This document shows positions 1-64,000 of a DNA stretch of 64,000 nt, one piece after another. Location of the stretch: the NCBI RefSeq assembly GCF_002214605.1, contig NZ_CP015193.1, positions 1,468,978-1,532,977 on the forward strand, written 5' to 3'. Each line of letters begins with the position of its first letter. Position 1 is the first letter of the stretch. Below the pieces are notes generated by a model, which did no database searches, was not told where the DNA came from, and saw only the letters and a list, made by a program, of their open reading frames with translations. Both the position numbers and the translations under genes were made by a program. The stretch comes from Thermococcus chitonophagus. Lineage in GTDB: Archaea; Methanobacteriota_B; Thermococci; Thermococcales; Thermococcaceae.

Positions 1-533
1 AAGTTGTACATTACGGAAACCCTTGGGATTAAGCTCTCAACCAACGCTCCTTCGCTGTTCATGAATATCTTGTGCCAAACATGGTCAGAATATGCAAGAT
101 ACCTCATTGGCACCTTTATTCCAGTCCCCGTAACCTCCTCCTCGATCTTCTTTAGGAGTTCAAGCTTCTCTTCCGGAGGAACATCCCTAAAATCCTTCTT
201 CATCTTGACCTCGTACTTGACCTGGTGAAAGTACTCTTCGCTGAACTTTATCGGCTCTTTCCTGAGCTTTGAAGCAGATTTAGCAAGCTTTACAGCTCTT
301 TCAACAGCTTCAGCAACGCTCTCCTTAGTTAGGACGTTCGTGCTTGCGAAACCCATTCCGCCGTTGACGAGAACTCTAATTCCAATTCCCCTGTCAGAGA
401 GCAGGCTTAATCCCTCTGGAACACCATTCTTCATTGCAATTGAAGTTCCCTGTTTTTCCTCAAACCTTGCCTCCGCATACTCTGCCCCTAGATTTAGAGC
501 CCTCTCTACCGCGAACTCAACTAAGTCATGCAT
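1..533 (-). CDS. tldD: TldD/PmbA-type metalloprotease, N-terminal part (runs off the window)
   Basis: The minus-strand frame is open from an ATG at 533 to the window edge, about 177 codons without a stop. The N-terminus (MHDLVEFAVERALNLGAEYA, then a stretch about an imposed 'RGIGIRVLVNGGMGFAS') is typical of the TldD/PmbA family, which are zinc peptidases that degrade peptides in the cytoplasm. The catalytic zinc motif would lie beyond the window. The start at 533 is chosen over the ATG at 539 because GAGGTGA sits five bases before it. It is divergent from the MFS gene at 650, with a TATA-like sequence on each strand between them. Family assignment is by eye and fairly sure; substrate is unknown. 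Confidence 0.85.
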   Translation of the reverse strand, partial: MHDLVEFAVERALNLGAEYAEARFEEKQGTSIAMKNGVPEGLSLLSDRGIGIRVLVNGGMGFASTNVLTKESVAEAVERAVKLAKSASKLRKEPIKFSEEYFHQVKYEVKMKKDFRDVPPEEKLELLKKIEEEVTGTGIKVPMRYLAYSDHVWHKIFMNSEGALVESLIPRVSVMYN

Positions 534-649
534 GCTCATCACCTCGTAGTGGTGTATACATCTATGCGCTCGGAAGTATAAAAGTCTTTCCGTTAAGATT
601 TATATCGAAAGAGAAAAACTTAATAAAGATTCATGTGAAAAGCTAGGTC

Positions 650-1762
650 ATGGATTATGTTAAGCGTTTCTACATCTCCAGCCTACTTCATTTAACGTTT
701 TATTCTGGCTTTTACCTCATCTACCTCCAGTCGCTTTCATTATCAAAGTCCCAGATTGGGTTTTTGATAGGGCTTTCCTTGATTCTCGTTGCCCTCTTTG
801 AGATTCCAACTGGAATTGTCGCAGACAAGATATCAAAAAAGACTAGCGTCCTTCTGTCAAAGATACTTCTGATCCCAGGAACGCTACTCCTCTACTTGGC
901 TAACTCATTTTGGCATGTTCTTTTTGCAACTATATTCAACTCCCTCGCAGTAGCATTTCTTACTGGAGCGGAGACTGGTTGGCTCTACGAACTCCTTTCC
1001 CGGAATGGAAGGAGAGATGAGTATCCAAAGATCTACGGTAGGCTTAGAGCATTCGAAATGGCAGGTAGCTTCCTGGGTGCCACCCTGGGAGGGTTCATGG
1101 CAAGGCTCTTAGGCATGAGGGTGACAATTCTGCTGAGCGTCCCCTTCATCTTGATGTCCTTTTTGATAGTGCTCACAGTACCTTCCGATACCGCAAAGAG
1201 TAGGCTTCCTTATGGTTATCACCTAATAGAGACTTTTAGATTTCTGAGAAGCTCACGCGTGTTAACACTCCTCTTTGCATATGCAAGCTTAATAGGGCTA
1301 TCGCTGGCAAGCTTTACCTCCTTCATGCAACTCTACTTCTACGAATTTATGCCTTCAATACTTGGAGTATCTTGGCTTTTCGGCCTTTACACGCTAATCA
1401 ACGGAATTTCGTGGTACGTTGACGTTGGTGAAAATCGTAGGAAGGTTTTGTACATATACTCCCCAGTTTTAATTCCAGGTTTAACGGTATTGGCTGGACT
1501 AAGCTCTTGGTTCGGCTTTTTAACTTTGGTGTTGGGAAGTTTAATCTTTGCCCAAGCATTTAAGGAATGGCAGAGGGTATTCCAGGGAGCAATCCCCGAT
1601 GATAAGAGGGCAACTCTTGGCTCATTTTACTCATTATTCGCGTCTTTGATCAACGGAACTTATATCTCCCTCCTAGGAACAATACTTGGGAAAAATTGGA
1701 ATAAAAGCGGGGCTCGTGGTAGTTTCACTGATGTTCCTGGGGGCCGGGCTCGTGGTTCGTAA
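650..1762 (+). CDS. MFS transporter, apparently lacking its last membrane helix
   Basis: A 370-residue membrane protein of the major facilitator superfamily. About eleven hydrophobic segments can be traced, including a second helix followed by the loop 'FEIPTGIVADKISKK', which is the MFS motif A region. After the helix near residues 325-350 the protein ends in a polar tail (GKNWNKSGARG...) that is read from the 3' end of the convergent MFS gene, overlapping it by 38 bases. A normal 12-helix carrier would have one more helix, so the 3' end may have been lost by a small deletion. Substrate is unknown. A TATA-like GATTTATATC lies about 50 bases upstream. Confidence 0.75.
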   Translation: MDYVKRFYISSLLHLTFYSGFYLIYLQSLSLSKSQIGFLIGLSLILVALFEIPTGIVADKISKKTSVLLSKILLIPGTLLLYLANSFWHVLFATIFNSLAVAFLTGAETGWLYELLSRNGRRDEYPKIYGRLRAFEMAGSFLGATLGGFMARLLGMRVTILLSVPFILMSFLIVLTVPSDTAKSRLPYGYHLIETFRFLRSSRVLTLLFAYASLIGLSLASFTSFMQLYFYEFMPSILGVSWLFGLYTLINGISWYVDVGENRRKVLYIYSPVLIPGLTVLAGLSSWFGFLTLVLGSLIFAQAFKEWQRVFQGAIPDDKRATLGSFYSLFASLINGTYISLLGTILGKNWNKSGARGSFTDVPGGRARGS

Positions 1763-2966
1763 GCACGTCCCTATGGAACAGCCAGTAGTATAGCACAACT
1801 GCTCCCATTCCTACCCAGAGTAATGCCGAGACCTTCCATGCCCCTAAGTGATCAATCAGCGGACCGACGATAACTAAGCCTATGGGAACAGTTAGATTGG
1901 CCAGAACTCCCAAGGCTGAGAAAACTCTTCCCCTGAACTCCGTTGGAACGGCCCTCTGCAGGTTGGAGTTTATGGGGACGTTTATCATGGCATTCGACAT
2001 TCCCATTCCTATGCCCATCCCTATTAGGACGTAAAATGCAATGTCCCTGGGAATGGTGGAATACGGCGAGATAATCCAGATGAACGGTAGAAGAAGCATT
2101 CCATTCACCAACATCAGCTTGAATATATACCTCCCAGTCTTCCTTCCCAGGATTGTAGCTATCAGCACGTTTCCAAGCAGGGCACCGAGCATGAAAGAGC
2201 TCTCGACTATTCCAAACTGCTGACTTGAGAACTTCAGAACTTCCCTGAGTGAGTACGGCCATATTACTGCCCCGAATGGATTTCCAAAGGCGTTCATAGC
2301 TAAAGCAAAGGTAACCAGAACCATGAGATACCTGCTACTCCTTATGAACCTTATCCCCTCCACGAGATCCTCAATTACCTCGGAGAGATTCTCGATCTTT
2401 CTGCTCTTCCACTCGTACCTTATGAACACCTCAAACAGACCGGAGCCAAAAAAGCTTACCGAGTTAACCAGAATCGCAAGCTTTATTCCTCCAAAAGCGT
2501 AGATAAATCCACCTAAGGCCGGACCAATGAGCCTTGCCACTATTCCAGCGGACATTACTATTGAGTTGGCCCTTTCGAGATCCTCCTGTCTGACTAAATC
2601 CGGGTACATCGCAGACGTTCCTGCGGAGAAGAATGAGCTCATTATAGCCAGAACTACTTGAACTGCCAATAGCTCTTTTATCCCCAGGAAGTTGAAGGCA
2701 ACAACACCAAAGAGCAACGCTCCCCTCGCCAAGTCCAAACCTACCATTAAAGCTTTCCTGTTGTATCGATCTCCAATGACGCCGGCGATGGGCATCGTTA
2801 ATAGCGAGGGGATTAAGTCAGCTAACACGAAGAGAGTCATGATTTTAGCGCTGTGCGTTACGTCTAAAACGTACAGAGGTAAAGCTACTTCTTGAACTGC
2901 CCATCCAACCTGGGAAATGAACCTGCCAATGGCGAAGAGCCAAAAGTCCCTCCCAAGGGCTGGCAT
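1725..2966 (-). CDS. MFS transporter, probable multidrug-type exporter
   Basis: A full-length 12-helix MFS carrier of about 413 residues. The motif A loop reads 'GVIGDRYNRKALM' between helices 2 and 3, and the C-terminal half has the matching 'FRGRVFSALGVL' segment, as in the DHA3 / MFS_3 type exporters. I place the start at the ATG at 2966 rather than the upstream TTG at 2993, because GGGAGG lies nine bases before it. It is the last gene of a same-strand run after the ArsR, membrane and DUF4097 genes (gap of about 60 bases), so it may be an export function under that regulator. Substrate cannot be told from sequence. Confidence 0.8.
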   Translation of the reverse strand: MPALGRDFWLFAIGRFISQVGWAVQEVALPLYVLDVTHSAKIMTLFVLADLIPSLLTMPIAGVIGDRYNRKALMVGLDLARGALLFGVVAFNFLGIKELLAVQVVLAIMSSFFSAGTSAMYPDLVRQEDLERANSIVMSAGIVARLIGPALGGFIYAFGGIKLAILVNSVSFFGSGLFEVFIRYEWKSRKIENLSEVIEDLVEGIRFIRSSRYLMVLVTFALAMNAFGNPFGAVIWPYSLREVLKFSSQQFGIVESSFMLGALLGNVLIATILGRKTGRYIFKLMLVNGMLLLPFIWIISPYSTIPRDIAFYVLIGMGIGMGMSNAMINVPINSNLQRAVPTEFRGRVFSALGVLANLTVPIGLVIVGPLIDHLGAWKVSALLWVGMGAVVLYYWLFHRDVLTNHEPGPQEHQ

Positions 2967-3027
2967 TTTCACTAACCTCCCATAATTCTGCAATTAAATA
3001 ATTATTCAACTAAAGAATTGAAGAATG

Positions 3028-3669
3028 TTAGAACCTCTCAACAACCACGCTCCCGTTCACGGTGGAGACTTTGAGCTTGAACTCACCATCCTCAAAGTCA
3101 TCCACGTGAATTCTGCCATTAACCGCGCTAGCTAAAACTGTGACATCGCAAAGGTCACTCAGCCTAATCCTGACGCTTCCGTTCACAGTCGAAACTATTC
3201 CATCGCCTTCAATGTCCTCTATGTCAAGGCTTATTGAACCGTTCACTGCGGAAACTTCCAAGTCTTCAGCTAAAGCTATGCTCCCAGAAATTCCTCCATT
3301 AACGGTCGAAATTTCCGATACTCTTGCTTCTCTCAGCACTATTGAGCCGTTAACAGAGGTTATCTTTCTGGTCTTTGCCCCCTCTATGAGCACTGTTCCG
3401 TTTACGGTGGACGCAGTGACAAAAACGCTTTCAGGAACCTTAACTGTTATATCCGCCTTCCCCTTCAGATCCTTGTTTATTATTCCAAGGATTTTCTTTT
3501 TCTTGGGCTCCTCTTTGATTATCAACTTTTCACCTTCCTGCTTAATTTTCACGTCACACTCTCCCTCTATTATGTAGTCCACTTCAACGAAGTCCTCCTT
3601 ATGTTCCTCTACTGTTATCTTGCCGCTAACGCTGGAAACTATAACCTCCCTAACCTCCTCAAATATCAT
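3028..3669 (-). CDS. DUF4097-type beta-repeat protein
   Basis: A 213-residue protein built of short beta-strand repeats, each carrying a 'TVNG' or 'AVNG' turn (seven or so copies, for example STVNGSVRIRL and SAVNGRIHVDD). This is the pattern of the DUF4097/DUF2807 adhesin-like beta-helix families. There is no signal peptide or membrane segment, so it is probably cytoplasmic. It lies five bases after the 434-residue membrane protein, in the operon that begins with the ArsR regulator at 5381. In bacteria, DUF4097 proteins often sit with envelope-stress type regulators; the role here is not known. Confidence 0.7.
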   Translation of the reverse strand: MIFEEVREVIVSSVSGKITVEEHKEDFVEVDYIIEGECDVKIKQEGEKLIIKEEPKKKKILGIINKDLKGKADITVKVPESVFVTASTVNGTVLIEGAKTRKITSVNGSIVLREARVSEISTVNGGISGSIALAEDLEVSAVNGSISLDIEDIEGDGIVSTVNGSVRIRLSDLCDVTVLASAVNGRIHVDDFEDGEFKLKVSTVNGSVVVERF

Positions 3670-3673
3670 TTTC

Positions 3674-4978
3674 TCACCCCAGGAACTTCATTAGTTCATC
3701 CAAGAGCTCCTTAACCCTCCTGTTCAGCCTCGCCTTATCCACGCCAAGTCCCTCAATGACGTCCTCGCTCTGCTCCTCCACAATCTCCTTGGCCTTCTTG
3801 AGAACGAGCTTGAATGCTTCCTCGCTTTTTATCGTGTGTATACTATCCCCAATCCTTATCTTTACCTTTCCGTCCCTTGCCGAGATTATTGCATCCTCTA
3901 TCCTTATTTTCGCCGATCCCTTTCCAACGCTTATCGAGATATCCCCGGAAGAAAGGGAGACGTAGTTGTCCCCAACGGTTAGCTTTTCACTGCCGCTCCT
4001 ATAAGTTACCTTGTTCCCGACTATCTCTATCCTGAATTCGTCAGTCACTATGCTTAGCCTGTCATCAACCTTTGTGAGCTGGAAGCCGTTGCCAAGCTCC
4101 CTTATCGTGAACATCTCCCCCTTTATTTTCCTCGGCCTGCCATCGTGTATCTTTATTGGGCCAATCCTTACCTCTTCTCCCTCCGGAGTGCTTATGACTT
4201 CAAGGAACGGCAACTTGACATACTCAAAGCCATCTCCCTCGTACACTTTTATGAACCCTAGATCGATTATAGATTCAGCCTTGCCCTCGTATATTCTGGG
4301 GGAAAGCATTGAAGTCACTGTATCAACGAAGGCTGGGTTCGGGCTTACCTTCTTGCCCTCCAGGTTCAGCCTTGTCCATATCACCGTCGGCCCTACCAGC
4401 CTCTTTCTAACGGTTCCTATTGGGGTCTTGACTTCAACCGTGACATCTCCCTCAATGGCCCATCCAACTCTCTTCTTTCCAAACTTTATTGGGTAGGCCT
4501 TTCCGCTTCCCCTAACAACTATTCCATCGTACGTTAGTCCTGTGAACTCGTAGGCCTTCTTCTCTACCTTGGGCATAAAATCTCGTTTTCTCCTTATGGG
4601 AAAGTCAAACCTTGCCACAAGTAACCCGGCTATACCCAGGACTATTGAGTAAGCTAGGGCCTTCTTTGCCGTAATCGTGAATCCATAAATGGCCAACTCT
4701 GAGGGCAGACCAAGCCATCCACCAACGAATATGAACAGTGCCACTATGAAGAACGCCTTTGCAACTGCGAATATTATTCCGCTGAGCGTTATCCCAAGCC
4801 ATCTACCTACTCCTAAGAGCTCTATTATGAATATTAGCGCGATTATTGCCAAGGCAATTTGTTCGTTATATCTCTCCAAGTCTAGCCATCCTCTAAACAC
4901 CCAAATCACCAACAGAAGGGCTGTTATGCCCTTCAGGAAGTTCCTAATCCTAAACCTCAACCCCTCCTCCTCAAACAT
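3674..4978 (-). CDS. Conserved membrane protein with beta-rich soluble part (unknown function)
   Basis: 434 residues. Four hydrophobic segments occupy about residues 15-125, followed by a positively charged loop (DFPIRRKRDF) and a long soluble region that is rich in valine-isoleucine strands with alternating charged residues, suggesting a beta-helix like that of the next gene. The C-terminus (about 390-434) is helical and charged. The ATG overlaps the end of the ArsR gene by eight bases, so the two are translationally coupled. I do not recognise the family. Context suggests a membrane-bound sensor or structural partner of the DUF4097 protein. Confidence 0.65.
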   Translation of the reverse strand: MFEEEGLRFRIRNFLKGITALLLVIWVFRGWLDLERYNEQIALAIIALIFIIELLGVGRWLGITLSGIIFAVAKAFFIVALFIFVGGWLGLPSELAIYGFTITAKKALAYSIVLGIAGLLVARFDFPIRRKRDFMPKVEKKAYEFTGLTYDGIVVRGSGKAYPIKFGKKRVGWAIEGDVTVEVKTPIGTVRKRLVGPTVIWTRLNLEGKKVSPNPAFVDTVTSMLSPRIYEGKAESIIDLGFIKVYEGDGFEYVKLPFLEVISTPEGEEVRIGPIKIHDGRPRKIKGEMFTIRELGNGFQLTKVDDRLSIVTDEFRIEIVGNKVTYRSGSEKLTVGDNYVSLSSGDISISVGKGSAKIRIEDAIISARDGKVKIRIGDSIHTIKSEEAFKLVLKKAKEIVEEQSEDVIEGLGVDKARLNRRVKELLDELMKFLG

Positions 4979-5381
4979 TTTCCTCCACCTCTTCTAGAGC
5001 AGATAATATCTCCAATATCCTGAGGAACAACCTACCATCAGGGGTTATCTCGTACTTCTCCCCCTTCCTCACCATCCTGGTTTTCAAAAGGAGCTTTAGG
5101 TGATGTGAAACGGTAGGACTCTCAACTCCTAGTATCTCTTTAATCTCCTTGAAGCCCATAGGCCTCTCGGACAGCATCTTCAGGATTCTAATTCTGTCCG
5201 GATTAGCTAAAGCCTTAAGCATCTTAGCTGCCTTCTCTTCGTCAAGCTCCGGGAGCGTTTCGAGCTTTCTCTTCAGTCTTGCCTTTATTGATAGCATTAC
5301 TTCATCTATTGGGTCAATTCTCTCTTCAAGCACCTCCAGCCTCTTCTTCAGTTCCTCAAGTTGCTTCCTTAGATCCTCCAT
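4971..5381 (-). CDS. ArsR-family winged-helix regulator with N-terminal coiled coil
   Basis: 136 residues. Residues 1-40 form a leucine/glutamate heptad helix (LRKQLEELKKRLEVLEERI), and residues 50-125 are an ArsR/HTH_20 winged helix (LANPDRIRILKMLSERPMGFKEI, then a recognition helix around SPTVSHHLKLL and a wing ending in 'YEITPDGRLFLRIL'). No obvious metal-binding cysteines are present, so the signal is unknown. It heads the operon with the membrane, DUF4097 and MFS genes. A large dyad at 5392-5424 between its TATA box (around 5441-5455) and its ATG is a likely autoregulatory operator. Confidence 0.85.
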   Translation of the reverse strand: MEDLRKQLEELKKRLEVLEERIDPIDEVMLSIKARLKRKLETLPELDEEKAAKMLKALANPDRIRILKMLSERPMGFKEIKEILGVESPTVSHHLKLLLKTRMVRKGEKYEITPDGRLFLRILEILSALEEVEENV

Positions 5382-5391
5382 GATACCACCA

Positions 5392-5424
5392 GGTACAGAT
5401 TTTTGTAGTACAATTTTCTGTACC
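5392..5424. promoter_or_regulatory. 33-bp dyad operator upstream of the ArsR gene
   Basis: Outer arms GGTACAGA (5392-5399) and TCTGTACC (5417-5424) are perfect inverted repeats, and the centre contains TTGTAGTACAA, also symmetric, so the whole 33-bp block is a near-perfect palindrome about position 5408. It begins 10 bases before the ArsR start codon and lies just downstream of the TATA-like TTTATATACC (minus strand). A repressor bound here would block transcription start. Assignment to the ArsR protein is inference from position. Confidence 0.6.
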
Positions 5425-5486
5425 TAACTGGGTGCAAAGGTATATAAAAATTTATCTCCTTATTCAATGACAGAATTAATGAATTG

Positions 5487-5504
5487 TTCAATTATTTAAT
5501 TGAA
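5487..5504. promoter_or_regulatory. 18-bp AT-rich palindrome between asnB and the ArsR operon
   Basis: TTCAATTA-TT-TAATTGAA is a perfect dyad about 110 bases upstream of the ArsR start and 30 bases beyond the asnB stop. It could be a distal operator of the ArsR operon. AT-rich palindromes can arise by chance in this base composition, so confidence is low. Confidence 0.3.
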
Positions 5505-5533
5505 GAAAAGCGTCGGCTCTGGGAGGACTCTCA

Positions 5534-6982
5534 TCACCATTCAGGACCAATCCCTCTCCTCATCCGCTCAAACAAGTACTCAGCAAACTCCCTAAGCCTC
5601 ATTCCCCTCGATTTAGCTATCCTCTCTAATAGCTTTTGAGAGTTACTCCCATACTGCATGGCCTTTTTCTCTCTATAAGCAACATCCTGGGGAAGCCCCA
5701 TCTCAAGGGCTATCTCCCTCAGGATCTTTTTCCTGATCCCGTTCCCTATCTTCTCATTTAAGGGCACGTTAAGGGCTAGGACTGCAAATGAAAGGTCGAG
5801 GTAAGGATACCTAACCTCAACGCCGTTCAGCATCGAGACCTTATCGTCCCTAGCCAAATTCCTCTCGGCGAGCGTCTTAAAGTCCTCAATCATCAGCCCA
5901 GGGTTATCAAGGTACTTCGCGTATCCTCCGAACAGCTCGTCCGCACCCTGTCCACTTAGAAGAACTCTAATCCCATCTTCCCTCGCTAGTTTAGTGGAGA
6001 AGTAAAGGGGAATTGCTATGGCAAGGTTCATTGGGTTTGGCTCTTCCACAGCAAAGGCTACCTTCTCAACTACAGCCTTAATTTCCTCTCGTGAGAATAC
6101 GTACTCCCTAAGGGTAAGGCCGAGCTCCTCGGCAACTTTCCTTGCCCATTCAACATCTTTACTGTCTTCCGTCCCCGCAGTGTAAAGCACGACCTTCTTG
6201 GAAAACTTTGAGGCGAGAAGGGCTATGAGGGAGCTGTCCAAGCCTCCGGAAAATAGAATGCCAATTTCATCCCTAGTCCTGAGCCTAACAGAGTAGAGGA
6301 GGAGGTTCTTGAGGCCTTCACGATACTCAACTCCTCGGGTTTTGATTTCGAGGGGATCAAACACCTTCCACTTCCTTATTCCTCCCTTTGATAGCTCTAC
6401 GACTTCCCCAGGATTAACGGGAATTGCCTCCTCTCCGAGGGCCCACAGAACTTTCTTTTCAGACGCAAAGTGGCCGCTCGGCGAATAGTAAAGGGGCCTT
6501 ATACCTATCGGATCCCTAAAGAGGTAAATTTTATCTCCGTGTTTAAAAGCCACAGCATAATCCCCGTTGAGCATCCTCGTGGACTTCTCAACGGCATCCT
6601 TTGGATGAAGCCCCTTGTCATATATGAGGTACTCAAGGAGCCTTAGTATCACTTCACTATCTACATCGCTCTCGAAGCTCAAGCCCCTCTCGACTAGGAA
6701 CTCCCTAAGGTAGGCATGGTTGTATATCTCCCCATTGTGAACCAAAACGAGATCATTGTAGAAGGGTTGAGTGTAGCTCTTCGATCCAGTTATTGCTAAT
6801 CTGCACTGTACGAGAACGAATTCTCCTCCCCTAACATTCCTTACATCGCTAAAGTTACTTGATTTTAACACGAAGCCATCGCTCCAGACCCCAAAAGAAT
6901 CGGGCCCCCTATGCTTGCCTTTTTCTATCATTGTAACTATGCTCCTTGCCGATAGAGAGATTCCTCCAGCTATGAGGCACAT
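5534..6982 (-). CDS. asnB: Asparagine synthetase (glutamine-hydrolysing)
   Basis: 482 residues. It makes asparagine from aspartate, ATP and glutamine. The N-terminal glutaminase (Ntn) domain begins with the nucleophile Cys2 (MCLIAGG) and has the 'HNGEIYN' and 'GDYAVA' motifs (about residues 80-160). The synthetase domain carries the ATP pyrophosphatase loop 'FSGGLDSSL' (about residue 244) and 'SGQGADELFGGY' (about 345). Length is a little short of bacterial AsnB (about 550), as usual for archaeal forms. It is monocistronic, with a TATA-like TGTTAAATACTA upstream. Catalytic residues look complete. Confidence 0.93.
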   Translation of the reverse strand: MCLIAGGISLSARSIVTMIEKGKHRGPDSFGVWSDGFVLKSSNFSDVRNVRGGEFVLVQCRLAITGSKSYTQPFYNDLVLVHNGEIYNHAYLREFLVERGLSFESDVDSEVILRLLEYLIYDKGLHPKDAVEKSTRMLNGDYAVAFKHGDKIYLFRDPIGIRPLYYSPSGHFASEKKVLWALGEEAIPVNPGEVVELSKGGIRKWKVFDPLEIKTRGVEYREGLKNLLLYSVRLRTRDEIGILFSGGLDSSLIALLASKFSKKVVLYTAGTEDSKDVEWARKVAEELGLTLREYVFSREEIKAVVEKVAFAVEEPNPMNLAIAIPLYFSTKLAREDGIRVLLSGQGADELFGGYAKYLDNPGLMIEDFKTLAERNLARDDKVSMLNGVEVRYPYLDLSFAVLALNVPLNEKIGNGIRKKILREIALEMGLPQDVAYREKKAMQYGSNSQKLLERIAKSRGMRLREFAEYLFERMRRGIGPEW

Positions 6983-7060
6983 TGCACTTTAGGAGTAGTT
7001 GAAGAATGTAAAAACCTTAGCACTTCTCACGTGGATTAGTATTTAACATCTGTAAAATAT

Positions 7061-7474
7061 TCATGAACTCCTGTTCACTATTTTAACTTCAACCTCTACA
7101 ACTTTTCCATTCTCAAGCTTCCACGCCTTGTACTTCCCAGAGGAGTTAACTATGAGCCAAACAACTGGCCAAAGGTTCATCCCCCTTAGATCCTTACCGC
7201 TTGGAGTTGGAAGGCAGGAGAGATGGGAGTGGAATATTGCAAGGATCTCCAAGCCTCTATTCTCGGCATACTCTAAGGCCCTCAGCATTTCCTCAGGCTC
7301 CATTTCAAACTCTACCGGAGAATCAAGCCTGTTCTTGATGAACACCACTTCGCTAACTTCATTTCCCCTTCCAAGGAGGAAGCCACAAATCTCAACGGGA
7401 GAAGAGCTCGCCCTTTTAAGAATTTCCTCAATTATAGATTTGGGGAGAACGAGGGAAAATCGAAAGTCACTCAA
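7061..7474 (-). CDS. JAMM/MPN+ family metalloprotease (Mov34 type)
   Basis: About 137 residues. The zinc motif reads HSH, then seven residues, then S-x-x-D ([14 protein letters not shown]), with the upstream catalytic glutamate in '[11 protein letters not shown]'. This is the isopeptidase signature of archaeal JAMM1, which removes ubiquitin-like proteins from targets. I choose the TTG at 7474, with GAGGAG seven bases before it; this overlaps the stop codon of S8e and would couple the two genes. The longer in-frame ATG at 7549 lies deep within S8e. A beta-grasp Gly-Gly protein that could be its substrate family is encoded at 17144-17353. Confidence 0.8.
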
Positions 7475-7862
7475 TAGTCTTCTCCTCGAGGAGGATAGCG
7501 TTGACGACACCATCCTGGCCAGGCCTTGAAGTGACCTTAGCCTTCCCAAGCTCGGTCTCGATTATTGCGCCCCTGGTGATTATGTTTCTCCTCGCGAACT
7601 GCCTGTTTGCAGAGTTCTCGAGTACCCTAATGATCCTAACCTTCCTGCCCTTGCCGGTCTTGTCAAAGACGTTTGCATAAGCTGCAGCGGTCAATCTGAC
7701 CTTCCTGTTTCCTCCGTAAGTCCTTATGATCTTCCTCTTGTCCTGCTCGGCAACCCTTGTGTTAGCGGGCTCCCTACCGAGCTCCCTCTTCCTCTTCTTC
7801 CTCGCGAGTACAATCCTTCCACCTGAAGGCTTCTTAAGTGATCTTCCCTGCCAGATCGCCAT
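7467..7862 (-). CDS. rps8e: 30S ribosomal protein S8e
   Basis: 131 residues, matching archaeal S8e in length and sequence: [16 protein letters not shown] at the N-terminus, the conserved '[12 protein letters not shown]' centre and the basic '[13 protein letters not shown]' segment. It is part of the small ribosomal subunit of archaea and eukaryotes. GAGGTGA precedes the ATG, and a TATA element GCTTATAAAT (7899-7909, minus strand) lies about 40 bases upstream. The JAMM protease gene overlaps its end. Confidence 0.97.
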
Positions 7863-7898
7863 TTAATCTCACCTCGCTATTCGGCATTCCAATGGGTT

Positions 7899-7909
7899 AT
7901 TTATAAGCT
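7899..7909 (-). promoter_or_regulatory. rps8e: Archaeal TATA box of the S8e/JAMM operon
   Basis: GCTTATAAATA on the minus strand, with a purine-rich BRE-like stretch (CACAAAAA) just upstream, lies 37-47 bases before the S8e ATG. Spacing fits a transcription start about 12-15 bases before the ATG. Confidence 0.6.
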
Positions 7910-7929
7910 TTTTGTGCTACTTACCATCT

Positions 7930-7950
7930 GGTTTAGATAGCCATCTAACC
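7930..7950. promoter_or_regulatory. Dyad upstream of the ABC exporter promoter
   Basis: GGTTTAGAT-AGCC-ATCTAACC is an inverted repeat (one unpaired base), and the same block also contains CCATCT twice. It abuts the BRE/TATA (AAATATTTATAG, 7954-7965) of the exporter operon that starts at 7987. Its place suggests a regulator that senses exporter substrates; the regulator is not in sight. Confidence 0.45.
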
Positions 7951-7986
7951 GATAAATATTTATAGAAACGGAATGGATGTACTAAC

Positions 7987-9720
7987 ATGGGCTCAACTAG
8001 GCAGTTCATGAGGATCCTGGGGTACCTCAAGGGGCATGAGCTCGAATTTGGGATAGCCATGATCCTGGTAGTTTTAATGTCCTACACGAACGGAGTCATC
8101 CCAGTTCTAATAAGGAACGCAATAGATAAGGGAATATCTGCAAAGAATTATGATGTTGCAATAAGATACGCCCTCTTAATAATCCTCGCTGGAGTTTTGA
8201 ATGGAGCGTTCAGCTTTTCAGCTCGCTATCTCCTAACGAAAGCCTCCCAACATGCGATCTACATGATAAGAATGGACGCATTTAGAGCAATTCAGAGACA
8301 CAGGATGGAGTTCTTTGATAAAACTTTCTCGGGTCAGATAATAAGCAGAATAACCAATGACACTGAGAGGATAATGGCTTTCCTCTCATTCAGGCTGAGA
8401 ATGCTCGTCTATTCCTCATTCTTGATCTTGATATCCCTGTACTACATGCTCAGGATGAGTGGAAGGCTGACGCTCGTTGCTGTCGTGACGATAATCGTAG
8501 TCGTAATGATAAACATGACGTACATAAAGAAGGTAAGGCCAATTTACGACAGCATAAGACATCAAACCGGAGTTCTTGCATCGCTGGTGACCGGGGCGAT
8601 AGCGGGTATAAAGACGATAAAGGCCTTGGCCGCTGAAAATTACTCACTCTCAAAGTTTGACAAAGACAATGAAAAGCTGTACTCCCTAAACGTTAAGGCC
8701 ACCAAGATAACCTCAATCTACGGTAATTCTCCATTCCTCGTTCTCGGGCTTTCGATGAGCGCAATGTTTTACTACGGAGGCAAAGGGATAATAGCGGGAA
8801 CCCTAACCGTGGGAGAGCTTACAGCTTTCCTTACTTACATGCTCACCTTAATGTGGCCCTTGAGAGCCCTCGGCTTCATAATAGGGGACATGCAGAGAAC
8901 CCTAGCTGCGGCATCGAGGCTGTTTGAAGTCATAGATTCAGCCCCTGAAAGCGTCGATGCTCCAGATGCCGTAGACCTCGAGAACCCTAGGGGGGAAGTC
9001 GAATTTAGGAATGTGTGGTTTACATACGAGGCCACAGGGAGGACGGTGCTCAAAGGCGTTAGCTTTAAGGTGAAGCCCGGAGAGAAGGTTCTAATAACTG
9101 GGCCACCAGGATCGGGGAAGAGCACCATCCTTAAGCTCATAGCGAGGCTTTATGAGCCCCAAAAAGGAGAGGTGCTAATCGATGGAATAGATGTCAGGAA
9201 GATCAAGATCAGCAGTCTCAGAAAGATAGTTGCCTACGTTCCCCAGGAACCGTTCATATTCAACAGGAGCATAAAAGAGAACATAGCGCTCGCAAAGCCG
9301 GATGCAAGCATGGAGGAAATCGTGAAGGCAGCTAAAATAGCGAAGATACACGATTTCATTTCTTCATTGCCTAAGGGCTATAACACCGTCGTTGGGGAGA
9401 AGGGCATAACCCTCTCCGGCGGGCAGAGGCAGAGGCTGGCGCTAGCTAGGGCAATGCTACTTAACCCAAAGATAGTCCTCCTTGACGATCCAGTGTCAAA
9501 TCTAGATTTAGAAACAGAGAGGAAACTCGTTGAAGACCTAAAGGACATCTTGAGGGATAAGACTGCCCTAATAGTCTCCCAAAGGCCTTCTTTGGCGAGG
9601 ATCGTTGATAGGGTAATCGTACTGAAAGACGGGAGAATAGTAGAGGAAGGAAAGCCAGAGGAGCTTCTCAAGAGGGAGAGCATTTTCAGAGAGCTCGTGG
9701 GTGGTGAGTATGGGGGATAA
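7987..9720 (+). CDS. ABC exporter half-transporter, subunit with degenerate catalytic site
   Basis: 577 residues: six membrane helices (about 15-310) and a nucleotide-binding domain (about 335-570) with Walker A 'GPPGSGKST', signature 'LSGGQRQRL' and Walker B 'IVLLDDPVSNLD'. The catalytic glutamate after Walker B is an aspartate (DD instead of DE). That change, with an intact partner downstream, is the pattern of heterodimeric exporters such as TM287/288, where one ATP site is non-hydrolytic. The stop overlaps the next gene. Likely exports drugs or lipids across the cytoplasmic membrane; substrate unknown. Confidence 0.9.
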   Translation: MGSTRQFMRILGYLKGHELEFGIAMILVVLMSYTNGVIPVLIRNAIDKGISAKNYDVAIRYALLIILAGVLNGAFSFSARYLLTKASQHAIYMIRMDAFRAIQRHRMEFFDKTFSGQIISRITNDTERIMAFLSFRLRMLVYSSFLILISLYYMLRMSGRLTLVAVVTIIVVVMINMTYIKKVRPIYDSIRHQTGVLASLVTGAIAGIKTIKALAAENYSLSKFDKDNEKLYSLNVKATKITSIYGNSPFLVLGLSMSAMFYYGGKGIIAGTLTVGELTAFLTYMLTLMWPLRALGFIIGDMQRTLAAASRLFEVIDSAPESVDAPDAVDLENPRGEVEFRNVWFTYEATGRTVLKGVSFKVKPGEKVLITGPPGSGKSTILKLIARLYEPQKGEVLIDGIDVRKIKISSLRKIVAYVPQEPFIFNRSIKENIALAKPDASMEEIVKAAKIAKIHDFISSLPKGYNTVVGEKGITLSGGQRQRLALARAMLLNPKIVLLDDPVSNLDLETERKLVEDLKDILRDKTALIVSQRPSLARIVDRVIVLKDGRIVEEGKPEELLKRESIFRELVGGEYGG

Positions 9721-11428
9721 GTCCCTCTTCCTGAGGTTTCTCAGGGAGGCACTATCACAGAGGAAGATCCTGGGGATAGCTGTTGTTGCAATAATAGGCT
9801 CAACCCTAGCGACGCTTGCCTCTCCCTACCTGCTCAGGGTGGCAATAGACCACTACATAATCCCCAGAAAGCTTGAAGGATTACCCTTCATCGCCGCACT
9901 ATATCTCTTGGCCTTAGTTGCCCAGTGGTTCTTCACGATGCTCCAGACCTACTACACGGAAATGCTCGGGCAGAACGTCCTGAAAAGCCTTAGGAGGCAG
10001 CTGTATGAGAAGATTCTCGTTTCGAACTTAGACTTCTTCAAGAACAGGTCTACTGGGGACTTAGTTTCAAGGATAATAAACGACACAAACATGGTGAACG
10101 ATATACTCGTTTCGGGCCTGCTGGGAGGGATAAGCAGTATACTGAGCATAGCCGGGATAATAGCTGCGATGCTCTTCTTAAGCCCAAAGCTGACCTTAGC
10201 GACTCTCCTGAGCGTCCCGCTGATGGTTGTAGTTGCCTACTACTTCGGTGGGAGGATGAGGAGGGCCTACAGAGAAACCAGGGAGAAGGTCGCGAAGATT
10301 TCGAGCATAGTCGAGGAGAGCGTTTCCGGGATAGAAACGATAAGGGCGTTTGGAAAGGAGAAGGACGTTGAGAAGGAATTTTCTAAGGCCTCACTCGAAA
10401 CCGTGAAGGCCTACCTGAGGGTTGCAATATACATGGGCCTCTTCTGGCCCCTCATGAACATTACAAGCCTACTCTCCGTCATAATCGTGATAGCCTACGG
10501 GGGCTACCTAGCGTACAAGGGTGCGGTGAGCATAGGCGTTGTTGTAGCCTTCGTCCAGTACGCCCAGAGGTTTAGGGGGCCGATAAACAACGTTGTGAGC
10601 ATGTACGACAGCCTTCAATCGGCTTTGGCAGCCTTGGACAGGATATACGAGATAATAGACGATGAAAACGTTGAGAGCTACGAGGGAATTGAAGTTGAAA
10701 AGCTTGAGGGCGAGATAAAGTTTGAGAGCGTATGGTTCGAGTACGAGAAGGGTAGGCCGGTTCTGAAGGACGTTAACTTGGAAATACCAGCGGGGAGCAG
10801 AATAGCCCTCGTCGGCAAGACTGGAGCTGGAAAAACAACAATAGCGAACCTAATCATGAGGTTCTACGATCCCACAAGGGGAAAAATCCTGTATGACGGA
10901 ATAGACGGGAGGAAGATAAGCAGGAAGAGCCTCAGGAAGAGGATAGGCTACGTTCCCCAGGAAACCTACCTCTTCCCTGGGACGATAATGGAGAACATTC
11001 TGATAGCAAATCCTGGGGCAAGTAGGGAGGATGTGATAAGGGTCTGCAAACAGCTCGGCATACACGAATTCATAATGAAGCTCCCCAAGGGGTACGACAC
11101 TCCAGCTGGAGAGGCTGGGAAACTGCTTTCCCTGGGGGAGAGACAGCTGATAGCAATTGCCAGGGCCATGCTTAAGGATCCAGACATAGTGATTCTTGAT
11201 GAGGCACTGTCAAGCGTTGATCCCAAGACGGAAAGGCTGGTTCAGGAGGCTATGCTCAAGCTTATGGAGGGAAGGACGAGCATAATAATAGCACACAGGC
11301 CAGGAATACTCAAGTACGTTGATAAAATAGTGGTTGTTCACGACGGCAGAATTGCAATGGAGATTCCTGGTGGCAGAGAGATTAATTTAGAGGGTGTAAT
11401 TCGGGGGTTAGAGGAGATGGAGGTTTAA
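9710..11428 (+). CDS. ABC exporter half-transporter, catalytic partner
   Basis: 572 residues. Six-helix membrane domain (about 15-315) and nucleotide-binding domain with Walker A 'GKTGAGKTT', Walker B 'IVILDEALSSVD' with the normal glutamate, and a non-canonical signature 'LSLGERQL' instead of LSGGQ. In a heterodimer this weak signature would face the degenerate Walker B of the first subunit, which is consistent with one dead and one live site. The ATG at 9710 overlaps the previous stop by 11 bases and has GGTGGTGA just before it; the GTG at 9701 is less likely. Confidence 0.9.
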   Translation: MGDKSLFLRFLREALSQRKILGIAVVAIIGSTLATLASPYLLRVAIDHYIIPRKLEGLPFIAALYLLALVAQWFFTMLQTYYTEMLGQNVLKSLRRQLYEKILVSNLDFFKNRSTGDLVSRIINDTNMVNDILVSGLLGGISSILSIAGIIAAMLFLSPKLTLATLLSVPLMVVVAYYFGGRMRRAYRETREKVAKISSIVEESVSGIETIRAFGKEKDVEKEFSKASLETVKAYLRVAIYMGLFWPLMNITSLLSVIIVIAYGGYLAYKGAVSIGVVVAFVQYAQRFRGPINNVVSMYDSLQSALAALDRIYEIIDDENVESYEGIEVEKLEGEIKFESVWFEYEKGRPVLKDVNLEIPAGSRIALVGKTGAGKTTIANLIMRFYDPTRGKILYDGIDGRKISRKSLRKRIGYVPQETYLFPGTIMENILIANPGASREDVIRVCKQLGIHEFIMKLPKGYDTPAGEAGKLLSLGERQLIAIARAMLKDPDIVILDEALSSVDPKTERLVQEAMLKLMEGRTSIIIAHRPGILKYVDKIVVVHDGRIAMEIPGGREINLEGVIRGLEEMEV

Positions 11429-11447
11429 ATTTCTCCATCAGTAGATT

Positions 11448-11595
11448 TTATTTTTGAGATACCTCACCTTCTTTAGCTAAAAGCTCGAAGAATTTCCACT
11501 TAATGAGACCTGCCAACCTTCCAGCCTGTTTCGTAAAGCCTTATCGCAAGTTCTATCTTAACTCTCCTTTCAACTTTGTTTCCAGTTTTGTCCAT
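11448..11595 (-). pseudogene. UPF0175-family antitoxin relic with one frameshift
   Basis: From an ATG at 11595 the frame gives 'VKIELAIRLYETG', and then a +1 change of frame continues as 'AGRLAGLIKWKFFELLAKEGEV' and a stop at 11448. Read together these match the UPF0175 family of small DNA-binding proteins often paired with toxins. A single-base indel around 11540 breaks the frame. It lies downstream of the nucleotidyltransferase gene at 11651-11935, so the two may be remains of a toxin-antitoxin region. Visible only when two frames are joined. Confidence 0.55.
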
Positions 11596-11650
11596 GCCTT
11601 TTCCCTCACAATAAAAAGCTCAACCGGTTTTTGAATATACAACCCTCCCT

Positions 11651-11935
11651 TCAGTTAGGATAGTTTTTATAAAGCTGTCTTTCCTTTTTCGGATTTCTTC
11701 TGGCCCTAATAATATTGGACCTTATGAGCTCTCCGTATTCAAGGAGGATATCAGTGACAATTTCCATAATCTCATAAAAATCAACATCACCCACAATGAG
11801 CACATCTATATCGCTATCTTCACTATAGTCTCCTCTCGCATAGGATCCGAATAGCACGATACTTTCAACAGAGCCACCAAACTTGTCCTCAACTCTTTTT
11901 ATGAATTCTCTAAGGGCTAATGCTTTTTTCTCCAT
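11651..11935 (-). CDS. MNT-type minimal nucleotidyltransferase
   Basis: 94 residues with the polymerase-beta nucleotidyltransferase motif 'GSYARGDYSEDSDIDVLIVGD' shape (GS, ten residues, then D-x-D). Such proteins are the antitoxin half of HEPN/MNT modules that AMPylate the HEPN toxin. No HEPN gene is next to it; downstream is a broken UPF0175 relic, so it is an orphan. The tail after residue 80 is short and basic. Function today is uncertain. Confidence 0.7.
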   Translation of the reverse strand: MEKKALALREFIKRVEDKFGGSVESIVLFGSYARGDYSEDSDIDVLIVGDVDFYEIMEIVTDILLEYGELIRSNIIRARRNPKKERQLYKNYPN

Positions 11936-12012
11936 GAGCTATCTCCTCCAGCCTTTGAAGGCACAGTTCTACATTTAAACATATTTTTCAATTGCCGATA
12001 TATGTTCAACAA

Positions 12013-12065
12013 TGAGAAGTTTAAATTCTCAACATTTATAAAGACATGAGAACTAGAACTTCTCA
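12013..12065. promoter_or_regulatory. Paired identical dyads flanking a TATA box
   Basis: TGAGAA-N7-TTCTCA occurs twice, at 12013-12031 and 12047-12065, centres 34 bases apart. Between them lies the TATA element ATTTATAAAG (12034-12043) of the ATPase gene that starts at 12075. Two perfect copies on each side of the promoter are a strong sign of a dedicated repressor. Confidence 0.65.
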
Positions 12066-12074
12066 GGTGTCAAC

Positions 12075-13259
12075 ATGAGGCTTGGAGATCTAACTTACAT
12101 GAACCCGTGGTGGGAAGGAAAAGAGGATTACCACGTGAGACAGTGGAGAAGGCAAAAGATCCGTTGGTGGCCGAAATGGATTGACAAAATTCCCCTTGAA
12201 CCTTTTTCACTAAACTTCATCTTTGGCCCAAGGCAGGTCGGAAAAACAACGGGAATAAAACTTTTAATTGAGAAGCTTTTGAAGGAAAATCCTCCAGAAT
12301 CAGTCATATATATCAACGTTGAGATCCTGCCAGATTACAGAGAACTTTTGGCCCTGCTAAAGGAGTTTCACGAGATGAAGGAGAAGGAAGGGATTAGAAA
12401 GGGCTACATCTTTTTGGACGAGGCCTCATCACTTGAAGGTTGGTGGAGAGGCGTTAAGCCACTAATCGATACAGGTCTTTTGGACAATGACGTTATTACC
12501 GTCACAGGATCAAGCTCACTAAAAGTAAAAAGAGACGTGGAGATGTTCCCAGGAAGGAGGGGAAAAGGGAAAACTCTCGAGGTGATGCCCCTCTCCTTCA
12601 GAGAGTACGTTGAGGTAATGGGCCTCAAAAGGCCGGAACTTCACCGAGAGAAAACCCTGAAGCTATTTGAGGAGTACTTGAGAACAGGTGGATTTCCCGG
12701 CTCACTTAACGGTCTTCCAATGGACGATCTTCTCGGGGCTTACCTAGGGGAGTTCATAAGGTTTGGGAAGAGCCTCGAGATAGCTAAGGAGACATTTTAT
12801 GCGATTATTGAAAGCGCTCCCTCCGCGACGAGCTATAGGGCATTAGCACACATGACTTCAGGCTACTCCTACAAGGTAATTCAAAGCTATGTAGAGCTCT
12901 TCCAAGAGCTATACATCCTGGGGGTGGCGCATCTAAAAGAAGGGGACAGGATTATGTATAGGAGGGAGAAAAAGTTCTTTTTCAGGGATCCTCTTTTGGC
13001 CAGACTTTTCTCATCGTGGAGCGGGGCAGAGCTAAGGGAAGATGCCATTTATGAATGGGTCGTTCAGGAGCATTTATATCGGAGATTTGGCGAAGTTTAT
13101 TATTATAGGAATTCTTACGAGATCGATGCAATTGCAGGAAACATGAAAGTGGAAGTAAAGGCCGGAAAGGCTCACAGGAGGTATCCTAGGGGGGTTGTGG
13201 TGCTTGAGAGGGAGGATGTGCCTTTCTTCTTGCTGGAGCTTTCTGAGAAGTATTTCTGA
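12075..13259 (+). CDS. AAA+ ATPase with DUF4143-type C-terminus
   Basis: 394 residues. An N-terminal AAA domain has Walker A 'GPRQVGKTTG' (about residues 51-60) and Walker B 'GYIFLDEASSLEG' (about 115). The C-terminal half has the DUF4143 layout: winged-helix middle (SYKVIQSYVELFQELYILG) and a nuclease-like end ('YEIDAIAGNMKVEVKAG', D-x-A...EVK). These archaeal ATPases are numerous, mobile and of unknown role; some are thought to act in DNA or toxin-type conflicts. AGGTG precedes the ATG, and the promoter is flanked by paired dyads. Confidence 0.8.
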   Translation: MRLGDLTYMNPWWEGKEDYHVRQWRRQKIRWWPKWIDKIPLEPFSLNFIFGPRQVGKTTGIKLLIEKLLKENPPESVIYINVEILPDYRELLALLKEFHEMKEKEGIRKGYIFLDEASSLEGWWRGVKPLIDTGLLDNDVITVTGSSSLKVKRDVEMFPGRRGKGKTLEVMPLSFREYVEVMGLKRPELHREKTLKLFEEYLRTGGFPGSLNGLPMDDLLGAYLGEFIRFGKSLEIAKETFYAIIESAPSATSYRALAHMTSGYSYKVIQSYVELFQELYILGVAHLKEGDRIMYRREKKFFFRDPLLARLFSSWSGAELREDAIYEWVVQEHLYRRFGEVYYYRNSYEIDAIAGNMKVEVKAGKAHRRYPRGVVVLEREDVPFFLLELSEKYF

Positions 13260-13367
13260 GAAGTAGAGGGTTGTAGCAAGTGTACTAAAAACATCTACTT
13301 TTCCTTATTCAAGAATCTCTTGTTTGAGTATGTTTCTAAACTGAAAATTCAAACAATAATTGAAAAA

Positions 13368-14543
13368 TCAAAGCCCTAGAATACTGGAGAACTTCTCAAT
13401 AAACACCTCAACATCCTCTTCGGTGTTGTAGAGGTGCGGTGAGACCCTTACCCCGTAAATTCCCTTGGCCCCCCTAAGAGACACAACTACTCCCTCTTCC
13501 TTAAGCTTTGCCACAGCTTCCCTCTCCTTTTCAAATCCCAGGCCAGTTCTAATCAGAACTATCTGAGAGTTCCCCAGGACTTCAAATCCCCTCTCCCTGG
13601 CCCACTCTCTAACCTTTTCGGCAAGCTTCAGGTCGTGCTTCTCTATTCTCTCCACACCCAACGAGTTTAGTAGCTCAAGCGAGGCCCCCAGGGCAACTAT
13701 GCTTAGGTAGGGAGGAGTTCCGTGATCAAGAACCCTCGCATCATTCCTCAGCGGGAGGAGATCCCAGAGATCCTTATCCTTGTCTCCCCACCAATCGGAC
13801 CACGGCACAGGAGGTTCCGTGTTGAGCAACCCTATGACGGGCTCGCACTCCTCCAAGAACTCGTTGGATAAATACATGACCCCGCTTCCGGTGTTGGGGT
13901 TGAGCAACCACTTCTCTCCTCCGGCGACGAGGACATCAACGTTTCTCAGGTCAACCTTAAGGGCTCCCAAAGATTGAACGGCATCAACTATAACCCAAGC
14001 TCCGTGTTCCTTTGCTATCTCCGCTATCTCCCGAGGCATCCTTTGGCCGGTTATCCACTGAACGTCGCTGTAAACTACGGCGAAAGTTTCATCATCTATA
14101 ACTTTCTCGACCATCTCCGGAGTGTAGAGGCCGTTCTCGTTCTCAACAACTTCAACCCTCAGACCATGAAGCTTGGCGTAGCTCTTGACTATAGCGGATA
14201 TCGTTGGGAACTCGAGGTCAAAGGATACTATCTTCATGCCTTTCCCGGGTTTAAGGGCCTGTAGGGCTCTCTTTAAGCCGTCCGTAGTCTGAATGCTGAA
14301 TGTCACGTTATCCCTCTTAACCCTAAGTAGCTTTGCCGCTTCCCTCTGAACGGGTTCAAGGTACATTGGATCGAGCTCTTCAACTGCATTTATCCCCTCT
14401 TTGTAGTTTATAACGTCAAGGAGGAACTCGTTCACGGCTTTGAGAACAGTCACGGGCATCAATCCAAGGCCCGCCGTGTTTAGGTATGCCCTAAACCTTT
14501 CGAGTCCAGGGAATAAATGCCTAGCATTCACTTCGACCACCAT
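13368..14543 (-). CDS. Class V aminotransferase (cysteine desulfurase/isopenicillin epimerase-like)
   Basis: 391 residues, PLP fold type I. The N-terminus has 'YLNTAGLGLMP', the PLP pocket aspartate is in 'WVIVDAVQSLGA', and the Schiff-base lysine is in 'VAGGEKWLLNP' followed by GSGVMYLS. The class V family includes cysteine desulfurases and related lyases; there is no clear active-site cysteine loop near the C-terminus, so desulfurase activity is uncertain. Single gene, divergent from the NIF3 gene at 14615. Confidence 0.8.
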   Translation of the reverse strand: MVVEVNARHLFPGLERFRAYLNTAGLGLMPVTVLKAVNEFLLDVINYKEGINAVEELDPMYLEPVQREAAKLLRVKRDNVTFSIQTTDGLKRALQALKPGKGMKIVSFDLEFPTISAIVKSYAKLHGLRVEVVENENGLYTPEMVEKVIDDETFAVVYSDVQWITGQRMPREIAEIAKEHGAWVIVDAVQSLGALKVDLRNVDVLVAGGEKWLLNPNTGSGVMYLSNEFLEECEPVIGLLNTEPPVPWSDWWGDKDKDLWDLLPLRNDARVLDHGTPPYLSIVALGASLELLNSLGVERIEKHDLKLAEKVREWARERGFEVLGNSQIVLIRTGLGFEKEREAVAKLKEEGVVVSLRGAKGIYGVRVSPHLYNTEEDVEVFIEKFSSILGL

Positions 14544-14614
14544 CTTAATGTTTGAATGAAGTTTAATAAATTAACCTTAAAGCCAGCCAAGTTCCTCTAC
14601 CTTGTGGTGGTCCC

Positions 14615-15367
14615 ATGGAAAGGGATGAGATAGTAAGGTTCCTCGACGAATTTCTAAACATCTCAGCCTACCCCGACAAGTCGAGCAATGGACTTCAAGT
14701 GGAGGGAAAGAAAGAGGTAAACACGGTGGCGTTTGCGGTTGATGCGTGTTTAGATACGATAGTTAAAGCGAGGGCTTTTAACGCTGACATGCTTATAGTC
14801 CACCACGGGATAATATGGGGTGGCGTGAACTACGTTAAAGGGCTGTTCGCTAAGAGGCTGAAGGAGCTGATGAGAGCCGAGATGAACCTGTACGTTGCCC
14901 ACATACCCCTCGACGCCCATCCTGAGGTCGGAAACAACGCTCAGTTGCTGAAGCTTCTGGGCTTGGAACCGAAGGAGCCCTTCGGCGAGTACAGGGGTGT
15001 GAAGATAGGGTTCATAGGTGAGTTTGATAAGCCAAAACCCCTCCCCATGATAGCCCAAATTTTGGCTGAGAAGCTCCCCGTGGACTACGTTAAGAGCTAC
15101 GAGTTCGGCCTTCAGGAGGTTAAGAGGGTTGCAGTTATGAGCGGGGCGGGAGGGTTCGCGATAGAGGAAGCCAGCGAAAGGGCTGACCTCTTGATCACGG
15201 GAGAGTTCACGCACGCGGACTACAGAACTGCTGAAGACTTAAGGCTCAGCGTTATAGCTGCAGGCCACTATGCAACTGAAACCCTGGGAGTTAAGGCCCT
15301 GATGCCCATGATAAGGGAGAAGTTTGGAGTAAAAACGGTCTTCATAGACAGCCCAACTGGGCTATGA
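14615..15367 (+). CDS. NIF3-family dinuclear metal protein
   Basis: 250 residues. Metal-ligand motifs are complete: 'LIVHHGIIWGG' (about residue 61), 'HIPLDAHPEVGNN' (about 96), 'GEFTHADYR' (about 197) and 'AGHYATETLGV' (about 216). This is the NIF3/YbgI/DUF34 fold, once named GTP cyclohydrolase I type 2; its true reaction is still unclear. GTGGTGG precedes the ATG. It converges with the small membrane gene, overlapping by six bases. Confidence 0.9.
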   Translation: MERDEIVRFLDEFLNISAYPDKSSNGLQVEGKKEVNTVAFAVDACLDTIVKARAFNADMLIVHHGIIWGGVNYVKGLFAKRLKELMRAEMNLYVAHIPLDAHPEVGNNAQLLKLLGLEPKEPFGEYRGVKIGFIGEFDKPKPLPMIAQILAEKLPVDYVKSYEFGLQEVKRVAVMSGAGGFAIEEASERADLLITGEFTHADYRTAEDLRLSVIAAGHYATETLGVKALMPMIREKFGVKTVFIDSPTGL

Positions 15368-15763
15368 GCGACCCATGGCATAATGCAAAAGCTCATCCCA
15401 GTCCAGGTTAAGCTGCAACCCTTCAATACCAAACATGGTTCCTACAGTCGTGAAGATGAAGTAGAGGGCTATAAAGCTTATGAAGAAGCCGAACTCAGCA
15501 GTTAGGGCCACTATAAATGAATCCTTAACGTTGACTCCCTCCATTATTATGAAGATTAGCGTAAAGGCGAATGCCGCTAAGAGGTGAACGAATAGCAACA
15601 AGAATACGGAAATTCCTGATATCACAAGGAGCACTAGCTTCCTGGGCCTCCTGTACGTAAATATCTCAAACCCCGTCTTTAGGAACTCGTAATAGGCGAA
15701 GATTCCAACTGCCAGAACGAGGAAGTCAGCCGGCTTTATGAAGGGATATGCCGAGAGGTTCAT
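15362..15763 (-). CDS. Small membrane protein of unknown function
   Basis: About 133 residues with four hydrophobic helices and short loops, no recognised motif. The start at 15763 is preceded by GGAGGGAAAGAG, so I prefer it to the in-frame ATG at 15793; it overlaps the end of dph2 by 38 bases and is therefore probably translated with it. Nothing links it to diphthamide synthesis by sequence. Confidence 0.6.
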   Translation of the reverse strand: MNLSAYPFIKPADFLVLAVGIFAYYEFLKTGFEIFTYRRPRKLVLLVISGISVFLLLFVHLLAAFAFTLIFIIMEGVNVKDSFIVALTAEFGFFISFIALYFIFTTVGTMFGIEGLQLNLDWDELLHYAMGRS

Positions 15764-16760
15764 CTCTTTCCCTCCTTCCCCCAGGAATCTCATCGAACTC
15801 GTACTCCTCCTTTAGGCCGAGCAGTAGTTCAACTTCCCTGGGCGTTAAGACTGGCTTCCTCCAGTTTTCGTAGTCATCTATTGGAACTCTCGGGCACGCG
15901 ACCACTACGTAGGCATCAAACGGAAAGCCTTCAAGCTTCATGTAGCTTATGTCATTCATGACTATAAGCCTTGCCTCCCTCCCGTGCTCCCTCAGGAGTT
16001 TTATGATTCTCTGGGCCTCCCTGAGCCTTAGCTGGCCTTTCTTGATGCTCACTATAACGCCAAACCTCTTGGCATCAATAGCCTTTGCAATCTGAGCCCA
16101 CCTCTTCCTTATGAACCTCTCCTTAAGCTCGTCCATCCACATGAAGTCGCCGCTGTAGGGGTTTATTGCCAGAACTTTCTTCTTCGTTGAAAGGGCGAGG
16201 CCGAGGGGATGAAATGTCCCCGAGCCCAGGAACAAAACTCCATCCCCCTCAACTTTTGCAGCTGAGTAGTTGCACCCGAGAACTTGACCCGGCCAAGAAA
16301 CCCTTGAATCACCCTTACCGATGACAACTTGAAATCCATTTTCCTTCAGGAACTTCTTTGCCCTCTCGAGCTGGTGTATATGCTGGGCAGTCGTTACGAG
16401 TATTATCCTCCTCCCTAGTTTCCTTATCTCTTCAACATTTTTCCTTAAAGCCTCAACAACATCAACTTTCGCGAAGGCTGGGACGAATATCGTTGGAACT
16501 TCAAGATGAAGCTTCATGTAAGAGTGGCCCAAGTGAATCAATGCATCGCAACCTAATATCTCAGCCTCTTTATCCGCCGGATCGCAGGCCCCATAATTCA
16601 CTTCACCGTGGATTATCGCATTTATTCCGTTCTCATCTAAGAACACCGCAAGCTCGTAAGCTTCTCTTCTAAGGCCTTCAGGAGACTGAATAAGAACCTT
16701 CCTAGCGTTCAGCTTTTGGAGTTCCCTTAAAATTTCATCTTTAGGAATTTCGTGAAGCAT
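15726..16760 (-). CDS. dph2: Diphthamide biosynthesis radical enzyme Dph2
   Basis: About 344 residues from the ATG at 16760, matching the length of the structurally known Pyrococcus enzyme. It uses a 4Fe-4S cluster and S-adenosylmethionine to transfer a 3-amino-3-carboxypropyl group to a histidine of elongation factor aEF2. The three cluster cysteines are visible in 'NYGACDPAD', 'VLGCNYSAAK' and 'VVACPRVPIDDY'. The longer in-frame ATG at 16817 lies within the TRAM gene, so I reject it. No clear ribosome site is visible before 16760. Confidence 0.9.
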   Translation of the reverse strand: MLHEIPKDEILRELQKLNARKVLIQSPEGLRREAYELAVFLDENGINAIIHGEVNYGACDPADKEAEILGCDALIHLGHSYMKLHLEVPTIFVPAFAKVDVVEALRKNVEEIRKLGRRIILVTTAQHIHQLERAKKFLKENGFQVVIGKGDSRVSWPGQVLGCNYSAAKVEGDGVLFLGSGTFHPLGLALSTKKKVLAINPYSGDFMWMDELKERFIRKRWAQIAKAIDAKRFGVIVSIKKGQLRLREAQRIIKLLREHGREARLIVMNDISYMKLEGFPFDAYVVVACPRVPIDDYENWRKPVLTPREVELLLGLKEEYEFDEIPGGRRERDEPLGISLHKAG

Positions 16761-16791
16761 GTAAGAAAAAGGAATGGGGAAATTAAAAAGT

Positions 16792-17031
16792 TCACTCAAT
16801 AACTTCCGCAAACGCAAATCTCTTCTTAACTGAGTTTATCACGATCTCTACCTCATCCCCAACGTGCGTGTGGGGGACGAAGATAACAAAGCCCTTAATT
16901 CTGGCTATCCCATCTCCACCTTTGCCCATGCCCTCAATCTTAACTTTGTACCTTTCTCCAACCTTAACTGGAGCTTCAAATCTCCTGGGCTCTCCATTAA
17001 ACCTTCTCTTTCCACCTTTTCCACCATACAT
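16792..17031 (-). CDS. TRAM-domain RNA-binding protein
   Basis: About 79 residues: a short basic glycine-rich start ([11 protein letters not shown]) and then a TRAM beta-barrel ('[22 protein letters not shown]', '[17 protein letters not shown]', '[10 protein letters not shown]'). Single-domain TRAM proteins are abundant archaeal RNA-binding proteins, proposed RNA chaperones. Alternative in-frame ATGs exist at 17046 and 17088; 17031 best fits the usual short length but no ribosome site decides it. Confidence 0.85.
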
Positions 17032-17143
17032 TTCCAACACATCCATCCAACATTGGAGCAAGGCACTCAGAAGAGTGTCTTGCTCCACTTAAGCGTTGAG
17101 AGGTTCGTTAATAAACATTTTGGTGGCTTAAAAGTAAGAATAA

Positions 17144-17353
17144 TCAACCACCGGAAACGACTGGAATTACCTCGACGAAATCCCCATCCTTAACTTCTTT
17201 GTCCTCTAAGGCAACCTTACCGTTTACTTTTGCAATGGCGCTCTCAGTGTTGAAGCCAACTTCCCTCAGCACGTCCCTGACCTTCATGCCTTTCCTCCAC
17301 TCAATCTCCTTTTCTATCCCCCTTCCAATGACTTTTACCTTGATCATCCCCAT
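17144..17353 (-). CDS. MoaD/ThiS-type beta-grasp protein (sulfur carrier or small archaeal modifier)
   Basis: 69 residues, beta-grasp fold, ending in Val-Ser-Gly-Gly, the exposed di-glycine that is adenylated and thiolated or conjugated. Motifs 'NTESAIAKVNGKVALED' and 'VKDGDFVEVIPVVSGG' are typical. It could serve molybdopterin or tRNA thiolation, or act as a SAMP-like modifier for which the JAMM protease at 7061 would be the deconjugase; sequence alone does not decide. The true start may be the second ATG (17347), which has GGGGATGGGG before it. Confidence 0.85.
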   Translation of the reverse strand: MGMIKVKVIGRGIEKEIEWRKGMKVRDVLREVGFNTESAIAKVNGKVALEDKEVKDGDFVEVIPVVSGG

Positions 17354-17456
17354 CCCCCATTTGCATCACATTCTCCACTCCTTAAATTTTGTCTCGAGAA
17401 TTTTTCATGAAACAGAAATTGCATCGAAACATATAGCAACTTTAACATGGCTGAAA

Positions 17457-17475
17457 ATCCAAAAAATTTAAATTC
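17457..17475 (+). promoter_or_regulatory. Probable promoter of the Dpp-type importer operon
   Basis: An A-rich BRE-like run and AAATTTAAATTC form the only TATA-like element in the 156-base gap before the substrate-binding protein, 37-50 bases from its ATG. GGTGA lies six bases before the ATG. Confidence 0.45.
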
Positions 17476-17509
17476 AACGCTGGATGGAGTTCAATACTGG
17501 TGAAATTAT

Positions 17510-19078
17510 ATGAGGTTGAAAGTCCAAGTTTTGGCATTGGTGTTGCTTTTAGCCCTTGGCGTTGTAGCAAGCGGGTGTATTGGAGGCCAGAGCACCCAGA
17601 CCCAGGCGAAGGAAGAGGTTACACAGATAGTAATTGGTGTCACCGATAAGGTCACCGACCTTGATCCAGCAAATGCCTACGATTTCTACACATGGGAAGT
17701 CCTGAACAACATAATGGAAGGGCTGGTAAAGTACAAGCCGGGAACACTAGAGATTGAGCCAGCCATTGCGGAGAGGTGGGAAGTAAACGAAGATTCAACC
17801 GTATGGACGTTCTACTTAAGGAAGGACGTTAAGTTTGCAGATGGAACTCCTCTAACTGCTAAGGACGTCGTGAGGAGCATAAAGAGGGTAATGAAGATCA
17901 ACGGGGATCCTGCATGGCTTGTAACTGACTTCGTTAAGGATGTTGTAGCTAAAGACGATTACACAGTAGTGTTCTACCTTAAGCAGCCGACGAGCTACTT
18001 CCTTGCATTGCTAACTACGCCACCATACTTCCCAGTTCACCCGAACTACTCCGACACTCAGATAGAGAGCGATGCAACTTATGGTGGAGCTGGTCCCTAC
18101 AGGATCGTCAAGTGGGTGAGGGATGAGGAACTAGTTTTCGAGGCTAACCCCTACTACTACGGGGAGAAGCCAAAGACGAAGAGGATAGTTATCAAGTTCT
18201 ACAGGGATGCCTCTACAATGAGGCTAGCCCTACAGAACGGGGAAATAGATATAGCCTGGAGAACGCTGAGGCCAAGCGATATAAAGAGCCTCAAACAGAG
18301 CGGCAACTTCAACGTGATTGAGGTTCCGGGAGGATTCATAAGGTACATATGCCTGAACACCAAGGTCGACCCAACTAAGAACGTGAAGGTAAGGCAGGCG
18401 CTAGCTGCAGCCATCGACAGAAAGGAGATCGCAGAGAAGGTCTTTATGGGAACCGTTGAGCCTCTGTATAGTCTCATTCCAAACGGAATGTGGAGTCACA
18501 TAGATGCATTTAAGGAGAAGTACGGTGACGCCAACATAGAGCTCGCAAAGAAGCTCCTGCAGGAGGCAGGCTACAGCGAGAGCAACCCGCTCCAGATAAC
18601 CCTCTGGTACACGCCAACCCACTATGGAGATACCGAGGCTGACCTAGCCCAGATACTCAAGGAGCAGTGGGAAAGGACTGGAATGATTAAGGTTGACATA
18701 AAGAGCGCCGAGTGGGGAACCTACGTTGACTATGCAAGGAAGGGACAGATGCAGGTCTATCTGCTCGGCTGGTACCCAGACTATCTCGATCCAGATGACT
18801 ACACAACCCCGTTCCTCAAGAGCACCGCCAACAGCTGGGCTGGAACTGGCTACGCTAATCCAACTGTTGACGAGTTGCTAACGAAGGCTCAGAGGCTTAC
18901 TGATCAGAATGAGAGGGCGAAGCTATACGAGGAGGTGCAGAAGATCCTTGCCGAGGACGTCCCGTACATACCACTAGTGCAGGGCAAGCTTTACCTCGTA
19001 ACTCAGAAGAACGTTAAGGGAGTTATAATTGGTCCCGATATGATATTCCGTTACTCCACGCTCTATAAAGAAGGATGA
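17510..19078 (+). CDS. ABC importer substrate-binding lipoprotein, Dpp/Opp family
   Basis: 522 residues, family 5 extracellular solute-binding protein. A signal peptide of about 22 residues ends in the lipobox 'VASGC' with Cys23, then a glycine/threonine linker, so it is anchored outside the membrane. Typical blocks: 'RWEVNEDSTVWTFYLRKDVKFADGTPLTAKDV' shape around residues 105-125 and 'QALAAAIDRKEI'. The family binds peptides in bacteria, but in Thermococcales several members bind oligosaccharides. The GH130 enzyme at the end of this operon favours a sugar ligand. Confidence 0.9.
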   Translation: MRLKVQVLALVLLLALGVVASGCIGGQSTQTQAKEEVTQIVIGVTDKVTDLDPANAYDFYTWEVLNNIMEGLVKYKPGTLEIEPAIAERWEVNEDSTVWTFYLRKDVKFADGTPLTAKDVVRSIKRVMKINGDPAWLVTDFVKDVVAKDDYTVVFYLKQPTSYFLALLTTPPYFPVHPNYSDTQIESDATYGGAGPYRIVKWVRDEELVFEANPYYYGEKPKTKRIVIKFYRDASTMRLALQNGEIDIAWRTLRPSDIKSLKQSGNFNVIEVPGGFIRYICLNTKVDPTKNVKVRQALAAAIDRKEIAEKVFMGTVEPLYSLIPNGMWSHIDAFKEKYGDANIELAKKLLQEAGYSESNPLQITLWYTPTHYGDTEADLAQILKEQWERTGMIKVDIKSAEWGTYVDYARKGQMQVYLLGWYPDYLDPDDYTTPFLKSTANSWAGTGYANPTVDELLTKAQRLTDQNERAKLYEEVQKILAEDVPYIPLVQGKLYLVTQKNVKGVIIGPDMIFRYSTLYKEG

Positions 19079-19116
19079 CATTCCTTTCTCTCTAATTTTT
19101 TTCTGGAGGTGTTTAA

Positions 19117-20136
19117 ATGAGCAGGGGGCTAGGACGCTATATCCTTATTAGGGCTTTGATGATCATCCCAACGATTCTAATTTTGTATACTGTGGTGTTC
19201 ATATTCCTGAGGATCCTCCCAGGCAATCCAATACTGGCGGTAGTTGGAACTAAGAGCATCTCTCCGGAACAGCTGGAGCACTTGATGAAGATGGCCGGTT
19301 TGGATAAACCATATCATGTCCAGTATTTTGAGTACCTCTGGAAGATTCTGCATGGCGACTTTGGGGTTACTCTCGCATTCCCAATGGGCAAACCAGTATG
19401 GGATTATCTGAAGCAGAGGTTTCCGGCAACCCTTGAACTGACGATCTGGGCATTTACTATCAGCGTTCTCTTGGGCCTTCTAACTGGGGTTATTGGAGCA
19501 ACTAGAAAGGGAACCAAAGTCGATACTGCGATGAGGCTGTACAGCATTGTAGCATACACTTTGTTCATCCCGTGGTTTGGGATGATGCTCCAGTACATAT
19601 TTGGGGTAAAGCTACACCTCCTTCCAACCTCTGGAAGGCTTGATCCAGGAATACAGCTCAAGACAATAACTGGCCTGTACGTCCTCGATAGCATATTAAC
19701 AGGAAATTGGCCTGCCTTTGTCAGCTCGGTAAAGCACCTAATTCTACCGGCATTTACCCTCGGAATCGTTCTTAGCGGTGCTTATACGAGGCTAGTCAGG
19801 AACAACATGGTGGATGTGCTGAGTCAGGACTTCATAAGAGCCTACCACGCGAGGGGCGTTCCCCCAAGGAAGGTTACATGGTACGCTCTAAAGAACGCTT
19901 TCATTCCCATAGTTACTCTAATGGGCCTCCAGTTTGCGATACTCCTTGGCGGAGCAGTTCTGACGGAAACTACTTTCAGCTGGCCAGGGATGGGAACTTT
20001 CATAGTGGACAGAATAGACTACAGGGACTACAACGCAATTCAAGGTGCGGTAATATTCTTCGCGTTCTTCGTCGGCCTAATCAGCCTGATAGTTGATGTG
20101 ATCTATGCAATTCTGGATCCAAGGGTTAAGTACTGA
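19117..20136 (+). CDS. ABC importer permease, DppB/OppB type
   Basis: 339 residues, six membrane helices with a large loop after the first. The EAA loop, which contacts the ATPase, reads 'RAYHARGVPPRKVTWYALKNA' in shape (about residues 246-270), and the family end motif 'GAVLTETTFSWPGMG' is present. GGAGGTG lies before the ATG. It pairs with the next gene to form the channel of the importer. Confidence 0.93.
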   Translation: MSRGLGRYILIRALMIIPTILILYTVVFIFLRILPGNPILAVVGTKSISPEQLEHLMKMAGLDKPYHVQYFEYLWKILHGDFGVTLAFPMGKPVWDYLKQRFPATLELTIWAFTISVLLGLLTGVIGATRKGTKVDTAMRLYSIVAYTLFIPWFGMMLQYIFGVKLHLLPTSGRLDPGIQLKTITGLYVLDSILTGNWPAFVSSVKHLILPAFTLGIVLSGAYTRLVRNNMVDVLSQDFIRAYHARGVPPRKVTWYALKNAFIPIVTLMGLQFAILLGGAVLTETTFSWPGMGTFIVDRIDYRDYNAIQGAVIFFAFFVGLISLIVDVIYAILDPRVKY

Positions 20137-20145
20137 GGTGATACC

Positions 20146-20994
20146 ATGGAAATGATAAGGCCAATAGCAAAGTTCCTCCTTGAGAAAAAGCCAGGAAAAG
20201 GGATGCTACTCTTTGGAATAGCTATAGTTCTTGTTGTAGTTATAATGGCAATTTTCGCTCCAATAATCGCTCCCTACGATCCAACCAAGAGCACCGAGGA
20301 TGTTTTTGCTCCCCCAAGCCTTAAGCACCCAATGGGAACCAACAGACTGGGGCAGGATGTGTTTTCAAGGATAGTTTGGGGATCAAGGGTTGTCCTCTCT
20401 GTAGTTTTCATGGCTACCCTTCTGTCCATGAGCATTGGAATTCCCCTTGGCCTTATCTCAGGCTATTATGGAGGAAAAATAGACAGGTTGCTGAGCATTA
20501 TAATGGACAGCATCTACGCATTCCCAGCTTTAATATTGGCCATTGTCATCGCTGTAGTTTTAGGACCAAGCCCGGTGAACACTGCAATAGCAATAAGCTT
20601 CGTCTACGTACCGACTTACTTCAGAATGGTCAGGGGGCAAACATTAAGCCTAAAGAACCAGCTGTTCGTTGAGGCTGCACATGCAATAGGAGCGAAAGAC
20701 AGAGAAGTCATGGTGAAGTACATACTCCCAAATCTGGGCCCAACTATTCTCGTAGTATTCACGCTGAGCGTTGCTGATGCAATATTAACTGAAGCAGGTT
20801 TAAGTTTCCTCGGCCTTTCTGTAACGCCGCCAACGCCGGACTGGGGTTATGATCTGAGAGTAGGCCAGCCGTTCTTGCTTGACGGCTATTGGTGGCTGGT
20901 CTTCTTCCCCGGAGTGATGATCATGCTCTTAGCGATGGCGTTCGCACTGATAGGTGAGGCCCTAAACGAGAGGATCTCCCTGGGGGTGAGGTAA
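20146..20994 (+). CDS. ABC importer permease, DppC/OppC type
   Basis: 282 residues. N-terminal helix at about 18-40, then 'HPMGTNRLGQDVFSR' (the OppC_N signature) and five further helices. EAA loop 'VEAAHAIGAKDREVMVKYIL' (about 180-200). GAGGTGA precedes the ATG, nine bases after the DppB stop. The last base of its stop is the first base of the dppD start codon, so the genes are tightly coupled. Confidence 0.93.
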   Translation: MEMIRPIAKFLLEKKPGKGMLLFGIAIVLVVVIMAIFAPIIAPYDPTKSTEDVFAPPSLKHPMGTNRLGQDVFSRIVWGSRVVLSVVFMATLLSMSIGIPLGLISGYYGGKIDRLLSIIMDSIYAFPALILAIVIAVVLGPSPVNTAIAISFVYVPTYFRMVRGQTLSLKNQLFVEAAHAIGAKDREVMVKYILPNLGPTILVVFTLSVADAILTEAGLSFLGLSVTPPTPDWGYDLRVGQPFLLDGYWWLVFFPGVMIMLLAMAFALIGEALNERISLGVR

Positions 20995-21968
20995 TGCTAC
21001 TAGATGTTAAAGATCTCTCCATTCACTATTACACGCTCTCAGGAGTCGTCAGGGCGGTTGAAGGGGTTACATTTTCCATAGATAAGAAGGAGTGGGTAAC
21101 GTTCGTTGGGGAAAGTGGTAGTGGAAAATCAACCGTCGCTAGTGCCATAATCAGGCTAGTCCCGCCCCCAGGAAAGATAGTTAGTGGTCAGATAATGTTA
21201 GAAGGGAAAGAACTGCTAAAGCTAAGTGAAGAGGAGATGAGGCAGATTAGAGGAAAAGACATCAGCATGGTGTTCCAAGATCCTATGACGAGCCTCGATC
21301 CCTTGAGAAAGATTGGAGATCAGCTCGTTGAGGCAATGACAGTCCACGGAGTCGATGAAGATGAGGCTAAGGAAAGAGCGAAAGAGTTGTTAGAAAAGGT
21401 GAACATCCCTCCAGACAGACTCGACTATTACCCACACCAGCTCTCCGGAGGCCAGAGGCAGAGGGTCAGCATTGCAATTGCAATGGCTTTTAATCCTAAA
21501 CTTCTCATCGCCGACGAGCCCACTACCGCCTTGGATGTTATAGTTCAAGATTCAATCATGGATCTAATCCAGAGCCTGAAGGAAGAGGGGACGAGTATAT
21601 TCTTCGTTACCCACGACATTTCACTTGCGGCTGAGAGGAGCGATAAGATAGCGGTAATGTACGCCGGCAAGCTCGTAGAGTTTGGAACCGTTGAGCAGAT
21701 TGTAGAGAACCCCCTACACCCATACACCCAAGCCCTCCTCAACAGCGTTCCCGATTTATGGACTGAGAAGCCCATAAAGGCCATCCCAGGTTATCCGCCA
21801 GACTTAAGGAATCCGCCAAGGGGATGCAGATTCCATCCAAGGTGCCACGTCTTTGCTGAGAAGGGAGAACTAAAGGGGCTGTGCGATGCAGAAGAGCCGA
21901 TGATGATCGAATACGAAAAGGGACACTTCGTCGCATGTCACCTCTATGGAGGGAGCAGAAATGAGTGA
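20994..21968 (+). CDS. ABC importer ATPase, DppD/OppD type
   Basis: 324 residues. Walker A 'GESGSGKST' (about 37-45), Q-loop 'MVFQDPMTSLDP', signature 'LSGGQRQRV', Walker B 'LLIADEPTTALD'. The C-terminal oligopeptide-transporter extension has the cysteine cluster 'GCRFHPRCHVF...C' seen in OppD/F, which can bind a 4Fe-4S cluster. The gene overlaps both neighbours. Confidence 0.94.
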   Translation: MLLDVKDLSIHYYTLSGVVRAVEGVTFSIDKKEWVTFVGESGSGKSTVASAIIRLVPPPGKIVSGQIMLEGKELLKLSEEEMRQIRGKDISMVFQDPMTSLDPLRKIGDQLVEAMTVHGVDEDEAKERAKELLEKVNIPPDRLDYYPHQLSGGQRQRVSIAIAMAFNPKLLIADEPTTALDVIVQDSIMDLIQSLKEEGTSIFFVTHDISLAAERSDKIAVMYAGKLVEFGTVEQIVENPLHPYTQALLNSVPDLWTEKPIKAIPGYPPDLRNPPRGCRFHPRCHVFAEKGELKGLCDAEEPMMIEYEKGHFVACHLYGGSRNE

Positions 21969-22950
21969 GCCCCTACTGAAAGTTGAGAACCTGAAAAAGT
22001 ACTTTCCCATAAAGAGGAGCATACTTGAAACTCTAAGAAAGGCACCAGTAAGGTACGTTAAGGCCGTTGATGGCATAAGCTTTGAGATAAAGAGGGGAGA
22101 GGTTCTCGCACTTATAGGTGAGAGCGGTTGCGGAAAGACTACTGCAGGGAGAACCATATTAAGGCTGATAGAACCTACGGACGGAAGGATAATCTTCGAT
22201 GGAGTGGATATAACCAAGCTTAGCAGGGAAGAGCTCAGGCCATTCAGAAGGAGGATGCAGATAATCTTCCAAGATCCATATGCAAGTTTGAGCCCCAGGA
22301 TGAAAATAGGAGATGCCATAGCGCATCCACTCCTAGTCCACGGACTTGCAGATAAAGAAGAGGCAAAAGAACTCGCCCTAAAGATGCTCAGGAGAGTCGG
22401 CTTAACTCCCGAAGATGAGTTTTACGAGAGGTACCCGCACCACTTAAGTGGAGGTCAGAGGCAGAGGGTTGTAATAGCTAGGGCGATGATCCTCAAACCG
22501 GAATTCGTTGTTGCAGATGAGGCAGTTTCAATGATCGATGTATCCATGAGGGCTGCAATTCTCGATTTGTTGGAGAGCTTTAGGAAAGAGTACAACATGA
22601 GCCAGCTCTTCATTACGCACGATATAGCGGTAGGAAAGCTGATAGCCGACAGGATAGCGGTAATGTACCTGGGTAAGATCGTTGAGATAGGGCCTACGGG
22701 TGAAGTTCTCAAAAACCCAGCCCATCCCTATACGATGGCCTTAATACAGGCAGTGCCCTCAATTGCAAGGAAGAAGAAGGAGAAGAAGATAGAAATTACC
22801 GGAGAGGTTCCAAACGCCGCGAACCCGCCAAGTGGTTGCAGGTTCCACCCGAGATGCCCATTGGCAACTGAAGAATGCAAGAGCAAGGAGCCAGAACTAA
22901 TTGAGATCTCACACGAACACTTTGTCGCCTGCCACCATCCGCTAAGGTGA
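21961..22950 (+). CDS. ABC importer ATPase, DppF/OppF type
   Basis: About 329 residues from the ATG at 21961, which has GGAGGG eight bases upstream and overlaps the dppD stop by eight bases. Walker A 'GESGCGKTT', signature 'LSGGQRQRV', Walker B 'FVVADEAVSMID'. The C-terminal extension again has the 'GCRFHPRCPLA...C...C' cysteines. The stop TGA lies within GGTGA, which serves as ribosome site of the GH130 gene. Confidence 0.94.
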   Translation: MSEPLLKVENLKKYFPIKRSILETLRKAPVRYVKAVDGISFEIKRGEVLALIGESGCGKTTAGRTILRLIEPTDGRIIFDGVDITKLSREELRPFRRRMQIIFQDPYASLSPRMKIGDAIAHPLLVHGLADKEEAKELALKMLRRVGLTPEDEFYERYPHHLSGGQRQRVVIARAMILKPEFVVADEAVSMIDVSMRAAILDLLESFRKEYNMSQLFITHDIAVGKLIADRIAVMYLGKIVEIGPTGEVLKNPAHPYTMALIQAVPSIARKKKEKKIEITGEVPNAANPPSGCRFHPRCPLATEECKSKEPELIEISHEHFVACHHPLR

Positions 22951-22954
22951 GAGA

Positions 22955-23854
22955 ATGCTCAAAAAGCTCCCTTTTCCAATTTTGTTGCCATCATCAGATA
23001 ACTTTGACTGCAAAAATGCATACAATCCGTCCGTAGTTTTCAGAAAGGGGAAGTTCGTGATGCTGTATAGGGGAGAATGCGAGGATGGGAAAACGGGAAG
23101 AATAGGACTGGCGATAAGCGAAGATGGAATTAGTTTCACAAAGTTTCCTGACCCCGTACTTGAGTCTGAATATCCCTGGGAGGCAAAGGGAGTTGAGGAT
23201 CCGAGGGTTGTTAAGCTGGGAAAAAAGTACGTAATGACTTACACTGGTTATGACGGTAAAGTTGCAAGGCTTTGCTTGGCCACATCAAAGAACCTTCTCT
23301 CATGGAAGAAGCATGGGCCGATATTTGACGACTTCCCAGAGAACTATTTAAGGCCTAGAGGATGGACGAAGAGCGGTGCGATACTTCCAGTTAAAGTCAA
23401 CGGTAGGTACATCATGTACTTCGGAGATTCGAACATTTGGATCGCATATTCAAAAGATGGCAAAACTTGGGAGTACTTAGAAAAGCCAGTTTTGAGCCCA
23501 GGAAAGTTGTTGCTGGTAGAACCAGGCCCTCCACCTTTACTAACCAAGGAAGGGATCGTTCTATTCTACAACTCTGCAGGTAAAAGCCTAGTCTACAGGG
23601 TCAGGGTTGCAGTCTTTGATAGGGAGAATCCAGAGAAGGTGATATGGAAATCAGAGAACCCAATTTTAGAGCCTGAATATCCCTGGGAAAAGTTTGGGCA
23701 CGTTAACAACGTCGTGTTTTTGGAAGGTCTGGTAGAGAGTCACGAGAGAACGCTCTTCTACTATGGGGCGGCCGATAGATACGTGGGCTTGGCAGTGTGG
23801 AAAGGAAGCGTTGAGATGTTGCTCCAGACCTTAGGATTTTCAAAATCTATATAA
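22955..23854 (+). CDS. GH130-family glycosidase/phosphorylase (mannoside-active type)
   Basis: 299 residues, five-bladed beta-propeller of family GH130 (DUF377). Visible: 'NPSVVFRKGKFVMLYRGE', 'GVEDPRVVKL' with the catalytic aspartate in EDPR, 'YFGDSNIWIAYSKDG' and 'EKFGHVNNVVFLEG'. Members phosphorolyse or hydrolyse beta-mannosides such as mannosyl-N-acetylglucosamine or mannobiose. It follows dppF by four bases and is coupled to it, so its substrate is probably what the importer brings in. Exact sugar not known. Confidence 0.82.
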   Translation: MLKKLPFPILLPSSDNFDCKNAYNPSVVFRKGKFVMLYRGECEDGKTGRIGLAISEDGISFTKFPDPVLESEYPWEAKGVEDPRVVKLGKKYVMTYTGYDGKVARLCLATSKNLLSWKKHGPIFDDFPENYLRPRGWTKSGAILPVKVNGRYIMYFGDSNIWIAYSKDGKTWEYLEKPVLSPGKLLLVEPGPPPLLTKEGIVLFYNSAGKSLVYRVRVAVFDRENPEKVIWKSENPILEPEYPWEKFGHVNNVVFLEGLVESHERTLFYYGAADRYVGLAVWKGSVEMLLQTLGFSKSI

Positions 23855-23888
23855 GCTAATTCATTATGCCAAGGAAGGGGGAGAGAAG

Positions 23889-24509
23889 GTGGACGAGGAA
23901 CTAAAGCCCGAGAAGATTCAGGAGATTAAGCTGGGAGACTGCCCGATTTGTGGGGGGAAAGGAACGTTAAAGGCCATTCAGTTCATCCACAAGATTCCCT
24001 ACTTCGGCGAGGTCATGGAGTCAACGGTAATCTGCGAGAGGTGCGGCTACAGGAGTGCTGACGTAATGATCCTCGAGGAGAGAGAGCCAAGGCTGTACGA
24101 AGTTAAGGTGGAGAACGAGAAGGATCTCTTCACGAGGGTGGTTAGGAGCAAGAGCGGAACCATAGAACTTGAGGAACTCGGAATAAAGATAGAGCCCGGA
24201 CCCGCAGCCCAGGGATTCGTGAGCAACGTAGAAGGAGTTCTGGAGAGGGCAAAAGAAGTTCTCCTTATGGCAAGGGACTTCAAGAAAGAAGAGAACGATG
24301 AAGAGGCAGTGAAGAAGATAGATGAGCTGTTGAAGTACATCGAAGAGGTCAAGGAAGGCAAGAAGCCCCTGACAGTTAGGGTAATGGATCCCTTCGGCAA
24401 CAGTGCCCTGATAGGGGAGAAGGTTAAGAGCAGGAGGCTGACAAAGGAGGAGATAAAGAAACTCAGCACAGGACCCTACGTCGTCATTGATCCAGAGGCT
24501 CAGCAATAA
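23889..24509 (+). CDS. ZPR1-type zinc-finger protein
   Basis: 206 residues. A zinc ribbon 'CPICGGKG ... CERCGYRS' (about residues 19-55) is followed by the ZPR1 alpha/beta domain. Eukaryotic ZPR1 is a chaperone of elongation factor 1A; the archaeal role is presumed related. The start is a GTG at 23889 with GGGGGAGAG upstream. It converges with the methyltransferase gene, overlapping 26 bases. Confidence 0.9.
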   Translation: MDEELKPEKIQEIKLGDCPICGGKGTLKAIQFIHKIPYFGEVMESTVICERCGYRSADVMILEEREPRLYEVKVENEKDLFTRVVRSKSGTIELEELGIKIEPGPAAQGFVSNVEGVLERAKEVLLMARDFKKEENDEEAVKKIDELLKYIEEVKEGKKPLTVRVMDPFGNSALIGEKVKSRRLTKEEIKKLSTGPYVVIDPEAQQ

Positions 24510-25638
24510 CGGCTAGATCCCTAACCTTGAAGACGAAGGCCCTCTTCTCACCTTTAAGCCCCTGCTCGATCTTCCTCCTTACCCTCCAGTATTCCTCCTC
24601 AGGAACGCTCATCCGCAGGGTGGCCCTTCCGTAGCCTTCCTTCCTCAGGAAGTCGTTTATCCTTACCGGGTGGAACGGCATGGTTGCAATGACAACGTAA
24701 GACCTCTTGAAGTATTCGCTCTTTACCTCCTCATCTCCAGTGGCAAGGATTCTCCTCTTCTCCCTCAGCAGAAGCTTAAGCTCACCCCTAACCTTGTGGA
24801 AGAGCTCGTTTATTAAGTCAGCATAGTCTATGGCCTGGGGAATTTCGTAAAGGTACTTTCCTGGGGTTTCGGCTTCCTCAACTATGTTTTCTAAGTTGGG
24901 ATTGCTCTCGAGCCTCGCCCCCTGGGGTAATATGACGGCACTCCTCTCGGCCTTAGCCAAGGGTTCGGTGTAGAAAGTTAGCCTATTAACATGGCCGTAG
25001 AGGTCTATGTACTCGAACTCCCCCTTCCAAGGAACCTTCTCACGCCTTATCTGGGGAGGTAAATCGAAAATGAAAGCTTCGGTCTTTTCCCTATAGGCCT
25101 CGTAAACCTTCAAAGGGCTCGGAAGAAGATCCTCAAGGTTTCTCTCCGGAACCTCTGGAGGCCTTGCGGGGTCAGAGAATATAAGCTCAGCGTCAATTTT
25201 CTCGACAATATCAGGACTTAGGGAGTCACCTACCAGAAACTCAATGTTGACTCCGTACTTCTCCGCGTTTCTCTTTGCGAACTCTATCTTGAGGGGATCT
25301 ATATCAACGCCTACTGCCCTTATCCCGTGCTTGGCGAAGAATATCAACTGAATTCCAACGCCACAAGAAACATCAGCTATGCTCTCCACTCCCTGCTCTT
25401 TCAGTCTTCTCCCCCTGTAATTAGCTACAACCTCGTGGGTTGCGTACCTAAGCCCCTCAAGGTCAAACCAAAGATCTGTCCTTGAGAACTTGTCCTTCGC
25501 CTTTATTCTAGCCCTCGCAACCTCCAACGCCAACTTAAATTCTTCCTCAGGAAGACCTAAAGCCCTCTTAATTTTCTTCTCGTCGTATCCTTTCCTTATC
25601 ATCTCCTCCGCCATTCTAACGTGCTCCTCAGTGAGCAT
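24484..25638 (-). CDS. Class I SAM methyltransferase with THUMP-like C-terminal domain
   Basis: 384 residues. The Rossmann methyltransferase core has motif I '[12 protein letters not shown]' (about 87-98), the acidic loop '[11 protein letters not shown]' and a catalytic-loop '[11 protein letters not shown]' (D-P-A-R, about 154-160) resembling DPPY-type loops. The end (about 310-380) looks like the THUMP_like domain ('[11 protein letters not shown]', '[10 protein letters not shown]'). Probably an RNA methyltransferase; target unknown. Its start overlaps the end of the IPCT-DIPPS gene by 11 bases, but no functional link is evident. Confidence 0.75.
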
Positions 25639-26896
25639 GATCCCACCTCCTAACTAAGTAGATAGTGATTGCAACCCTCAACGTGCTCCACACCGCAAGT
25701 AGGGCGAACAGGAGCTTTATCCATCCCAGCAGTGTAAAGAGCATGGTTACGAATATCCTCTCATCCCTCTTCCCTGGGATCTTCCTTAGGGCTGGAATCA
25801 CCTTGTAGGCATCGGCACAGTAGGCACCCTTAAATCTCTCGGTTGAGTAGCTGACCATGGCTGAGGAGAACATTGCGATTCCAGCTATAACCCACCATAT
25901 GGGTTCCCTTATCGAAACATAAGCTAAGGTTAGGAGGAACGTGAAGTCAACGTACCTGTCAAGGATAGAGTCAAAGTAGCCGCCGAACTTACTCGTCTGC
26001 ATCCTGGCCCTCGCTATCTCTCCATCAACACCATCGAGGATTGAGCTTATCTGATACAGAATTCCTGCCAAGGGGACGCTGACGAGGTTCATGAGGCCCG
26101 AGAATATGCCAAATAGGAAAGTTATAACGGTGAGCTGGTTAGGTGTGAAGTGCTCAACCAATAGAGCGGAGATCCTCGTGGAGATCTTCCTGTTTATGTG
26201 CCTGCTTATGAATCCATCTCCAACCCCCTTAACGGAGGTGTAGACTATGAGCTTTCTTGCCTTCTTGAGCTCCTCAGGCGTATCAACGTCCATCCAGAAG
26301 AGGCCATCCACAAAGGTGACTTCAAGCCTTGCCTCCCTTACAACATCCCTAAGCTCAACGATTTCTTTTTCATTAGCTAATCTCTCAGTAACTTCAAATA
26401 TCGAGTCGTCAAGCACGAAAAAGCCGGTATCTAGGGCATCCCACTCTTTGAGTTGCTTTCCTATGTCCTCAACCCTCCCATCTTTCACTTTAACTTTCGT
26501 TGCCTCATCAACATCGACAAACCTTGGTCTCCTATCGGCTATCAATCCTCTACCCTTAATGGCAAGCTCGTAAAACCTCTCCTCGTAGATGTGGTCGCTC
26601 ATAACGAGCACGAACCTACCAGTTACATGTCCTTTAGCCACGTGAAGGGAAAAGCCGTTGCCCCTCTCAGGCTTCGGATTAACTACAACTTTGGCGTTAA
26701 AACCATGCTTCCTTACGAACTCCTCGTAAAGATCCTTGTACTTTTCGTTCGTCACTATCACGAACTCGCTCACTCCAAACTTCTGGAGGTTTTTGATCGT
26801 CCTATATATGAGCTCTCTGCCCGCAACCTTGATTAGACCCTTTGGCTTCTCACCCATTCTCGTCCCGTATCCTGCAGCTAGTATTACCGCTTTCAC
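25628..26896 (-). CDS. Bifunctional CTP:inositol-1-phosphate cytidylyltransferase / di-myo-inositol-phosphate-phosphate synthase
   Basis: 422 residues, a fusion. The N-terminal nucleotidyltransferase (about 1-225; '[19 protein letters not shown]') makes CDP-inositol. The C-terminal membrane CDP-alcohol phosphatidyltransferase domain (about 230-422) has '[12 protein letters not shown]' followed by '[13 protein letters not shown]', the D-x-x-D-G-x-x-A-R...G-x-x-x-D-x-x-x-D motif, and condenses CDP-inositol with inositol phosphate. The product is the precursor of di-myo-inositol phosphate, a heat-stress solute of hyperthermophiles. The fusion order is the one known from Pyrococcus and Thermococcus. 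Confidence 0.93.
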
Positions 26897-26963
26897 TCCC
26901 TCACCCCTTAACGGAGTTAGAAGGGAGAAGTTAAAAGTTTTAGTGTCAAAAGGTTAGAAAATC

Positions 26964-27236
26964 TTATGGAGCTTGATGGAGAACTTCGAGGAAAAGTACC
27001 TTCTCAAAATCCTTATCAAGCGTGGCAATTCTCGAAACCCCATAAAACTTGCACGTGGTTGCTATGAGAGCATCATTTGGCAATAAACCAAATTCCTTGG
27101 AAAGGGCAACTGTTTCGTTTAGGATTTCCTTATTAGGTAGGAGCAACCCTATAATCCCAAGCTCAATGTTCTCCAGTATAAACTCCGAAAGATACTTAAA
27201 AACAGTATCAAACCTCTCTCGTTTTTGCATGAACAT
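26964..27236 (-). pseudogene. VapC-type PIN toxin, N-terminus missing
   Basis: 90 codons that match the second half of a PIN-domain ribonuclease: 'LLPNDALIATTCKFYGVSRIATLDKDFEKV' shape, which carries the late catalytic aspartates. The first half, with the initial D of the active site, is absent, and a stop codon lies directly upstream of the ATG at 27236. Just beyond is the tail of an IS200/IS605 TnpB, so the gene was probably broken by that insertion. No VapB is seen. Confidence 0.6.
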
Positions 27237-27725
27237 TTTTTAACCCTGAATTTTCCGGTACGGCCAAATAACCTTTCTGTTTTCATATAGAGCAGTTTAA
27301 AGAACGTCTCCTCCACTATATTTGGAGAAATCCGACCTCCTCCCCTTGACGAGAGTTCATGGAACCACTCACCAGGGGGAGGTTTGAGAGGTCTCATTTA
27401 GACCCAAGATAAAGCGGGTCTTCGACCCCTCTGGCTCAGCCTTGAGCCAGCTACCCCTACCTACTGTTAAACCCGCCAGGCTCGGGGTTATCCTACTCAC
27501 AACCTTCTTTAAAATATTGAATGCTCCAACTAAATCAACGTTAAACACACAAGTAGCTGAAAAAGCTCTAAAAGCGTTTCTTTTTTTACCTATATAGGGA
27601 AATCGATGCTGAATTTGATAAGCCTATACGAAATTTGTTGTAGAAGTGGGATATCCAGACTATCTACGAAATTCCTCAAGAGATTGCAAGAGAGGTTACT
27701 GAGATAAAGATAAATAAATTGAAAA
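27237..27725. other. Gene-free stretch holding transposon debris
   Basis: Apart from the TnpB tail at 27369-27590, the 489 bases between the VapC relic and pgk show only short meaningless frames. A 'YEIPQEIAREVTEIKINKL' reading at about 27655-27725 on the plus strand looks protein-like but has no start and I cannot place it. Confidence 0.5.
27369..27590 (-). pseudogene. tnpB: TnpB (IS200/IS605 family) C-terminal relic
   Basis: The minus strand reads, in one frame to a TGA at 27369, 'VFNVDLVGAFNILKKVV', 'SRITPSLAGL', 'RGSWLKAEPEGSKTRF' and 'LNETSQTSPW'. The 'VD.VGAFNIL' block is the last RuvC aspartate region of TnpB, and the rest is the tail typical of Thermococcales TnpB proteins. Everything upstream is gone. 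The sequence from 27240 to 27368 would be the old right end, where the omega RNA normally lies; no intact element boundary is visible. Confidence 0.65.
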
Positions 27726-28955
27726 TTACAGACGCCCCTTGAACTTCTCGTAGCTCAGGCTTAGAGCCTCGAGCACAGGCAGTTTCTCTCCAGCAAAGAA
27801 CGTTAACATCGCACCTCCACCGGTTGAAACGTGGCTTATACCTTCTATTCCATACTTGTGTATGCTGGCTATTGAGTGGCCCCCACCGACAACGCTGAAC
27901 GCTGGGCTTTCAGCTATGGCTTTAAACACTCCTACTGTTCCCACAGCAAACTCCTCCCTCTCAAAAACGCCCATAGGTCCGTTGGCTACTATTACCTTTG
28001 CCTGCATGAGAACCTGCCTGTACTTCTCTACTGTTCTCGAGCCTATATCTAGTATCTGGTACTCATCGAATAGCCTCTTTTCTTCACTCAGCAAGTCTAT
28101 CTCCAGTCTCTCCCCCTTGTAATCTATTGCAAAGTCTACGGGAGTTTTAACGAAGGGATAGAACTCATCTAGTATCTTCCCAGCCCAGTCTACGTATTTT
28201 AAGATGCCTTTACGTTCCATAAATTCTATGTTCTTCCTTCCCAAGTCGAAGCCCTTGGCCAAAGTAAAGATGTTTGCAACCAATCCCCCAGTTAGAATTA
28301 TATCAGCCTTCCCTTTTCTCAACACGTTCTCGGCAACCCTCAAGGAGTCATCGACCTTTGCCCCTCCCAGGACGTATACCCTGGGTCTCTCCTTGCTGTA
28401 ATAAGCTCTGCTTAGAGCTTCAACTTCCCTCTCCATTAGAAAGCCCATTATCATGGGCTTTACCCTTGCAAAGCCAACTAAGGAGGGCTGACTTCTATGT
28501 GCAGCGGCAAAGGCATCATTCACGACCAGATCTATAACCTGGGAGAGCTTTTTAACGAAGAACGTTTTTTCACACTCCTCTATAGGCTTGTTTTTAACTT
28601 CCTCAGCCGAAAATCTAAGGTTTTCAAGCATTAGAACCTCTCCGGGTTTAAGCTCTCTAATCTTTTCTCTAGCGTACTTTCCAAACACATCTTCAACGTA
28701 CTCAACGTGCTGGTCTAACAGTTCAGAGAGAACCCTTGCATGCTCTTCTGTTGTGGCGTAGTCCTCGCTGTATGGCTTTCCCTGATGAGTGCCTATAACA
28801 AGCCTCGCTCCACTTTCGAGCAGGTACCTTATCGTTGGAAGCACGGCCCTAAATCTCGCGTCGCTGATGATCTTCCCATCCTTCATCGGTGAATTGAGGT
28901 CAGCGCGAAGGAAAACCGCCTTATTGTGGAAATCAAAATCGCTCAATCTGAACAT
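27726..28955 (-). CDS. pgk: Phosphoglycerate kinase
   Basis: 409 residues. Reversible transfer of phosphate from 1,3-bisphosphoglycerate to ADP; in Pyrococcus it serves mainly gluconeogenesis, since glycolysis bypasses it through GAPOR. Motifs: 'FLRADLNSPM' at the N-terminus, 'RSQPSLVGFA', 'VYVLGGAKVDDSL', and the C-terminal ATP-site 'GPMGVFEREEFAVGT' and 'VVGGGHSIA'. Monocistronic or last in its run; all hallmark regions are present. Confidence 0.96.
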   Translation of the reverse strand: MFRLSDFDFHNKAVFLRADLNSPMKDGKIISDARFRAVLPTIRYLLESGARLVIGTHQGKPYSEDYATTEEHARVLSELLDQHVEYVEDVFGKYAREKIRELKPGEVLMLENLRFSAEEVKNKPIEECEKTFFVKKLSQVIDLVVNDAFAAAHRSQPSLVGFARVKPMIMGFLMEREVEALSRAYYSKERPRVYVLGGAKVDDSLRVAENVLRKGKADIILTGGLVANIFTLAKGFDLGRKNIEFMERKGILKYVDWAGKILDEFYPFVKTPVDFAIDYKGERLEIDLLSEEKRLFDEYQILDIGSRTVEKYRQVLMQAKVIVANGPMGVFEREEFAVGTVGVFKAIAESPAFSVVGGGHSIASIHKYGIEGISHVSTGGGAMLTFFAGEKLPVLEALSLSYEKFKGRL

Positions 28956-28999
28956 TTCATCACCGTAAAATAATTGGGAAGAGGTTTAAGAAAGTTTAT

Positions 29000-29338
29000 T
29001 TACTCACCGTAGGTGGCAATGCTTTCCCTGGCAAGCTCCACTAGATCTTCCGGTGTTAGCACGTCAACGTTCTTTGGTTCCCTCTCAAGAACATCCAAGG
29101 ATGGAACAAACAGTATCTTTCTGCATTTGAATTTTTGGAGCTTTTCTTCGATTTTTCTAATTTCTTCCCCCCTAACTCTTGACTCCCACTTTACTTCACC
29201 GACAATTTCGAGTCGATTGAACCTTAGGAGGGCTATGTCAACTTCAAGTTTTGGCTCCTCGATTTTTGTTTTTCTCAGCCCATACACTTTGCTTAGCAAA
29301 TTCTCCACGAAGTATTGAACATGAAGGGGAAGCTTCAT
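29000..29338 (-). pseudogene. DUF234-type nuclease end of a split archaeal ATPase
   Basis: 112 codons: 'MKLPLHVQYFVENLLSKVYG' shape, then a PD-(D/E)XK-like core 'LEVDIALLRFNRLEIVGEVKW'. In intact archaeal ATPases this DUF234 part is fused after the winged helix of the ATPase. Here the ATPase frame stops at 29353, and the next frame reads 'VKVIEMKLPLHVQ' straight through the 14-base gap, so a one- or two-base indel around 29339-29352 separates the halves. Confidence 0.6.
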
Positions 29339-29352
29339 CTCAATAACTTTGA

Positions 29353-30297
29353 CTATACTGGTGTCTCAAGCTCCGTGTAAGAATACTTTTCCTCGAGGTA
29401 AAAGTGAAGATCTAATAAGGGGGAGGATATCCTGTATCTGAACCTTTTCTTTCCATATATGGGGATTTTTTCAAGAAATCCCATGGCCGTAAGGATTTTC
29501 AAGTACTTCTGAACTGCAGAGAGTGACTCTATCAACCCCTTATTTATTAAAACGCTAGCTATTTCTCCACTCTTCTGCATTCCATCCGCTACAGCAGATA
29601 AAATAGCTAAATATACCCTGGACATGGTAACTTCCTCTTCCCTAAAAGCTTCTCCGACGATCTCTTCAACTATAGCCCCAGAACTTGCCAAGTATTCTGC
29701 AAGGAATTTCCTCAACGGCGGCCTGTATATCGGGACTAAAATGGGCTCCCTCAAGTACGTCGTTGCTTCGATTAACTCTTTTCCATTAACATCCTTTTCA
29801 AGTTCAACAAGCAATTCCCTCTCATCAATTAAGCCAACTTTAATTGGCTCTGCTATTCCAAGCAGAGGGCTTTCCTTTCGGGCAATGAGCCTAGTTGCGA
29901 GCCAGAGCGTTGACGTTATGAGTATAAGGTCTCTAGTGCCGGAATATGCATGAAGGAAGTCAAGGAATTCATCTGGCAGTCTGTGAAATTCATCTATAAC
30001 GATCCTTTTGCTTTCTCTTAAATCCTGAAGCAGGCCACTAATGAATTCTTGATAAGTCATAGAGGTTGCATCTTGCTTGTCAAAAACACTCCCATCCCTT
30101 TTTACGAAATAAGACTTGTCCCATTTTGTGAATTTCTCAACCAAGAACGTTTTTCCAGTCTTTCTCCGCCCATATACCATCTTCCATCCAGGGGATTTTA
30201 ATGTCTCAACCTCGATTCTCCTGGGAATTATTCTAAGCAGAATTATATAAAAAAGGTTATGCTCAAAAAACTCAAAGATATCCAAGCCTGTATGCAA
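29353..30297 (-). pseudogene. Archaeal ATPase (ATPase_2 family), frameshifted before its DUF234 domain
   Basis: About 290 usable residues: Walker A 'YGRRKTGKTFL' (about residue 42 of the open frame), Walker B 'SKRIVIDEFHRLP', an arginine-finger region and a winged helix near 'KYLKILTAMGFLEKIP'. The frame opens upstream with a TTG inside asd; the natural start should be just before 'IIPRRIEVETL', but the codon there is AGA/ATA and no ATG, GTG or TTG is present, so the start also looks decayed. A TATA-like TTTTTTATATAA (minus strand, about 30242-30253) is at the expected place. Confidence 0.6.
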
Positions 30298-31276
30298 GTT
30301 CAGCGTTTAAAACTGAGCCTCCAGCGGCTCCCCTGACAAGGTTGTGCCCTAGGACAACGTATTTAACTCCACCACTTATCTCCTCAAGCCTTCCCACGGT
30401 CACCGTGAGCCCTTTTCCGCGATCCCTGTGAAGTCTAGGTTGAGGAACTTCTGTGTAAACTATGGGCTTCTCGTAAGAGGGCAGGTCCAAATCCTTTAGA
30501 GGATCAAACTCCTCAAACGCCCTCCTAATTTCCTCGACATCTGGATTCTCAAGCTCAACAAAAACTGCCTCCGTGTGTCCGTGTATTACGGGAACTCTCG
30601 TTGCTATTGCAGAGATATCAAAATCTGCGAACTCTATCTTATCATCCCTGAGTGTTCCCAGGATCTTCCTGCTTTCGTTCTCTATCTTCCACTCCTCCCC
30701 GCTTATGAACGGAATTACGTTATCGTGGATGGCATAGGCAGAAAGACCAGAGAAACCAGCGCCGCTGATTGCCTGCATTGTGGCTACCCTAACCTTCTTT
30801 ATGCCAAAACTCCTCAACGCCGCCAGTGATACAGTTAGGATGGCCGTTGAGCAGTTTGGGTTAGTGACTATAAATCCTTTCCAGTCCCTCTTTTCCTTTT
30901 GAACCTTTATGAGTTCTAGGTGCTCTTTGTTGACTTCTGGTACTAGAATTGGCACATCTTCATCATAACGATGGGCTCTTGCGTTGGTAAACACTGGAAT
31001 TTCCTTGGCGAGCTTTTCCTCAACATCCCTCGATATTGAAGCAGGCAAAGCATTAAACACCAAGTCAACCTCAGGATCCTCAAGGAATTCTGTTAGGCTC
31101 GCAACAACGTAATCCTTGAACTCCTCAGGGGCATCTTCAACTAATTCACCGTACTTCTTTCCAGCTGATCTTTCCGAGGCAACTAGCTTCTCAACCCTGA
31201 ACCATGGATGACCCTCGAGGAGCTTAACGAACGTTCTTCCCACCAATCCCGTTGCTCCTAAAACTGCGACCTTCAT
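30272..31276 (-). CDS. asd: Aspartate-semialdehyde dehydrogenase
   Basis: 334 residues. Reduces aspartyl phosphate to aspartate semialdehyde with NADPH. The Rossmann start 'VAVLGATGLVGRTFVKLL', the catalytic cysteine in 'TNPNCSTAIL' (about 150) and the histidine in 'TRVPVIHGHTEAV' (about 230) are present. The start overlaps the threonine synthase stop by four bases. It is the last intact gene of the threonine operon. Confidence 0.95.
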   Translation of the reverse strand: MKVAVLGATGLVGRTFVKLLEGHPWFRVEKLVASERSAGKKYGELVEDAPEEFKDYVVASLTEFLEDPEVDLVFNALPASISRDVEEKLAKEIPVFTNARAHRYDEDVPILVPEVNKEHLELIKVQKEKRDWKGFIVTNPNCSTAILTVSLAALRSFGIKKVRVATMQAISGAGFSGLSAYAIHDNVIPFISGEEWKIENESRKILGTLRDDKIEFADFDISAIATRVPVIHGHTEAVFVELENPDVEEIRRAFEEFDPLKDLDLPSYEKPIVYTEVPQPRLHRDRGKGLTVTVGRLEEISGGVKYVVLGHNLVRGAAGGSVLNAELAYRLGYL

Positions 31277-32457
31277 TCCATCACCCTCCTAAACGCTTCT
31301 AGGGTTGGCTCTATAGGCTCAGGTAGCTTGAAGTTGTTTACAACTATGTTTGGATCTTTCAATCCGTGACCCGTAGTTATTAGCACGTAGCTTTCGCTCC
31401 TATCTATGGCACCCTCACGCAGGAGCTTTATCAGACCGGCCAGGGATGCTGCCGAAGCTGGCTCCACGAAAAGCCCTTCTTTAGAGGCCAAAATCCTCTG
31501 GGCTTCAAGTATCTCTTCGTCGGTAACGCTCTCGAACAGTCCTCCTGACTCCTTTACAGCATTCCAAGCCTTGGGCCAGTTCGCGGGGTTTCCTATCCTT
31601 ATTGCTGTTGCAACAGTTTCGGGCTTCTCCTCCGGCTTGAACTCTCTGCCCTCTTTCCAGGCCTTTGCTAGAGGAGAGGCACCTTCCGCCTGAATTCCAA
31701 TCATCCTGGGGAGCTCATTTATTACCCCTGCCTCGTAGAGCTCCTTAAAGCCCTTCCAGATTGCCGAAATGTTGCCGGCGTTTCCTACAGGCACCACAAC
31801 ATTATCCGGAACCCTCTGGAGCTGATCGTAGATCTCGTAGGCTATTGTCTTCTGCCCTTCAAGTCTGAACGGATTTATTGAGTTCAGCATGTAAACTCCA
31901 AGCTCCCTGCTTGCCTCAACCACAACCCTAAGTGCATCATCAAAGTTCCCGTTAACGGGAACTACTTGGGCTCCGTAGATTATGGCCTGAGCGAGTTTTC
32001 CTAGGGCAATCTTACCGCTCGGAACTAAAACATAGGCTTTTATTCCAGCCTTTGCAGCGTATGCCGCTAGAGAGGCTGAAGTGTTGCCCGTTGAGGCACA
32101 TATGACCTTATCCATGCCAAGCTCTAGCGCTTTTGAAACACCGACGGTCATTCCCCTATCTTTAAATGAACCCGTTGGATTTGCGCCCTCGTTTTTAGCG
32201 TACAGCTCCCTAACCTCGAGTTCCTCTTCCAAATTCTCCAGCCTATAAAGGGGAGTTCCACCCTCATTTAAGGAAACTCTCTTCTTAACGGGAAGCCAGC
32301 TCTCATATTTCCACAGCGTTATATTCTTCCCATCGAATATCTTAGTATCAACCTTATCGAGATCAATAACCACTTCCAACAATCCACCACAGTCACAGCG
32401 GTACCTTATTTCATCCTCAGGATAAATTCTCCCGCACTTAATACACCTCAGAACCAT
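31273..32457 (-). CDS. thrC: Threonine synthase
   Basis: 394 residues. PLP enzyme that makes threonine from O-phosphohomoserine. It begins with a zinc-ribbon-like 'CIKCGRIYPEDEIRYRCDCGG' pattern (two CxxC-type pairs), followed by the PLP lysine in 'NPTGSFKDRGMT' (about 100) and the phosphate loop 'PVGNAGNISA'. Overlaps homoserine kinase by ten bases and asd by four. Confidence 0.95.
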   Translation of the reverse strand: MVLRCIKCGRIYPEDEIRYRCDCGGLLEVVIDLDKVDTKIFDGKNITLWKYESWLPVKKRVSLNEGGTPLYRLENLEEELEVRELYAKNEGANPTGSFKDRGMTVGVSKALELGMDKVICASTGNTSASLAAYAAKAGIKAYVLVPSGKIALGKLAQAIIYGAQVVPVNGNFDDALRVVVEASRELGVYMLNSINPFRLEGQKTIAYEIYDQLQRVPDNVVVPVGNAGNISAIWKGFKELYEAGVINELPRMIGIQAEGASPLAKAWKEGREFKPEEKPETVATAIRIGNPANWPKAWNAVKESGGLFESVTDEEILEAQRILASKEGLFVEPASAASLAGLIKLLREGAIDRSESYVLITTGHGLKDPNIVVNNFKLPEPIEPTLEAFRRVME

Positions 32458-33326
32458 TTTGCACCCCTTCCTGTCTTAGTTACCCAATATTCAGCCCTAA
32501 TCCCCATTTCCTCAAAAGCCTCTCCCATGGCCTTTGCAACTTCCCTTAAGTTCTCCCCTACAGCGAACATCGCCGGACCAGATCCGGAAACCGTTACACC
32601 GTACGCCCCAGCGTTCAGTGCGGCCTCCCTAACTTTGTCAAACCACGGCATAAGCTTCTTTCTGTAAGGCAGAGCTAATCTGTCATCCAGTAGCCTTCCG
32701 ATGGTCTCTATATCCTCCTCTCTCAGGGCCAGGACAAGGCTAGATGCCATTGCAAGATTTTTAACTGCATCCTTTAAGGGTACTTTCTCAGGGAGGACTT
32801 TTCTGGCCTCACTGGTTGGAACTTCAACCTCTGGAAGAACCACCGCTACTTTGAGTTCTACATCTATCCTGTGAACTCTGAGGGGGCTTATCGATTCTAT
32901 GATCGTGAAGCCACCATAGTAGGAGGGTATAACGTTGTCACCATGGGGACTTCCTGAAGCCGCCCTCTCCCCTTCCAGTGCTGCCCGGATTATGAGCTCA
33001 TCATCCTCAACTCCTAGAACCTTCGCAGCAGCAACGGCACCTGCAAGTGAGGATGCTCCAGAGCTCCCGAGACCGCTTTTTGGTCTTATTCCTTTCTTGA
33101 GCTTCATGTAAACACCGCCTTCCTCGCCTAAAAGTTTGAAGAGGGCCTTAGCAGCCACCACTGCAACGTTGCTACCATCAGCAGGAACCTTGTGTCCTAT
33201 GACCTCTATCCGGAAATTATCGCACTCCTTTACGACAACTTCATCTCCAGGTTTCTCTATTGCCATCCCGAACACGTCAAATCCTGGCCCAAAGTTCGCT
33301 ATAGTTGCCGGAGCGTAGACTTTCAT
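32448..33326 (-). CDS. thrB: Homoserine kinase
   Basis: About 292 residues, GHMP kinase. ATP-loop 'IRPKSGLGSSGASSLAGA' (about 88-105), N-terminal 'VYAPATIANFGPGFD' and C-terminal 'YGVTVSGSGPAMFAV'. It phosphorylates homoserine. The second ATG (33326) is as good as the first (33332). The start overlaps the aspartokinase end by about 50 bases. Homoserine dehydrogenase is not in this operon and must be elsewhere. Confidence 0.94.
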   Translation of the reverse strand: MKVYAPATIANFGPGFDVFGMAIEKPGDEVVVKECDNFRIEVIGHKVPADGSNVAVVAAKALFKLLGEEGGVYMKLKKGIRPKSGLGSSGASSLAGAVAAAKVLGVEDDELIIRAALEGERAASGSPHGDNVIPSYYGGFTIIESISPLRVHRIDVELKVAVVLPEVEVPTSEARKVLPEKVPLKDAVKNLAMASSLVLALREEDIETIGRLLDDRLALPYRKKLMPWFDKVREAALNAGAYGVTVSGSGPAMFAVGENLREVAKAMGEAFEEMGIRAEYWVTKTGRGAKWF

Positions 33327-34347
33327 TCTCAACCACCATCCTGTGTATTTCTCTTACGGCGCGAGTTAGCTCATCTTTTGGAACTTCAAGCCTAACAAAA
33401 TTCTCTCCTCTCTCAATTACCTTATATGGCCCATAGAACGCGTTTGCCCCAACTATAGAAACCTCTGCTCTCTCCTGAGTGTTCCTGTGGACGACGATTG
33501 GAATTCTCAAGCTGTCTTCCATAACCAAGGTCCCAAAGCGCCAGTCCTTTGTCTTCCCGAATATTACTGGGATCTTGTTCTCTACGGGATCTATGGCTCT
33601 CCAATGCAACGCCTTCATCCCAAGTCTCGCGGCAGTCCTAGCTTCCTCATACGAGAGGTATGGAATTAGTTTTGCACTTGGAACTATCCTGGGGTCAGCT
33701 GTGTATATTCCCTCAACGTCGCTCATTATGACCACGGCCTTTGCATCAAGAAGGCTCGCTAGTGCTGTCGCAGAGTAATCACTCCCTCCCCTTCCGAACG
33801 TTGCTCTGAATCCGTTGAGATCACCGTAGAAACCAGTGACTACGGGAACTACACCCTTAGCGAGGAGCTTCTTTAAAAGTGAAATCCTCCCCTTGCTAGC
33901 TTTCATATCGACCTCTGCAGACCCGAAAGATCCTCTGGCAACGAGGACGTCCTTTGAGTCTATAGCCTTGGCCTCAACCCCTATCAGCCTTAACCCTTCA
34001 GCGAATAGCACTGAAGAGAACCTCTCTCCAAAGGATACTACTGCATCCCTATAGCACTCCTCCGTTGGGAAGTTCTGATTCAGTGTTAGTTCAAGCTCCC
34101 TGAAAAGGCCATCCAAATTTATTCCAAGCTCCTCGCAGAAGGGCTCATGTATTTCCCTTATCCTGTCCAAGGCCTCCATGTCTCCCTCTGCAAGGCGTAT
34201 AAGCTCATCTGTGACACCTTTAAGGGCAGAAACCACAACCACTACAGATCTTCCTTCAGAAACGTGCTTCACTAGCTCCAAAGCTTCCTCAAAGGCGTAC
34301 CTTACCGAGCTCCCTCCAAACTTAATAACGAAGGGTTTCTCCACCAC
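33277..34347 (-). CDS. Aspartokinase, second of a tandem pair
   Basis: About 356 residues from a GTG at 34347 (GGGGTGA about ten bases upstream, ten bases after the previous stop). The longer frame to 34482 lies inside the upstream gene. Kinase motifs: 'VIKFGGSSVRYA', 'GRGGSDYSATAL' and 'DVEGIYTADPRIVP'. After about residue 280 only one ACT-like stretch remains, against two in ordinary aspartokinases. It shares layout with the gene before it. Confidence 0.88.
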   Translation of the reverse strand: MVEKPFVIKFGGSSVRYAFEEALELVKHVSEGRSVVVVVSALKGVTDELIRLAEGDMEALDRIREIHEPFCEELGINLDGLFRELELTLNQNFPTEECYRDAVVSFGERFSSVLFAEGLRLIGVEAKAIDSKDVLVARGSFGSAEVDMKASKGRISLLKKLLAKGVVPVVTGFYGDLNGFRATFGRGGSDYSATALASLLDAKAVVIMSDVEGIYTADPRIVPSAKLIPYLSYEEARTAARLGMKALHWRAIDPVENKIPVIFGKTKDWRFGTLVMEDSLRIPIVVHRNTQERAEVSIVGANAFYGPYKVIERGENFVRLEVPKDELTRAVREIHRMVVENESLRSGNYSELWARI

Positions 34348-34357
34348 CGATTGTAGT

Positions 34358-35488
34358 TCACCCCGAGGGCTCAAGATTTTCTTCTTCGTAATAAAATTTT
34401 CGAATGATATTTCGTTTTTGTGACAAATTTTTGATCGAAACCTGCTGATAGTGCTCACTTTTCCACTGAATGTCAAGTCCAAATTGAAAAATTGACTGGG
34501 TAGGAGAAAATATCCTCTTATGGAGCTCCCTCACTACCTTCAATGCCTCGCTCTCTGAGAGAGCATAGAGCTTCCAGTAAGGACCTTCTTCTATGGGATC
34601 ATATCCAATGTCCTCTGTAACGTTTATTAAGAGGAGCCTATCCTTTGTGAATGTCATTAGGGGCATGCCTGAACTTCTCTCACTTAATACAGTCCCCATC
34701 CTCCAGTTTCTTGTCCTTCCAAACAGCACGGTTAGCTTGAAATCTTTAGCCAGCTTCGAGGCCTTCCATTGAATCGCCCGCATTCCGTATCTAGAGGCGA
34801 GCAAGGCTTCATCATACGAAAGGTAGGGGATCAACTTGGCCATGGGGATTATCCTGGGATCAGCTGTATATATACCATCAACATCACTCATTATTACAAC
34901 GAACTCAGAATCTAGAAGAACACCAAGGGCGACAGCCGAATAATCACTCCCTCCCCTCCCCAGAGTCGCAATTCTGCCATCAAGATTAGCCACAAATCCA
35001 GGAACAACTGGGACAAAGCCATTCTCGAGAGCTTCATATATCAACTTAGTATTTCTCCTGCTCTTCTCAATGTCAATGAATGCATCGCCGAACTCGCCCC
35101 TTCCAATGAATATTTCCTCCCCCGGGATGACTTTTCCACCCACGGCACTTGCGAAAAGAACTGCTGAAAGTAACTCTCCCATACTGAGGATATAGTCCCT
35201 GAGGGCGGGATATTCAAGATCGGGGAGAGTGAAGAGTCTATCTATGTAGGGCTTCAGAACCGAGGGATCAATGCCATTAAGCTTTGCATGATAAATATAT
35301 TCACTCGCAACCTTTACGGCGAGATCCTGATTTAAGCTATCAGCGTATCTTATTAGATCGTCTGTAACTCCTTTGAGGGCTGAAACAACTACAACTACCT
35401 CACTCTCTTCAAATAAATTAGTTATCAAGGAAACAGCATCCTGAAAGTCAAGTCTCATTGAGCTCCCGCCGAACTTAAAGACTATCAT
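34358..35488 (-). CDS. Aspartokinase, first of a tandem pair
   Basis: 376 residues. Kinase core with 'IVFKFGGSSMRLD', 'GRGGSDYSAVALG' and 'DVDGIYTADPRIIP'. Its C-terminus has one short ACT-like region and then a basic tail (about 340-376) not seen in its partner. It heads the threonine operon: TATA GATATATAAAA (35518-35528, minus strand) and GAGGAGAG two bases before the ATG. The two paralogues may form a heteromer, one subunit regulating the other; that is inference. Confidence 0.88.
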   Translation of the reverse strand: MIVFKFGGSSMRLDFQDAVSLITNLFEESEVVVVVSALKGVTDDLIRYADSLNQDLAVKVASEYIYHAKLNGIDPSVLKPYIDRLFTLPDLEYPALRDYILSMGELLSAVLFASAVGGKVIPGEEIFIGRGEFGDAFIDIEKSRRNTKLIYEALENGFVPVVPGFVANLDGRIATLGRGGSDYSAVALGVLLDSEFVVIMSDVDGIYTADPRIIPMAKLIPYLSYDEALLASRYGMRAIQWKASKLAKDFKLTVLFGRTRNWRMGTVLSERSSGMPLMTFTKDRLLLINVTEDIGYDPIEEGPYWKLYALSESEALKVVRELHKRIFSPTQSIFQFGLDIQWKSEHYQQVSIKNLSQKRNIIRKFYYEEENLEPSG

Positions 35489-35516
35489 CTCTCCTCGTGC
35501 TATGTTTCACCGGGAG

Positions 35517-35529
35517 TTTTATATATCTT
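35517..35529 (-). promoter_or_regulatory. Promoter of the threonine operon
   Basis: AAGATATATAAAA on the minus strand, preceded by CGA/AA BRE-like purines, about 30-40 bases before the aspartokinase ATG. It leaves a very short leader, with GAGGAGAG as ribosome site. Confidence 0.6.
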
Positions 35530-35639
35530 TCGACATAATTTTAATGCTTAAAAATAACCAGAAATAATAAAACTTCGGATAGTAATTCAAAGGTTAGCCA
35601 CTTAGGGAGTTCCTGAGTAAAAGTGAAATAAGGAGAAGC

Positions 35640-36719
35640 TTAGAGAGTTACACTCTCAAGTTTGTTCTTCTTTACAATGTACGTATCCTCATGCTTTATA
35701 CTTCCCTCGGGCAACATTAGGGGAGCGTGAATTATGCTGAGAACCATGTTCTCCTGAACCTTTTGAGCCCTTGTTTGGACTATTATCGTCGGCATTGGTA
35801 GCTCTTCAATCAGTAAACCAACGCCGTGAGTGTAACCTGTAATGTATTCATTTTCAAACCCCTTCGCCCTGAAAAACTCTGCCAACTTTTTCTCAACGGA
35901 ATTTAAGACCACTCCAACCCTGGTCTCTTCTAATGCTAGCCTGTAAGCTTCTTCCTTGACCTTTATCGCCTCTCTAACCCTTCCCCCAGGATCTCCAATG
36001 ACAAACGTTCTAGCCATGTTAGCGTAGTAGTGATTGTAGTCGGCACCGATAACCACCGTAACTACTCCATTCTCCTTAACCTTCAGGTCACGGAAGGGCT
36101 CGGCGTGGGCTCGGGGGGTTGTGGAGACGTAAACCTTAGGATCCTCGCTACCCCTGATCATGAGCTCCCTCATTATCTCAGCGGCTATCTCGAGCTCGCT
36201 CTTTCCTGGTTTTATCACTTCCTCAGCAACTTCCATTCCAGCCTTTGCTATCTTTCCAGCCTTCCTTATCTGCTCAAGCTCCCACTCGTCCTTAATCATC
36301 CTAAGGCCCATTGTTATGTCCAGAATATCTACAACATCCACTGTTGGATTCAATCTCTGGAATATCCTAAGGAATGCAAGGTATGCATCCCTCTCAAAGC
36401 CGAACTCAAGTCCAACCCTCTCCATCCCGTTGTTGTGTATCCACGTAACTACCGAAGCCATGAGATCCTCGACCCTCTGGTACTCCTCAACGTCCTCTAT
36501 CCAGCTTCTCCTCTTGAATTCCTCGGCCTCATTCCTTACCACAAGAACCTTGGGCTCTCCCTCAGCCGGGATTAGAAGGGAAGGCCTAAGCCACTTGGTT
36601 CCGGTAAAGTAGATAAAAGAGGATTGTGTCCTTATAACTGCTCCATCTATATCCCTTTTCCTGAGCTCCTCCTGGAACCTCTCAACTCTTCTCCTAAATA
36701 TTTCTTCATTCATTTTCAT
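35640..36719 (-). CDS. M24 pita-bread protein related to prolidase, metal ligands lost
   Basis: 359 residues with the creatinase N-domain (about 1-130) and the pita-bread C-domain of Xaa-Pro peptidases. In Pyrococcus prolidase the five metal ligands are D, D, H, E, E. Here the first block reads 'VVIGADYNHYYANMART' where prolidase has D-L-G-A-x-Y-N-H-Y-N-S-D-I-T-R-T, so both aspartates are replaced (by V and N). The histidine remains in 'THGVGLLIEELP' and the last glutamate in 'KHEDTYIV', but the glutamate of the 'T-I-E-P' block is gone ('LSIIHAP'). It is probably not a peptidase of the usual kind; it may be a binding protein or use other chemistry. Confidence 0.8.
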   Translation of the reverse strand: MKMNEEIFRRRVERFQEELRKRDIDGAVIRTQSSFIYFTGTKWLRPSLLIPAEGEPKVLVVRNEAEEFKRRSWIEDVEEYQRVEDLMASVVTWIHNNGMERVGLEFGFERDAYLAFLRIFQRLNPTVDVVDILDITMGLRMIKDEWELEQIRKAGKIAKAGMEVAEEVIKPGKSELEIAAEIMRELMIRGSEDPKVYVSTTPRAHAEPFRDLKVKENGVVTVVIGADYNHYYANMARTFVIGDPGGRVREAIKVKEEAYRLALEETRVGVVLNSVEKKLAEFFRAKGFENEYITGYTHGVGLLIEELPMPTIIVQTRAQKVQENMVLSIIHAPLMLPEGSIKHEDTYIVKKNKLESVTL

Positions 36720-36801
36720 TCACCCCGTCCTGTACTTTTCAACCTTACAACAACTCTTCTTAGCCTTAGGACTTATATAGTCGGGAGGGATATAGGGGAT
36801 T

Positions 36802-38112
36802 TCAGTCCCTCCAGTCCAGTAGCCTTTTTTCTCCCTCAAGCTCCTTATACCTTTTCACGTCCATGGTTATCTCAAGCGTTCCCAGATATTCGCCTTTTTC
36901 GTTCTTCACTGGGACATACAGAATATAAACAAACTTATCCCCCAGTTTAAGCCAAAATTCAGCCTTATCTTTCCTGCCATCCTTGAAAGCTTTAAGTATC
37001 TTATTAACTATATGAACGCTCTTTGGAGGATGGCAAAGCTGGACAGGCCTCCCTAGGATATTTAAAGGCCTTGCAAAAATCCTCTCTCCTGGAGAAAAGA
37101 AGCGAACTCTATCGTTCTTATCTACAAAAGTTATATCGAGAGGGAGTGCCTCAAATATTGCTTTTAGTTCTTCAACGCTTAAATAGCCAGTCCCCAGGTC
37201 AATGTCCCCAGGTCTCTTCACGTCCCCACTCTTATCCGGTTGTAGGCCGTACTTTTCTATGGCTTTTCTGACTTCTTGGGGCAGACTTAATATTTTTTCT
37301 GCAGAGAGTTCGGGATCGATCTGCCATGGATAAATAGGCTCAACTCCAGGATCCCATTCCCCAGGCCTCACCTTATAGTAGCCAAATTCCTCCTCTTGCA
37401 TCCTTATAGCCTTCCATTCTCCATCCCCAAGGAGGGCTTCTACTGTTGGATAAAGGATATTGTCCTCCCTGAAAACCATGTCAATTAAGGCTCTTGATGC
37501 TTCTTGTGCCTCTCTAATGAACTTCTCGTAATCCTTTTTAGCGAGGAATTCTTGAAGTCTCTTTATCATGAACCTTATTTCATCATGCTTCGTCCACAGG
37601 ACTGTAGCAACTGCAGTAAGACCAAGCCTTTCTATGTAGGGAAAGAGGAGCATCTCCTCCCTGCTGTAGTGCGTAAATCCAATGAGCCTTAAGCTCTTGA
37701 CGAGCTCCTCTAGAACTTCAATCATTTGTTTTCTCACTGCTTCATCTTGAGTCTTGCTGAGGGTTTGGGCGTACAGGTTTAGCATCTCTGCATCTTTTAT
37801 TATCTCCCGGTTCTCAAAGTATAACGTTTTTAGAGGGTGACCATCAGGCAAATGGGAGTAATTGCCAGCTCCTGCTACTGATTCCCTAAATACCTCAACA
37901 TGCAGATCGCACATCTTAGCTATGTCCTTAACGGAGATTCCTTCTTTCACAAGCTCCTGCTCTATGAGAGGTATTTCAAGAGGGGATATTGAAGCAAGTA
38001 CTTCCCTAAACTCCTCCTTCAGCTCTTCAACGTCGGCACCCTCATGGAGTTTCAATAGTAGTCCCTTGAGCTTCTCCTTCTTTACCTCAAAATTTTTCAA
38101 CCCTTCAGTCAT
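36802..38112 (-). CDS. DUF438 protein with hemerythrin-like and PAS domains
   Basis: 436 residues in three parts: DUF438 (about 1-75), a hemerythrin-like four-helix domain (about 85-235) with histidines in 'FTHYSREEMLLFPYIE' and 'VLWTKHDEIRFM', and a C-terminal PAS domain (about 315-425) with 'LPLDITFVDKNDRVRFFSP' and 'LGRPVQLCHPPKSV'. Such proteins are thought to sense oxygen, nitric oxide or redox state through iron or haem. It has no output domain. A dyad at 38123-38136 lies between its TATA box and its ATG. Confidence 0.85.
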   Translation of the reverse strand: MTEGLKNFEVKKEKLKGLLLKLHEGADVEELKEEFREVLASISPLEIPLIEQELVKEGISVKDIAKMCDLHVEVFRESVAGAGNYSHLPDGHPLKTLYFENREIIKDAEMLNLYAQTLSKTQDEAVRKQMIEVLEELVKSLRLIGFTHYSREEMLLFPYIERLGLTAVATVLWTKHDEIRFMIKRLQEFLAKKDYEKFIREAQEASRALIDMVFREDNILYPTVEALLGDGEWKAIRMQEEEFGYYKVRPGEWDPGVEPIYPWQIDPELSAEKILSLPQEVRKAIEKYGLQPDKSGDVKRPGDIDLGTGYLSVEELKAIFEALPLDITFVDKNDRVRFFSPGERIFARPLNILGRPVQLCHPPKSVHIVNKILKAFKDGRKDKAEFWLKLGDKFVYILYVPVKNEKGEYLGTLEITMDVKRYKELEGEKRLLDWRD

Positions 38113-38122
38113 TTCCCTTCAC

Positions 38123-38151
38123 ATGACACATGTCATATCAGCCACTTATAA
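38123..38151 (-). promoter_or_regulatory. Promoter and dyad operator of the DUF438 gene
   Basis: ATGACA-CA-TGTCAT (38123-38136) is a perfect 6+2+6 dyad, 11 bases before the ATG. Just upstream on the minus strand is the TATA element TTTATAAGT (about 38143-38151). A bound regulator would cover the transcription start. Confidence 0.5.
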
Positions 38152-38299
38152 ACATTTTGGGACATATTTGGGTAGGGAAACCAAGAGTGAGAGGACAACG
38201 AAGGATATCAAAAACTATGGACAAATACACTGCGGGAGCAAAATAATAGCAAGAACCCTCTACTTCGAATAGTCCTTTAGCATATCGTTTCTAATATTG

Positions 38300-38357
38300 A
38301 AGGCTCAGGGGGTGTTCACTTCATCACTACTCAGGTGGCTTGCTACTCATCATCGCC
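38300..38357 (-). ncRNA. C/D-box guide sRNA (rRNA or tRNA 2'-O-methylation)
   Basis: On the minus strand all four boxes occur in order with correct spacing: C box ATGATGA (38347-38353), a 12-nt guide GTAGCAAGCCAC, D' box CTGA (38331-38334), a 3-nt spacer, C' box GTGATGA (38321-38327), a 12-nt guide AGTGAACACCCC, and D box CTGA (38305-38308). Total about 56 nt, as for Pyrococcus sRNAs. It lies alone in the gap between the DUF438 gene and the ACT-domain gene. Targets would be methylated opposite the fifth guide base before each D box; I did not match them to rRNA. Confidence 0.8.
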
Positions 38358-38437
38358 ACTCTACCTAAATGTCTGACTTATATTTATTTTCCTACCCAGG
38401 ACAAAATATTTCTAAGTAAGTGTTCTCATGATCTAGC

Positions 38438-38842
38438 ATGAGAGAGTACTTTATAGTTAAAGTTAAGGAAAATGGAAAGCTGGAGATTCCCCTTGAGTTC
38501 GCCTACGAAATAGGGCTCATAGAGGGGGCGTACTTCTTAGTCGAACTCGACACCGACTTAAAGGAAATGCACGTGGAGAGAGTTGCTTTACCTGGGAAAA
38601 AGCTAGTAGAGATTGAAGTCATAGTTGAAGATAAACCAGGAGTTCTCGCCAAGGTCAGCGGAACCCTGGGAAGGTTGGGGATGAACATACTCTTTAATGA
38701 GGCTGAGGAACTGGAGTCCCTGGGGTTATCTGCTATAGTGGCAATAGTTGACGTCAGCCAAGCGAATGTCTCCATAGATGAACTCAAGAAGGAACTAGAA
38801 AAAATACAGGAAGTAAGAGAAGTAAAGGTCATCGAAATTTGA
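38438..38842 (+). CDS. ACT-domain protein with AbrB-like N-terminus
   Basis: 134 residues. Residues 1-50 look like a swapped-hairpin AbrB-type fold (VKVKENGKLEIPLEFAYEIGL). Residues 58-134 are an ACT domain ('VEIEVIVEDKPGVLAKVSGTLGRLGMNI' shape, then a second strand pair). ACT domains bind amino acids, so this may be an amino-acid-responsive regulator. Single gene with a TATA-like TTATATTTATT about 60 bases upstream. Confidence 0.75.
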   Translation: MREYFIVKVKENGKLEIPLEFAYEIGLIEGAYFLVELDTDLKEMHVERVALPGKKLVEIEVIVEDKPGVLAKVSGTLGRLGMNILFNEAEELESLGLSAIVAIVDVSQANVSIDELKKELEKIQEVREVKVIEI

Positions 38843-39019
38843 AATTTCTATTTCCTGCAGAATTCGCCAAAACCTCTATGTGTTCAAGTTTCAAGATACC
38901 TTAGGCGAGCCCAGGACTCTCCAACTTTCAAGCTAGATCATGTCTTTGTTCCCAGTAAGGGAAAAATTGATAAAAATCCAAACAAAGATAATTGGCTAAA
39001 TGTTGTATAGGGATGCCCT

Positions 39020-39487
39020 ATGTCCAGAAAATTCAGGGAATTTGATATGTACCCCTATGTGAGGGAAATACTTAGACGAAGGTTCCCCGCTTCTAAGGGA
39101 TGGATTATCAAAGAAAGAGAACGCAGAAACGGCTATGAGCCGGATTACATTGTTGAGAGACGAAGAGCAAATAAAATTGAGAGACACATTTTTGAAGTGA
39201 AAAGGGAACCCAAAGCAAGAGAGGAGCATGTTAGGCAAGTTAACAGATATGCGAGATATCTTTCAGGTCCAAATGTTGAGATAAAAAGCAAGAACCTGAT
39301 ATATCCCGCAGGAGCTGATGTTTCTGATCTTCCACCTGATATTAGGGCGCTAAAACTAAGAAAATTCAAGGTTATGGACAGGAGCTCAAAATCAAAAAAG
39401 AAATCACAAAAGAAAAAGTCCCAAAAAGGCCACACTCCAAGAAGGAACTCCGCCAAGCGGAGGAGAAACTGGAATGCCATCTTATAA
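39020..39487 (+). CDS. Orphan PD-(D/E)XK-like nuclease with lysine-rich tail
   Basis: 155 residues. The core has an early E, then 'NGYEPDYIVERRR' and 'RHIFEVKREP', which fits a PD-(D/E)XK site (D-x-I...E-V-K). The last 40 residues are almost all Lys, Arg and Ser (KSKKKSQKKKSQKGH), a likely nucleic-acid-binding tail. AGGGATG lies just before the ATG. It opens the foreign, AT-rich region and lies before a dead HsdR fragment, so it may be part of the same restriction-type cargo. Confidence 0.6.
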   Translation: MSRKFREFDMYPYVREILRRRFPASKGWIIKERERRNGYEPDYIVERRRANKIERHIFEVKREPKAREEHVRQVNRYARYLSGPNVEIKSKNLIYPAGADVSDLPPDIRALKLRKFKVMDRSSKSKKKSQKKKSQKGHTPRRNSAKRRRNWNAIL

Positions 39488-40179
39488 CATCATGAAGATC
39501 CCTGAGCCTGCTGGAGACAATAATATTGAATTCAAGGAGCTCGTTATGATAAATAACATCACCCTAAGAACAACGATCCTACCCGAATAGATACAAGAAC
39601 GGGCCTCATAGAGCATACCCGGGGTTCGGAAAAACTCTAACCATGATAGTTGCTACATCAAAAATCAGTCGAGCTAGAGAATCCAGCTATTATGATGATC
39701 GTTGACCACGTATTGAACTCCAAAAACAGTTAGTCCGTAATCTCACAAAGTTTGGGCTAGGCTTCATTGTTACAGACTCCAAAGTTCACCTTTAGAGAAG
39801 TGTTAAAGATGGAGCATCTACCTCGAAGAAACTACAAAAAGCTGAAGGTAGGTATCCCTAAGCTACTTTTAGAGAGGATTACTCCTGAGGTCACCAAGTA
39901 TCTCATTGAGAAAAGCTATCCCAGAACTGCTATTTGAGTTATGTTCGTTTATTTGAACGGATATAAGAGAAAATCAATTGAATTTTGAAATATCAGCAAC
40001 AATTAGTAAGAGCCAGAAATTAAAAAACTTTGTAAGACCATGAATCAGCAATCAGTTGAATTAGCAAAACCAATAACATCAAACAATATCTTTTTTTATT
40101 TAGTTTCTAAGCAAGACATTTAAACTCTTATTTATATATAGTCACAAAAAAATAAAAAAATACTATAGGAGGGAGTTGA
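39488..40179. other. Gene-free stretch with relics
   Basis: Besides the HsdR relic, a reading 'VGIPKLLLERITPEVTKYLIEKSYPRTAI', interrupted by a stop, then 'VMFVYLNGYKRKSIEF' occurs at about 39845-39990 on the plus strand; I cannot assign it. From 40110 to 40170 is a strong archaeal promoter (TTTATATATAG at about 40130-40141) and GGAGGGAG ribosome site for the gene at 40180. Confidence 0.5.
39585..39830 (+). pseudogene. hsdR: Type I restriction HsdR helicase relic
   Basis: No long frame exists, but joining frames gives 'TGLIEHT-RGS-KTLTMIVATS' (the HsdR Walker A, with one glycine changed to glutamate), 'LENPAIMMIVD' (motif after Walker A) and 'RIELQKQLVRNLTKFGL-FIVTDSKVHL'. That is the order seen in HsdR translocases. 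There are several frameshifts and stops, so the gene is dead. No HsdM or HsdS is visible. Confidence 0.65.
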
Positions 40180-40968
40180 ATGTCAGAGGAAGTCCATAAG
40201 GAATGGTGCATCAATCCTATAGAGATTAAAAATGCTTTGTGGACTCTTGCAGACAAAGAGCAAGAAAGTACCGTGGTGATATCTCCCAGAGTTTTCATTA
40301 GAAGGACATCATACGTGCTCCGCAAGTACCGCCGATATGAAATACTATGGAGTGACCCCAAACTTATTGAGGCAATAAGAGAATTTTGGATAATTGCAAA
40401 TGAATGTTCTGAGAATTTTGAGGATTGTTACCAAAAATTATCAGTGAGATTTAAAAGAATATCATTGCTCATATCTAGGATCTTCCCAGGAGAGCAGATA
40501 CTAAGAGAAATTTCTAATGAACTTAAGTATGTAATCAAGGATCTCAATGATATTTCTAATACTTACAACATCCGTTTTGTTGTCGATTGGTCTAGATACA
40601 GGCCTAGAGGATTCCCTATGTTCTATGCACCCATACCCACAGAACTACTCGCAGGTACCTTAGCCTTAGGATTTGGATTAAGCATGAGCTTGTCACTAGA
40701 ATTTCTTGAGTTCCGAAAAGGGATTGCAAGTATAAGAGGCAGGGTAGACGCTATTATACAAAAGGGAAAGTCATGGTACATTAGGAAAGGGCCAACCCTC
40801 ATAGTACTTTGGGATTGTATAAAAGGGGTGGCTTCTGATACATATAGGGACAAGACTATAGGAGATCTTTTAAATAAAATAATACCACTATTGGGAGACG
40901 CTATTTTGTTTACTAGGGATGTCATCAGCTGTATCCACGATAATGAATACATAGTTATTTCAAAATAA
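40180..40968 (+). CDS. Unrecognised protein of the inserted region
   Basis: 262 residues, not recognised. The first 130 residues are helical and charged with four cysteines; residues 145-175 contain a hydrophobic glycine-leucine stretch (TELLAGTLALGFGLSMSLSLEFLEF) that could be one membrane helix. The C-terminal part is mixed. Promoter and ribosome site (GGAGGGAG, seven bases before ATG) are unusually good, so it is likely expressed. It is isolated: relics lie upstream and the integrase downstream. A cargo gene of a virus or plasmid is the best guess. Confidence 0.55.
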   Translation: MSEEVHKEWCINPIEIKNALWTLADKEQESTVVISPRVFIRRTSYVLRKYRRYEILWSDPKLIEAIREFWIIANECSENFEDCYQKLSVRFKRISLLISRIFPGEQILREISNELKYVIKDLNDISNTYNIRFVVDWSRYRPRGFPMFYAPIPTELLAGTLALGFGLSMSLSLEFLEFRKGIASIRGRVDAIIQKGKSWYIRKGPTLIVLWDCIKGVASDTYRDKTIGDLLNKIIPLLGDAILFTRDVISCIHDNEYIVISK

Positions 40969-41384
40969 AAGGTCGTACTACCTATTCTGTCTCCCTTTCT
41001 CTCTCCTAGTTTTTAACAGCAAAACCTTTTAACTTCTCATTTCTAGAGAACTTTCAAGGAACGAGATGATAAGCCCACTTTAACAGATAATATCCACTTC
41101 GCTGAAAATTTCCCTTCGGCCAAAAGAAGGCTTGAGAGACAGTTGTAAACCGATGATGAGTGTCGAAGAGCTTTACTTTTCTGCATACATTTTACAGTAG
41201 ATGCAATGTTTAGAGCATATGTTTATTTTGAATTTTGGGCATTTAAAATCCAAACATATGAGATTAATTTTTATCATCGGTTATTTCATATTAAAAACAA
41301 AAAGTTTATTAACAGTTTTCGCATATTATTAATTAGATCAGTAATTGAAACAACAATAAAATGTATGCGAAGAAGAGGGTCAAT
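40969..41384. other. Gene-free stretch before the integrase, with a 9-bp inverted repeat
   Basis: A T-rich end (CCTAGTTTTTAAC, about 41006) may terminate the 40180 gene. CATATGTTT (41216-41224) and AAACATATG (41252-41260) are inverted with 27 bases between. Such a pair before an integrase could be an arm or operator site. Only short meaningless frames are present. Confidence 0.4.
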
Positions 41385-41969
41385 ATGGGTAGAAAAGTAT
41401 TCTCCCGTCGGGATGAATATGAGAACAAGTTCACAGACAGGGACTTTGTAATAATCAGACTCAGCGACTTTGATGAATACAAAGATGAACTCGTTGAACT
41501 ACGTAAAAATGGACAGCTAACAGTAGGCAAGTTTCAGAACAAGTCCTCAGCAGTCAATGTTTTTGTGGAATACTTGCTCAAAACAAAAAACATAGAGCCC
41601 GAAGTTGACGAGATAAAAATTACCGCACGCGATGTGTACAACGCGTTTAATACATACATCAGAGAACGCCGACCTGCTTACCATACGTTCCAAGTGCATC
41701 TCTATTACACGCGCAAAGCCCTTGAGCACATCCTACTTAAGAAATACAACCTGCTTCTCTCAAAAACTATTGGACTTGAGGTCTTTGATGTGGATTTCTA
41801 TGTCACTCAATTATCAAAATCTGTTCTTAGATCAAAAGCAACTCAATTAAAAACCTTCAAAGAAAAGGAGGAAAGCAAGGTAATCAGTGACGAGCGGGTG
41901 AAGGATGCCTTGAAGTGGCTTGCAATACTCAGAAAAGAAAGAGGAACAATAGCAGTTGAAAAAAATTAG
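41385..41969 (+). pseudogene. Tyrosine integrase, N-terminal frame
   Basis: About 194 residues forming the arm- and core-binding part: charged start (GRKVFSRRDEYENKF) and a SAM-like helical domain around 'FNTYIRERRPAYHTFQVHLYYTRKAL'. The frame stops at 41969 within GTTGAAAAAAATTAG. Dropping one base of the seven-A run (41959-41965) joins it to the next frame as 'AVEKIRLATLIALLTGARSTEI', the classic box I. The ATG at 41385 has GAGGGT six bases before it and is preferred to 41361. It may be a real mutation, a sequencing slip or programmed frameshifting. Confidence 0.7.
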
Positions 41970-42726
41970 ATTGGCAACTTTAATAGCACTATTAACAGGA
42001 GCAAGAAGCACGGAAATCAACGATTTGCAGTTCGAGTTGCGAGCAAAGGGAGAGCGATTAAAGCAGATTGACCTGCAGAGAGGCATCATTTATTTTCACA
42101 GGAAGAAGCTGAAGGCTGACGACGGCAGGAACTTTACTCCTGTATTTATACACCCAATCCTCATCGAAGAGCTTAAGGCTTTCAAAAGAAAATACATACT
42201 TGATACAACACAACCAATTTTCGGTTGCTATTCGCTAGACAAGCAATTCAAGCACTTTTACACACCTGCGACAGCATTCAAAAAGAAAACGCAATTAGAG
42301 AGCATTTACAGAAGGTACAGTTGGCTCAGGAAGTATGATCCTCAGAGACCAATAGTCACTGTGAAAATGTTTAGAAAATACTTTGACAGCTATCTTCAAA
42401 TTCGAATCTTTGAGCTTGCTGAAGAAAATGCTGTTAGGGTGTTATTCGGTGAAGGGCTAAGTGCTTTGGATAAAATGCGAAGATACAAGAACTATTTGCT
42501 CGGAAGAGCCGAAGGTGTAGACTTTTTACATTACATTTCAATAACAGAAGACAGAAGATACTCTTCAAAGCTCAAAAAACTGAACAAAATGCTCATAGAC
42601 AGCCTCATTGACAGATTGATGCCCGAATTGCTTTATGTACTCAATGATGAAACAAAAGCAAAGTTCTTTGATATGAAGAGTGTTAGTGAAAGTAAAGCAG
42701 AGAAGAAATTCTTTGCAATTCAGTGA
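41956..42726 (+). pseudogene. Tyrosine integrase, C-terminal catalytic frame
   Basis: 256 codons opened by a TTG inside the A-run. It holds the catalytic domain: box I arginine in 'LLTGARSTEINDL', a beta-hairpin lysine in 'YFHRKKLKA', box II in 'TVKMFRKYFDSYL' (Lys in place of the usual His) and a probable tyrosine in 'GVDFLHYISITE'. The sequence is of the archaeal plasmid/virus type, not XerA. As the catalytic half lacks a ribosome site, it is made only if the frameshift is bridged. Confidence 0.7.
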
Positions 42727-42875
42727 TTCTTCATCCTTCCAATTTTGTAGTAGAGCCGACTAATAATTGTGAAGCATTCATCCATAAACGACTGTTAGAA
42801 TTGAGTCTGGTAATTGACAATGCGGAACTAACATAATCGTGTAATTTACTGCGTGTGTAAAGTTGAATGAATGGA

Positions 42876-42896
42876 GTTCTTATGCTACACACGAGT
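42876..42896 (-). repeat. 21-bp repeat, copy 1
   Basis: Plus-strand sequence GTTCTTATGCTACACACGAG(T); agrees at 16 of 21 positions with copy 2. Consensus of the four copies is roughly NTTCTTRTGATACACACGTG(T). Confidence 0.55.
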
Positions 42897-43016
42897 CAAA
42901 ACTGGGTAGAAATGTATCTCTATGGTCAGATAGATATATTTTTGCATAGATTGGATAATTTGTGTCATGACCTTGACCAGCTCTAATTGTAAATTGTAAT
43001 AAGAGTATGTGTCGAA

Positions 43017-43032
43017 TGTACATTTATGTACA
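43017..43032. repeat. 16-bp palindrome
   Basis: TGTACATTTATGTACA, perfect arms of seven bases about a TT centre, ending three bases before 21-bp repeat copy 2. Probably a protein-binding site. Confidence 0.5.
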
Positions 43033-43034
43033 GA

Positions 43035-43075
43035 ATTCTTGTGATACATACGTGTCTCTTATGATAAGCACGTGT
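43035..43075 (-). repeat. 21-bp repeats, copies 2 and 3 in tandem
   Basis: ATTCTTGTGATACATACGTG(T) at 43035-43055 and TCTCTTATGATAAGCACGTG(T) at 43055-43075, spaced 20 bases, two helical turns. Iteron-like arrangement upstream of the gene at 43211. Confidence 0.6.
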
Positions 43076-43136
43076 CCCTGATGCAATCCAAAGGTAAAAT
43101 CTATGAGTATTACAAATTGGTAACGCTGAACTGAAT

Positions 43137-43156
43137 AGTATTCCGTTCGGAATACT
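43137..43156. promoter_or_regulatory. 20-bp perfect palindrome, likely operator
   Basis: AGTATTCCGTTCGGAATACT. A further half-site GGAATACTG starts at 43186, 25 bases before the preferred ATG at 43211. The wHTH protein made from 43211 could bind here; this is inferred from position. Confidence 0.55.
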
Positions 43157-43210
43157 GAGATTTAGCTGATTTGAATATCCCCCATGGAATACTGTTCTGA
43201 GGGGATGAAC

Positions 43211-43726
43211 ATGAGGCTTGATGTTGAGATGTTTGCTAGAGTTATTGCTGTCTTGAAAAATGCGGAAAAAGTTAAGAAAACTTGCTATGGTCGTTATGAC
43301 AATATCAAAAAGGGAAGATTTTACTGTACATGCCATTACAATGAAATCTGTCAAATTCGCTTTACAGAACTCTTCAGGCATAAAAGCAATGCTGTCATGA
43401 TGAAGTTCAGGTACAATATTGCTGAATTGATAAGATACAATGTTATCGTGACTCGTTTTGACGAGAAAAATCCCGCAGGCAAACCAAGACAGTTTTATGC
43501 ATTGCATCCCACTTGGAAAGAAAATTTAGTGACATTAATCGAGGATAAATCTAAGGAGTTCGAAAGGAGATTATTTAAGCTTTTAGAAGAAGAGAAGAAA
43601 ACTGGTAGAGTAAAAGAACATGAAAAATCTTCGAGGAAAAAGAGGGCTGTGGATGTTGGTTTGCTTGAGTTCATCGAGTTTGAGAAGCGTGCTTTGGAGG
43701 AAGCAAAAGAGTTCATCAAACAGTAG
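43211..43726 (+). CDS. Winged-helix-like protein of the inserted region
   Basis: About 171 residues from the ATG at 43211, preceded by GAGGGG at the right distance; in-frame ATGs at 43184 and 43205 lie in the operator. A cysteine cluster is seen in 'FYCTCHYNEIC', the middle (about 55-100) looks like a winged helix with a wing 'IVTRFDEKNPAGKPRQFY', and the end is a charged helix. I do not know the family. A regulator or replication-control protein of the element is plausible because of the palindromes just upstream. Confidence 0.55.
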   Translation: MRLDVEMFARVIAVLKNAEKVKKTCYGRYDNIKKGRFYCTCHYNEICQIRFTELFRHKSNAVMMKFRYNIAELIRYNVIVTRFDEKNPAGKPRQFYALHPTWKENLVTLIEDKSKEFERRLFKLLEEEKKTGRVKEHEKSSRKKRAVDVGLLEFIEFEKRALEEAKEFIKQ

Positions 43727-43821
43727 CTTTTAATCCCTGTCCATTTTTGTGAAAATTATTTACATAAATAAATAGCCAAGTTTAATATCCTTTTTCATGA
43801 ATTTCTATGTGAGGGTGGTGC

Positions 43822-44370
43822 ATGAATGGTGCGACCATTCAAATTCCTCGTGGTCCCGGCCGACCCAAGACAAGAAACGCAGAAGTCGTAGTTTTGAATC
43901 TTGACAAATCTGCAAGACGATTGCTTAAGAAGTTAGCACAAGAAAAGGGGATAGCACAGAGTCATGTGGTTGAAGAGCTTTTGTTGCAAGCAGCAAATAA
44001 TTCTCGTGTTCTCGAATTAAGACAAAAGGTTATGGAGCTCGAAAAGAAAATTAGAGAACTTGAGGAAGAAAATGAAAGACTTAGAAGAATTTTTGAGAAC
44101 ATGCCTAAGAACAGGGAGGAGCGGGAACTTGTGGAGCTTAAGGAACGCATAGATAAAATACTTGAAAAGTATGGCGAGCTTAAGCTTGTCGAGTTTATGA
44201 AAAAAGTCTTTGGACTCCCTCTCGGAGAGAATTTGAAAGAAAAAACAAAACAGTTTGTGGATGAGTATTTTGTGAACAAAGGAAATCTCCTGATCAGTGA
44301 GGAACTTGGCTTGGTCATTGAGAAAAAAGCAGATGTTGGCATTTTGGGCTGGACGGTTCGAAAACTTTAA
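43822..44370 (+). CDS. DNA-binding protein: AT-hook-like start, ribbon-helix-helix-like region, coiled coil
   Basis: 182 residues. The N-terminus 'IPRGPGRPKTRN' contains the AT-hook core G-R-P between basic residues. Residues 25-60 (VVVLNLDKSARRLLKKLAQEKGIAQSHVVEEL, read as strand-helix-helix) resemble a ribbon-helix-helix fold. Residues 65-115 are a leucine/glutamate coiled coil, and the end is a small alpha/beta part. GAGGGTGG lies four bases before the ATG. AT-hooks are uncommon in archaea. It could be a partition or chromatin-type protein of the element. Confidence 0.6.
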   Translation: MNGATIQIPRGPGRPKTRNAEVVVLNLDKSARRLLKKLAQEKGIAQSHVVEELLLQAANNSRVLELRQKVMELEKKIRELEEENERLRRIFENMPKNREERELVELKERIDKILEKYGELKLVEFMKKVFGLPLGENLKEKTKQFVDEYFVNKGNLLISEELGLVIEKKADVGILGWTVRKL

Positions 44371-45034
44371 TTATTTATTTTATTTTTACTATTTTTTGTT
44401 GTAATACTGGGCATTTTATGCTTTGGCAACAATTGGTTTCTTGAATTTATTGTTTTATTTTGATGGCAAAAATTATTTATTTAAATAAAAAATTCATTCA
44501 AAAAATTACATAACCATCAGTTAGTTCAATCATCGACATCTTAACAACTTTAGAAAGTAATATTTAAATAAATAATTTTCTTTGGTATCATAAAATTATG
44601 ATACTTAAGCTGTTGATGTTGCGAAAGATGTTAGACAGAAAATGCTGGTACACTAAAATACACTACTAACTTGATGGCTAATATTCTATCTTTATTCCAA
44701 GAATATCCAGTTGATTGACCGGATTTTGGCATTATTAAATAGGATAATTGGCTATTACATTATTACTGCTTTTTTAATTGCTTTTGTTTTTGCAATGATT
44801 TATGAAAGAAGCACTCTCCTGCCTCCTTTTTTAGTATGAATTATCCTTCATTTTTTCGGGGAAAATTATTGTGGTTCAAATACGTGTACTGTCTTCAAAT
44901 TCAGATGTTACAAATATTTCGAAATAGAGTCCTCAGAGAGCCTCTTTTTAGAGTATTCTAAAACATAGTCATATTGTTTTCAAATCAAGATGTTAAAATG
45001 GAAAAATAAAGAAAAAAGCTTATCATAATATGGG
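44371..45034. other. Gene-free AT-rich stretch with a palindrome and a direct repeat
   Basis: GTATCATAAAATTATGATAC (44585-44604) is a perfect 20-bp palindrome. TGTCTTCAAATTCAGATGTT (44890 on) recurs as TGTTTTCAAATCAAGATGTT at 44975, 20 of 25 bases alike over the longer match and 85 bases apart. AAATTATTTATTTAAATAAA-like runs recur around 44470 and 44560. No gene is convincing; a 40-codon hydrophobic frame near 44700-44820 lacks a start signal. Confidence 0.5.
44585..44604. promoter_or_regulatory. 20-bp perfect palindrome in a gene-free stretch
   Basis: GTATCATAA-AA-TTATGATAC. Part of it (TTATGATA) resembles the core of the 21-bp repeats, so the same protein might bind. No nearby start codon depends on it. 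Confidence 0.45.
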
Positions 45035-46244
45035 TTATGGATTGGTTAGAAAGTTTGCAATCCTTTCTGAAAAACCAGCAAGTTCTGGCCACATATCCTT
45101 CGCACTCTCGCTTGGAGCATAAAACACAACCCTTACTTCCTTGGACTTAACCAGCATCTTCTTGACCACAGGAATGTAAGCCTCGTGCGGAACCAATATC
45201 AACGAATCCCTCTTAATCTTAAGCTTAAGATTCGTATTGAGGCTGGATGTTCTATGCTCCAGCATCATCTTAACAAACGCACTGAACCTCTTGGCAAACT
45301 TCCCATAAACCCTCACCGTGTAAATATTATCAGAAACAATATGCACCTCTTCCCCAATTGCGTTTGTCACGGCAACTGCTGAAAGGATTTCATCAACATA
45401 AAACTTGAACTTCGTATTCTTGATATCCAGCGGTCTCTTGCCCTCTATCGTGTCAATGAAGTACACGTCCCAGAAGACCATTCCATTTTCAAGGAGCTGA
45501 TTCATCTTGTAATCTATTGCATTCTCCAGTGCTCTCGCAATCTTCTTGGTTAGCGGCTGGATTTCTGGGTGTTCTGCGCCGACCTTTTTGAATGCTGAGT
45601 AGTGGAGGTAGAGCATCAGCATGGAGACGTCGTTGTTGTCAAGCACTTTTCTGTTTTCGAGCACGCTTGCCACGAAGTTGATTGTTGTTTCCTGGGGTGG
45701 CTTGCGGATTTGTGAGAACAGCGTCTTGAGCAGTGGCTTGTACTGAGATGTTGCAGCGTAGATCAGCATTTCCTTGTCTGGGTTGTTCTGGAAAATTCTT
45801 CCTGAGGAATTCTTCGTTGATTTCGTAGCCAAGTTCTTCTAGGTATTTTTGTACTGCCTTGTCGTTTACTGTGAAGTATTTGAAGAGTTCTATTTTTTCG
45901 TCGTCCAGGTTGTTGAGGTGCTGTTTTAGTGCTTCGCGGAATGGGCCGTATGGTAGTTCTTTGAATTTTTTCTTGTAGAATGATAGGAATATTACCGCAT
46001 CGCCGAGGTTTTTGATTGTTATGTTTATTGCATCGTCGATTTTGTCGGGTTCTCTCTTGACAAAGTATGACATGAGCAGGAACGAGAACATTCTTGACAG
46101 GTGGATGTCTCTTATTAACGCTAAAGCCTCTAATTTGTCTTTAACTTCTTCATATGCGTCGAACACGTTCTTTATGTAGTTTGCATCGAAGTGTTTCTTG
46201 AAGCTCAAAATATCTTCCCTGTACAGCTCCCAAAACTGTTTCAT
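45035..46244 (-). pseudogene. Unrecognised element gene interrupted by a frameshift
   Basis: Two overlapping frames make one protein of about 400 residues. The first (46244 to about 45795) reads to 'YEINEEFLRKNF'; the second continues with 'FQNNPDKEMLIYAATSQYKPLL' to the stop at 45035. One base too many in the four-A run at 45792-45795 (plus strand) accounts for the break. The start at 46244 has GGGGGT before it; the TTG at 46259 is less likely. The product is helical in its first half and mixed alpha/beta later, with no motif I know. Three ATTATTGTTA-like sites lie upstream (46274-46342). Confidence 0.55.
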
Positions 46245-46346
46245 ATCGCGTACCCCCAAGATGTTTCTTCTCTACAATAATGTAATAAAAATTGGTTTAA
46301 AAATGTTATTATTGTTATGAAATATTTTAATTATTGTTACATTTAG

Positions 46347-46613
46347 CTTTAAAAAATTTTCGATAATTTTCGATAATTTCTGGGGGAAATTTCAAAAAAG
46401 AAGAAAGCATGTGTTAGAAAATGAAAAATAGAGCAAAGTCATTGGGATAACAGTAAAAAACAATTTGACGTGCTTTTTAAATGCTAATCATTCAGTTGCA
46501 TGAAGACGCAACCGAAAGTGTGTATCACAAGAATAGAAAGAAAGTGTATTACGAATAAAATAATTCCGATAAGTTTCTTTCACTTGGTACTAAAATCTTT
46601 AAAAAATTTTCGA
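46347..46613. repeat. 17-bp exact direct repeat enclosing 233 bases
   Basis: CTTTAAAAAATTTTCGA at 46347-46363 and again at 46597-46613. The enclosed DNA has no gene. The repeat could be a duplicated control site or a target duplication left at the edge between the element and the defence locus; its AT-richness makes chance possible. Confidence 0.4.
46514..46534 (+). repeat. 21-bp repeat, copy 4 (opposite orientation)
   Basis: GAAAGTGTGTATCACAAGAA(T). Its reverse complement agrees with copy 2 at 17 of 21 positions, including 14 consecutive bases ATTCTTGTGATACA. It lies 3.4 kb from the other copies, so the set brackets the element genes between 43.2 and 46.3 kb. Confidence 0.55.
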
Positions 46614-46681
46614 AAAATATTAAAAGAATTCTGAAAATGGGAGACCATAAGAGAGTCTGAAATAATGTGTATTTCCGTAGG

Positions 46682-48025
46682 CTAGTTGGTCTGAATTAGT
46701 CTAGTTAAACTCTGGCTTAGCTCTAAGAGGAAATTTTCCCAACCCTCATTTTTTAACAGATTATGATTGAGATTTATTGTCCTGATTATGAGAGGAATAT
46801 CTTTTCTGCCTGTACGTGTTTCTACTTCAAAATGCCATTCTTTTTCTACATGTTCTTCCAGAGTTGGATAGATTAAGAGGACACCATCGGCATTCCATTT
46901 TGTCGCATATGCATACATCTGATACAAATCCGATTGAGAAACTCCCAGTTTTTTCTCTTCCTTTGTTAAAAGCTTGTACTTTAAATCGATCACATATCTT
47001 TTTCCTTGTACTTCAATGGTAATGTCAGGAATTAACTTAAAGTAGCCCCTGGAATACTCTCTATCCATTAAAAGATAACCAATTTCGTGCTGTGGGATTA
47101 TCTTTGCATCTTGGAATTCCTCTGTAAGAACTTTTTCTTTGTTACTGATTATTGTATTTGTTACAAATTTCTCAAAGAGTTTCTCCATAGGAATCAAAAA
47201 TGTGAAAGTCTCAATTTTTGAATACTGAAGCTTTACGATAGAATTTTGAATGAAAATTTTGGCAAGCTCAACATAAGGTTTGAAAATCTTATTCAAACGA
47301 TGGAAATGAATTCTTTCAATCTCTTCTAGGCTAATTGGTACTAAAGAAACAGAATCAAATATGCTCATAATATTTTTCAGCATTCTGTAGTTATCTGGGG
47401 ACTCCGTAATCCTTGACATTAGATACGCCGCATATTTCAGTGTTCTGTTAAGAGGATTGTCTATGAATTTATCATTGAAATTGCAGGGAATAATATGTCT
47501 TCTTGCTGGATGCAATGAGTACTTTTGAAAGTTTATCTGCCCTTTGACATACCTAAGCTCATCATGCCTATGCATGTATTGGTAATATCTATGAGACTTG
47601 AGGATAGAGAGAAGACCACATGCATAAATCCTAATCAGCACTTCTAGAAAATCAGCCTTTGCTAAACTAACACTTGCGATATCTGCATCGGTTATTGGGA
47701 TATCTCCAGCGATTGAAAGCATTTTGAGTAGATTACCCATGACAAGAGATTTCGAGCGCTCTAGCTCTTCATAGCTCTTTGTTCTTAACAATTTCGGAAA
47801 AATTTGCAATGTCAAACCTTTAAATGAGAACACTCCAACTTTGTTTTTTGGCTTAATTGTTTTTAGGGTAATATCGAGGAACTGCAACTTCTCGTTAATC
47901 TTATCAAGTTCTCTTACGAGTTTTTCAGGAAGTACTAATGTTTTTGTATCTTCTTGGAATGTTGGCCTATCTCCACCAATACTGTAAAAAATAGGAACAA
48001 ACTCAAAGAGATCTATTGTTTTCAC
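46682..48025 (-). CDS. mcrC: McrC-type restriction endonuclease subunit
   Basis: About 447 residues. The N-terminal half has the McrC adaptor pattern (PKLLRTKSYEELER; FLEVLIRIYACGLL) and the C-terminal nuclease shows the PD-(D/E)XK site 'LIPDITIEVQGKRYVIDLKYK' shape (P-D about residue 337, D-x-K about 350). McrC docks on the McrB hexamer, stimulates its GTPase and cuts DNA. The GTG at 48025 with GGTGA five bases upstream is a better start than the GTG at 48034. It is the last gene of the defence operon, 19 bases after mcrB. Confidence 0.88.
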   Translation of the reverse strand: MKTIDLFEFVPIFYSIGGDRPTFQEDTKTLVLPEKLVRELDKINEKLQFLDITLKTIKPKNKVGVFSFKGLTLQIFPKLLRTKSYEELERSKSLVMGNLLKMLSIAGDIPITDADIASVSLAKADFLEVLIRIYACGLLSILKSHRYYQYMHRHDELRYVKGQINFQKYSLHPARRHIIPCNFNDKFIDNPLNRTLKYAAYLMSRITESPDNYRMLKNIMSIFDSVSLVPISLEEIERIHFHRLNKIFKPYVELAKIFIQNSIVKLQYSKIETFTFLIPMEKLFEKFVTNTIISNKEKVLTEEFQDAKIIPQHEIGYLLMDREYSRGYFKLIPDITIEVQGKRYVIDLKYKLLTKEEKKLGVSQSDLYQMYAYATKWNADGVLLIYPTLEEHVEKEWHFEVETRTGRKDIPLIIRTINLNHNLLKNEGWENFLLELSQSLTRLIQTN

Positions 48026-48043
48026 TGCACTCACCGTATTTCA

Positions 48044-50935
48044 CTAGCTTTCTGCTAGATTTTGAAGAATCTCTACAAATTTTTCATTTGAAATCTCATC
48101 CATTGTGTAAAATTCAACATAATTTTCATTGGATTCTTTAATGAAAGTGTTATCTCCAAGTATTTCCTTGAGCTTATCTGGAGCATCATAGAAATACTCT
48201 TGGATTAGTGGGAGTATCTCATAGAACCATATGAGTTTGAGCACTTCTATGAATTTGTCTTTGTTGTTCAGCACTTTTTGAAGCTCAAAATAATAACTAT
48301 GGCCGATTTGATGATCTCTGTCGTATTTTTCTTTGATCTTTTGATTTAGGGACTTTAATGCGCTTAATGCTATTTTTGCAATCTCTTTTACTTCGTCTCC
48401 CGCTTTATCTACTATCTCTTTTTCGATAATCTCATAGTTCGGCATGACTTCAATAAATGCAAATCTTCTCCTTAAAGCAACGTCAATTAGTGCTATGCTC
48501 CTATCTGCTGTATTCATGGTGCCGACTATGTAAAGATTAGGGGGAACCCCAAAGCTTTTCTTGGAATAGGGAAGTGTTACGGTAGTTTCATTTGGTGCAA
48601 ACAAGCGCTTGTCCATTTCAAGAAGTGTTATTAGCTCTCCAAATATCTTAGCTATGTCTCCGCGGTTTATCTCGTCGATTATCAAATAAAATCTTGGAAA
48701 GTCTTCATCTTTTAGTTTTTCAAGGACTTTTTGCCTCTCTTTCTCTGTTAATGTAGGGACTCCAGTTGTTGAAAGCCATTCTTTATTCACTCCCGCAAAG
48801 GCTAACAGAGCATTAAGGGCATTTCTACAAATTCTCTTAAAGACACCCTCCTCTATGTAGAATGTAAGCTCTTTCTTACCGGTTTCCTCATCTTTAATAG
48901 TTGTTGGTTTAATACCCTCAACGAAATCTTCGTATGCAAAGGAAGGATGAAATGTTACAAATTCAACTGCATTGTACTCTACTGTTGTAGACTGCTGAAT
49001 AATATTTAGGTCTTGGAACTTTTCTCCGCCAATCATTTCAGCTATTCTCTGTGCTAGTTCATATGGAAGCTCAAAAAGCGTGCCTCTTAATTTCTGCTTT
49101 AATGGTGACCATGATGATAATAACTCATCTTCTTTTAACTCCCTGAATGTGGGTCCATCAATGAGTTTTATTATCTTAAACCATGCTTTATCTTCTTCAG
49201 CTTTTGTGCATTCAGCAATAGCTCGTATTTTCATATGTGGTTGAGCGAAATAAACAAACGCTATGTCCCCCTCACTCACAGTTTCAAACGCAGATTTTGT
49301 CTTTCCCGAAAATTCTTCTTCAAGACCTTTGTGGACGCTAGCAAGGTCGTACTTGGTAGAACTCATGGTTAAGAGATAGTAATTACGATCTTGGGAGAGT
49401 TGAGATGCTCCTTTAGGAATGATATGTTTTTCACTAGGAAGTTTCATTTTGACATACTGTTTTGCAATCCAGGTTTTCCCAGTACCAGGAGGTCCGTAAA
49501 GAATAACTTGGCCTTTCCTGAGAAGGTTAATATCCAAAAATTTGAACTCTGGTAGTATTTCGGCTTGTTCTAAACTTGTGGAGGTATCTACTGGAGGCAC
49601 TTTGTGCATTTCTTCGTGTTCTTGACCATATTTAACAAGGTAGTATGCGAGCTCTAACATATTGCCCACTTTTAATTTTTCAGCAGTTTTTGAAAGGAGT
49701 GTCAAGAATTCTGCAGTCCTTTTAACTGATCTGCTACCTTTTGGATAATAAAACTTAGGATCGTCAAACCCTAAAATCCTAACAACTTTCTCATTTGCTG
49801 TATTGGCATGTACTGGCAAGAATAAATCCGGCCGAAGTAGCGTTGCTAAGCTTGTAATTACCGTACCTCCTGCATAGGGAACATGCCATACTTCCTTCCA
49901 TTCATTACTTTTTAGAACATCTCCAATATCCTCAGCTTGTGTAAGCCTCTTCAAGAAGCTCTTCATTCTTTTGTCACTCAACAATTCCATTGTCTGGGAC
50001 ATATCCTTGGTGTACATGACAGTGTAGCCTTCTTGAAATACCCTCTTCCATTTTGGATCTCTCTCCACTTTTGAGATCAGTTGATAAAGCTTAGATATCT
50101 CTTCTTTTGTAACCCCTTCTTTATCTAAGAGTTCCAAGAGATAATTAGCTGTATCTTCGAGTGTTTTCATGAATTCATCCTCAATTCTAGACCACTCTTG
50201 TTGGTACATATTTACCAGTGGTTCTAGAACATTAACTAGCTTCTCAACTCTCCAATCGACTTTATCAAAATAATTGAACATCATATCAATTTCTAAGTTA
50301 ATTGGAATGTTGTTGTCGGATAACTTACCGACTTTAGAAAGATACCTCTCTTTGATAATTTCAAAAGCATTTTTGAAATCATTGTAGTCATTAATATCAA
50401 ACTCTATGAACTCTCTAACGAACTCCCGAGAACATGTATTGTAGATTGGAGCTTCCTCAATGTGGAGTTTACCATAAAGCTCTCCCAGAATATTACGTAG
50501 CAATCCTTTAAGTGCCTTAAAGTTAGTTGTCTCTTTAGGTTTAGATTGATAAATGAGATCATAGATTTCATTAATCCATTCTTTGTTGAATTCATGAGAA
50601 GAAGTAATTTGTGAGATTATCTCTTTCAGCTTTAATATTTGCTCATTATTGGCTGACTCAATAAATGCTGGTAAGATTCGTGTATTTTGAGCCCAAAGTG
50701 GTCGTTCTTTTTTGCCACTAAATAATTCTCTGAGAAGTCCTCTAAGTTTTTCAACGTCATTTTCTTGGATAATCTCTGCCACTATCTCTTTTGTCTTCAT
50801 AGTAGTTTTCAACCAATCAGATTCCTCTGTTAGATCATAATGAACGTATTTCTTTCCTTTTTTGTTTACAATATTTTTCCATGTTTCTAACTTTTTATCA
50901 AGCTCCCCTAATTTGTCCTCTTTTAATTTTGCCAT
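48044..50935 (-). CDS. mcrB: McrB-type GTP-driven AAA+ motor with inserted EVE/YTH-like domain
   Basis: 963 residues from the ATG at 50935 (GGGAGGAG five bases before it). Numbered from the upstream ATG at 50950: residues 1-450 are helical and unrecognised; Walker A 'LYGPPGTGKTW' at 486-493; 'TFHPSFAYEDFVEG' at 665-680, an McrB hallmark; Walker B 'YLIIDEINRGDIAK' at 755-768; sensor 'MNTADRSIALID' at 812-823; and 'LRRRF'. Between Walker A and the HPS motif lies an extra block of about 135 residues (508-645) that looks like an EVE/PUA-type base-flipping domain ('NYYLLTMSSTKYDL', 'VSEGDIAFVYFAQ', 'IIKLIDGPTFRELKEDEL'). It probably recognises modified DNA for McrC. Confidence 0.88.
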   Translation of the reverse strand: MAKLKEDKLGELDKKLETWKNIVNKKGKKYVHYDLTEESDWLKTTMKTKEIVAEIIQENDVEKLRGLLRELFSGKKERPLWAQNTRILPAFIESANNEQILKLKEIISQITSSHEFNKEWINEIYDLIYQSKPKETTNFKALKGLLRNILGELYGKLHIEEAPIYNTCSREFVREFIEFDINDYNDFKNAFEIIKERYLSKVGKLSDNNIPINLEIDMMFNYFDKVDWRVEKLVNVLEPLVNMYQQEWSRIEDEFMKTLEDTANYLLELLDKEGVTKEEISKLYQLISKVERDPKWKRVFQEGYTVMYTKDMSQTMELLSDKRMKSFLKRLTQAEDIGDVLKSNEWKEVWHVPYAGGTVITSLATLLRPDLFLPVHANTANEKVVRILGFDDPKFYYPKGSRSVKRTAEFLTLLSKTAEKLKVGNMLELAYYLVKYGQEHEEMHKVPPVDTSTSLEQAEILPEFKFLDINLLRKGQVILYGPPGTGKTWIAKQYVKMKLPSEKHIIPKGASQLSQDRNYYLLTMSSTKYDLASVHKGLEEEFSGKTKSAFETVSEGDIAFVYFAQPHMKIRAIAECTKAEEDKAWFKIIKLIDGPTFRELKEDELLSSWSPLKQKLRGTLFELPYELAQRIAEMIGGEKFQDLNIIQQSTTVEYNAVEFVTFHPSFAYEDFVEGIKPTTIKDEETGKKELTFYIEEGVFKRICRNALNALLAFAGVNKEWLSTTGVPTLTEKERQKVLEKLKDEDFPRFYLIIDEINRGDIAKIFGELITLLEMDKRLFAPNETTVTLPYSKKSFGVPPNLYIVGTMNTADRSIALIDVALRRRFAFIEVMPNYEIIEKEIVDKAGDEVKEIAKIALSALKSLNQKIKEKYDRDHQIGHSYYFELQKVLNNKDKFIEVLKLIWFYEILPLIQEYFYDAPDKLKEILGDNTFIKESNENYVEFYTMDEISNEKFVEILQNLAES

Positions 50936-51008
50936 AAATACTCCTCCCATTTTGAATTAACAAAATTTTCCAAAGATTCTACAGACTCTCATAGATTGAC
51001 CTAACAAC

Positions 51009-53867
51009 CTAACCGACATAAAGTACATATCGTTTTTTCGTTTTAATGTCTAAAGTTTCCAATGGATTTCTGAATCTAAAGAGCATGGGTTCCTTTCCAA
51101 TATTTACAACCAAATAAAGCCAATAGTTAGAAGCATGGTCTTCGGCGAATTTATGCTCGGCTTCTGTAAGTTCGGCCCATAAAGAAAACCCCTTATGCCC
51201 CTTGACTTCAATGTATCTGACTTCACCAGTGACTAAATCTCTACTCAAAATGTCATAGTGTTCTTCTAAAGACACATTTTTCACAAGCCATTTGCTTGGA
51301 TCATTTCCATATTTCCTAATGTATCTCTGTTTTTCATACTCGATAGCTATTCTCATTGCTTCTTTTTCTATCTTAAGTATTTCTTCTGTTGGAGAATTTC
51401 TTTCCCATTTTTCTTCTCCACTTTCAACTTCTCTAATGTATTTGAATATGGCTATCTCTTCAACTGTTGTCTTATCAAAGTCTAATGGAAAGAACACTTG
51501 CCCAGCCTTTAAGGGTTTACGGAATCGCTCTTCATATTTTTCCCATTTAAAGGAGATTTCTTGAAGTAATTTCCTTATGGTGCTTTTTATTTTACCAATA
51601 TCTCTAAATTTTTCAATGCTTGTTTGGTTAGTTTCTTCAACACTCTCATATGGGACAGTTGTTAATATTTGTGTACTTATGTCTTTAAGAGCTTCGAGGA
51701 GTTTGAGCCCATAGAGAATGTCTCCCTTCTTGTCAATAGCTACAGGAATTTCAATCAGCGTTTGAGAGGAATTCTTTAGTTTTACTAAGTAGATTCTCCT
51801 AAGTGTTTCTTCCCCCTTTACAAAAAGAATCATTTTGCTTCCAATGTCCGTATTGCCTTTTAATAGTAGGGCATTAAGCTCCTTCCATAGATTTATTGCT
51901 TTTTTATCGCTCCCATAGATGAATAACGAAAGCCATTCTTGAAGCTCTTTCTCAACTTGTTTTCTAGAAAGATAATCTGAGCCAAGATATTTTGAAAGTT
52001 CACTTCTGATTTTCTCCCCCTTAATAACTGGAAACACACTTTTGGCTCTTAATCTTGCAGAGAGTTGGTTTATCATTGCTAATAACTCCCTAACATAAAT
52101 ACCAAGATTGCCCTTTATTGATTCCAAAACAAGCGTGTATTCATTGATTTTCTTCCTTTTCTTTGGATCGAGATTTAGTAATCCTAAATCGGCTCTCCAT
52201 AAGTTTTCTGCACTTGCAATGTAGACCTTACTGCCTACAAGTTGGGGAGGGTTATTCATGGCTTTGTCAATATTCATTAACTTATGATAAAGGTTTTCTA
52301 ATACATCTCTATCCATTTTATTTGATAGAAATACGGTGTACACATAAGATTCTTTTTTCTGACCTAAACGCCATATTCTTCCCATTCTCTGTTCGAGCTT
52401 GATTGGGCTCCATGGGGCTTCATAATTTATCAAGACATTTGCAACTTGGAGATTCAGACCTTCTCCAGCAACATCTGTCGCTATCAATATCTTTGCACCA
52501 TTCTCTTGTTCGAATCTCTCTTTGATATTATGAACATCCCCTTTATTTTTGCCAGAAATTGTTACAATATCCGTTTCATGGATTCCCAGATATTTGGGGA
52601 GATTGTTCTTGAGATATTCTAAAGTGTCCAAGTATTCTGTAAAAATCACAATTTTCTCTCCTCTGTCAAGATGATACTTGACAAGTTTTGCTACGTTTTT
52701 TATTTTGCTGTCTTTTTCCTGAGCTTTTCTTGCTAACTCCAAGATTCCTCTCAATCTCTCTATTTGTCTCGATGTCAAAATATCGGCGTAAGCTTCAACT
52801 ATTTTGTTCAGCTCCTCATCAATTTCATCTGCTTCAATTTCTAATTCGTCATAGCCAAGAGCAAATATTTTCTGTAAGATATCTTCTACTTTTTTTGGGT
52901 GTTCTTTTCCTTTGCTTTTTGATATCATCCTGTTGAGTGTCTGAATTGAGGCATAATAACTTGAACTTGCTCTCTTTCTTAGGATAACAGCAAGCAAAGA
53001 TAGTGGAATATTATCAGGGGCAATCATCTCTGTTAGAATCTTTTGAAGTTCTGAGAAGTACTCTTTTTCAACATCGCTGATATCAACTATGAAGGAATGA
53101 ACATGACACTTCCTGAATATTTCCTCCCCTTCAGCTTGGTTTACTATCCCCTTGGTTCTCCTGAATACAAGTGTTTCATGTGTTACCCTGTAAAACTTTG
53201 GAGCATCCAATGCATCGTAATTCTCGGTAAGTGTTGGGTCTAAGTATCTAAGTCTGTTTAGATAGTCTTTGTAGTCTCCTCTATGAGGAGTCGCAGAAAG
53301 CAGAATTATGTTTCTATGTTTATTGCTGGTTAATCTTCTCAATAAATAGTCTCTTTGTGTGCCAAGCGTTGCATTGTGGGCTTCGTCCACTATTATTAAA
53401 TCCCAGCCAACAGAATCGATAATATCTGGATATCTCTTAGCTAAATCAATTGACATTATGTAGTAATATGCCTTGTCTACTCCACTTTTGAAAAATGTGT
53501 TCTTTAACTGAGAGCCACTTGAGACAATCCAAGGCATGCCTCCAACTCTTTTAACTTCAGAGACCCATTGTTCGATAAGGATTTTTGGGGTTAATATTAG
53601 GACCTTTCTAATACCATCTTGAAGTTCGAGATACTTTGCTATTGCAAGGGCTTCTATGGTTTTCCCCAATCCAATTTCATCAGCTATCAGTACTCTAATT
53701 GGTCTAACAGTCATTAGATGCAGAAGCAAATCAGCTTGATGTAAGAATGGGATTATCTTTTGTTTTGAGATAGGATTTGTAATTGCAAAAAAGAATGCAA
53801 TAGGATTACTCCTAATGATTCTATTTGCTAAATAAACTTTAAATTCACTTTCAAAACCTCTAATCAC
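51009..53867 (-). CDS. SNF2-family helicase with DUF3883-like C-terminus
   Basis: 952 residues. Helicase motifs: 'IADEIGLGKTIEAL' (Walker A, 63-70), 'LIIVDEAHNATLG' (DEAH, 161-164), 'LLSATPHRGD' (192), 'TDVAGEGLNLQVAN' (motif V, about 464-477) and 'EQRMGRIWRLGQ' (motif VI, about 492-503). The last 88 residues ('EEHYDILSRDL', 'GEVRYIEVKGHKG', 'WLYLVVNIG') look like DUF3883, a nuclease-like domain common in defence helicases such as DISARM DrmD. The start is GTG with GGGTGA six bases before; it overlaps the 145-residue gene by eight bases. Confidence 0.9.
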   Translation of the reverse strand: MIRGFESEFKVYLANRIIRSNPIAFFFAITNPISKQKIIPFLHQADLLLHLMTVRPIRVLIADEIGLGKTIEALAIAKYLELQDGIRKVLILTPKILIEQWVSEVKRVGGMPWIVSSGSQLKNTFFKSGVDKAYYYIMSIDLAKRYPDIIDSVGWDLIIVDEAHNATLGTQRDYLLRRLTSNKHRNIILLSATPHRGDYKDYLNRLRYLDPTLTENYDALDAPKFYRVTHETLVFRRTKGIVNQAEGEEIFRKCHVHSFIVDISDVEKEYFSELQKILTEMIAPDNIPLSLLAVILRKRASSSYYASIQTLNRMISKSKGKEHPKKVEDILQKIFALGYDELEIEADEIDEELNKIVEAYADILTSRQIERLRGILELARKAQEKDSKIKNVAKLVKYHLDRGEKIVIFTEYLDTLEYLKNNLPKYLGIHETDIVTISGKNKGDVHNIKERFEQENGAKILIATDVAGEGLNLQVANVLINYEAPWSPIKLEQRMGRIWRLGQKKESYVYTVFLSNKMDRDVLENLYHKLMNIDKAMNNPPQLVGSKVYIASAENLWRADLGLLNLDPKKRKKINEYTLVLESIKGNLGIYVRELLAMINQLSARLRAKSVFPVIKGEKIRSELSKYLGSDYLSRKQVEKELQEWLSLFIYGSDKKAINLWKELNALLLKGNTDIGSKMILFVKGEETLRRIYLVKLKNSSQTLIEIPVAIDKKGDILYGLKLLEALKDISTQILTTVPYESVEETNQTSIEKFRDIGKIKSTIRKLLQEISFKWEKYEERFRKPLKAGQVFFPLDFDKTTVEEIAIFKYIREVESGEEKWERNSPTEEILKIEKEAMRIAIEYEKQRYIRKYGNDPSKWLVKNVSLEEHYDILSRDLVTGEVRYIEVKGHKGFSLWAELTEAEHKFAEDHASNYWLYLVVNIGKEPMLFRFRNPLETLDIKTKKRYVLYVG

Positions 53868-54297
53868 AGTAAATCACCCTAAAACACTTTGATATTCTCC
53901 TAACTCGTTTTCTTCCTCCCTCCCAATAGGCATTCCTAAAAGTTGAAGCCCAGTATCTAAGAGCCAAAATCGGCAACTCCATAACTGTTCTTTCAATTTC
54001 CCTACGCTCAGTTTCAGACTTCACAAATTGTGAAACCATGGCATAGACAAAAAGTCTTAAGTAGTTCTCGTCATTTTCTCCCTCTAGGACTTTTCCTTTG
54101 ATATTAAAGCCAAGCTTTCTTGCAAAATCAAGAAATTCTGGAAGAAATACCCTTGCTTTTCCTTCAATCTTTCCTTTGACATATTTGTTCTCCCCTTCAA
54201 TAGGTAAAAAAGGAATAAACTCAGCCAATTTCTGCTCCTTTTCAAATAGCAGTTTCATAGGTTTGATGTACTTTAATTTTATCAGATATTTTGTCAT
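53860..54297 (-). CDS. Unrecognised 145-residue protein of the defence operon
   Basis: A basic protein with a beta-rich first half (VKGKIEGKARVFLPEFLDFARKLG) and a helical second half ('LRLFVYAMVSQFVKSETERREIERTVMELP', 'RYWASTFRNAYWEGG'). The end is rich in arginine (GGRKRVRRISK). No known motif is visible. It begins five bases after the DUF499 ATPase and overlaps the helicase, so it is co-translated with both and is probably a subunit of the same complex. It occupies the place where small DUF3780-type proteins occur in related clusters, but I cannot show homology. Confidence 0.7.
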   Translation of the reverse strand: MTKYLIKLKYIKPMKLLFEKEQKLAEFIPFLPIEGENKYVKGKIEGKARVFLPEFLDFARKLGFNIKGKVLEGENDENYLRLFVYAMVSQFVKSETERREIERTVMELPILALRYWASTFRNAYWEGGRKRVRRISKCFRVIYCD

Positions 54298-54302
54298 TTA
54301 CC

Positions 54303-57300
54303 CTACCTCCTAAGTTCAACTACAAACGTCACTTTGTCATTTAACACAGACAACTTTTTGAGTAGTAGTTCTGTAATTGTAATTTCTCTTTGGATCGTGA
54401 CATCTACATTAAGTTCGTCGCTTCCATCTAAATATTCCTTTGAATCTTCAATTACTTGAGTAGCTACATCAAGTGGAATTCTGTCCAAGTCCATAGAAAC
54501 TCTTGAACCATTGGCTTTTATTACAGCAGTTCCTGACAGTATGTGTTCACTACCAATAGCATCCTGCAATATTTTGAGATGTTCAAGTCTCCTGATGTCT
54601 TCAATTTTTATTAATGTCCCTCCAATATGCTCTTCTGTGAGTTTTCTAGTTCGTATGGTGGGGCTGATTACTTCTACTCTTAGGGTAGCTACATGCTCCA
54701 CATCTTTACTTTCAGCATAAAGCCTGAATTCGTCGCTTTCTCTTGGAGCCTTTAGATGCCAAACAGTCTCGAAAGGCACGATTCCATTTGTTTCTTTAAG
54801 TTTTCCATAATCAACTTTCAGCTTGACTTCAAATGATTTATTTGGATCCTTTGGAGCTATTACAACTTTCACTTCAATGAGCTCTTCAGGATGTGCTGAA
54901 ACATAAGCTGGAGAAATTTCAATTTCGAAGTCGCTGAAATCATCTGAGAGTTCTTCTTCAGTAATGACAACGACAAAATTTCCTTCAACAAGCATGTTAA
55001 TGTCTTCATCTTTGATTGAAATATTTTCCTTATCTCCGACTATGTCTTTGAGTCTTATTCTCTGTCCGTCTATCTCAAGAAATACTTCAACTTTTCTTCT
55101 GATTTTCTTCTTTCCTCTCTCGATTGTCTTTGTTTCCTCCCTTTGCAGTAGAGAACTCACTTGGGCCTCAAGCGCAATTCTTTTTGGCAAAATCTTGTCA
55201 TCAAGAGTTATTTGATGAATTGTGGCTTGCTCCGTATTCTCTTTTTTGATTTCACCATTTACTATTACTATTTCCTTGACATCTTTGAATACTAACTTGC
55301 CACTTTTTGTTAAGATTCCTATTTCAAGTCTTGAAAGACCCTCTTTGAGGGCTTCTTTTATCCGCTCATCCTCAACCATTGGTAACGCTGGATTCATGCG
55401 GAAGTAGTTTCGTATCTCTCCAAAAGTGTAAGGTCTTGAGCTTAGGTCAATTCCTACAATGTTTAGCATTGCCTTTAACTCATCAAACGAAAGATATTCT
55501 GCAACTTTTTCAACTTCCGGTGAAATTAGGACTGAATAAACAGTTTCAAGTATTGATGTTGAAGTTGTTGAAGCTTCAGTTGCTTTTATACTGTCTCGGT
55601 ATCCTTCATTTACCGGAAATGCAACTTTTCTGAAGGATTGTACTATTGTGGTGAACAAATCATCTTTAGCAGCATTTTCTATGTGCTCAATCATTGATTG
55701 CTGTATCTTTACAACGTTCTTCCCATAGTCGGAGTAGATTTTGTCAACTTCTTTTTTAACCTCTTTACAGGCTTCAACTTTCGCGAAAGCTTCTAGAATT
55801 GAATTAAATCCTTGCGGCGTTGGATACGTGACGACTATTGTATTCCTGAATTTCCTTGTTCCTCCCTTATGTTTAAGGATCAAATCCTCAAGCAGTTCTT
55901 CATCAACATACTCATAATAGAGTGCTAGAAGCTTGTAGCTATCGTCATCAACAATGTCTCCCATTCGAGGATCAAAGATAACGTCTTTCCGTTCAAATAG
56001 AGTAATCTTGATTTGCTCCCCTTTAGACTTTTTCCCTTTTCCTGGTTTACCTTCAATAGCCTTCTTAATTTCTGCAGTGACTTTTTCGATAAGTTCTCCT
56101 TTTTTATTTCTGAGAAGTTCGTCCTTCTTTGCGAGAACCATTTGATTCACATTTGCTATTCTCCAAACCCAGAAAACATTGTACCTATCATCATAGTTTA
56201 AGTGGATAAAGTAGTTCCTTGATATTATTTCTTCAATGGCATCATGAATCTTTGTTGAGTCCCACTCCATTGCTTCAAAAATCTCTACCTCGTAAATTCC
56301 CCTTGATATTTTGAACTTGTCTGGAAATCCTGTTAGAGGTGTTGGAGAATCGTAGGGATACGTTGAAAGGAATATGTATTCATAAATAATCTTCACGAGC
56401 TCTGGTTGTGGGTATTTCTTTAGGACTTTTGGATTAAGGTCAACATCAACAACTCCACCATAATTAGCATAATTCTCTTGGAAAAGAAGGCCTCTCAGGT
56501 CGTTATCAAAGACATCAATATGATGGGGCATTACTAATGAATATTCTTTTTCCTCCCTGTGTATTTTTCTAACAACTTTCCTTGTGAGCTTTATCAGATC
56601 TCTTGTCTTTTGTAGTCCAGGCACTCTTTCAAGAATTGTTCTCATTATTGTGAAGTAATCCGGATGGAATGGGTATGTAACCTCAAGCTCTCTCAGGAAG
56701 TCTCTTGTATCACCGAAAATTTCTTCATTTGCCATATCAACCATGTATCTCTCAATGATCTTGATTTTGTTATTTGGATCAATTTTTTCGAAAATTCTTC
56801 TTTTGAGAACTTCAATTAAATCATTGCTCCCCCTCTCGGTTCTTAAAGGAGCAACGAGTTCCCCACTAAGTTTTGCAACAGCCTTCCACAGAGCTTCAAG
56901 ATAATCCTTATCATAGGCTTTCTCAGTTTCTCTTAAAACACCTCTTTCTACTTCAATTGGCAAAGTGACTATTAGAACATTATCGGTCCCAATTATTGCC
57001 TTTGAAAGTCGCTCTAAAAATATTGGAATGTTATTGGCATAGTTCTTGGCATCCTCTCTGTTGCTTCTTCTCAAGTTATTTCCATAGTCTGCAACTTCAT
57101 CAATCATTATCAGCGTTTTGCCTTCTTTGAGAAGTTCTCTCAAGCTGTTTATGTCTGGGACTGTTAAACTCTCATCGTATGCTCTTATGTCAGCGTATCT
57201 ACCAAGGAGATGAGCCAAATAGCCCCAGATAGTGTGGACTTTGTAAATTCCAAAGTCAAGTGGTTTAATTGGATTTCCTATGTCTCCCATACCATAAATA

Positions 57301-57692
57301 ACAGCAATATTGACTTTGCCCAATGATTTTATTCTCTGTGCAATATGCTCTAGTCTCTTTCTCTTCATAATGTCGTAATCTCTCAAAACCTCCTCATCAA
57401 GGAGAGCATCGGGATGATTTAGAATGTGATACAGAGTTACCAATGTGTGTGTCTTACCTCCACCAAAGAGCGAGTAAACCGTGAATACGTTAGTTCCTTT
57501 TCCCTCAAGTGTTGATAGAACTTTCTCAATCAAATCTAGCATTGAATCGCTGAAATATGTTCTTCTAAAGAACTCCTTTGCATCAGAATAAATCTTATGT
57601 GCTCTTCCACTTACCACATCGTTAAGCTCTGGAGCAGAAAATTCATCAAGTGTTTCATCCATAACATCATTCCATATCTTTTCCCTTAGCAT
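54303..57692 (-). CDS. DUF499 (COG1483-type) large AAA+ ATPase, anti-phage associated
   Basis: About 1,129 residues. Walker A 'SLFGGGKTHTLV' (residues 94-105 counted from the TTG at 57752) and Walker B 'TLIMIDEVADYG' (213-224) are the DUF499 hallmarks, with a conserved 'TYPFHPDYF' further on. The C-terminal 350 residues are beta-rich (immunoglobulin- or Ku-like strands; not assigned). I prefer the ATG at 57692, which has GGTGA five bases upstream and fits the usual N-terminus; the TTG at 57752 overlaps the previous gene and is also possible. In other genomes DUF499 ATPases travel with DUF1156 methylases and SNF2 helicases in defence clusters. Confidence 0.9.
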   Translation of the reverse strand: MLREKIWNDVMDETLDEFSAPELNDVVSGRAHKIYSDAKEFFRRTYFSDSMLDLIEKVLSTLEGKGTNVFTVYSLFGGGKTHTLVTLYHILNHPDALLDEEVLRDYDIMKRKRLEHIAQRIKSLGKVNIAVIYGMGDIGNPIKPLDFGIYKVHTIWGYLAHLLGRYADIRAYDESLTVPDINSLRELLKEGKTLIMIDEVADYGNNLRRSNREDAKNYANNIPIFLERLSKAIIGTDNVLIVTLPIEVERGVLRETEKAYDKDYLEALWKAVAKLSGELVAPLRTERGSNDLIEVLKRRIFEKIDPNNKIKIIERYMVDMANEEIFGDTRDFLRELEVTYPFHPDYFTIMRTILERVPGLQKTRDLIKLTRKVVRKIHREEKEYSLVMPHHIDVFDNDLRGLLFQENYANYGGVVDVDLNPKVLKKYPQPELVKIIYEYIFLSTYPYDSPTPLTGFPDKFKISRGIYEVEIFEAMEWDSTKIHDAIEEIISRNYFIHLNYDDRYNVFWVWRIANVNQMVLAKKDELLRNKKGELIEKVTAEIKKAIEGKPGKGKKSKGEQIKITLFERKDVIFDPRMGDIVDDDSYKLLALYYEYVDEELLEDLILKHKGGTRKFRNTIVVTYPTPQGFNSILEAFAKVEACKEVKKEVDKIYSDYGKNVVKIQQSMIEHIENAAKDDLFTTIVQSFRKVAFPVNEGYRDSIKATEASTTSTSILETVYSVLISPEVEKVAEYLSFDELKAMLNIVGIDLSSRPYTFGEIRNYFRMNPALPMVEDERIKEALKEGLSRLEIGILTKSGKLVFKDVKEIVIVNGEIKKENTEQATIHQITLDDKILPKRIALEAQVSSLLQREETKTIERGKKKIRRKVEVFLEIDGQRIRLKDIVGDKENISIKDEDINMLVEGNFVVVITEEELSDDFSDFEIEISPAYVSAHPEELIEVKVVIAPKDPNKSFEVKLKVDYGKLKETNGIVPFETVWHLKAPRESDEFRLYAESKDVEHVATLRVEVISPTIRTRKLTEEHIGGTLIKIEDIRRLEHLKILQDAIGSEHILSGTAVIKANGSRVSMDLDRIPLDVATQVIEDSKEYLDGSDELNVDVTIQREITITELLLKKLSVLNDKVTFVVELRR

Positions 57693-57744
57693 TTCACTCA
57701 CCAGAGTAACTTTGTTTCCAATCTTTTTATGTTCTTCGGATAGA

Positions 57745-58071
57745 TTATCCAAATATCTTCCTTTTGAGCTTCTTAGCTAAGTACAATATGCTAATTAACA
57801 TGTGTATGCTCCATTCCCAGGATTCAAAGAGCCCTCTAAGGAAATATAGTCCAATTATCCATCCCATTAGATATCCAGTTGACCAGTAGTTCATCTTTAG
57901 GAAAAGGGAGTAAAGAGAAACAATTGCAACAAGATAGGCTACTATGTATCCCATTTGTGAGGTTATTCCAAGCAATGGTGGGATAACTCTTGTAATTAGG
58001 TAATATCCAACTATTCCTGTACCTGCCACTGCTGCGGCTCTCCTAAAGCCATGTTTTATTCCACCCGCCAT
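57745..58071 (-). CDS. Small membrane protein of the defence operon
   Basis: 108 residues with about four hydrophobic segments (GIVGYYLITRVIPPLLG; MGYIVAYLVAIVSLYSLFL; YWSTGYLMGWIIGLYFL; MLISILYLA) and basic ends (KLKRKIFG). It follows the nucleotidyltransferase by 13 bases. No family recognised. In a defence operon a compact multi-helix membrane protein could be an effector that permeabilises the membrane, but it could equally be a passenger. Confidence 0.6.
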   Translation of the reverse strand: MAGGIKHGFRRAAAVAGTGIVGYYLITRVIPPLLGITSQMGYIVAYLVAIVSLYSLFLKMNYWSTGYLMGWIIGLYFLRGLFESWEWSIHMLISILYLAKKLKRKIFG

Positions 58072-58084
58072 GCAACCACCATTA

Positions 58085-58927
58085 TCAAGACTTTATTATT
58101 GTTTCAAGCTCTCTTAGCTTTCTCTCAAAGAGCTTCTCCTCAAAGACTTTGAAGCCAACGTAGTCGGCCAGCATTACCCTAATGTCCTCTTTGTACTGAG
58201 TTCTCTTTAAAACTTCATATATTGAAGTTGGCTTGTAATTCTTAGCCTTGTAGAGTTCCCTTAGAACGTCCTTCCTGAGATAAAAGTCCTTCTCACGCCA
58301 CGCATTTCTTTTCTTGTAGAAGCCCATTACGAGAGAGTAAATGTCAATTATGTCCTTCCAGTGCTTGTCCCTCTTGTCATCTGGATAATCTCCAAGATTA
58401 GTGTAAATATCGAACTTTAAAGCCAAGACTGCTTCAGGAAAAGCCACATCAACTTCTCCTCCAGCAATTAAATTTTTGTTAAAGTCTCGAACTTCAAAGT
58501 GAACTCTCGAATAATACCGATTTCTGAAAATTGATGAAGCAAATGGAGTGTCAAAGCTCAATTGTGAGGGCTTTTCGTCAAAGAGGAAGTCAACCTTCAC
58601 CTCCTCCCTTACGATTAAGCTTTTGATGGGCTTTGCAAATCTGAAGCCAGCACTTTGAAAGCCGAGGTTCTTCATAACCTCCCTTATCTCCTCAAAGCTT
58701 TCAGCCTTTGCGAGGAAGTCAATGTCAATTGAAGGGACGCCGCTGTAACCCAAAACGTTATCCACCCAGTAGTACACACTCCAACCGCCAACAAGGACAA
58801 CCTTCCCCCTCAACTCCTCGGCAATCTTGAACATTGCATTTATTGACTCTCTAATAACATCATTGTTGTAGCTCCTCAAATCATAAACCTCAAGGAATAT
58901 GTCCTCAGAAAGCTCAAGCCTCTTCAT
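58085..58927 (-). CDS. AbiEii-like nucleotidyltransferase toxin
   Basis: About 280 residues from the ATG at 58927 (GGTGAG four bases before). The nucleotidyltransferase core has 'VLVGGWSVYYW' (about 46-56) and 'PSIDIDFLAKA' (about 75), the G-G...D-x-D pattern of the AbiEii/AbiGii family, and a third acidic residue around 'EVKVDFLFDEKP'. AbiEii toxins block growth of phage-infected cells by adding nucleotides to RNA (tRNA in a related toxin). It overlaps the end of the wHTH gene by 14 bases, the usual antitoxin-then-toxin order. Confidence 0.75.
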   Translation of the reverse strand: MKRLELSEDIFLEVYDLRSYNNDVIRESINAMFKIAEELRGKVVLVGGWSVYYWVDNVLGYSGVPSIDIDFLAKAESFEEIREVMKNLGFQSAGFRFAKPIKSLIVREEVKVDFLFDEKPSQLSFDTPFASSIFRNRYYSRVHFEVRDFNKNLIAGGEVDVAFPEAVLALKFDIYTNLGDYPDDKRDKHWKDIIDIYSLVMGFYKKRNAWREKDFYLRKDVLRELYKAKNYKPTSIYEVLKRTQYKEDIRVMLADYVGFKVFEEKLFERKLRELETIIKS

Positions 58928-59516
58928 TCTTCTCACCTTCAATTATGGAAATGACTGTTTCAAAAACATCGTCAAAGAGCCTCGTGTACGTTCCCTGGAC
59001 AAGCATGTCCGCCAAAATCATTCCCCAGCTTGGAATGTAATAACCGTTGAGTTCTTTCCTAATCTTGAAGTAGAAGTCATCGTAAATGTAAACCTTGAAG
59101 GGATAGCCTTCGGGATCCTTAAACTTCATAAGCTCTTTGAAGGTTTTTTCACTTGCGTAGAGGATTCCGCTTGCAGGGCTGATTATCTTGCCAAGCAGCC
59201 AGAGGGCAGAATTCCCAGAAAACAGAACCAAATTCCTCATGTCATAATCTGGAACGAGCTTGATAGTTATTGGACTTAGAGAATTCAGTATTACCTCCTT
59301 ATCCTTTGCCCACTTGAATATTAGCCCTTTTCTGTCCAAAAGTATGATCCTTCCATCCGATGCTGTTGTGAGGTAGCCTTCCCTTTTTAGGGCTCTTATT
59401 GTTTGGTAGGTGTAAATGTAGTTCAGCTCAGCTAATCTCGCAACTTCTGGAATCCGAATTCCTGTGTAGTCAAATACCACACTGTAAATTTTCTCCCTTG
59501 ATACTGGTGGTTTCAT
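58914..59516 (-). CDS. AbiEi-like winged-helix antitoxin
   Basis: 200 residues. Residues 1-65 form a winged helix ('FDYTGIRIPEVARLAELN', 'YTYQTIRALKREGYL', then 'DGRIILL'), and the remainder is an alpha/beta domain of the kind found in AbiEi antitoxins, though the match is weak. The ATG is preceded by a perfect 19-bp inverted repeat (59527-59575). Known AbiEi proteins bind inverted repeats in their own promoters, which fits. It is followed directly by the nucleotidyltransferase. Confidence 0.7.
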   Translation of the reverse strand: MKPPVSREKIYSVVFDYTGIRIPEVARLAELNYIYTYQTIRALKREGYLTTASDGRIILLDRKGLIFKWAKDKEVILNSLSPITIKLVPDYDMRNLVLFSGNSALWLLGKIISPASGILYASEKTFKELMKFKDPEGYPFKVYIYDDFYFKIRKELNGYYIPSWGMILADMLVQGTYTRLFDDVFETVISIIEGEKNEEA

Positions 59517-59526
59517 GGTGTATCAC

Positions 59527-59575
59527 ATTAGTAATATTAGTAAATCCTTTTTAAACATTTACTAATATTACTAAT
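59527..59575. promoter_or_regulatory. Perfect 19-bp inverted repeat before the AbiE-like pair
   Basis: ATTAGTAATATTAGTAAAT (59527-59545), 11-base spacer, and its exact reverse complement at 59557-59575. Each arm itself holds ACTAAT twice. The left arm ends ten bases from the antitoxin ATG; the right arm overlaps the stop codon of the preceding gene. Probable autoregulatory operator and internal promoter of the toxin-antitoxin pair; as RNA it could also form a hairpin. Confidence 0.75.
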
Positions 59576-59936
59576 GCAGTAGTTTTGGTAAGACTTGAAT
59601 AAGAAGACTGCCAAGCGAAATTCCTACTGCAATCTTTGAGTATCTCAGGGCTTTTTTATTAATGAAATCCTGGTAATAAAAGTTTAATCCCTTTTCTGTG
59701 ATCCTAATCTCATAATCCATGCTGGGATTCTTTAGCTCGTCTCTGGAAGTTCGTCCTATTCCAACAATAAGTGGGTAGTCAGTTGCAAGTAGTTCATTAT
59801 TGAGCATCTCTTCTAATAATTGGACATCAAGCTCAGATCTAAACCTTTTGTGAAACTCAGATATCTTCTTTGGATACTCAATAAAAAATTTTAAAATTTC
59901 TAATCTGCGTTTAATTGGATCATTTTTCCGCCCCAT
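59571..59936 (-). CDS. Winged-helix protein with C-terminal membrane helix
   Basis: 121 residues. The first 95 look like a winged helix of the archaeal PadR/MarR-like kind ('RRLEILKFFIEYPKKISEFHKRF', 'YEIRITEKGLNFYYQDFI'). The end (about 100-118: KIAVGISLGSLLIQVLPKL) is a single hydrophobic helix. A membrane-tethered DNA-binding protein in a defence operon is unusual. It lies 55 bases after the methylase gene and before the AbiE pair. It may regulate the operon or sense the membrane; no family name is given. Confidence 0.65.
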   Translation of the reverse strand: MGRKNDPIKRRLEILKFFIEYPKKISEFHKRFRSELDVQLLEEMLNNELLATDYPLIVGIGRTSRDELKNPSMDYEIRITEKGLNFYYQDFINKKALRYSKIAVGISLGSLLIQVLPKLLH

Positions 59937-59991
59937 TTTGATCCCTTAGATAAATTTTAAAATAATGAAAAATTCAAATAAAACGAAAGAA

Positions 59992-62900
59992 TTAGCTCCC
60001 AATAATCTCCATCAATGTCTTCTGAGGCTTCTTTATGAGTTCGAGCTTCTCTGCAATGTCCTCAGCAAGCTTGAACTCTACATCGTCCCATCTTAGGTTC
60101 TTTGCCATGCTCGTGAATATCAAAGCTAAGTTTGTAGCTTCTTCGACAAAACTCTGGTACTTCTGCTTGAGTTCGTCGTATCTTCTCCTGAACTCGCTCT
60201 TTGGATGCCTCTTTGCGTAATACTCAAGGAGATGTAAAGTATCAATCGCGTTCTTTGGCTTTGGACTTGCAATATCAATACCCCTGCTCTTTAAGAAAGC
60301 TTCAAGCTTAGTGAGGTTGTCGCTCTGCGGTGAGTTGAGCTGGTAATACTTTGAGCTTCCCTCTTTCTTCTCCAAGAGTATCTTGCTACTGATTAGCTCC
60401 CTTGAGTTTGTCTCTGTTGCTATTGAGAGCAAGACAACGTCATTTGATGAAACCTTTGCCTTTCCAAAGAGAAGCTTGGCTAAGAGGTAGAAGAGAGCTT
60501 CCTTTGATGAGACTCTGCCGTGGACTTCTTGAGCTAAGGCTTTTGCAATGGCTTGGGCTGATGCGGGATAAACATATTTTTCAAGAATTTCAAGCACGGG
60601 GAGTTTGGTTCCATACCTCTGAACTTCCTCATATTCAGTGATTACGCTCAAAGCTGATGCTATTACCCCATAAAGCAGGTCCAAGCCAGTATAGCCGTGA
60701 GCTAAAAGCTGTTTGGCTTTTTCTTCAGCAACAAGCTGTATCTTTTCCGTAAAGCGGACTTTTTTGACTTCGCCCGTGTATGGATCTTTGTATTCAACAA
60801 AGTCTCTAACATCAACAACTTTCTTGCCATCTCTCTTGACCTTACGCCAGACTGCTATGATAGAAGTATCTAACGAGAGCTTTCCCTGTCTCATGATACT
60901 CGAACCAAGCTCAGTATTTAGGGGAATTGCAGTGGTGATTTGCAACTTTGCACCTTGCCAGCCCGCTTCAATTAGAGTAGCCCAAGCATCAAGGGATGTG
61001 TGGGCATAATAGGTTGCCAAGATTCCGTCATCTTTAAGATTGTTCTTCATTGCTATGAAAGCTTGGGTAAAGAGATTTTTGAAATGTTCCTTGGCGAGCT
61101 TTTCTTTCTCTTTCTCAGTATAGAATCTTGCAGAGAACTCTGAGACCTCTTTACTCGCAAACTCCTTCCACTGGACTTCCCTCTCCCTGTACTTCTTGCC
61201 AACCTTCTTGAAGAAAGCCTCTCTGTGAAATCTGGGGACAAGCTTGTTTCCTTCAACGTCACTCAAGGCTCTCTTGAGCCAAACGTAGTAGAAGTCGCTA
61301 AGCTCTGCATAGGGAACGTCAATTGAGTAAGGTGGGTCAGTGACAATCACATCAAAGGATTTATCGAAGCTTAGAGAGGTTGCATCACTCTGCATTACTT
61401 CGACTTTGCTAAATGTGTGAAGGTTTGGGGCAAGAGATGAAATAAGATAATTCAAAGCCCCCATAACTGAAGCAGTTGCTTTTGAGATGGAATACGAATT
61501 ACCTTGTATGTACAAGACGTTTGTATCGCCCCAGTTCCATACCATTGCGATTCCTCTGAATGATAATGCTCCTTGGACTTTGTTAGGTAATAACGAACCT
61601 GAGGACCATCTTGTGGATAAAGTGTTGTAATTTATTATTTTCGTCTGAGCAACACTCAAATACGTCGCTATTGCTTCTGCATACTTGAACGCTTCCTCTT
61701 CGCTCCAGCCCTCCTTCAGCTTCTCTTCCTCAACTTTCTTGCCGACCTCTCTTATGAGCTTCACTATTTTTACAAGTGTGAGGAGCTGGCGAGGGTTGAA
61801 GAGCTTGTACCATTGATCAAAGCCCCAACCAATTATCTGCAATGCACCGAAGAGTAAGCTACCATAGGGCGGAACGGGTTCTCTCGGAATATCTGGATCT
61901 CCCTTCTTCAACAGCTCCTTGACTTTCTCCTTAGCTTTCTCCAATTTTGCGTTGTCTTCTTTGGTTGCTGGTTCAAAGATTAAATCGTTGTTCTCAATTT
62001 TCACTTTAACAAGCAGTCGTTGCCTTGCATAATTCTCATCACCCTGGTGATATTTTCTGAGGGCGAACTTGACGTAAAATTCTCCTTCTCCCTTCTTTCT
62101 AGTGTAGTGATTGCCGCTCTCATCGACGAACCTCATGACGTTTCCACAGTTTAAGCAGAAAGCCTGTTGTCTCCTTGACTCCATATTGCTCTTTGGAACT
62201 TCAAAGACAACAGCCTCTTTACCATCAATCTTTCTAATCTTTGCATCAACTTCTCCTTTCTCGATCTTAGGTTTGAGCTTCTTGACTATTTCTTCATCTT
62301 CAAAGACTATCTCTCCTTTTCTTGTGTCAACTTTGGCGTTTGAAACATCGCCCACTATCTGGTTTAAATCAACAACCTCAATCTCAATGCCATTCTCGGT
62401 TCTCTTGGGCTTCATGTAAGCTAAGCGCTGATACTTCCCTTTGCTGTCTTTAACCCTTGCGAGCCACCAGTTACCCACTATTGGTGTCCACTTTCCACAA
62501 TGGGGACATTTAACTTCCCAAGTGCCAATGTAAACAGCAACATCATCGTCATAAAGCTCTCTGATCTCTGGGTCGTTTTTAAGCTGCTCAGTAATCCAGT
62601 TGCCCCACTTCGCAACATCATAAACTAAAGCGGGAACTTCAACACTTGTGATTATCTTCTTCTTTGCCTCTCGTGCGTAGCTGTCTAACCCTAAAGCTTC
62701 AAGCTCCTTAACTGGAACTTTCACCTTCAGCCTTCCAAACTTCTTTGGATACTCAAGAACAGCCTTGAGGAAAACGTAAGCCGTTGGTAATAACTCAACA
62801 GCGGTAACATCCAAACCCAAGCGAAGCCCTTCAAGCGGAATACTTCCAAAGCCAGCAAAAGGATCTAAAAGCTTTTTTCCTTCAAAATATTGCTTGTATT

Positions 62901-63153
62901 TATCTGGAATTTGAGGATTAAAACGATGGGGAGTATTTTCATTAAGCCTTATCATCTTTTTAAATTCCTTAGCATCAACATTTTCTGGAAGCAATGCTCC
63001 AGCAATTACAGCTCTTGCTCCAATTAATGGTTTCCTTGTCCACCAGAAGACCATCTCCCAATAAGGTGGTCTCGCCGGACCCTTTTCTTTAGCACTTTTT
63101 TCATTAATTTCCCTTATGGGAAAGTTTGGGCTTTCAAGAAAAGTTCTTTTCAT
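59992..63153 (-). CDS. DUF1156 adenine-type DNA methylase with zinc ribbon (COG1743)
   Basis: 1,053 residues. The DUF1156 start 'FPIREINEKSAKEK' and 'WWTRKPLIGARAVI' is followed by the SAM-binding 'LLDPFAGFGSIPLEGL' (about 95-110), two CxxC pairs 'CPHCGKW' (216) and 'CLNCGNV' (333), and the catalytic 'DVIVTDPPYSIDVPY' (601-615; D-P-P-Y). D-P-P-Y enzymes methylate the amino group of adenine or cytosine. The order of motifs (I before IV with a very large insertion) is that of the family. It is the first gene of the defence operon and presumably protects host DNA. Divergent from the gene at 63314. Confidence 0.92.
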   Translation of the reverse strand: MKRTFLESPNFPIREINEKSAKEKGPARPPYWEMVFWWTRKPLIGARAVIAGALLPENVDAKEFKKMIRLNENTPHRFNPQIPDKYKQYFEGKKLLDPFAGFGSIPLEGLRLGLDVTAVELLPTAYVFLKAVLEYPKKFGRLKVKVPVKELEALGLDSYAREAKKKIITSVEVPALVYDVAKWGNWITEQLKNDPEIRELYDDDVAVYIGTWEVKCPHCGKWTPIVGNWWLARVKDSKGKYQRLAYMKPKRTENGIEIEVVDLNQIVGDVSNAKVDTRKGEIVFEDEEIVKKLKPKIEKGEVDAKIRKIDGKEAVVFEVPKSNMESRRQQAFCLNCGNVMRFVDESGNHYTRKKGEGEFYVKFALRKYHQGDENYARQRLLVKVKIENNDLIFEPATKEDNAKLEKAKEKVKELLKKGDPDIPREPVPPYGSLLFGALQIIGWGFDQWYKLFNPRQLLTLVKIVKLIREVGKKVEEEKLKEGWSEEEAFKYAEAIATYLSVAQTKIINYNTLSTRWSSGSLLPNKVQGALSFRGIAMVWNWGDTNVLYIQGNSYSISKATASVMGALNYLISSLAPNLHTFSKVEVMQSDATSLSFDKSFDVIVTDPPYSIDVPYAELSDFYYVWLKRALSDVEGNKLVPRFHREAFFKKVGKKYREREVQWKEFASKEVSEFSARFYTEKEKEKLAKEHFKNLFTQAFIAMKNNLKDDGILATYYAHTSLDAWATLIEAGWQGAKLQITTAIPLNTELGSSIMRQGKLSLDTSIIAVWRKVKRDGKKVVDVRDFVEYKDPYTGEVKKVRFTEKIQLVAEEKAKQLLAHGYTGLDLLYGVIASALSVITEYEEVQRYGTKLPVLEILEKYVYPASAQAIAKALAQEVHGRVSSKEALFYLLAKLLFGKAKVSSNDVVLLSIATETNSRELISSKILLEKKEGSSKYYQLNSPQSDNLTKLEAFLKSRGIDIASPKPKNAIDTLHLLEYYAKRHPKSEFRRRYDELKQKYQSFVEEATNLALIFTSMAKNLRWDDVEFKLAEDIAEKLELIKKPQKTLMEIIGS

Positions 63154-63313
63154 GTTTTCACCACCAGAAATAACTTATTGTTAGAAGAGTTTTTAACTTC
63201 TTTGATAGTTGTGGATAAAAATCGGCAAAAGAATAACCTCAAATTTACAATTGACGAAGGAAAAGCTTATTTGGAGAAATGCAGAGATAATAATGAATGA
63301 GGTGTCCACAGGA

Positions 63314-63619
63314 ATGGACCCTGCGAAGTTTTTTGCTCTTTTTGTCCCTACCATAATAGCGTTAATTGTTGCAGTAACTATTCCGAACCCAGAAAAAGTG
63401 GCTTATGATGCACTTACTCCAGCGATAAACGGGATTTATGAGCAAGCCCAAAGTCAGATTGGCGACCCTCAACTTGAGAGCTCTATGGAGTTAGTCAAGT
63501 TAAGCTGGAACTTACTCGGCTTTGGAATATGGCTTTCAGAAGTTCTTGCACCGTTTGCCATAATCTTCAGCTTCCTGACAAAAGCTGGGCTCCTCGATGG
63601 ATTTGACTTTAGCTTTTGA
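63314..63619 (+). CDS. Small membrane protein of unknown function
   Basis: About 101 residues from the ATG at 63314, which has GAGGTG nine bases upstream; in-frame ATGs at 63209 and 63293 are less well supported. Two hydrophobic helices (FALFVPTIIALIVAVTI; LLGFGIWLSEVLAPFAIIFSFL) flank a polar loop of about 45 residues. No family recognised. It is divergent from the defence operon and may mark its right-hand edge. Confidence 0.6.
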   Translation: MDPAKFFALFVPTIIALIVAVTIPNPEKVAYDALTPAINGIYEQAQSQIGDPQLESSMELVKLSWNLLGFGIWLSEVLAPFAIIFSFLTKAGLLDGFDFSF

Positions 63620-63791
63620 GGAGCTCTTTTAATTTTTTAATTGTATTCTCAGCTTCTTCAAAACTTTTTGCACCAACAACTACACATTCCACATTTGGTA
63701 GTTTAATTGCAAGTTCCTCTAAACTCAACTTCTCTCCGAGTTTGCCACTGATCACGAGATTTTTAGTCTTATTTGTGAGTAAATACTCCAA
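63609..63791 (-). CDS. Possible small or truncated protein
   Basis: 60 codons opened by TTG, with GGAG too close to be a good site. The second half (NVECVVVGAKSFEEAENTIKKLKELLKS) looks like a real beta-alpha end of a larger protein, for example an aldo-keto reductase-like tail. It may be the remnant of a longer gene. Low confidence as an expressed gene. Confidence 0.3.
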   Translation of the reverse strand: MEYLLTNKTKNLVISGKLGEKLSLEELAIKLPNVECVVVGAKSFEEAENTIKKLKELLKS

Positions 63792-63884
63792 AGACTCTAT
63801 TTACAATTCTTTACGCTTCAAAAGAGCCAAAACTACATGTGCCCGGATGTAGGACGAAAAGTTAAAGGTGCAAAGACGAGTCTT

Positions 63885-64000
63885 TCATTGTTTGACCCAG
63901 TCCAAAAAGAGTGTCTTGAAGCACTCATAAATACTCTGTACATCAATTAAAGCTAGATCAAAGTCTTTTTTGTGAAGTTCACCATCCAGTTCCTCAAGAA
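63885..64000 (-). CDS. C-terminal end of an unidentified gene (runs off the window)
   Basis: The minus strand is open from the window edge to a TGA at 63885: 'ELHKKDFDLALIDVQSIYECFKTL' and then 'FLDWVKQ' in shape. The composition is protein-like and helical. Too short to name. Confidence 0.45.
   Translation of the reverse strand, partial: LEELDGELHKKDFDLALIDVQSIYECFKTLFLDWVKQ

Follow-up and report, generated by a model that had tools for sequence, protein, structure and literature searches.

A hyperthermophile-centred clade of M24-fold proteins with conserved changes at the prolidase metal-ligand positions

The protein encoded at 35640..36719 (minus strand) of the window, a 64,000-nucleotide stretch of the Thermococcus chitonophagus genome, has the fold of a prolidase and an altered set of the five classical prolidase metal ligands, and we propose here that it represents a new, distinct, monophyletic, and hyperthermophile-centred clade of the M24 superfamily that also includes a few bacterial members. 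Rather than being a dead enzyme, the protein probably still works, with an altered active site, and its sequence makes an ordinary two-metal prolidase unlikely. The explanation we favor, with a probability of about one-half, is that it is an M24-clade enzyme in which the dinuclear site has been remodelled to hold one divalent metal and which acts on a small substrate resembling an amide or a peptide.

The open reading frame occupies exactly these coordinates, is intact, and codes for 359 aa, in agreement with the original prediction that it is unbroken. The protein is organized with a Creatinase_N domain (residues 11-142; 1.3e-17, 64.9 bits against a Pfam cut-off of 22) followed by a Peptidase_M24 domain (residues 149-350; 2.3e-33, 116.2 bits against a cut-off of 23), and its predicted structure matches M24 structures with Z scores of 29-40, placing it in the M24 or creatinase-prolidase (pita-bread) superfamily. 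The window protein also matches the Pyrococcus furiosus prolidase 1PV9 at an E value of 7.9e-26. The T. chitonophagus genome codes for two further M24 proteins, one of which is a canonical PepQ with 5/5 metal ligands.

Residues of the window protein were paired with those of P. furiosus prolidase, whose numbering is used here, by alignment to 1PV9 and to a profile built from 21 PepQ prolidases of Thermococcaceae; the family counts are from 93 aligned rows (84 distinct), using only those rows in which a given position is present. The first-metal ligand Asp209 corresponds to V223 (codon 36051..36053, on the minus strand like all codons given here; 88 V and 2 I), the bridging ligand Asp220 to N234 (36018..36020; N in 91/91 rows), and Glu313, in the wide-profile alignment, to H331 (35727..35729; H in 90/90 rows). 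Two ligands are retained, His284 as H298 (35826..35828; 90 H and 1 Y) and the bridging Glu327 as E344 (35688..35690; 89 E and 1 A); the single Y is in locus L093, which simple gene calling breaks into several pieces, and the single A is probably that of locus L050, in which the 3' end is out of register. Where an Xaa-Pro dipeptidase has D, D, H, E, and E, the window protein and the whole family have V, N, H, H, and E, and these changes are not the result of sequencing error or chance. The original prediction that both aspartates are replaced, by V and N, together with one glutamate, while the histidine and the last glutamate stay, is confirmed by alignment with M24 families and by conservation in the orthologues, with the caveat that the Glu313 position is alignment-sensitive. 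A narrow profile built from the Thermococcaceae members alone aligns Glu313 with I330 without a gap, whereas wide profiles that add crenarchaeal and WOR-3 members place it on H331 with each of four query sequences; some of those added members have one extra residue in this stretch, and the wide profiles put the insertion before the His. Because the wide profiles agree on H331, we take the third change to be Glu to His and not a plain loss, although the narrow alignment disagrees. Two of the five ligands are thus plainly missing, and the third replacement is probably by a histidine.

The clade is widespread, with orthologues in 75 of 94 Thermococcaceae genomes, and the ∼50 of these that were aligned have the same substitutions. 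Scanning of 84,980 species genomes shows further members in DHVE2/Aciduliprofundum, WOR-3, Desulfurococcales/Pyrodictiaceae, Thermoproteales, and Baldrarchaeota, with identity down to ∼42%; many of these non-Thermococcaceae members are on MAG contigs, so that any one assignment may be mistaken, although several are on long contigs. The aligned family rows (∼84 distinct) represent Thermococcaceae, DHVE2, Thermoproteota, Baldrarchaeota, and WOR-3, and in a tree the clade is set apart from PepQ by a long stem (1.49 changes per site) whose branch has 100/100 support. The clade is further distinguished by a shared signature composed of KWLRP, ERD, PRxHAEP, VIGxD, YxN, GxxHxVGLxIEE, H331, and E344. 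The earlier expectation that the gene is kept is in accord with this spread and with substitutions that are overwhelmingly synonymous: the nearest species pair has a pS of 0.66 and a pN of 0.04, and selection is strongly purifying, with synonymous change in wider pairs being saturated and giving no precise pS/pN ratio. One genome (G069) has two copies of the gene 7 kb apart (C2:354217-355290 and 361992-363065), with 78% and 75% identity to the window protein. Interrupted copies are present in two genomes of a single genus, with an in-frame TAG in L051 (G080) and a frame shift close to the 3' end in L050 (G078), reflecting either decay or sequencing error.

Among the 93 rows, R45, E109-R110-D111, R140, H205, E207, D227, N234, R237, E305-E306, and H331 are invariant where present, and K342 is nearly so. 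These polar residues are of active-site type and are distributed over both domains. The H205-A206-E207 codons (36099..36107, minus strand) belong to PRxHAEP, a motif specific to the family that lies close to the His kept from the prolidase substrate pocket, and both H205 and E207 are present in 89/89 rows.

The upstream neighbor (36802..38112, minus strand) codes for a 436-aa protein with DUF438, hemerythrin, and PAS_10 domains, and it is a conserved but not obligate companion of the M24 gene. Of 43 loci fetched, 24 contain both genes; they come from Thermococcaceae, DHVE2, WOR-3, and Thermoproteales, with a less close arrangement in the last, and in many relatives the M24 gene is directly behind the DUF438 gene on the same strand. 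In the 27 genomes measured, the intergenic distance is -1 to 22 bp in one large group, 55 bp, 85 bp in the window, ∼320-410 bp in another large group, and near 1.5 kb in two genomes, and the genes are far apart in two others (G004 and G007). The -1 to 22 bp spacing suggests that the M24 gene is probably co-transcribed with its neighbor in many relatives. In the window, the promoter of its own that was part of the original prediction is plausible, as the 85-bp gap contains a TATA-like element (TATATAAG; 36772..36779, minus strand) ∼52 bases 5' of the ATG, with GGGGTGA immediately preceding the ATG, both read by eye. Co-presence of the two genes is significant (61 genomes with both, 8 with neither, and 1 and 4 discordant; Fisher 2.8e-7, a value uncorrected for shared ancestry or joint deletion). 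As an obligate partner the DUF438 protein is rejected, because the M24 gene is present without it in G005, G010, G018, and G073, and DUF438 is found alone in one genome. In G009 (L005) and G010 (L007), an intact M24 gene is immediately preceded by what is left of the DUF438-hemerythrin-PAS gene, broken by stops and frame shifts, and in these species the partner gene is degenerating. A literature search on DUF438 found no function for it.

Several of the loci L059, L060, L066, L068, and L089 have a small cupin gene (∼103-116 aa) between the DUF438 and M24 genes, and a TusA-like gene is nearby in others. On the other side of the window M24 gene are two adjacent aspartate-kinase-like genes with AA_kinase domains (33277-35488, minus strand), which overlap by ∼125 bases if the first start codons are used and are followed by homoserine kinase, threonine synthase, and aspartate-semialdehyde dehydrogenase-like genes, together a cluster for the threonine pathway that contains two kinase paralogues. 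The aspartate kinase and homoserine kinase genes were considered as a functional context and rejected, as the downstream genes differ in other lineages.

The predicted structure (pLDDT 84.4, pTM 0.84) is best matched by the P. furiosus orthologue (Z of 40), followed by creatinases, Xanthomonas campestris prolidase, DoeA, and others at Z of 29-34; the loop of residues 297-315 that contains H298 has a pLDDT below 50. The orthologue is represented by two Protein Data Bank entries, 9KW9 (Co) and 9KWA (Mn), which are titled "proline dipeptidase" and whose metals are known here from the entry titles. No publication on these entries or on the clade was found in the library searched. Structural ranking, including by Foldseek, does not discriminate between creatinase-like and prolidase-like functions, as the scores are too close.

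Prolidases of Pyrococcus horikoshii bind the first metal through Asp, Asp, and Glu and the second through Asp, His, Glu, and Glu (PMC2814137). In the clade it is only the Asp209-based site that is clearly destroyed, whereas the second site has changed from D/H/E/E to N/H/H/E and could hold one metal. Asn is still able to coordinate a metal, and enzymes that work without metal are known in the M24 fold. The first site is without its private ligand, and the second has N, H, H, and E. The simplest account is either a rebuilt one-metal site or metal-free working. That all four second-site positions are potential ligands, essentially invariant in at least four phyla, supports the one-metal alternative, as do the pairing of H331 with Glu313 in the wide profiles and the entry titles "complexed with Co" and "with Mn" of the orthologue; counting against it are the narrow profile, with I330 at Glu313, and the poorly modelled H298 loop, and the Co and Mn may be sited elsewhere or be soaking artefacts. 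In the one-metal enzyme that we favor, the site would have been remodelled most simply once, in the ancestor of the clade, with loss of the Asp209-based site and conversion of Asp220, His284, Glu313, and Glu327 to Asn234, His298, His331, and Glu344. A single divalent metal would be held by two His and a Glu, possibly with the Asn, and the invariant R45, H205, E207, D227, and E305-E306, with K342, may bind or polarise the substrate. A bolder version, which we consider improbable, has a mononuclear 2-His-1-carboxylate (plus Asn) centre, perhaps with Fe or Mn, performing chemistry new to the fold, with a connection to redox or oxygen biology of the kind that the hemerythrin-PAS neighbor hints at.

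The metal-free alternative is a hydrolase of the creatinase or ectoine hydrolase (DoeA/EutD) type, in which the ligands are abandoned and His/Glu acid-base chemistry acts on a small C-N substrate. The three best structural matches after the orthologue are creatinases (Z of 33.4-33.8), with DoeA at 32.6, but true prolidases are within ∼1-2 Z units; a sequence profile finds creatinase over the full length of the protein (3.2e-14), and the invariant H205 near the retained pocket His suits such chemistry. The NCBIfam DoeA_2 model also scores, although at 102.4 bits it is far under its cut-off of 575, and a second ectoine hydrolase model gives 42.2 bits against 613; inspection of part of the window revealed no ectoine genes. 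The catalytic Glu of creatinase, in the L-E-R-T motif, is Ala, Thr, or Ser in the clade, with N234 two residues before it, and this, together with the plausible metal triad of H298, H331, and E344 and the deposited Co and Mn complexes, makes a metal-free hydrolase doubtful, though worth keeping in view. It is highly unlikely that the protein is an ordinary Xaa-Pro dipeptidase able to function with the altered ligands. This reading is favored by the name of the P. furiosus entries, but this may derive from automatic annotation and a database name alone is not evidence; the NCBIfam PepQ_Arch model gives 124.7 bits against a cut-off of 630, a true PepQ that keeps all five ligands is encoded in the same genome, and the classical mechanism requires Asp209 and Asp220.

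The original prediction preferred another function, such as peptide binding or a scaffold, and this fares no better than an enzyme, given N, H, H, and E at one metal site and the many new polar residues that are invariant. A pseudoenzyme that binds peptides or proteins, like the Spt16 N-terminal domain or Ebp1, is consistent with the changed ligands and with the match of Spt16 domains to the model at Z of ∼30, and a sensory complex with the PAS and hemerythrin domain neighbor is imaginable. However, retention of the M24 gene where DUF438 is missing or decayed argues against a fixed complex with that neighbor, and a scaffold would have no need of the His, Glu, Asp, and Arg residues that cluster at active-site positions and stay invariant across very great evolutionary distances. 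This dense conservation of charged and polar residues points to catalysis or specific small-ligand chemistry, and a scaffold role is correspondingly unlikely.

If the remodelled mononuclear centre is correct, the clade is a natural example of conversion from a two-metal to a one-metal active site in a well-studied fold. The M24 variant is a function to be assigned in most Thermococcales, and its structural representative has the proline dipeptidase label despite the changed ligands. The 9KW9/9KWA protein is ∼72% identical to the window protein end to end, with the same V, N, and H substitutions and no defining difference. PepQ of P. furiosus and P. horikoshii (1PV9 and 1WY2) has the same two-domain fold, a similar length, and His284 and Glu327 in common with the window protein, but the two share 28% identity, Asp209, Asp220, and Glu313 are replaced in the clade, and PepQ lacks the PRxHAEP, KWLRP, and ERD motifs. 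Creatinases (1CHM, 1KP0, and 7YTO), in which the classical metal ligands are also altered, have the same fold at 17-19% identity but lack the H/H/E set that the clade retains. DoeA/EutD (6TWK and 6YO9; 21% identity) likewise has the fold with altered ligands, although the replacement residues differ from those of the clade. The Spt16 N-terminal domain of FACT shares the fold at 12-16% identity and has no classical ligands, but it is a histone-binding domain of a eukaryotic multidomain protein.

Follow-up and report, generated by a model that had tools for sequence, protein, structure and literature searches.

A four-gene DUF499-centred core joined by an AbiE-like cassette and an EVE-containing McrBC module in Thermococcus chitonophagus

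The analysed window, a stretch of 64,000 nucleotides from Thermococcus chitonophagus, carries ten open reading frames between positions 46682 and 63153, all on the minus strand, to which the gene and domain coordinates given below refer. From g1 to g10, they encode a methyltransferase (MTase), a small protein (g2), an AbiE-like pair (g3 and g4), a second small protein (g5), a DUF499 ATPase (g6), a 145-aa protein (g7), an SNF2 helicase (g8), McrB (g9), and McrC (g10). Their spacings, calculated from the ORF coordinates, are 55 bases (g1/g2), 54 (g2/g3), -29 (g3/g4), 13 (g4/g5), -8 (g5/DUF499), 5 (DUF499/g7), -8 (g7/SNF2), 58 (SNF2/McrB), and 9 (McrB/McrC), with negative values marking the three overlapping junctions. 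The coordinates bore out the ten real genes on one strand proposed in the initial annotation, as well as their tight packing; the upper limit of about 73 bases given there for the gaps fits a later McrB start codon, and the largest gap here is 58 bases (McrB/SNF2). This packing is suggestive, but no proof, of one transcript; given the short gaps and three overlaps, the genes may also be read as a single long transcript that has promoters within it. The overlaps at DUF499/g5 and g4/g3 additionally suggest translational coupling.

Comparison of 94 genomes revealed a conserved operon of MTase, DUF499, g7, and SNF2/nuclease genes, found near full length at 14 loci (14/94 genomes), with identical gene order in all of them and a 4-base MTase/DUF499 overlap in 12. 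Its first gene, g1 (59992..63153; 1053 aa), encodes a DUF1156 N6-adenine-type DNA methyltransferase (PF06634, 44.4 bits; PF01170, 30.5 bits), whose DPPY motif is invariant across the 14 core loci. The DUF499 AAA+ ATPase g6 (54303..57752; 1149 aa; PF04465, 793 bits) is 98% identical to its counterpart in the sister locus of genome G086. The helicase g8 (51009..53867; 952 aa; PF00176, PF00271) ends in a NOV_C/DUF3883 nuclease-like domain (51078..51368; PF13020, 68.2 bits) with a PD-(D/E)XK-like pattern, and HYD...EVK is present in 13/13 unbroken copies of this domain, the 14th (L038) being broken. DUF499-g7-SNF2 was also found on three archaeal contigs outside the order Thermococcales. A pattern scan of genome contigs yielded ten loci, eight of which were scored with the DUF499 profile, and scores above 600 bits were obtained for L111 to L114; L115 from the same scan proved to be a Thermococcus contig that the set included from the start. 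In pattern-based scans of viral contigs, tblastn confirmed no relative of either DUF499 or g4, and searches of plasmids gave no g4 relatives at E 0.01. Plasmid matches to DUF499 covered at most 49% of the query among the best 20 listed, and 80% coverage was reached in 0 of 130 records.

The fourth core protein, g7 (53860..54297; 145 aa), is present in 14/14 core loci and belongs to no named family, and its status as such a constant core gene is new here. It was also found in L111, L112, and L114, and weakly in L113. An AF2 model of g7 had a pLDDT of 82, and fold searches with this model gave no match at E 0.001. By eye and in the order of its secondary-structure elements, g7 resembled DUF3780. 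Kinship with DUF3780 was rejected after profile comparison (0.1-0.4% probability), where the scores stayed inside the range given by 100 shuffles (maximum 1.1%) and by two unrelated families; HMM searches in both directions returned no E value below 0.07. The DUF3780 model had no match in the 94 genomes, nor in any control genome of that search, and scored over its cut-off in five of another 251 genomes. With the g7 profile, a 128-aa protein encoded directly 3' of DUF499 was found in a distant system of genome G007 (L054) (E 5.2e-6 for one sequence, about 0.007 over the set; hhalign, 64%). In a ranking of 1270 ORFs with lengths of 80-260 aa, it came directly after the 14 g7 proteins. This protein also matched DUF7680 below cut-off, and no g7 protein matched that family; its possible kinship with g7 is a lead only.

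The part of the core with a putative target-recognition function is visibly swapped between relatives. Residues 500-580 of the MTase (61414..61656) form a hypervariable, exchanged segment with 34% amino acid identity between the window and G086, compared to 94% in the rest of the protein, and positions 61405-61656 of the window remained unaligned to G086 by blastn, with flanks of 96% and 89%. Over 91 pairs, this segment showed a correlation of 0.08 with the rest of the MTase, while seven control segments ranged from 0.44 to 0.97. A second segment with a putative recognition function, residues 425-450 (61804..61881), is exchanged separately, since its correlation was 0.08 with the rest of the protein and 0.09 with the 500-580 segment. 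The window and G086 agree in the 425-450 piece and differ in the 500-580 piece, and the opposite holds for G027 (L039) and G077 (L045). Windows inside residues 421-560 gave r values of -0.14 to 0.15 with the rest of the protein, compared to 0.90 for the equally variable residues 781-820. These analyses demonstrate that residues of about 421-560 reassort independently of the remaining MTase, in at least two pieces, which is new here.

In two of the 14 cores (the window and G086), an AbiE-like cassette of four genes, g2 to g5, lies between MTase and DUF499. Its outer members are g2 (59571..59936; 121 aa), with a C-terminal hydrophobic stretch by eye, and g5 (57745..58071; 108 aa), membrane-like by eye; neither had a Pfam match at E 0.01. 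Among the 94 genomes, g2 was found in the window and in G086; a third genome gave a match no better than E 0.003. The pair itself consists of g3 (58914..59516; 200 aa), an AbiEi-like winged-helix protein and putative antitoxin/repressor located 5' of and overlapping g4, and g4 (58085..58942; 285 aa), an AbiEii-like nucleotidyltransferase and putative toxin. Members of the g3 family match HTH_Crp_2 (19/19) and TrmB (16/19), all weakly. In the g4 family, G52, G53, D73, D75, K176, D197, and D200 are invariant in 12/12 members, and matches to PF14907 (12/12) and to PF08843 AbiEii (3/12; best E 3e-4, with no match for g4 of the window) are all weak, as is the PADLOC AbiEii match (E 0.003).

As in AbiE type IV toxin-antitoxin systems, a winged-helix gene precedes a nucleotidyltransferase gene, here with a 29-base overlap. 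A perfect inverted repeat (59526..59576; arms of 20 bases, centre of 11 bases with TTTAAAAA) surrounds a TATA-like box 5' of the pair, as a putative operator/promoter of g3-g4. It is the sole perfect inverted repeat with arms of at least 14 and a loop of 3-25 bases in the window, and none comparable appeared in 12 Markov simulations. Upstream regions of 20 g3-family genes, some within the core operon and some elsewhere, were scanned; inverted repeats were reported in 14 of them and nothing in the other six. For the AbiE system Rv2827c-Rv2826c, inverted repeats over the promoter are reported with a gap of 13 bp (PMC7319586), compared to 11-22 here. The repeat region is probably the AbiE-like pair's own promoter. 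In contrast to AbiE, 19 rather than 15 residues separate GG from DhD, which are both invariant in 12/12 members, the motif II arginine of AbiEii is absent from g4 (PMC3985639), and family scores for g3 and g4 are weak. By analogy, the pair would work like AbiE but is not filed as AbiE; the label AbiE-like from the initial annotation was a fair one, with weak support for membership in the family.

Both g3 and g4 are under purifying selection (dN/dS 0.06 and 0.13, respectively). Their dS values (0.27 for g3, 0.19 for g4) exceed those of g6-g8 (0.035-0.08) and therefore point to a separate exchange history of the pair, which also occurs without the core in other genomes and, in two core-carrying genomes, apart from the core at distances of 206 and 315 kb. 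The MTase-DUF499 spacing with the cassette is 2239 bases in both the window and G086, so selection for linkage is possible. A selfish addiction passenger, which would punish loss of the operon and take no part in the core's defence, is consistent with a pair that is common without the core and has its own upstream repeat. It would likewise fit the intact g3-like genes whose g4-like neighbour is lost or truncated (L096, L098, L102, and L103) or broken (L097), as expected for a discarded toxin, and the g5 frame of G086, which is broken by a 1-base insertion. Nevertheless, the insertion sits precisely at the MTase/DUF499 junction and leaves both frames intact, and g3 and g4 are under purifying selection, although an addiction pair would show the latter as well, and we consider the passenger explanation rather unlikely.

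McrBC is located 3' of the core in one of the 14 loci, that of the window. g9 (48044..50950; 968 aa) is a McrB-like AAA+ protein (6ut3, E 3.8e-67; AAA_5, 53.7 bits) whose motor carries the NTAD signature, and g10 (46682..48034; 450 aa) is McrC (PF10117, 215 bits). We take 6ut3 to be the McrB of T. gammatolerans. An EVE domain at residues of about 523-639 of McrB (49034..49384) lies after the P-loop, inside the AAA+ motor, and scored 23.3 bits against a cut-off of 23 (PF01878). When excised, this stretch covered model positions 1-145 of 145, whereas EVE went unreported for the whole McrB at E 0.01. These matches uphold the earlier EVE-McrBC label. McrB motor with NTAD, McrC, and EVE reader are shared with EVE-McrBC type IV restriction, from which the locus differs by the place of EVE within the AAA+ domain, past the P-loop; insertions in McrB GTPase domains have already been reported generally (PMC11090510). 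The McrB motor and McrC have their closest relatives (59% and 51-52%) in genomes G026 and G019, where EVE occupies the same place in McrB with matches below cut-off (22.4 and 19 bits) and DUF499 had no match at E 0.001. Of the 12 other cores, eight have a stand-alone EVE gene within their 20-kb loci; one also lies upstream of the G086 core, and none was found in the window outside McrB. EVE genes have also been described as recurrent archaeal neighbours of BREX-related (BR) systems (PMC12839542, PMC7641849).

Comparison with the sister locus by blastn showed that a 5.98-kb segment with McrBC and two short ORFs (45008..50988) is missing from G086, in which two blocks, one of 96% identity and the other, 201 bases long, of 74%, lie 3 bases apart at the indel. 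One flank of the indel rests on the 74% block only. The initial annotation had proposed the ten genes as a seemingly new composite operon, to be regarded as an ordinary defence island if the three modules were usually apart in homologous loci, with transcripts ending between them. When the comparison of loci was run over the 94 genomes, the modules were mostly apart: 12 of 14 cores had neither extra module, one (G086) had the cassette only, and one (the window) had both, and a conserved ten-gene system was rejected. One layered system selected as a unit for self-marking, restriction, modified-DNA cleavage, and growth arrest would suit the single strand, the gaps of at most 58 bases, and the three overlapping junctions. 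It would also have published parallels in CoCoNuTs, a branch of McrBC systems with predicted superoperons including BREX and other systems (PMC11090510), and in Salmonella, where a PARIS module sits within a BREX island (PMC11341690). However, the full set in 1/14 and the cassette in 2/14 cores, the presence/absence difference of the McrBC segment, and the separate inverted repeat upstream of the pair make such a unit very improbable.

By Pfam, PADLOC, and structure-chain matches, the module identities proposed earlier mostly held and the defence reading of the locus was supported, whereas the designation DISARM-related was too loose. Only the helicase matched DISARM models (DrmD and DrmA), and DrmB and DrmC were not among the matches listed (for the helicase, the best 25 of 55). 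Judged by its sequences, the core belongs to the DUF499-centred group of BREX-related systems, in which the systems named Hma by PADLOC are included and for which a model has been published (PMC12839542, sections 29, 30, and 33), and it differs from Type-1. The tripartite core of this group (DUF499 ATPase, N6-MTase, SNF2 helicase) is present here. As in BR Type-1, with its DUF1156 MTase, DUF499 ATPase, and SNF2 helicase with a C-terminal nuclease domain (PMC12839542), the MTase has an N-terminal DUF1156 (PF06634, 44.4 bits) and the helicase a predicted C-terminal REase (NOV_C/DUF3883). In contrast, Type-1 has only three genes, without the g7 found in 14/14 cores here, and an N-terminal Tudor on its helicase, for which, judged by length, the 49-62 residues preceding motif I in 14/14 core loci are too short. 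PADLOC Hma models matched in part (E 4e-54, 9e-53, and 1e-44); the best PADLOC models were another MTase_II (1179 bits) and, for the helicase, DrmD. By analogy, the core would work like BR Type-1 but is not filed as Type-1. BR Type-2 shares a helicase that lacks Tudor and a small protein encoded beside DUF499 (PMC12839542, section 30). In L125, the start of the DUF3780 gene overlaps by 4 bases with the ORF before it, taken for DUF499 by position. Type-2 differs by an HKD on its helicase, absent among the Pfam matches here, and by its DUF3780 gene, to which g7 is not detectably related. The PglZ and iSTAND/BrxB components of BR Type-3 and BREX were not among the matches listed for the ten proteins. 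Neither 'AbiE' nor 'McrB' occurs in the main text of PMC12839542, 'AbiE' appears within a reference title in PMC3710099, and no report of the present gene set came up in the openly licensed literature searched for AbiE with DUF499 and for DUF499 with McrBC in archaea.

Together, we consider it the probable explanation that four genes form a restriction-modification-like core and that two modules were added to it later, with the AbiE-like pair and McrBC looking like separate additions to a known kind of self-marking, DNA-cutting core. The DUF1156 MTase would methylate adenines at a site set by its exchangeable recognition region and therefore mark self DNA, DUF499 and its small partner g7 would form an ATP-driven complex that scans unmarked DNA, and such DNA would be cut by the SNF2 motor together with the DUF3883 nuclease-like domain at its C-terminus. 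As the first addition, the AbiE-like pair, flanked by two small genes, would have entered between MTase and DUF499. Most likely, the inverted repeat that surrounds the TATA box of g3 is bound by g3 itself, leading to repression of the pair. The pair would therefore act as a toxin-antitoxin module in its own right, able to arrest growth or to keep the locus from being lost. The second addition, the downstream McrBC with an EVE reader in its motor, probably cuts foreign DNA with modified bases. The weak AbiE model matches and the lack of the motif II arginine in g4 were counted against this explanation, together with the possible single transcript, the two overlaps suggestive of translational coupling, the 2239-base spacing common to the window and G086, the six upstream regions for which no repeat was reported, and the 74% flank of the indel.

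More tentatively, and with somewhat more doubt than belief, the archaeal DUF499 systems may represent a distinct subtype in which g7 replaces the helicase Tudor (and DUF3780) as a DUF499-bound reader or coupler, and targets are chosen combinatorially through at least two independently exchanged MTase pieces (residues about 425-450 and 500-580). If so, a population could re-aim marking and cutting with the ATPase, g7, and nuclease untouched. The exchanged pieces lead to a prediction for long-read methylomes, namely that strains with one common piece share part of their methylation motif, and g7, constant in the core and uncharacterised, is a worthwhile target for structural work. This single locus illustrates how defence operons are assembled: the core stays fixed, its specificity part is exchanged through recombination, and accessory modules, one of them apparently under its own control, have been inserted precisely between genes.

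In the window, the minus strand of 46682-63153 carries ten open reading frames separated by at most 58 bases and overlapping at three junctions (SNF2/145-aa gene, DUF499/108-aa gene, AbiEii-like/AbiEi-like), which bears out the row of ten closely packed same-strand genes described in the initial annotation. Its labels for the DUF1156 methyltransferase (MTase), the DUF499 ATPase, the SNF2 helicase with NOV_C (DUF3883), McrB and McrC were backed by Pfam, PADLOC and NCBIfam. The label EVE-McrBC also held, as McrB residues 505-665, tested as a separate stretch, matched PF01878 over the full model length and just above the cut-off (23.3 versus 23 bits); the homologous McrB stretches of genomes G026 and G019 remained below it (22.4 and 19 bits). 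In an alignment with 6ut3, a solved McrB chain that has only a few residues at this site, the EVE insert falls after the P-loop part (469-502) and before the remaining motor (659 onwards).

Across 94 genomes of the order (74 with completeness of at least 90% and contamination of at most 5%), DUF499 matches were obtained in 23, comprising 14 nearly full-length copies, the window's genome included, and nine that were short or only ~25% identical. Examination of 20-kb stretches around the 14 nearly full-length copies and seven weaker places revealed the order MTase-DUF499-145-aa gene-SNF2 in all 14 core loci, with a 4-base MTase/DUF499 overlap in 12. In the window and its sister locus G086, MTase and DUF499 lie 2239 bases apart, the space of the cassette comprising the 121-aa gene, the AbiE-like pair and the 108-aa gene. 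Around the 12 other cores, tblastn of the 20-kb stretches detected no relatives of the AbiEi-like gene, the AbiEii-like gene or McrC, and nothing of McrB beyond P-loop scraps in locus L042; the ten genes, described initially as one composite defence operon, are thus not a conserved unit. In the G028 core, the gene for the SNF2-nuclease (L038 6101-8991) is broken and split over two frames. Upstream of the intact core of G007, an MTase start piece is followed by an SNF2 end piece (L043 441-1129), apparently a decayed second core copy.

Beyond the order, DUF499, the 145-aa gene and SNF2 were found together in a Methanocaldococcus (L111, with MTase), in a member of the Methanosarcinales (L112) and in a Geoglobus MAG (L114), while a Culexmicrobium MAG (L113) gave a weak match to the 145-aa family (E 8e-6) and no SNF2 up to the contig end. 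In L112, a GmrSD gene, another type IV restriction neighbour, and an SMC-like gene adjoin the core on the opposite strand (6920-11280). Directly ahead of DUF499 in L114 (1893-2641) are two small genes that match PIN_9 and UPF0175 weakly, perhaps another toxin-antitoxin pair.

The AlphaFold2 model of the 145-aa protein, built from six sequences, was of fair quality (pLDDT 82, pTM 0.82); its fold search returned nothing at E 0.001 in PDB or BFVD, and Pfam gave no convincing match for the 14 family members at E 10. Helicases accompanied by this protein have 49-62 residues ahead of motif I, and in locus L050 the match to the SNF2 model begins at residue 123 versus 56; no L050 protein was among the best 26 of 1270 open reading frames compared with the 145-aa family profile. 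Because DUF3780 is reported to accompany Tudor-less helicases in Type-2 BREX-related (BR) systems (PMC12839542), these observations raise the idea that the 145-aa protein might be a substitute for the Tudor domain. In the distant DUF499 system of G007, a 128-aa gene overlapping the DUF499 end matches the profile weakly (L054 6462-6848).

Window 50989-61404 is 96.4% identical to G086, where the next homologous block (window 44810-45007, 74%) ends 3 bases from it, making 45008-50988 a presence/absence segment. Since the 12 other cores are without McrBC, the simpler reading is that the window's lineage gained this segment. Within it, two overlapping open reading frames (45035-46259) matched no Pfam family at E 0.01, and tblastn against the fetched loci gave no relative. 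From the core through the upstream NurA, HerA, Mre11-like and Rad50-like genes, blocks are 86-96% identical to G086, whereas for a control stretch of 6.3 kb from the window only three pieces aligned, at 64-77%; the core-to-repair-gene block was therefore exchanged recently between lineages labelled as different genera. The repair genes (L047 798-7636, continuing the window coordinates as 64798-71636) are ~95% identical to G086 over most of their length, so that a repair operon moved along with the defence locus. Synonymous divergence is uneven inside the exchanged block: dS is 0.035-0.08 for DUF499, the 145-aa gene and SNF2, 0.05 for the 121-aa gene, 0.27 and 0.19 for the AbiEi-like and AbiEii-like genes (dN/dS 0.06 and 0.13) and 0.54 for the MTase (0.57 and 0.40 either side of its recognition segment).

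To compare the 14 MTases, we correlated segment identity with that of the rest over 91 pairs. Residues 500-580 and 425-450 each showed r of 0.08 with the rest and 0.09 with each other, versus 0.44-0.97 for seven control segments; in sliding windows, the loss spanned ~421-560 (r -0.14 to 0.15). A small correlation is by itself not proof, as the conserved residues 101-140 gave 0.28 owing to scant variation, but residues 781-820, as variable as ~421-560, retained 0.90. The window and G086 enzymes are identical at 425-450, 34% identical at 500-580 and 94% elsewhere, while those of L039 and L045 share 23%, 88% and 68%, respectively. Given that a TRD is described in MTases of DUF499-centred systems (PMC12839542), and by analogy with BREX PglX, the methyltransferase described as deciding what is targeted both in marking and in defence (PMC11341690), we infer that these pieces may read DNA.

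Open pairs at least 71% identical to the AbiE-like genes occur in G027, G028, G037, G047 and G018, as well as in the window and G086; in G071, the AbiEii-like gene is broken. G027 and G028 carry pair and core on one contig, about 206 and 315 kb apart, respectively. Beside an intact AbiEi-like gene, the AbiEii-like gene is lost or truncated in L096, L098, L102 and L103; it is broken in L097. Ahead of the pair in the window lies an inverted repeat (59526-59576) of two perfect 20-base arms and an 11-base centre (GTTTAAAAAGG, read on the minus strand), the sole perfect one at arms of at least 14 and loops of 3-25; 12 simulated windows had none. Scanning 20 upstream regions of the AbiEi-like family detected repeats in 14, counting the window, G086 and some near-duplicates (L102/L103), but not in L095, L100, L101, L110, L092b (belonging to an internal start) and L098b; L095, L100 and L101 have imperfect symmetry, judged by eye. 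The letters vary among subfamilies; what is kept is the position, at most ~60 bases from the start codon and surrounding a TATA-like box. Together with the binding of promoter inverted repeats described for AbiEi and Rv2827c (PMC3985639, PMC7319586), this argues for a putative transcription start inside the supposed ten-gene operon, with which read-through is still compatible.

Some McrB match, mostly to the motor part, was present in 42 of the 94 genomes and absent from the entire G086 genome. The EVE-bearing motor is 59% and McrC 51-52% identical to those of G026 and G019, which gave no DUF499 match in the 94-genome search, and the N-terminal half is closest to that of G093 (49-50%), so that McrB of the window has a mosaic appearance. 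Genes of 155 and 533 aa precede EVE-McrBC in both G026 and G019 (L104 2947-5012, L105 9047-11112).

For 8 of the 12 other cores the 20-kb locus contained an EVE gene, as did the neighbourhood of the G086 core, and 10 of 12 had DUF365; Pfam confirmed 6/9 and 3/10, the remainder resting on phmmer. In the window, this search picked up neither a stand-alone EVE nor the EVE of McrB, and is hence informative on close relatives only. For archaeal COG1743-DUF499-SNF2 operons, stand-alone EVE genes are described as recurrent neighbours, with PIN-GNAT-EVE proteins nearby (PMC7641849). The DUF499-centred systems have been described as a group taking in Hma (PMC12839542), and the core belongs in this wider BR group, not in Type-1. 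Back-up effectors adjoining BREX and BR cores (PMC12839542) and predicted superoperons that join McrBC relatives to BREX, as described in PMC11090510, are likewise published, so the novelty first proposed for this linkage stands for the combination of core, toxin-like pair and EVE enzyme, its theme being already known.

Follow-up and report, generated by a model that had tools for sequence, protein, structure and literature searches.

A candidate EVE reader domain within the AAA+ motor module of a Thermococcus chitonophagus McrB

Our analysis of a 64,000-nucleotide stretch of the Thermococcus chitonophagus genome (hereafter the window) indicates that it encodes a Type IV McrBC motor that very probably carries its reader of modified bases, an EVE domain, in the α1-β2 loop of the AAA+ GTPase module and not at the N-terminus of McrB. 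The McrB gene (48044..50950, minus strand) is an open reading frame for a protein of 968 amino acids that matches Pfam AAA_5 (E 2.9e-14), and its structural model matches TgMcrB (6ut5) at an E-value of 1.2e-30. In the translation, Walker A (GPPGTGKT, residues 486-493; 49472..49495, minus strand), Walker B (FYLIIDEINRGD, residues 754-765; 48656..48691, minus strand) and the McrB signature NxxD (NTAD, residues 813-816; 48503..48514, minus strand) are all intact, which places the protein among the McrB GTPases of the NxxD clade. Membership of the CoCoNuT group was considered and rejected, since CoCoNuT GTPases need NxD where this protein has NxxD. The McrC partner of a Type IV system lies 9 bases downstream of McrB (46682..48034, minus strand) and is recognised both by Pfam (PF10117, E 1.6e-63) and by a nuclease motif of the PD-(D/E)xK type (PDITIEVQGKRYVIDLKYK, PD...DLK).

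The initial annotation of this DNA had pointed to about 135 extra residues between Walker A and the McrB motif (49016-49429, minus strand). The extra segment is real: these positions are stop-free and encode residues 508-645 of the McrB frame, and an alignment of 15 McrBs extends the excess to about 149 residues (approximately residues 504-652; 48995..49441, minus strand). Walker A and the FHP motif are 173 residues apart here, versus about 22-32 in the insert-less McrBs of Thermococcaceae; the AAA+ core is continuous without the insert in loci L003, L013, L019 and others, and the alignment includes relatives that share the N-terminus or the motor and lack the insert. The segment begins at the end of helix α1 (residues 492-503; 49442..49477, minus strand; H29-40 in the DSSP assignment of the model) and stops before strand β2, EFVTF (EFVTFHPSFAYEDFVEG; 48950..48964, minus strand), where alignment, model and translation agree that the AAA+ core restarts, to be followed by the McrB motif HPSFAYEDFVEG (residues 668-679; 48914..48949, minus strand). 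Within it, the EVE core takes up about 117 residues (523-639; 49034..49384, minus strand), and the closing block PTFRELKEDELLSSW...LRGTLFELP, which had been singled out as typical of such readers, is present in the translation. In the model, α1 leads into a short strand, which is followed by the barrel, a second strand (E192-197 of the model) and β2, and on this predicted structure the two strands flanking the barrel might pair into a ribbon by which the EVE domain is tethered. The further suggestion that the reader stands directly beside the nucleotide site does not hold. In the standard P-loop fold, α1 starts at the P-loop and crosses to the sheet's opposite edge, so that the insertion point at its far end would be about one helix of 12 residues, or roughly 18 Å, away from the nucleotide. 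By this topology the insert would be attached to the sheet edge opposite the nucleotide, and a second insertion loop, before Walker B, would open on the same edge.

The identity of the insert is supported by both profile and fold. Pfam EVE (PF01878) matched the insert alone over the whole profile (positions 1-145 of 145; E 6.1e-5), with a score of 23.5 bits that is only at the threshold, the curated cut-off being 23 bits; the score was 22.9 bits when the insert was submitted together with the P-loop, and the full-length protein of the related locus L035 scored 24.5 bits at the corresponding place. The motor module was modelled with AlphaFold2 from an alignment of 27 McrBs (mean pLDDT 86.7, pTM 0.74), and in this model the insert, which draws on the three insert-bearing rows, is a mixed barrel (pLDDT about 60-91) with strands at E61-66, E81-85, E100-105, E111-121, E125-133 and E162-165. 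When this model was compared with the PDB by Foldseek, T. gammatolerans McrB ranked first, and two early, founding EVE structures were listed among the AAA+ matches: 2gbs (E 1.0e-6, with probability 1.00 and an rmsd of 2.9 across 135 columns) and 1zce (E 5.5e-6). Structure prediction with fold comparison and an EVE profile search, the checks proposed with the initial annotation, were thus all positive (barrel, 2gbs and 1zce, PF01878), in support of its idea of an EVE-type PUA-like barrel within the AAA+ module. Its label "EVE/YTH-like" survives in its first half: EVE is the sole profile of the two that was matched, there being no YTH family among the Pfam matches to the insert at E <= 10, and no YTH structure was found among the 50 best Foldseek matches, which were mostly AAA+ chains. 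Searching the PDB sequences with a profile of the insert gave no EVE match, so that solved EVE proteins are out of reach by sequence alone, and a direct comparison of this profile with a conserved family of standalone archaeal EVE proteins was not significant. The insert was also missed by a six-frame PF01878 search of the genome, which implies that family-based counts of internal EVE domains would be too low. Overall, we consider it very likely that this McrB carries a modified-base reader inside its motor module.

The N-terminal region of the protein (residues 1-450; 49601..50950, minus strand) is all-helical in its AlphaFold2 model (residues 1-469 have a mean pLDDT of 84.4); it matched no PDB fold at E <= 0.001 and has no recognisable reader. 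A glycosylase-like N-terminus resembling MagIII, OGG1 or EndoIII was rejected, the fold matches being weak (E about 3). L036 (genome G010), an McrB without the insert, shares about 50% identity with the window McrB over residues 2-446, and the first 234 residues are common to L037 (G013), in which an EVE-type domain recognised by eye (GDIVVLKKGINRVVAICKVTGKY..., with no Pfam EVE match) is followed by an uninterrupted motor. This sharing of the N-terminus implies that N-terminal modules and motor inserts combine variously, and the helical region could hold a DNA-binding module.

Directly upstream of McrB and in the same direction is a SNF2-family helicase (DrmD/HmaA/BrxH-like, with a C-terminal NOV_C; 51009..53867, minus strand), and beyond it are a DUF499 ATPase (HmaC-like; 54303..57752, minus strand; PF04465, E 4.9e-238; PADLOC HmaC, 1.2e-44) and a DUF1156 DNA methyltransferase (HmaB-like, of the adenine type by family annotation; 59992..63153, minus strand; PF06634, E 1.8e-11; PADLOC MTase_II, 1178 bits, and HmaB, 9e-53), these two being separated by a gene that weakly resembles AbiEii (58085-58942). 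A set of methyltransferase, DUF499 ATPase and SNF2 helicase marks Hma or DUF499-centred BREX-related systems (PMC12839542), and the likeness here consists of these three components, at 51009-63153, directly upstream of McrBC. The archaeal COG1743-DUF499-SNF2-EVE systems have a standalone EVE gene (PMC7641849), whereas the only EVE seen in the present operon is inside McrB: the six-frame PF01878 search found no separate EVE gene in the operon, and the only other EVE that it found in the genome is about 0.5 Mb away. The G+C content is 34-43% from about position 38000 to 64000, versus 44-50% earlier in the window, and this drop, which lasts to the window's end, suggests that the region is an acquired island.

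Relatives of the insert were found in three of the 115 genomes of the window's phylum, namely that of the window itself, G044 (L035) and G103 (L034), the insert of L034 being 48% identical to that of the window. In both of these Thermococcaceae loci, L035 and L034, EVE lies at the same site as in the window McrB and the insert-bearing motor is fused to a different N-terminus with a YTH/EVE-looking segment (YWVEI...GDVVYHYITSKGP) that resembles a small separate upstream gene (Pfam EVE, just 16 bits). Adjoining mcrBC at both loci are an EVE/YTH-looking small gene and a protein of the metallo-beta-lactamase fold that has an RMMBL domain (L034:4947-7012 and L035:11047-13112), and a gene similar to those beside the L034 and L035 mcrBC lies near mcrB in L036 (11083-12624). 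Among 300 Bacillota genomes, sampled from the phylum of the Paenibacillus locus L053, the McrBs of L208 (G492) and L213 (G745) have an EVE domain at the same α1-β2 site (34.5 and 28.2 bits, respectively); in front of the motor, L213 has no recognised reader, like the window McrB, and L208 has an EVE-like segment by eye. When the cores are placed on a tree, the window McrB pairs with L002 (support 100/100), L208 and L213 fall in a neighbouring clade, and the EVE label needs two changes; EVE at the α1-β2 site may have a single origin. Whole-genome profile searching outperformed the pattern scan of a contig collection of 84,980 species, in which the insert alone gave no match, a failure probably due to overly narrow back-translated patterns; a search for the insert in plasmids also gave no match.

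We compared 87 non-redundant McrB motor cores, a gathered set and not a random sample. The α1-β2 insert exceeds 100 residues in nine of them, four of these being EVE, and in 24 the stretch from the EDFVEG motif to Walker B is longer than 110 residues; neither insert is present in 54 and both occur together in none. The second loop holds its larger, EVE-like inserts (about 190 extra residues) in the bacterial McrBs of L046, L053, L056, L057, L062, L064, L066-L069 and L089, which are EVE-related because profile comparison links them (probability 98%, E 4e-14) to a domain of L151 that is itself a Pfam EVE match (23.7 bits); the comparison of the window insert with these second-site inserts was weak (probability 18%). 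Large inserts of other kinds, not recognised as EVE, occupy the window's EVE loop in L039, L047, L049, L051, L054 and L195. The reading frames of L047 and L049 are almost empty before Walker A, and the insert may be the sole specificity module in these two proteins.

The same loop is also a place at which McrB motors are divided. In three archaeal genomes, the motor is encoded by separate genes broken exactly at the α1-β2 loop (L150:2044-5134 in G076, L151:22-2877 in G064 and L194:2206-5757 in G147). Each locus has two different upstream genes bearing a P-loop, which stop just past Walker A and α1 or, in one case, past the P-loop plus EVE, and one common downstream half, which begins before FITFHPSYSYEEF and has McrC after it. 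One P-loop gene of L150 continues directly into EVE (48.8 bits). A single frameshift was rejected as the cause of the split in L194, where the genes are 64 and 68 bases apart and the common half is provided with an ATG and an AAGGAG-like signal of its own. We propose, tentatively, that the α1-β2 loop might be a general exchange joint of McrB, at which readers are inserted (EVE in the Thermococcaceae and in Bacillota, domains of other kinds elsewhere) and at which some archaea split the protein into a common half and alternative P-loop halves that bear different attached domains, whose combination could give rings of mixed specificity.

How might an internal reader work? In the EVE-HNH enzyme VcaM4I, 5mC or 5hmC is flipped into the EVE pocket (PMC7897488), and for this reason a cytosine modification is our first guess, by analogy, at the likeliest target of the window McrB, whose internal EVE would similarly flip the modified base into its pocket. 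The McrB hexamer would present up to six such readers attached to the motor ring, where their attachment to the core, instead of to a flexible N-terminal arm, would hold them on the ring. Capture of the DNA would then lead to McrC-stimulated GTP hydrolysis and to cutting by McrC, and might either alter hydrolysis through α1 or merely tether the DNA. A rival proposal, close to the mechanism suggested in the initial annotation, that the EVE insert acts as an allosteric gate in which base recognition, passed through α1 to the P-loop, turns GTP hydrolysis on, draws on the covalent connection of the insert to the end of the helix bearing Walker A, seen in both alignment and model, and on the EVE-like segments that L034 and L208 also have before the motor, which may mean that the internal EVE has a role beyond capture. 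We nevertheless regard it as unlikely, because the loop is at the sheet edge far from the nucleotide, because it is McrC that stimulates hydrolysis in the McrBC of known structure (PMC7680126), and because the domains not recognised as EVE that fill the same loop at the other loci named above suggest a site that tolerates insertion and not a dedicated switch.

Less probable still is a reading in which target recognition is not the task of the EVE domain, which would bind RNA or nothing, the choice of target being made by the helical N-terminus or by the adjoining DUF1156/DUF499/SNF2 system. EVE domains bind RNA as well, the EVE profile score is marginal, and the N-terminus shared with the insert-less L036 functions elsewhere without the insert. 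Against this, the insert is 47-48% identical across genomes of two genera despite their differing McrB N-termini, with GDIAFVY, FKIIKL and RGTLF preserved, a sign that the domain itself is under selection. Although other inserts do occur in McrB cores, an ordinary helical AAA+ insertion, the outcome that the initial annotation had named as fatal to its idea, is scarcely conceivable and is ruled out by the strands of the modelled barrel, the matches to EVE structures and the Pfam EVE match. Our preferred reading is still that of an EVE reader carried in the α1-β2 loop.

It has been reported that McrB GTPase domains frequently hold insertions, which are likely specificity domains (Bell et al., 2024; PMC11090510). 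For canonical McrBs, the inserted domain and the loop are unnamed in the accessible part of that paper, whereas here they are EVE and α1-β2; in the accessible literature, supplementary files aside, we found no naming of EVE in this loop of McrB. The window McrB is an instance of this already reported phenomenon and not a new system, the domain and the loop being newly assigned. This turns a general remark on McrB inserts into a testable architecture, specifying which domain and which loop, and raises the question for AAA+ proteins of whether a target reader in a core loop only holds the DNA or also controls hydrolysis; thermophilic McrBs with and without the insert, and otherwise alike, make the comparison practical. 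Among the EVE proteins of defence systems, the most frequent architecture is EVE-McrB (Bell et al., 2020; PMC7641849). Such fusions resemble the window protein in joining EVE to an McrB-type GTPase, but the accessible descriptions have EVE incorporated into McrB homologs (PMC7641849) or, in PcdA, two N-terminal EVEs (PMC10602043), and give no site within the GTPase. The McrBC of T. gammatolerans (YTH-McrB, a 6mA reader; 6ut3-6ut8, 6P0F) likewise shares with the window McrB its AAA+ GTPase core, which is the best fold match, and a reader of the PUA superfamily, and the two probably belong to one archaeal order; in T. gammatolerans, however, that reader is an N-terminal YTH domain and the α1-β2 loop is short, whereas the window McrB has an internal EVE.
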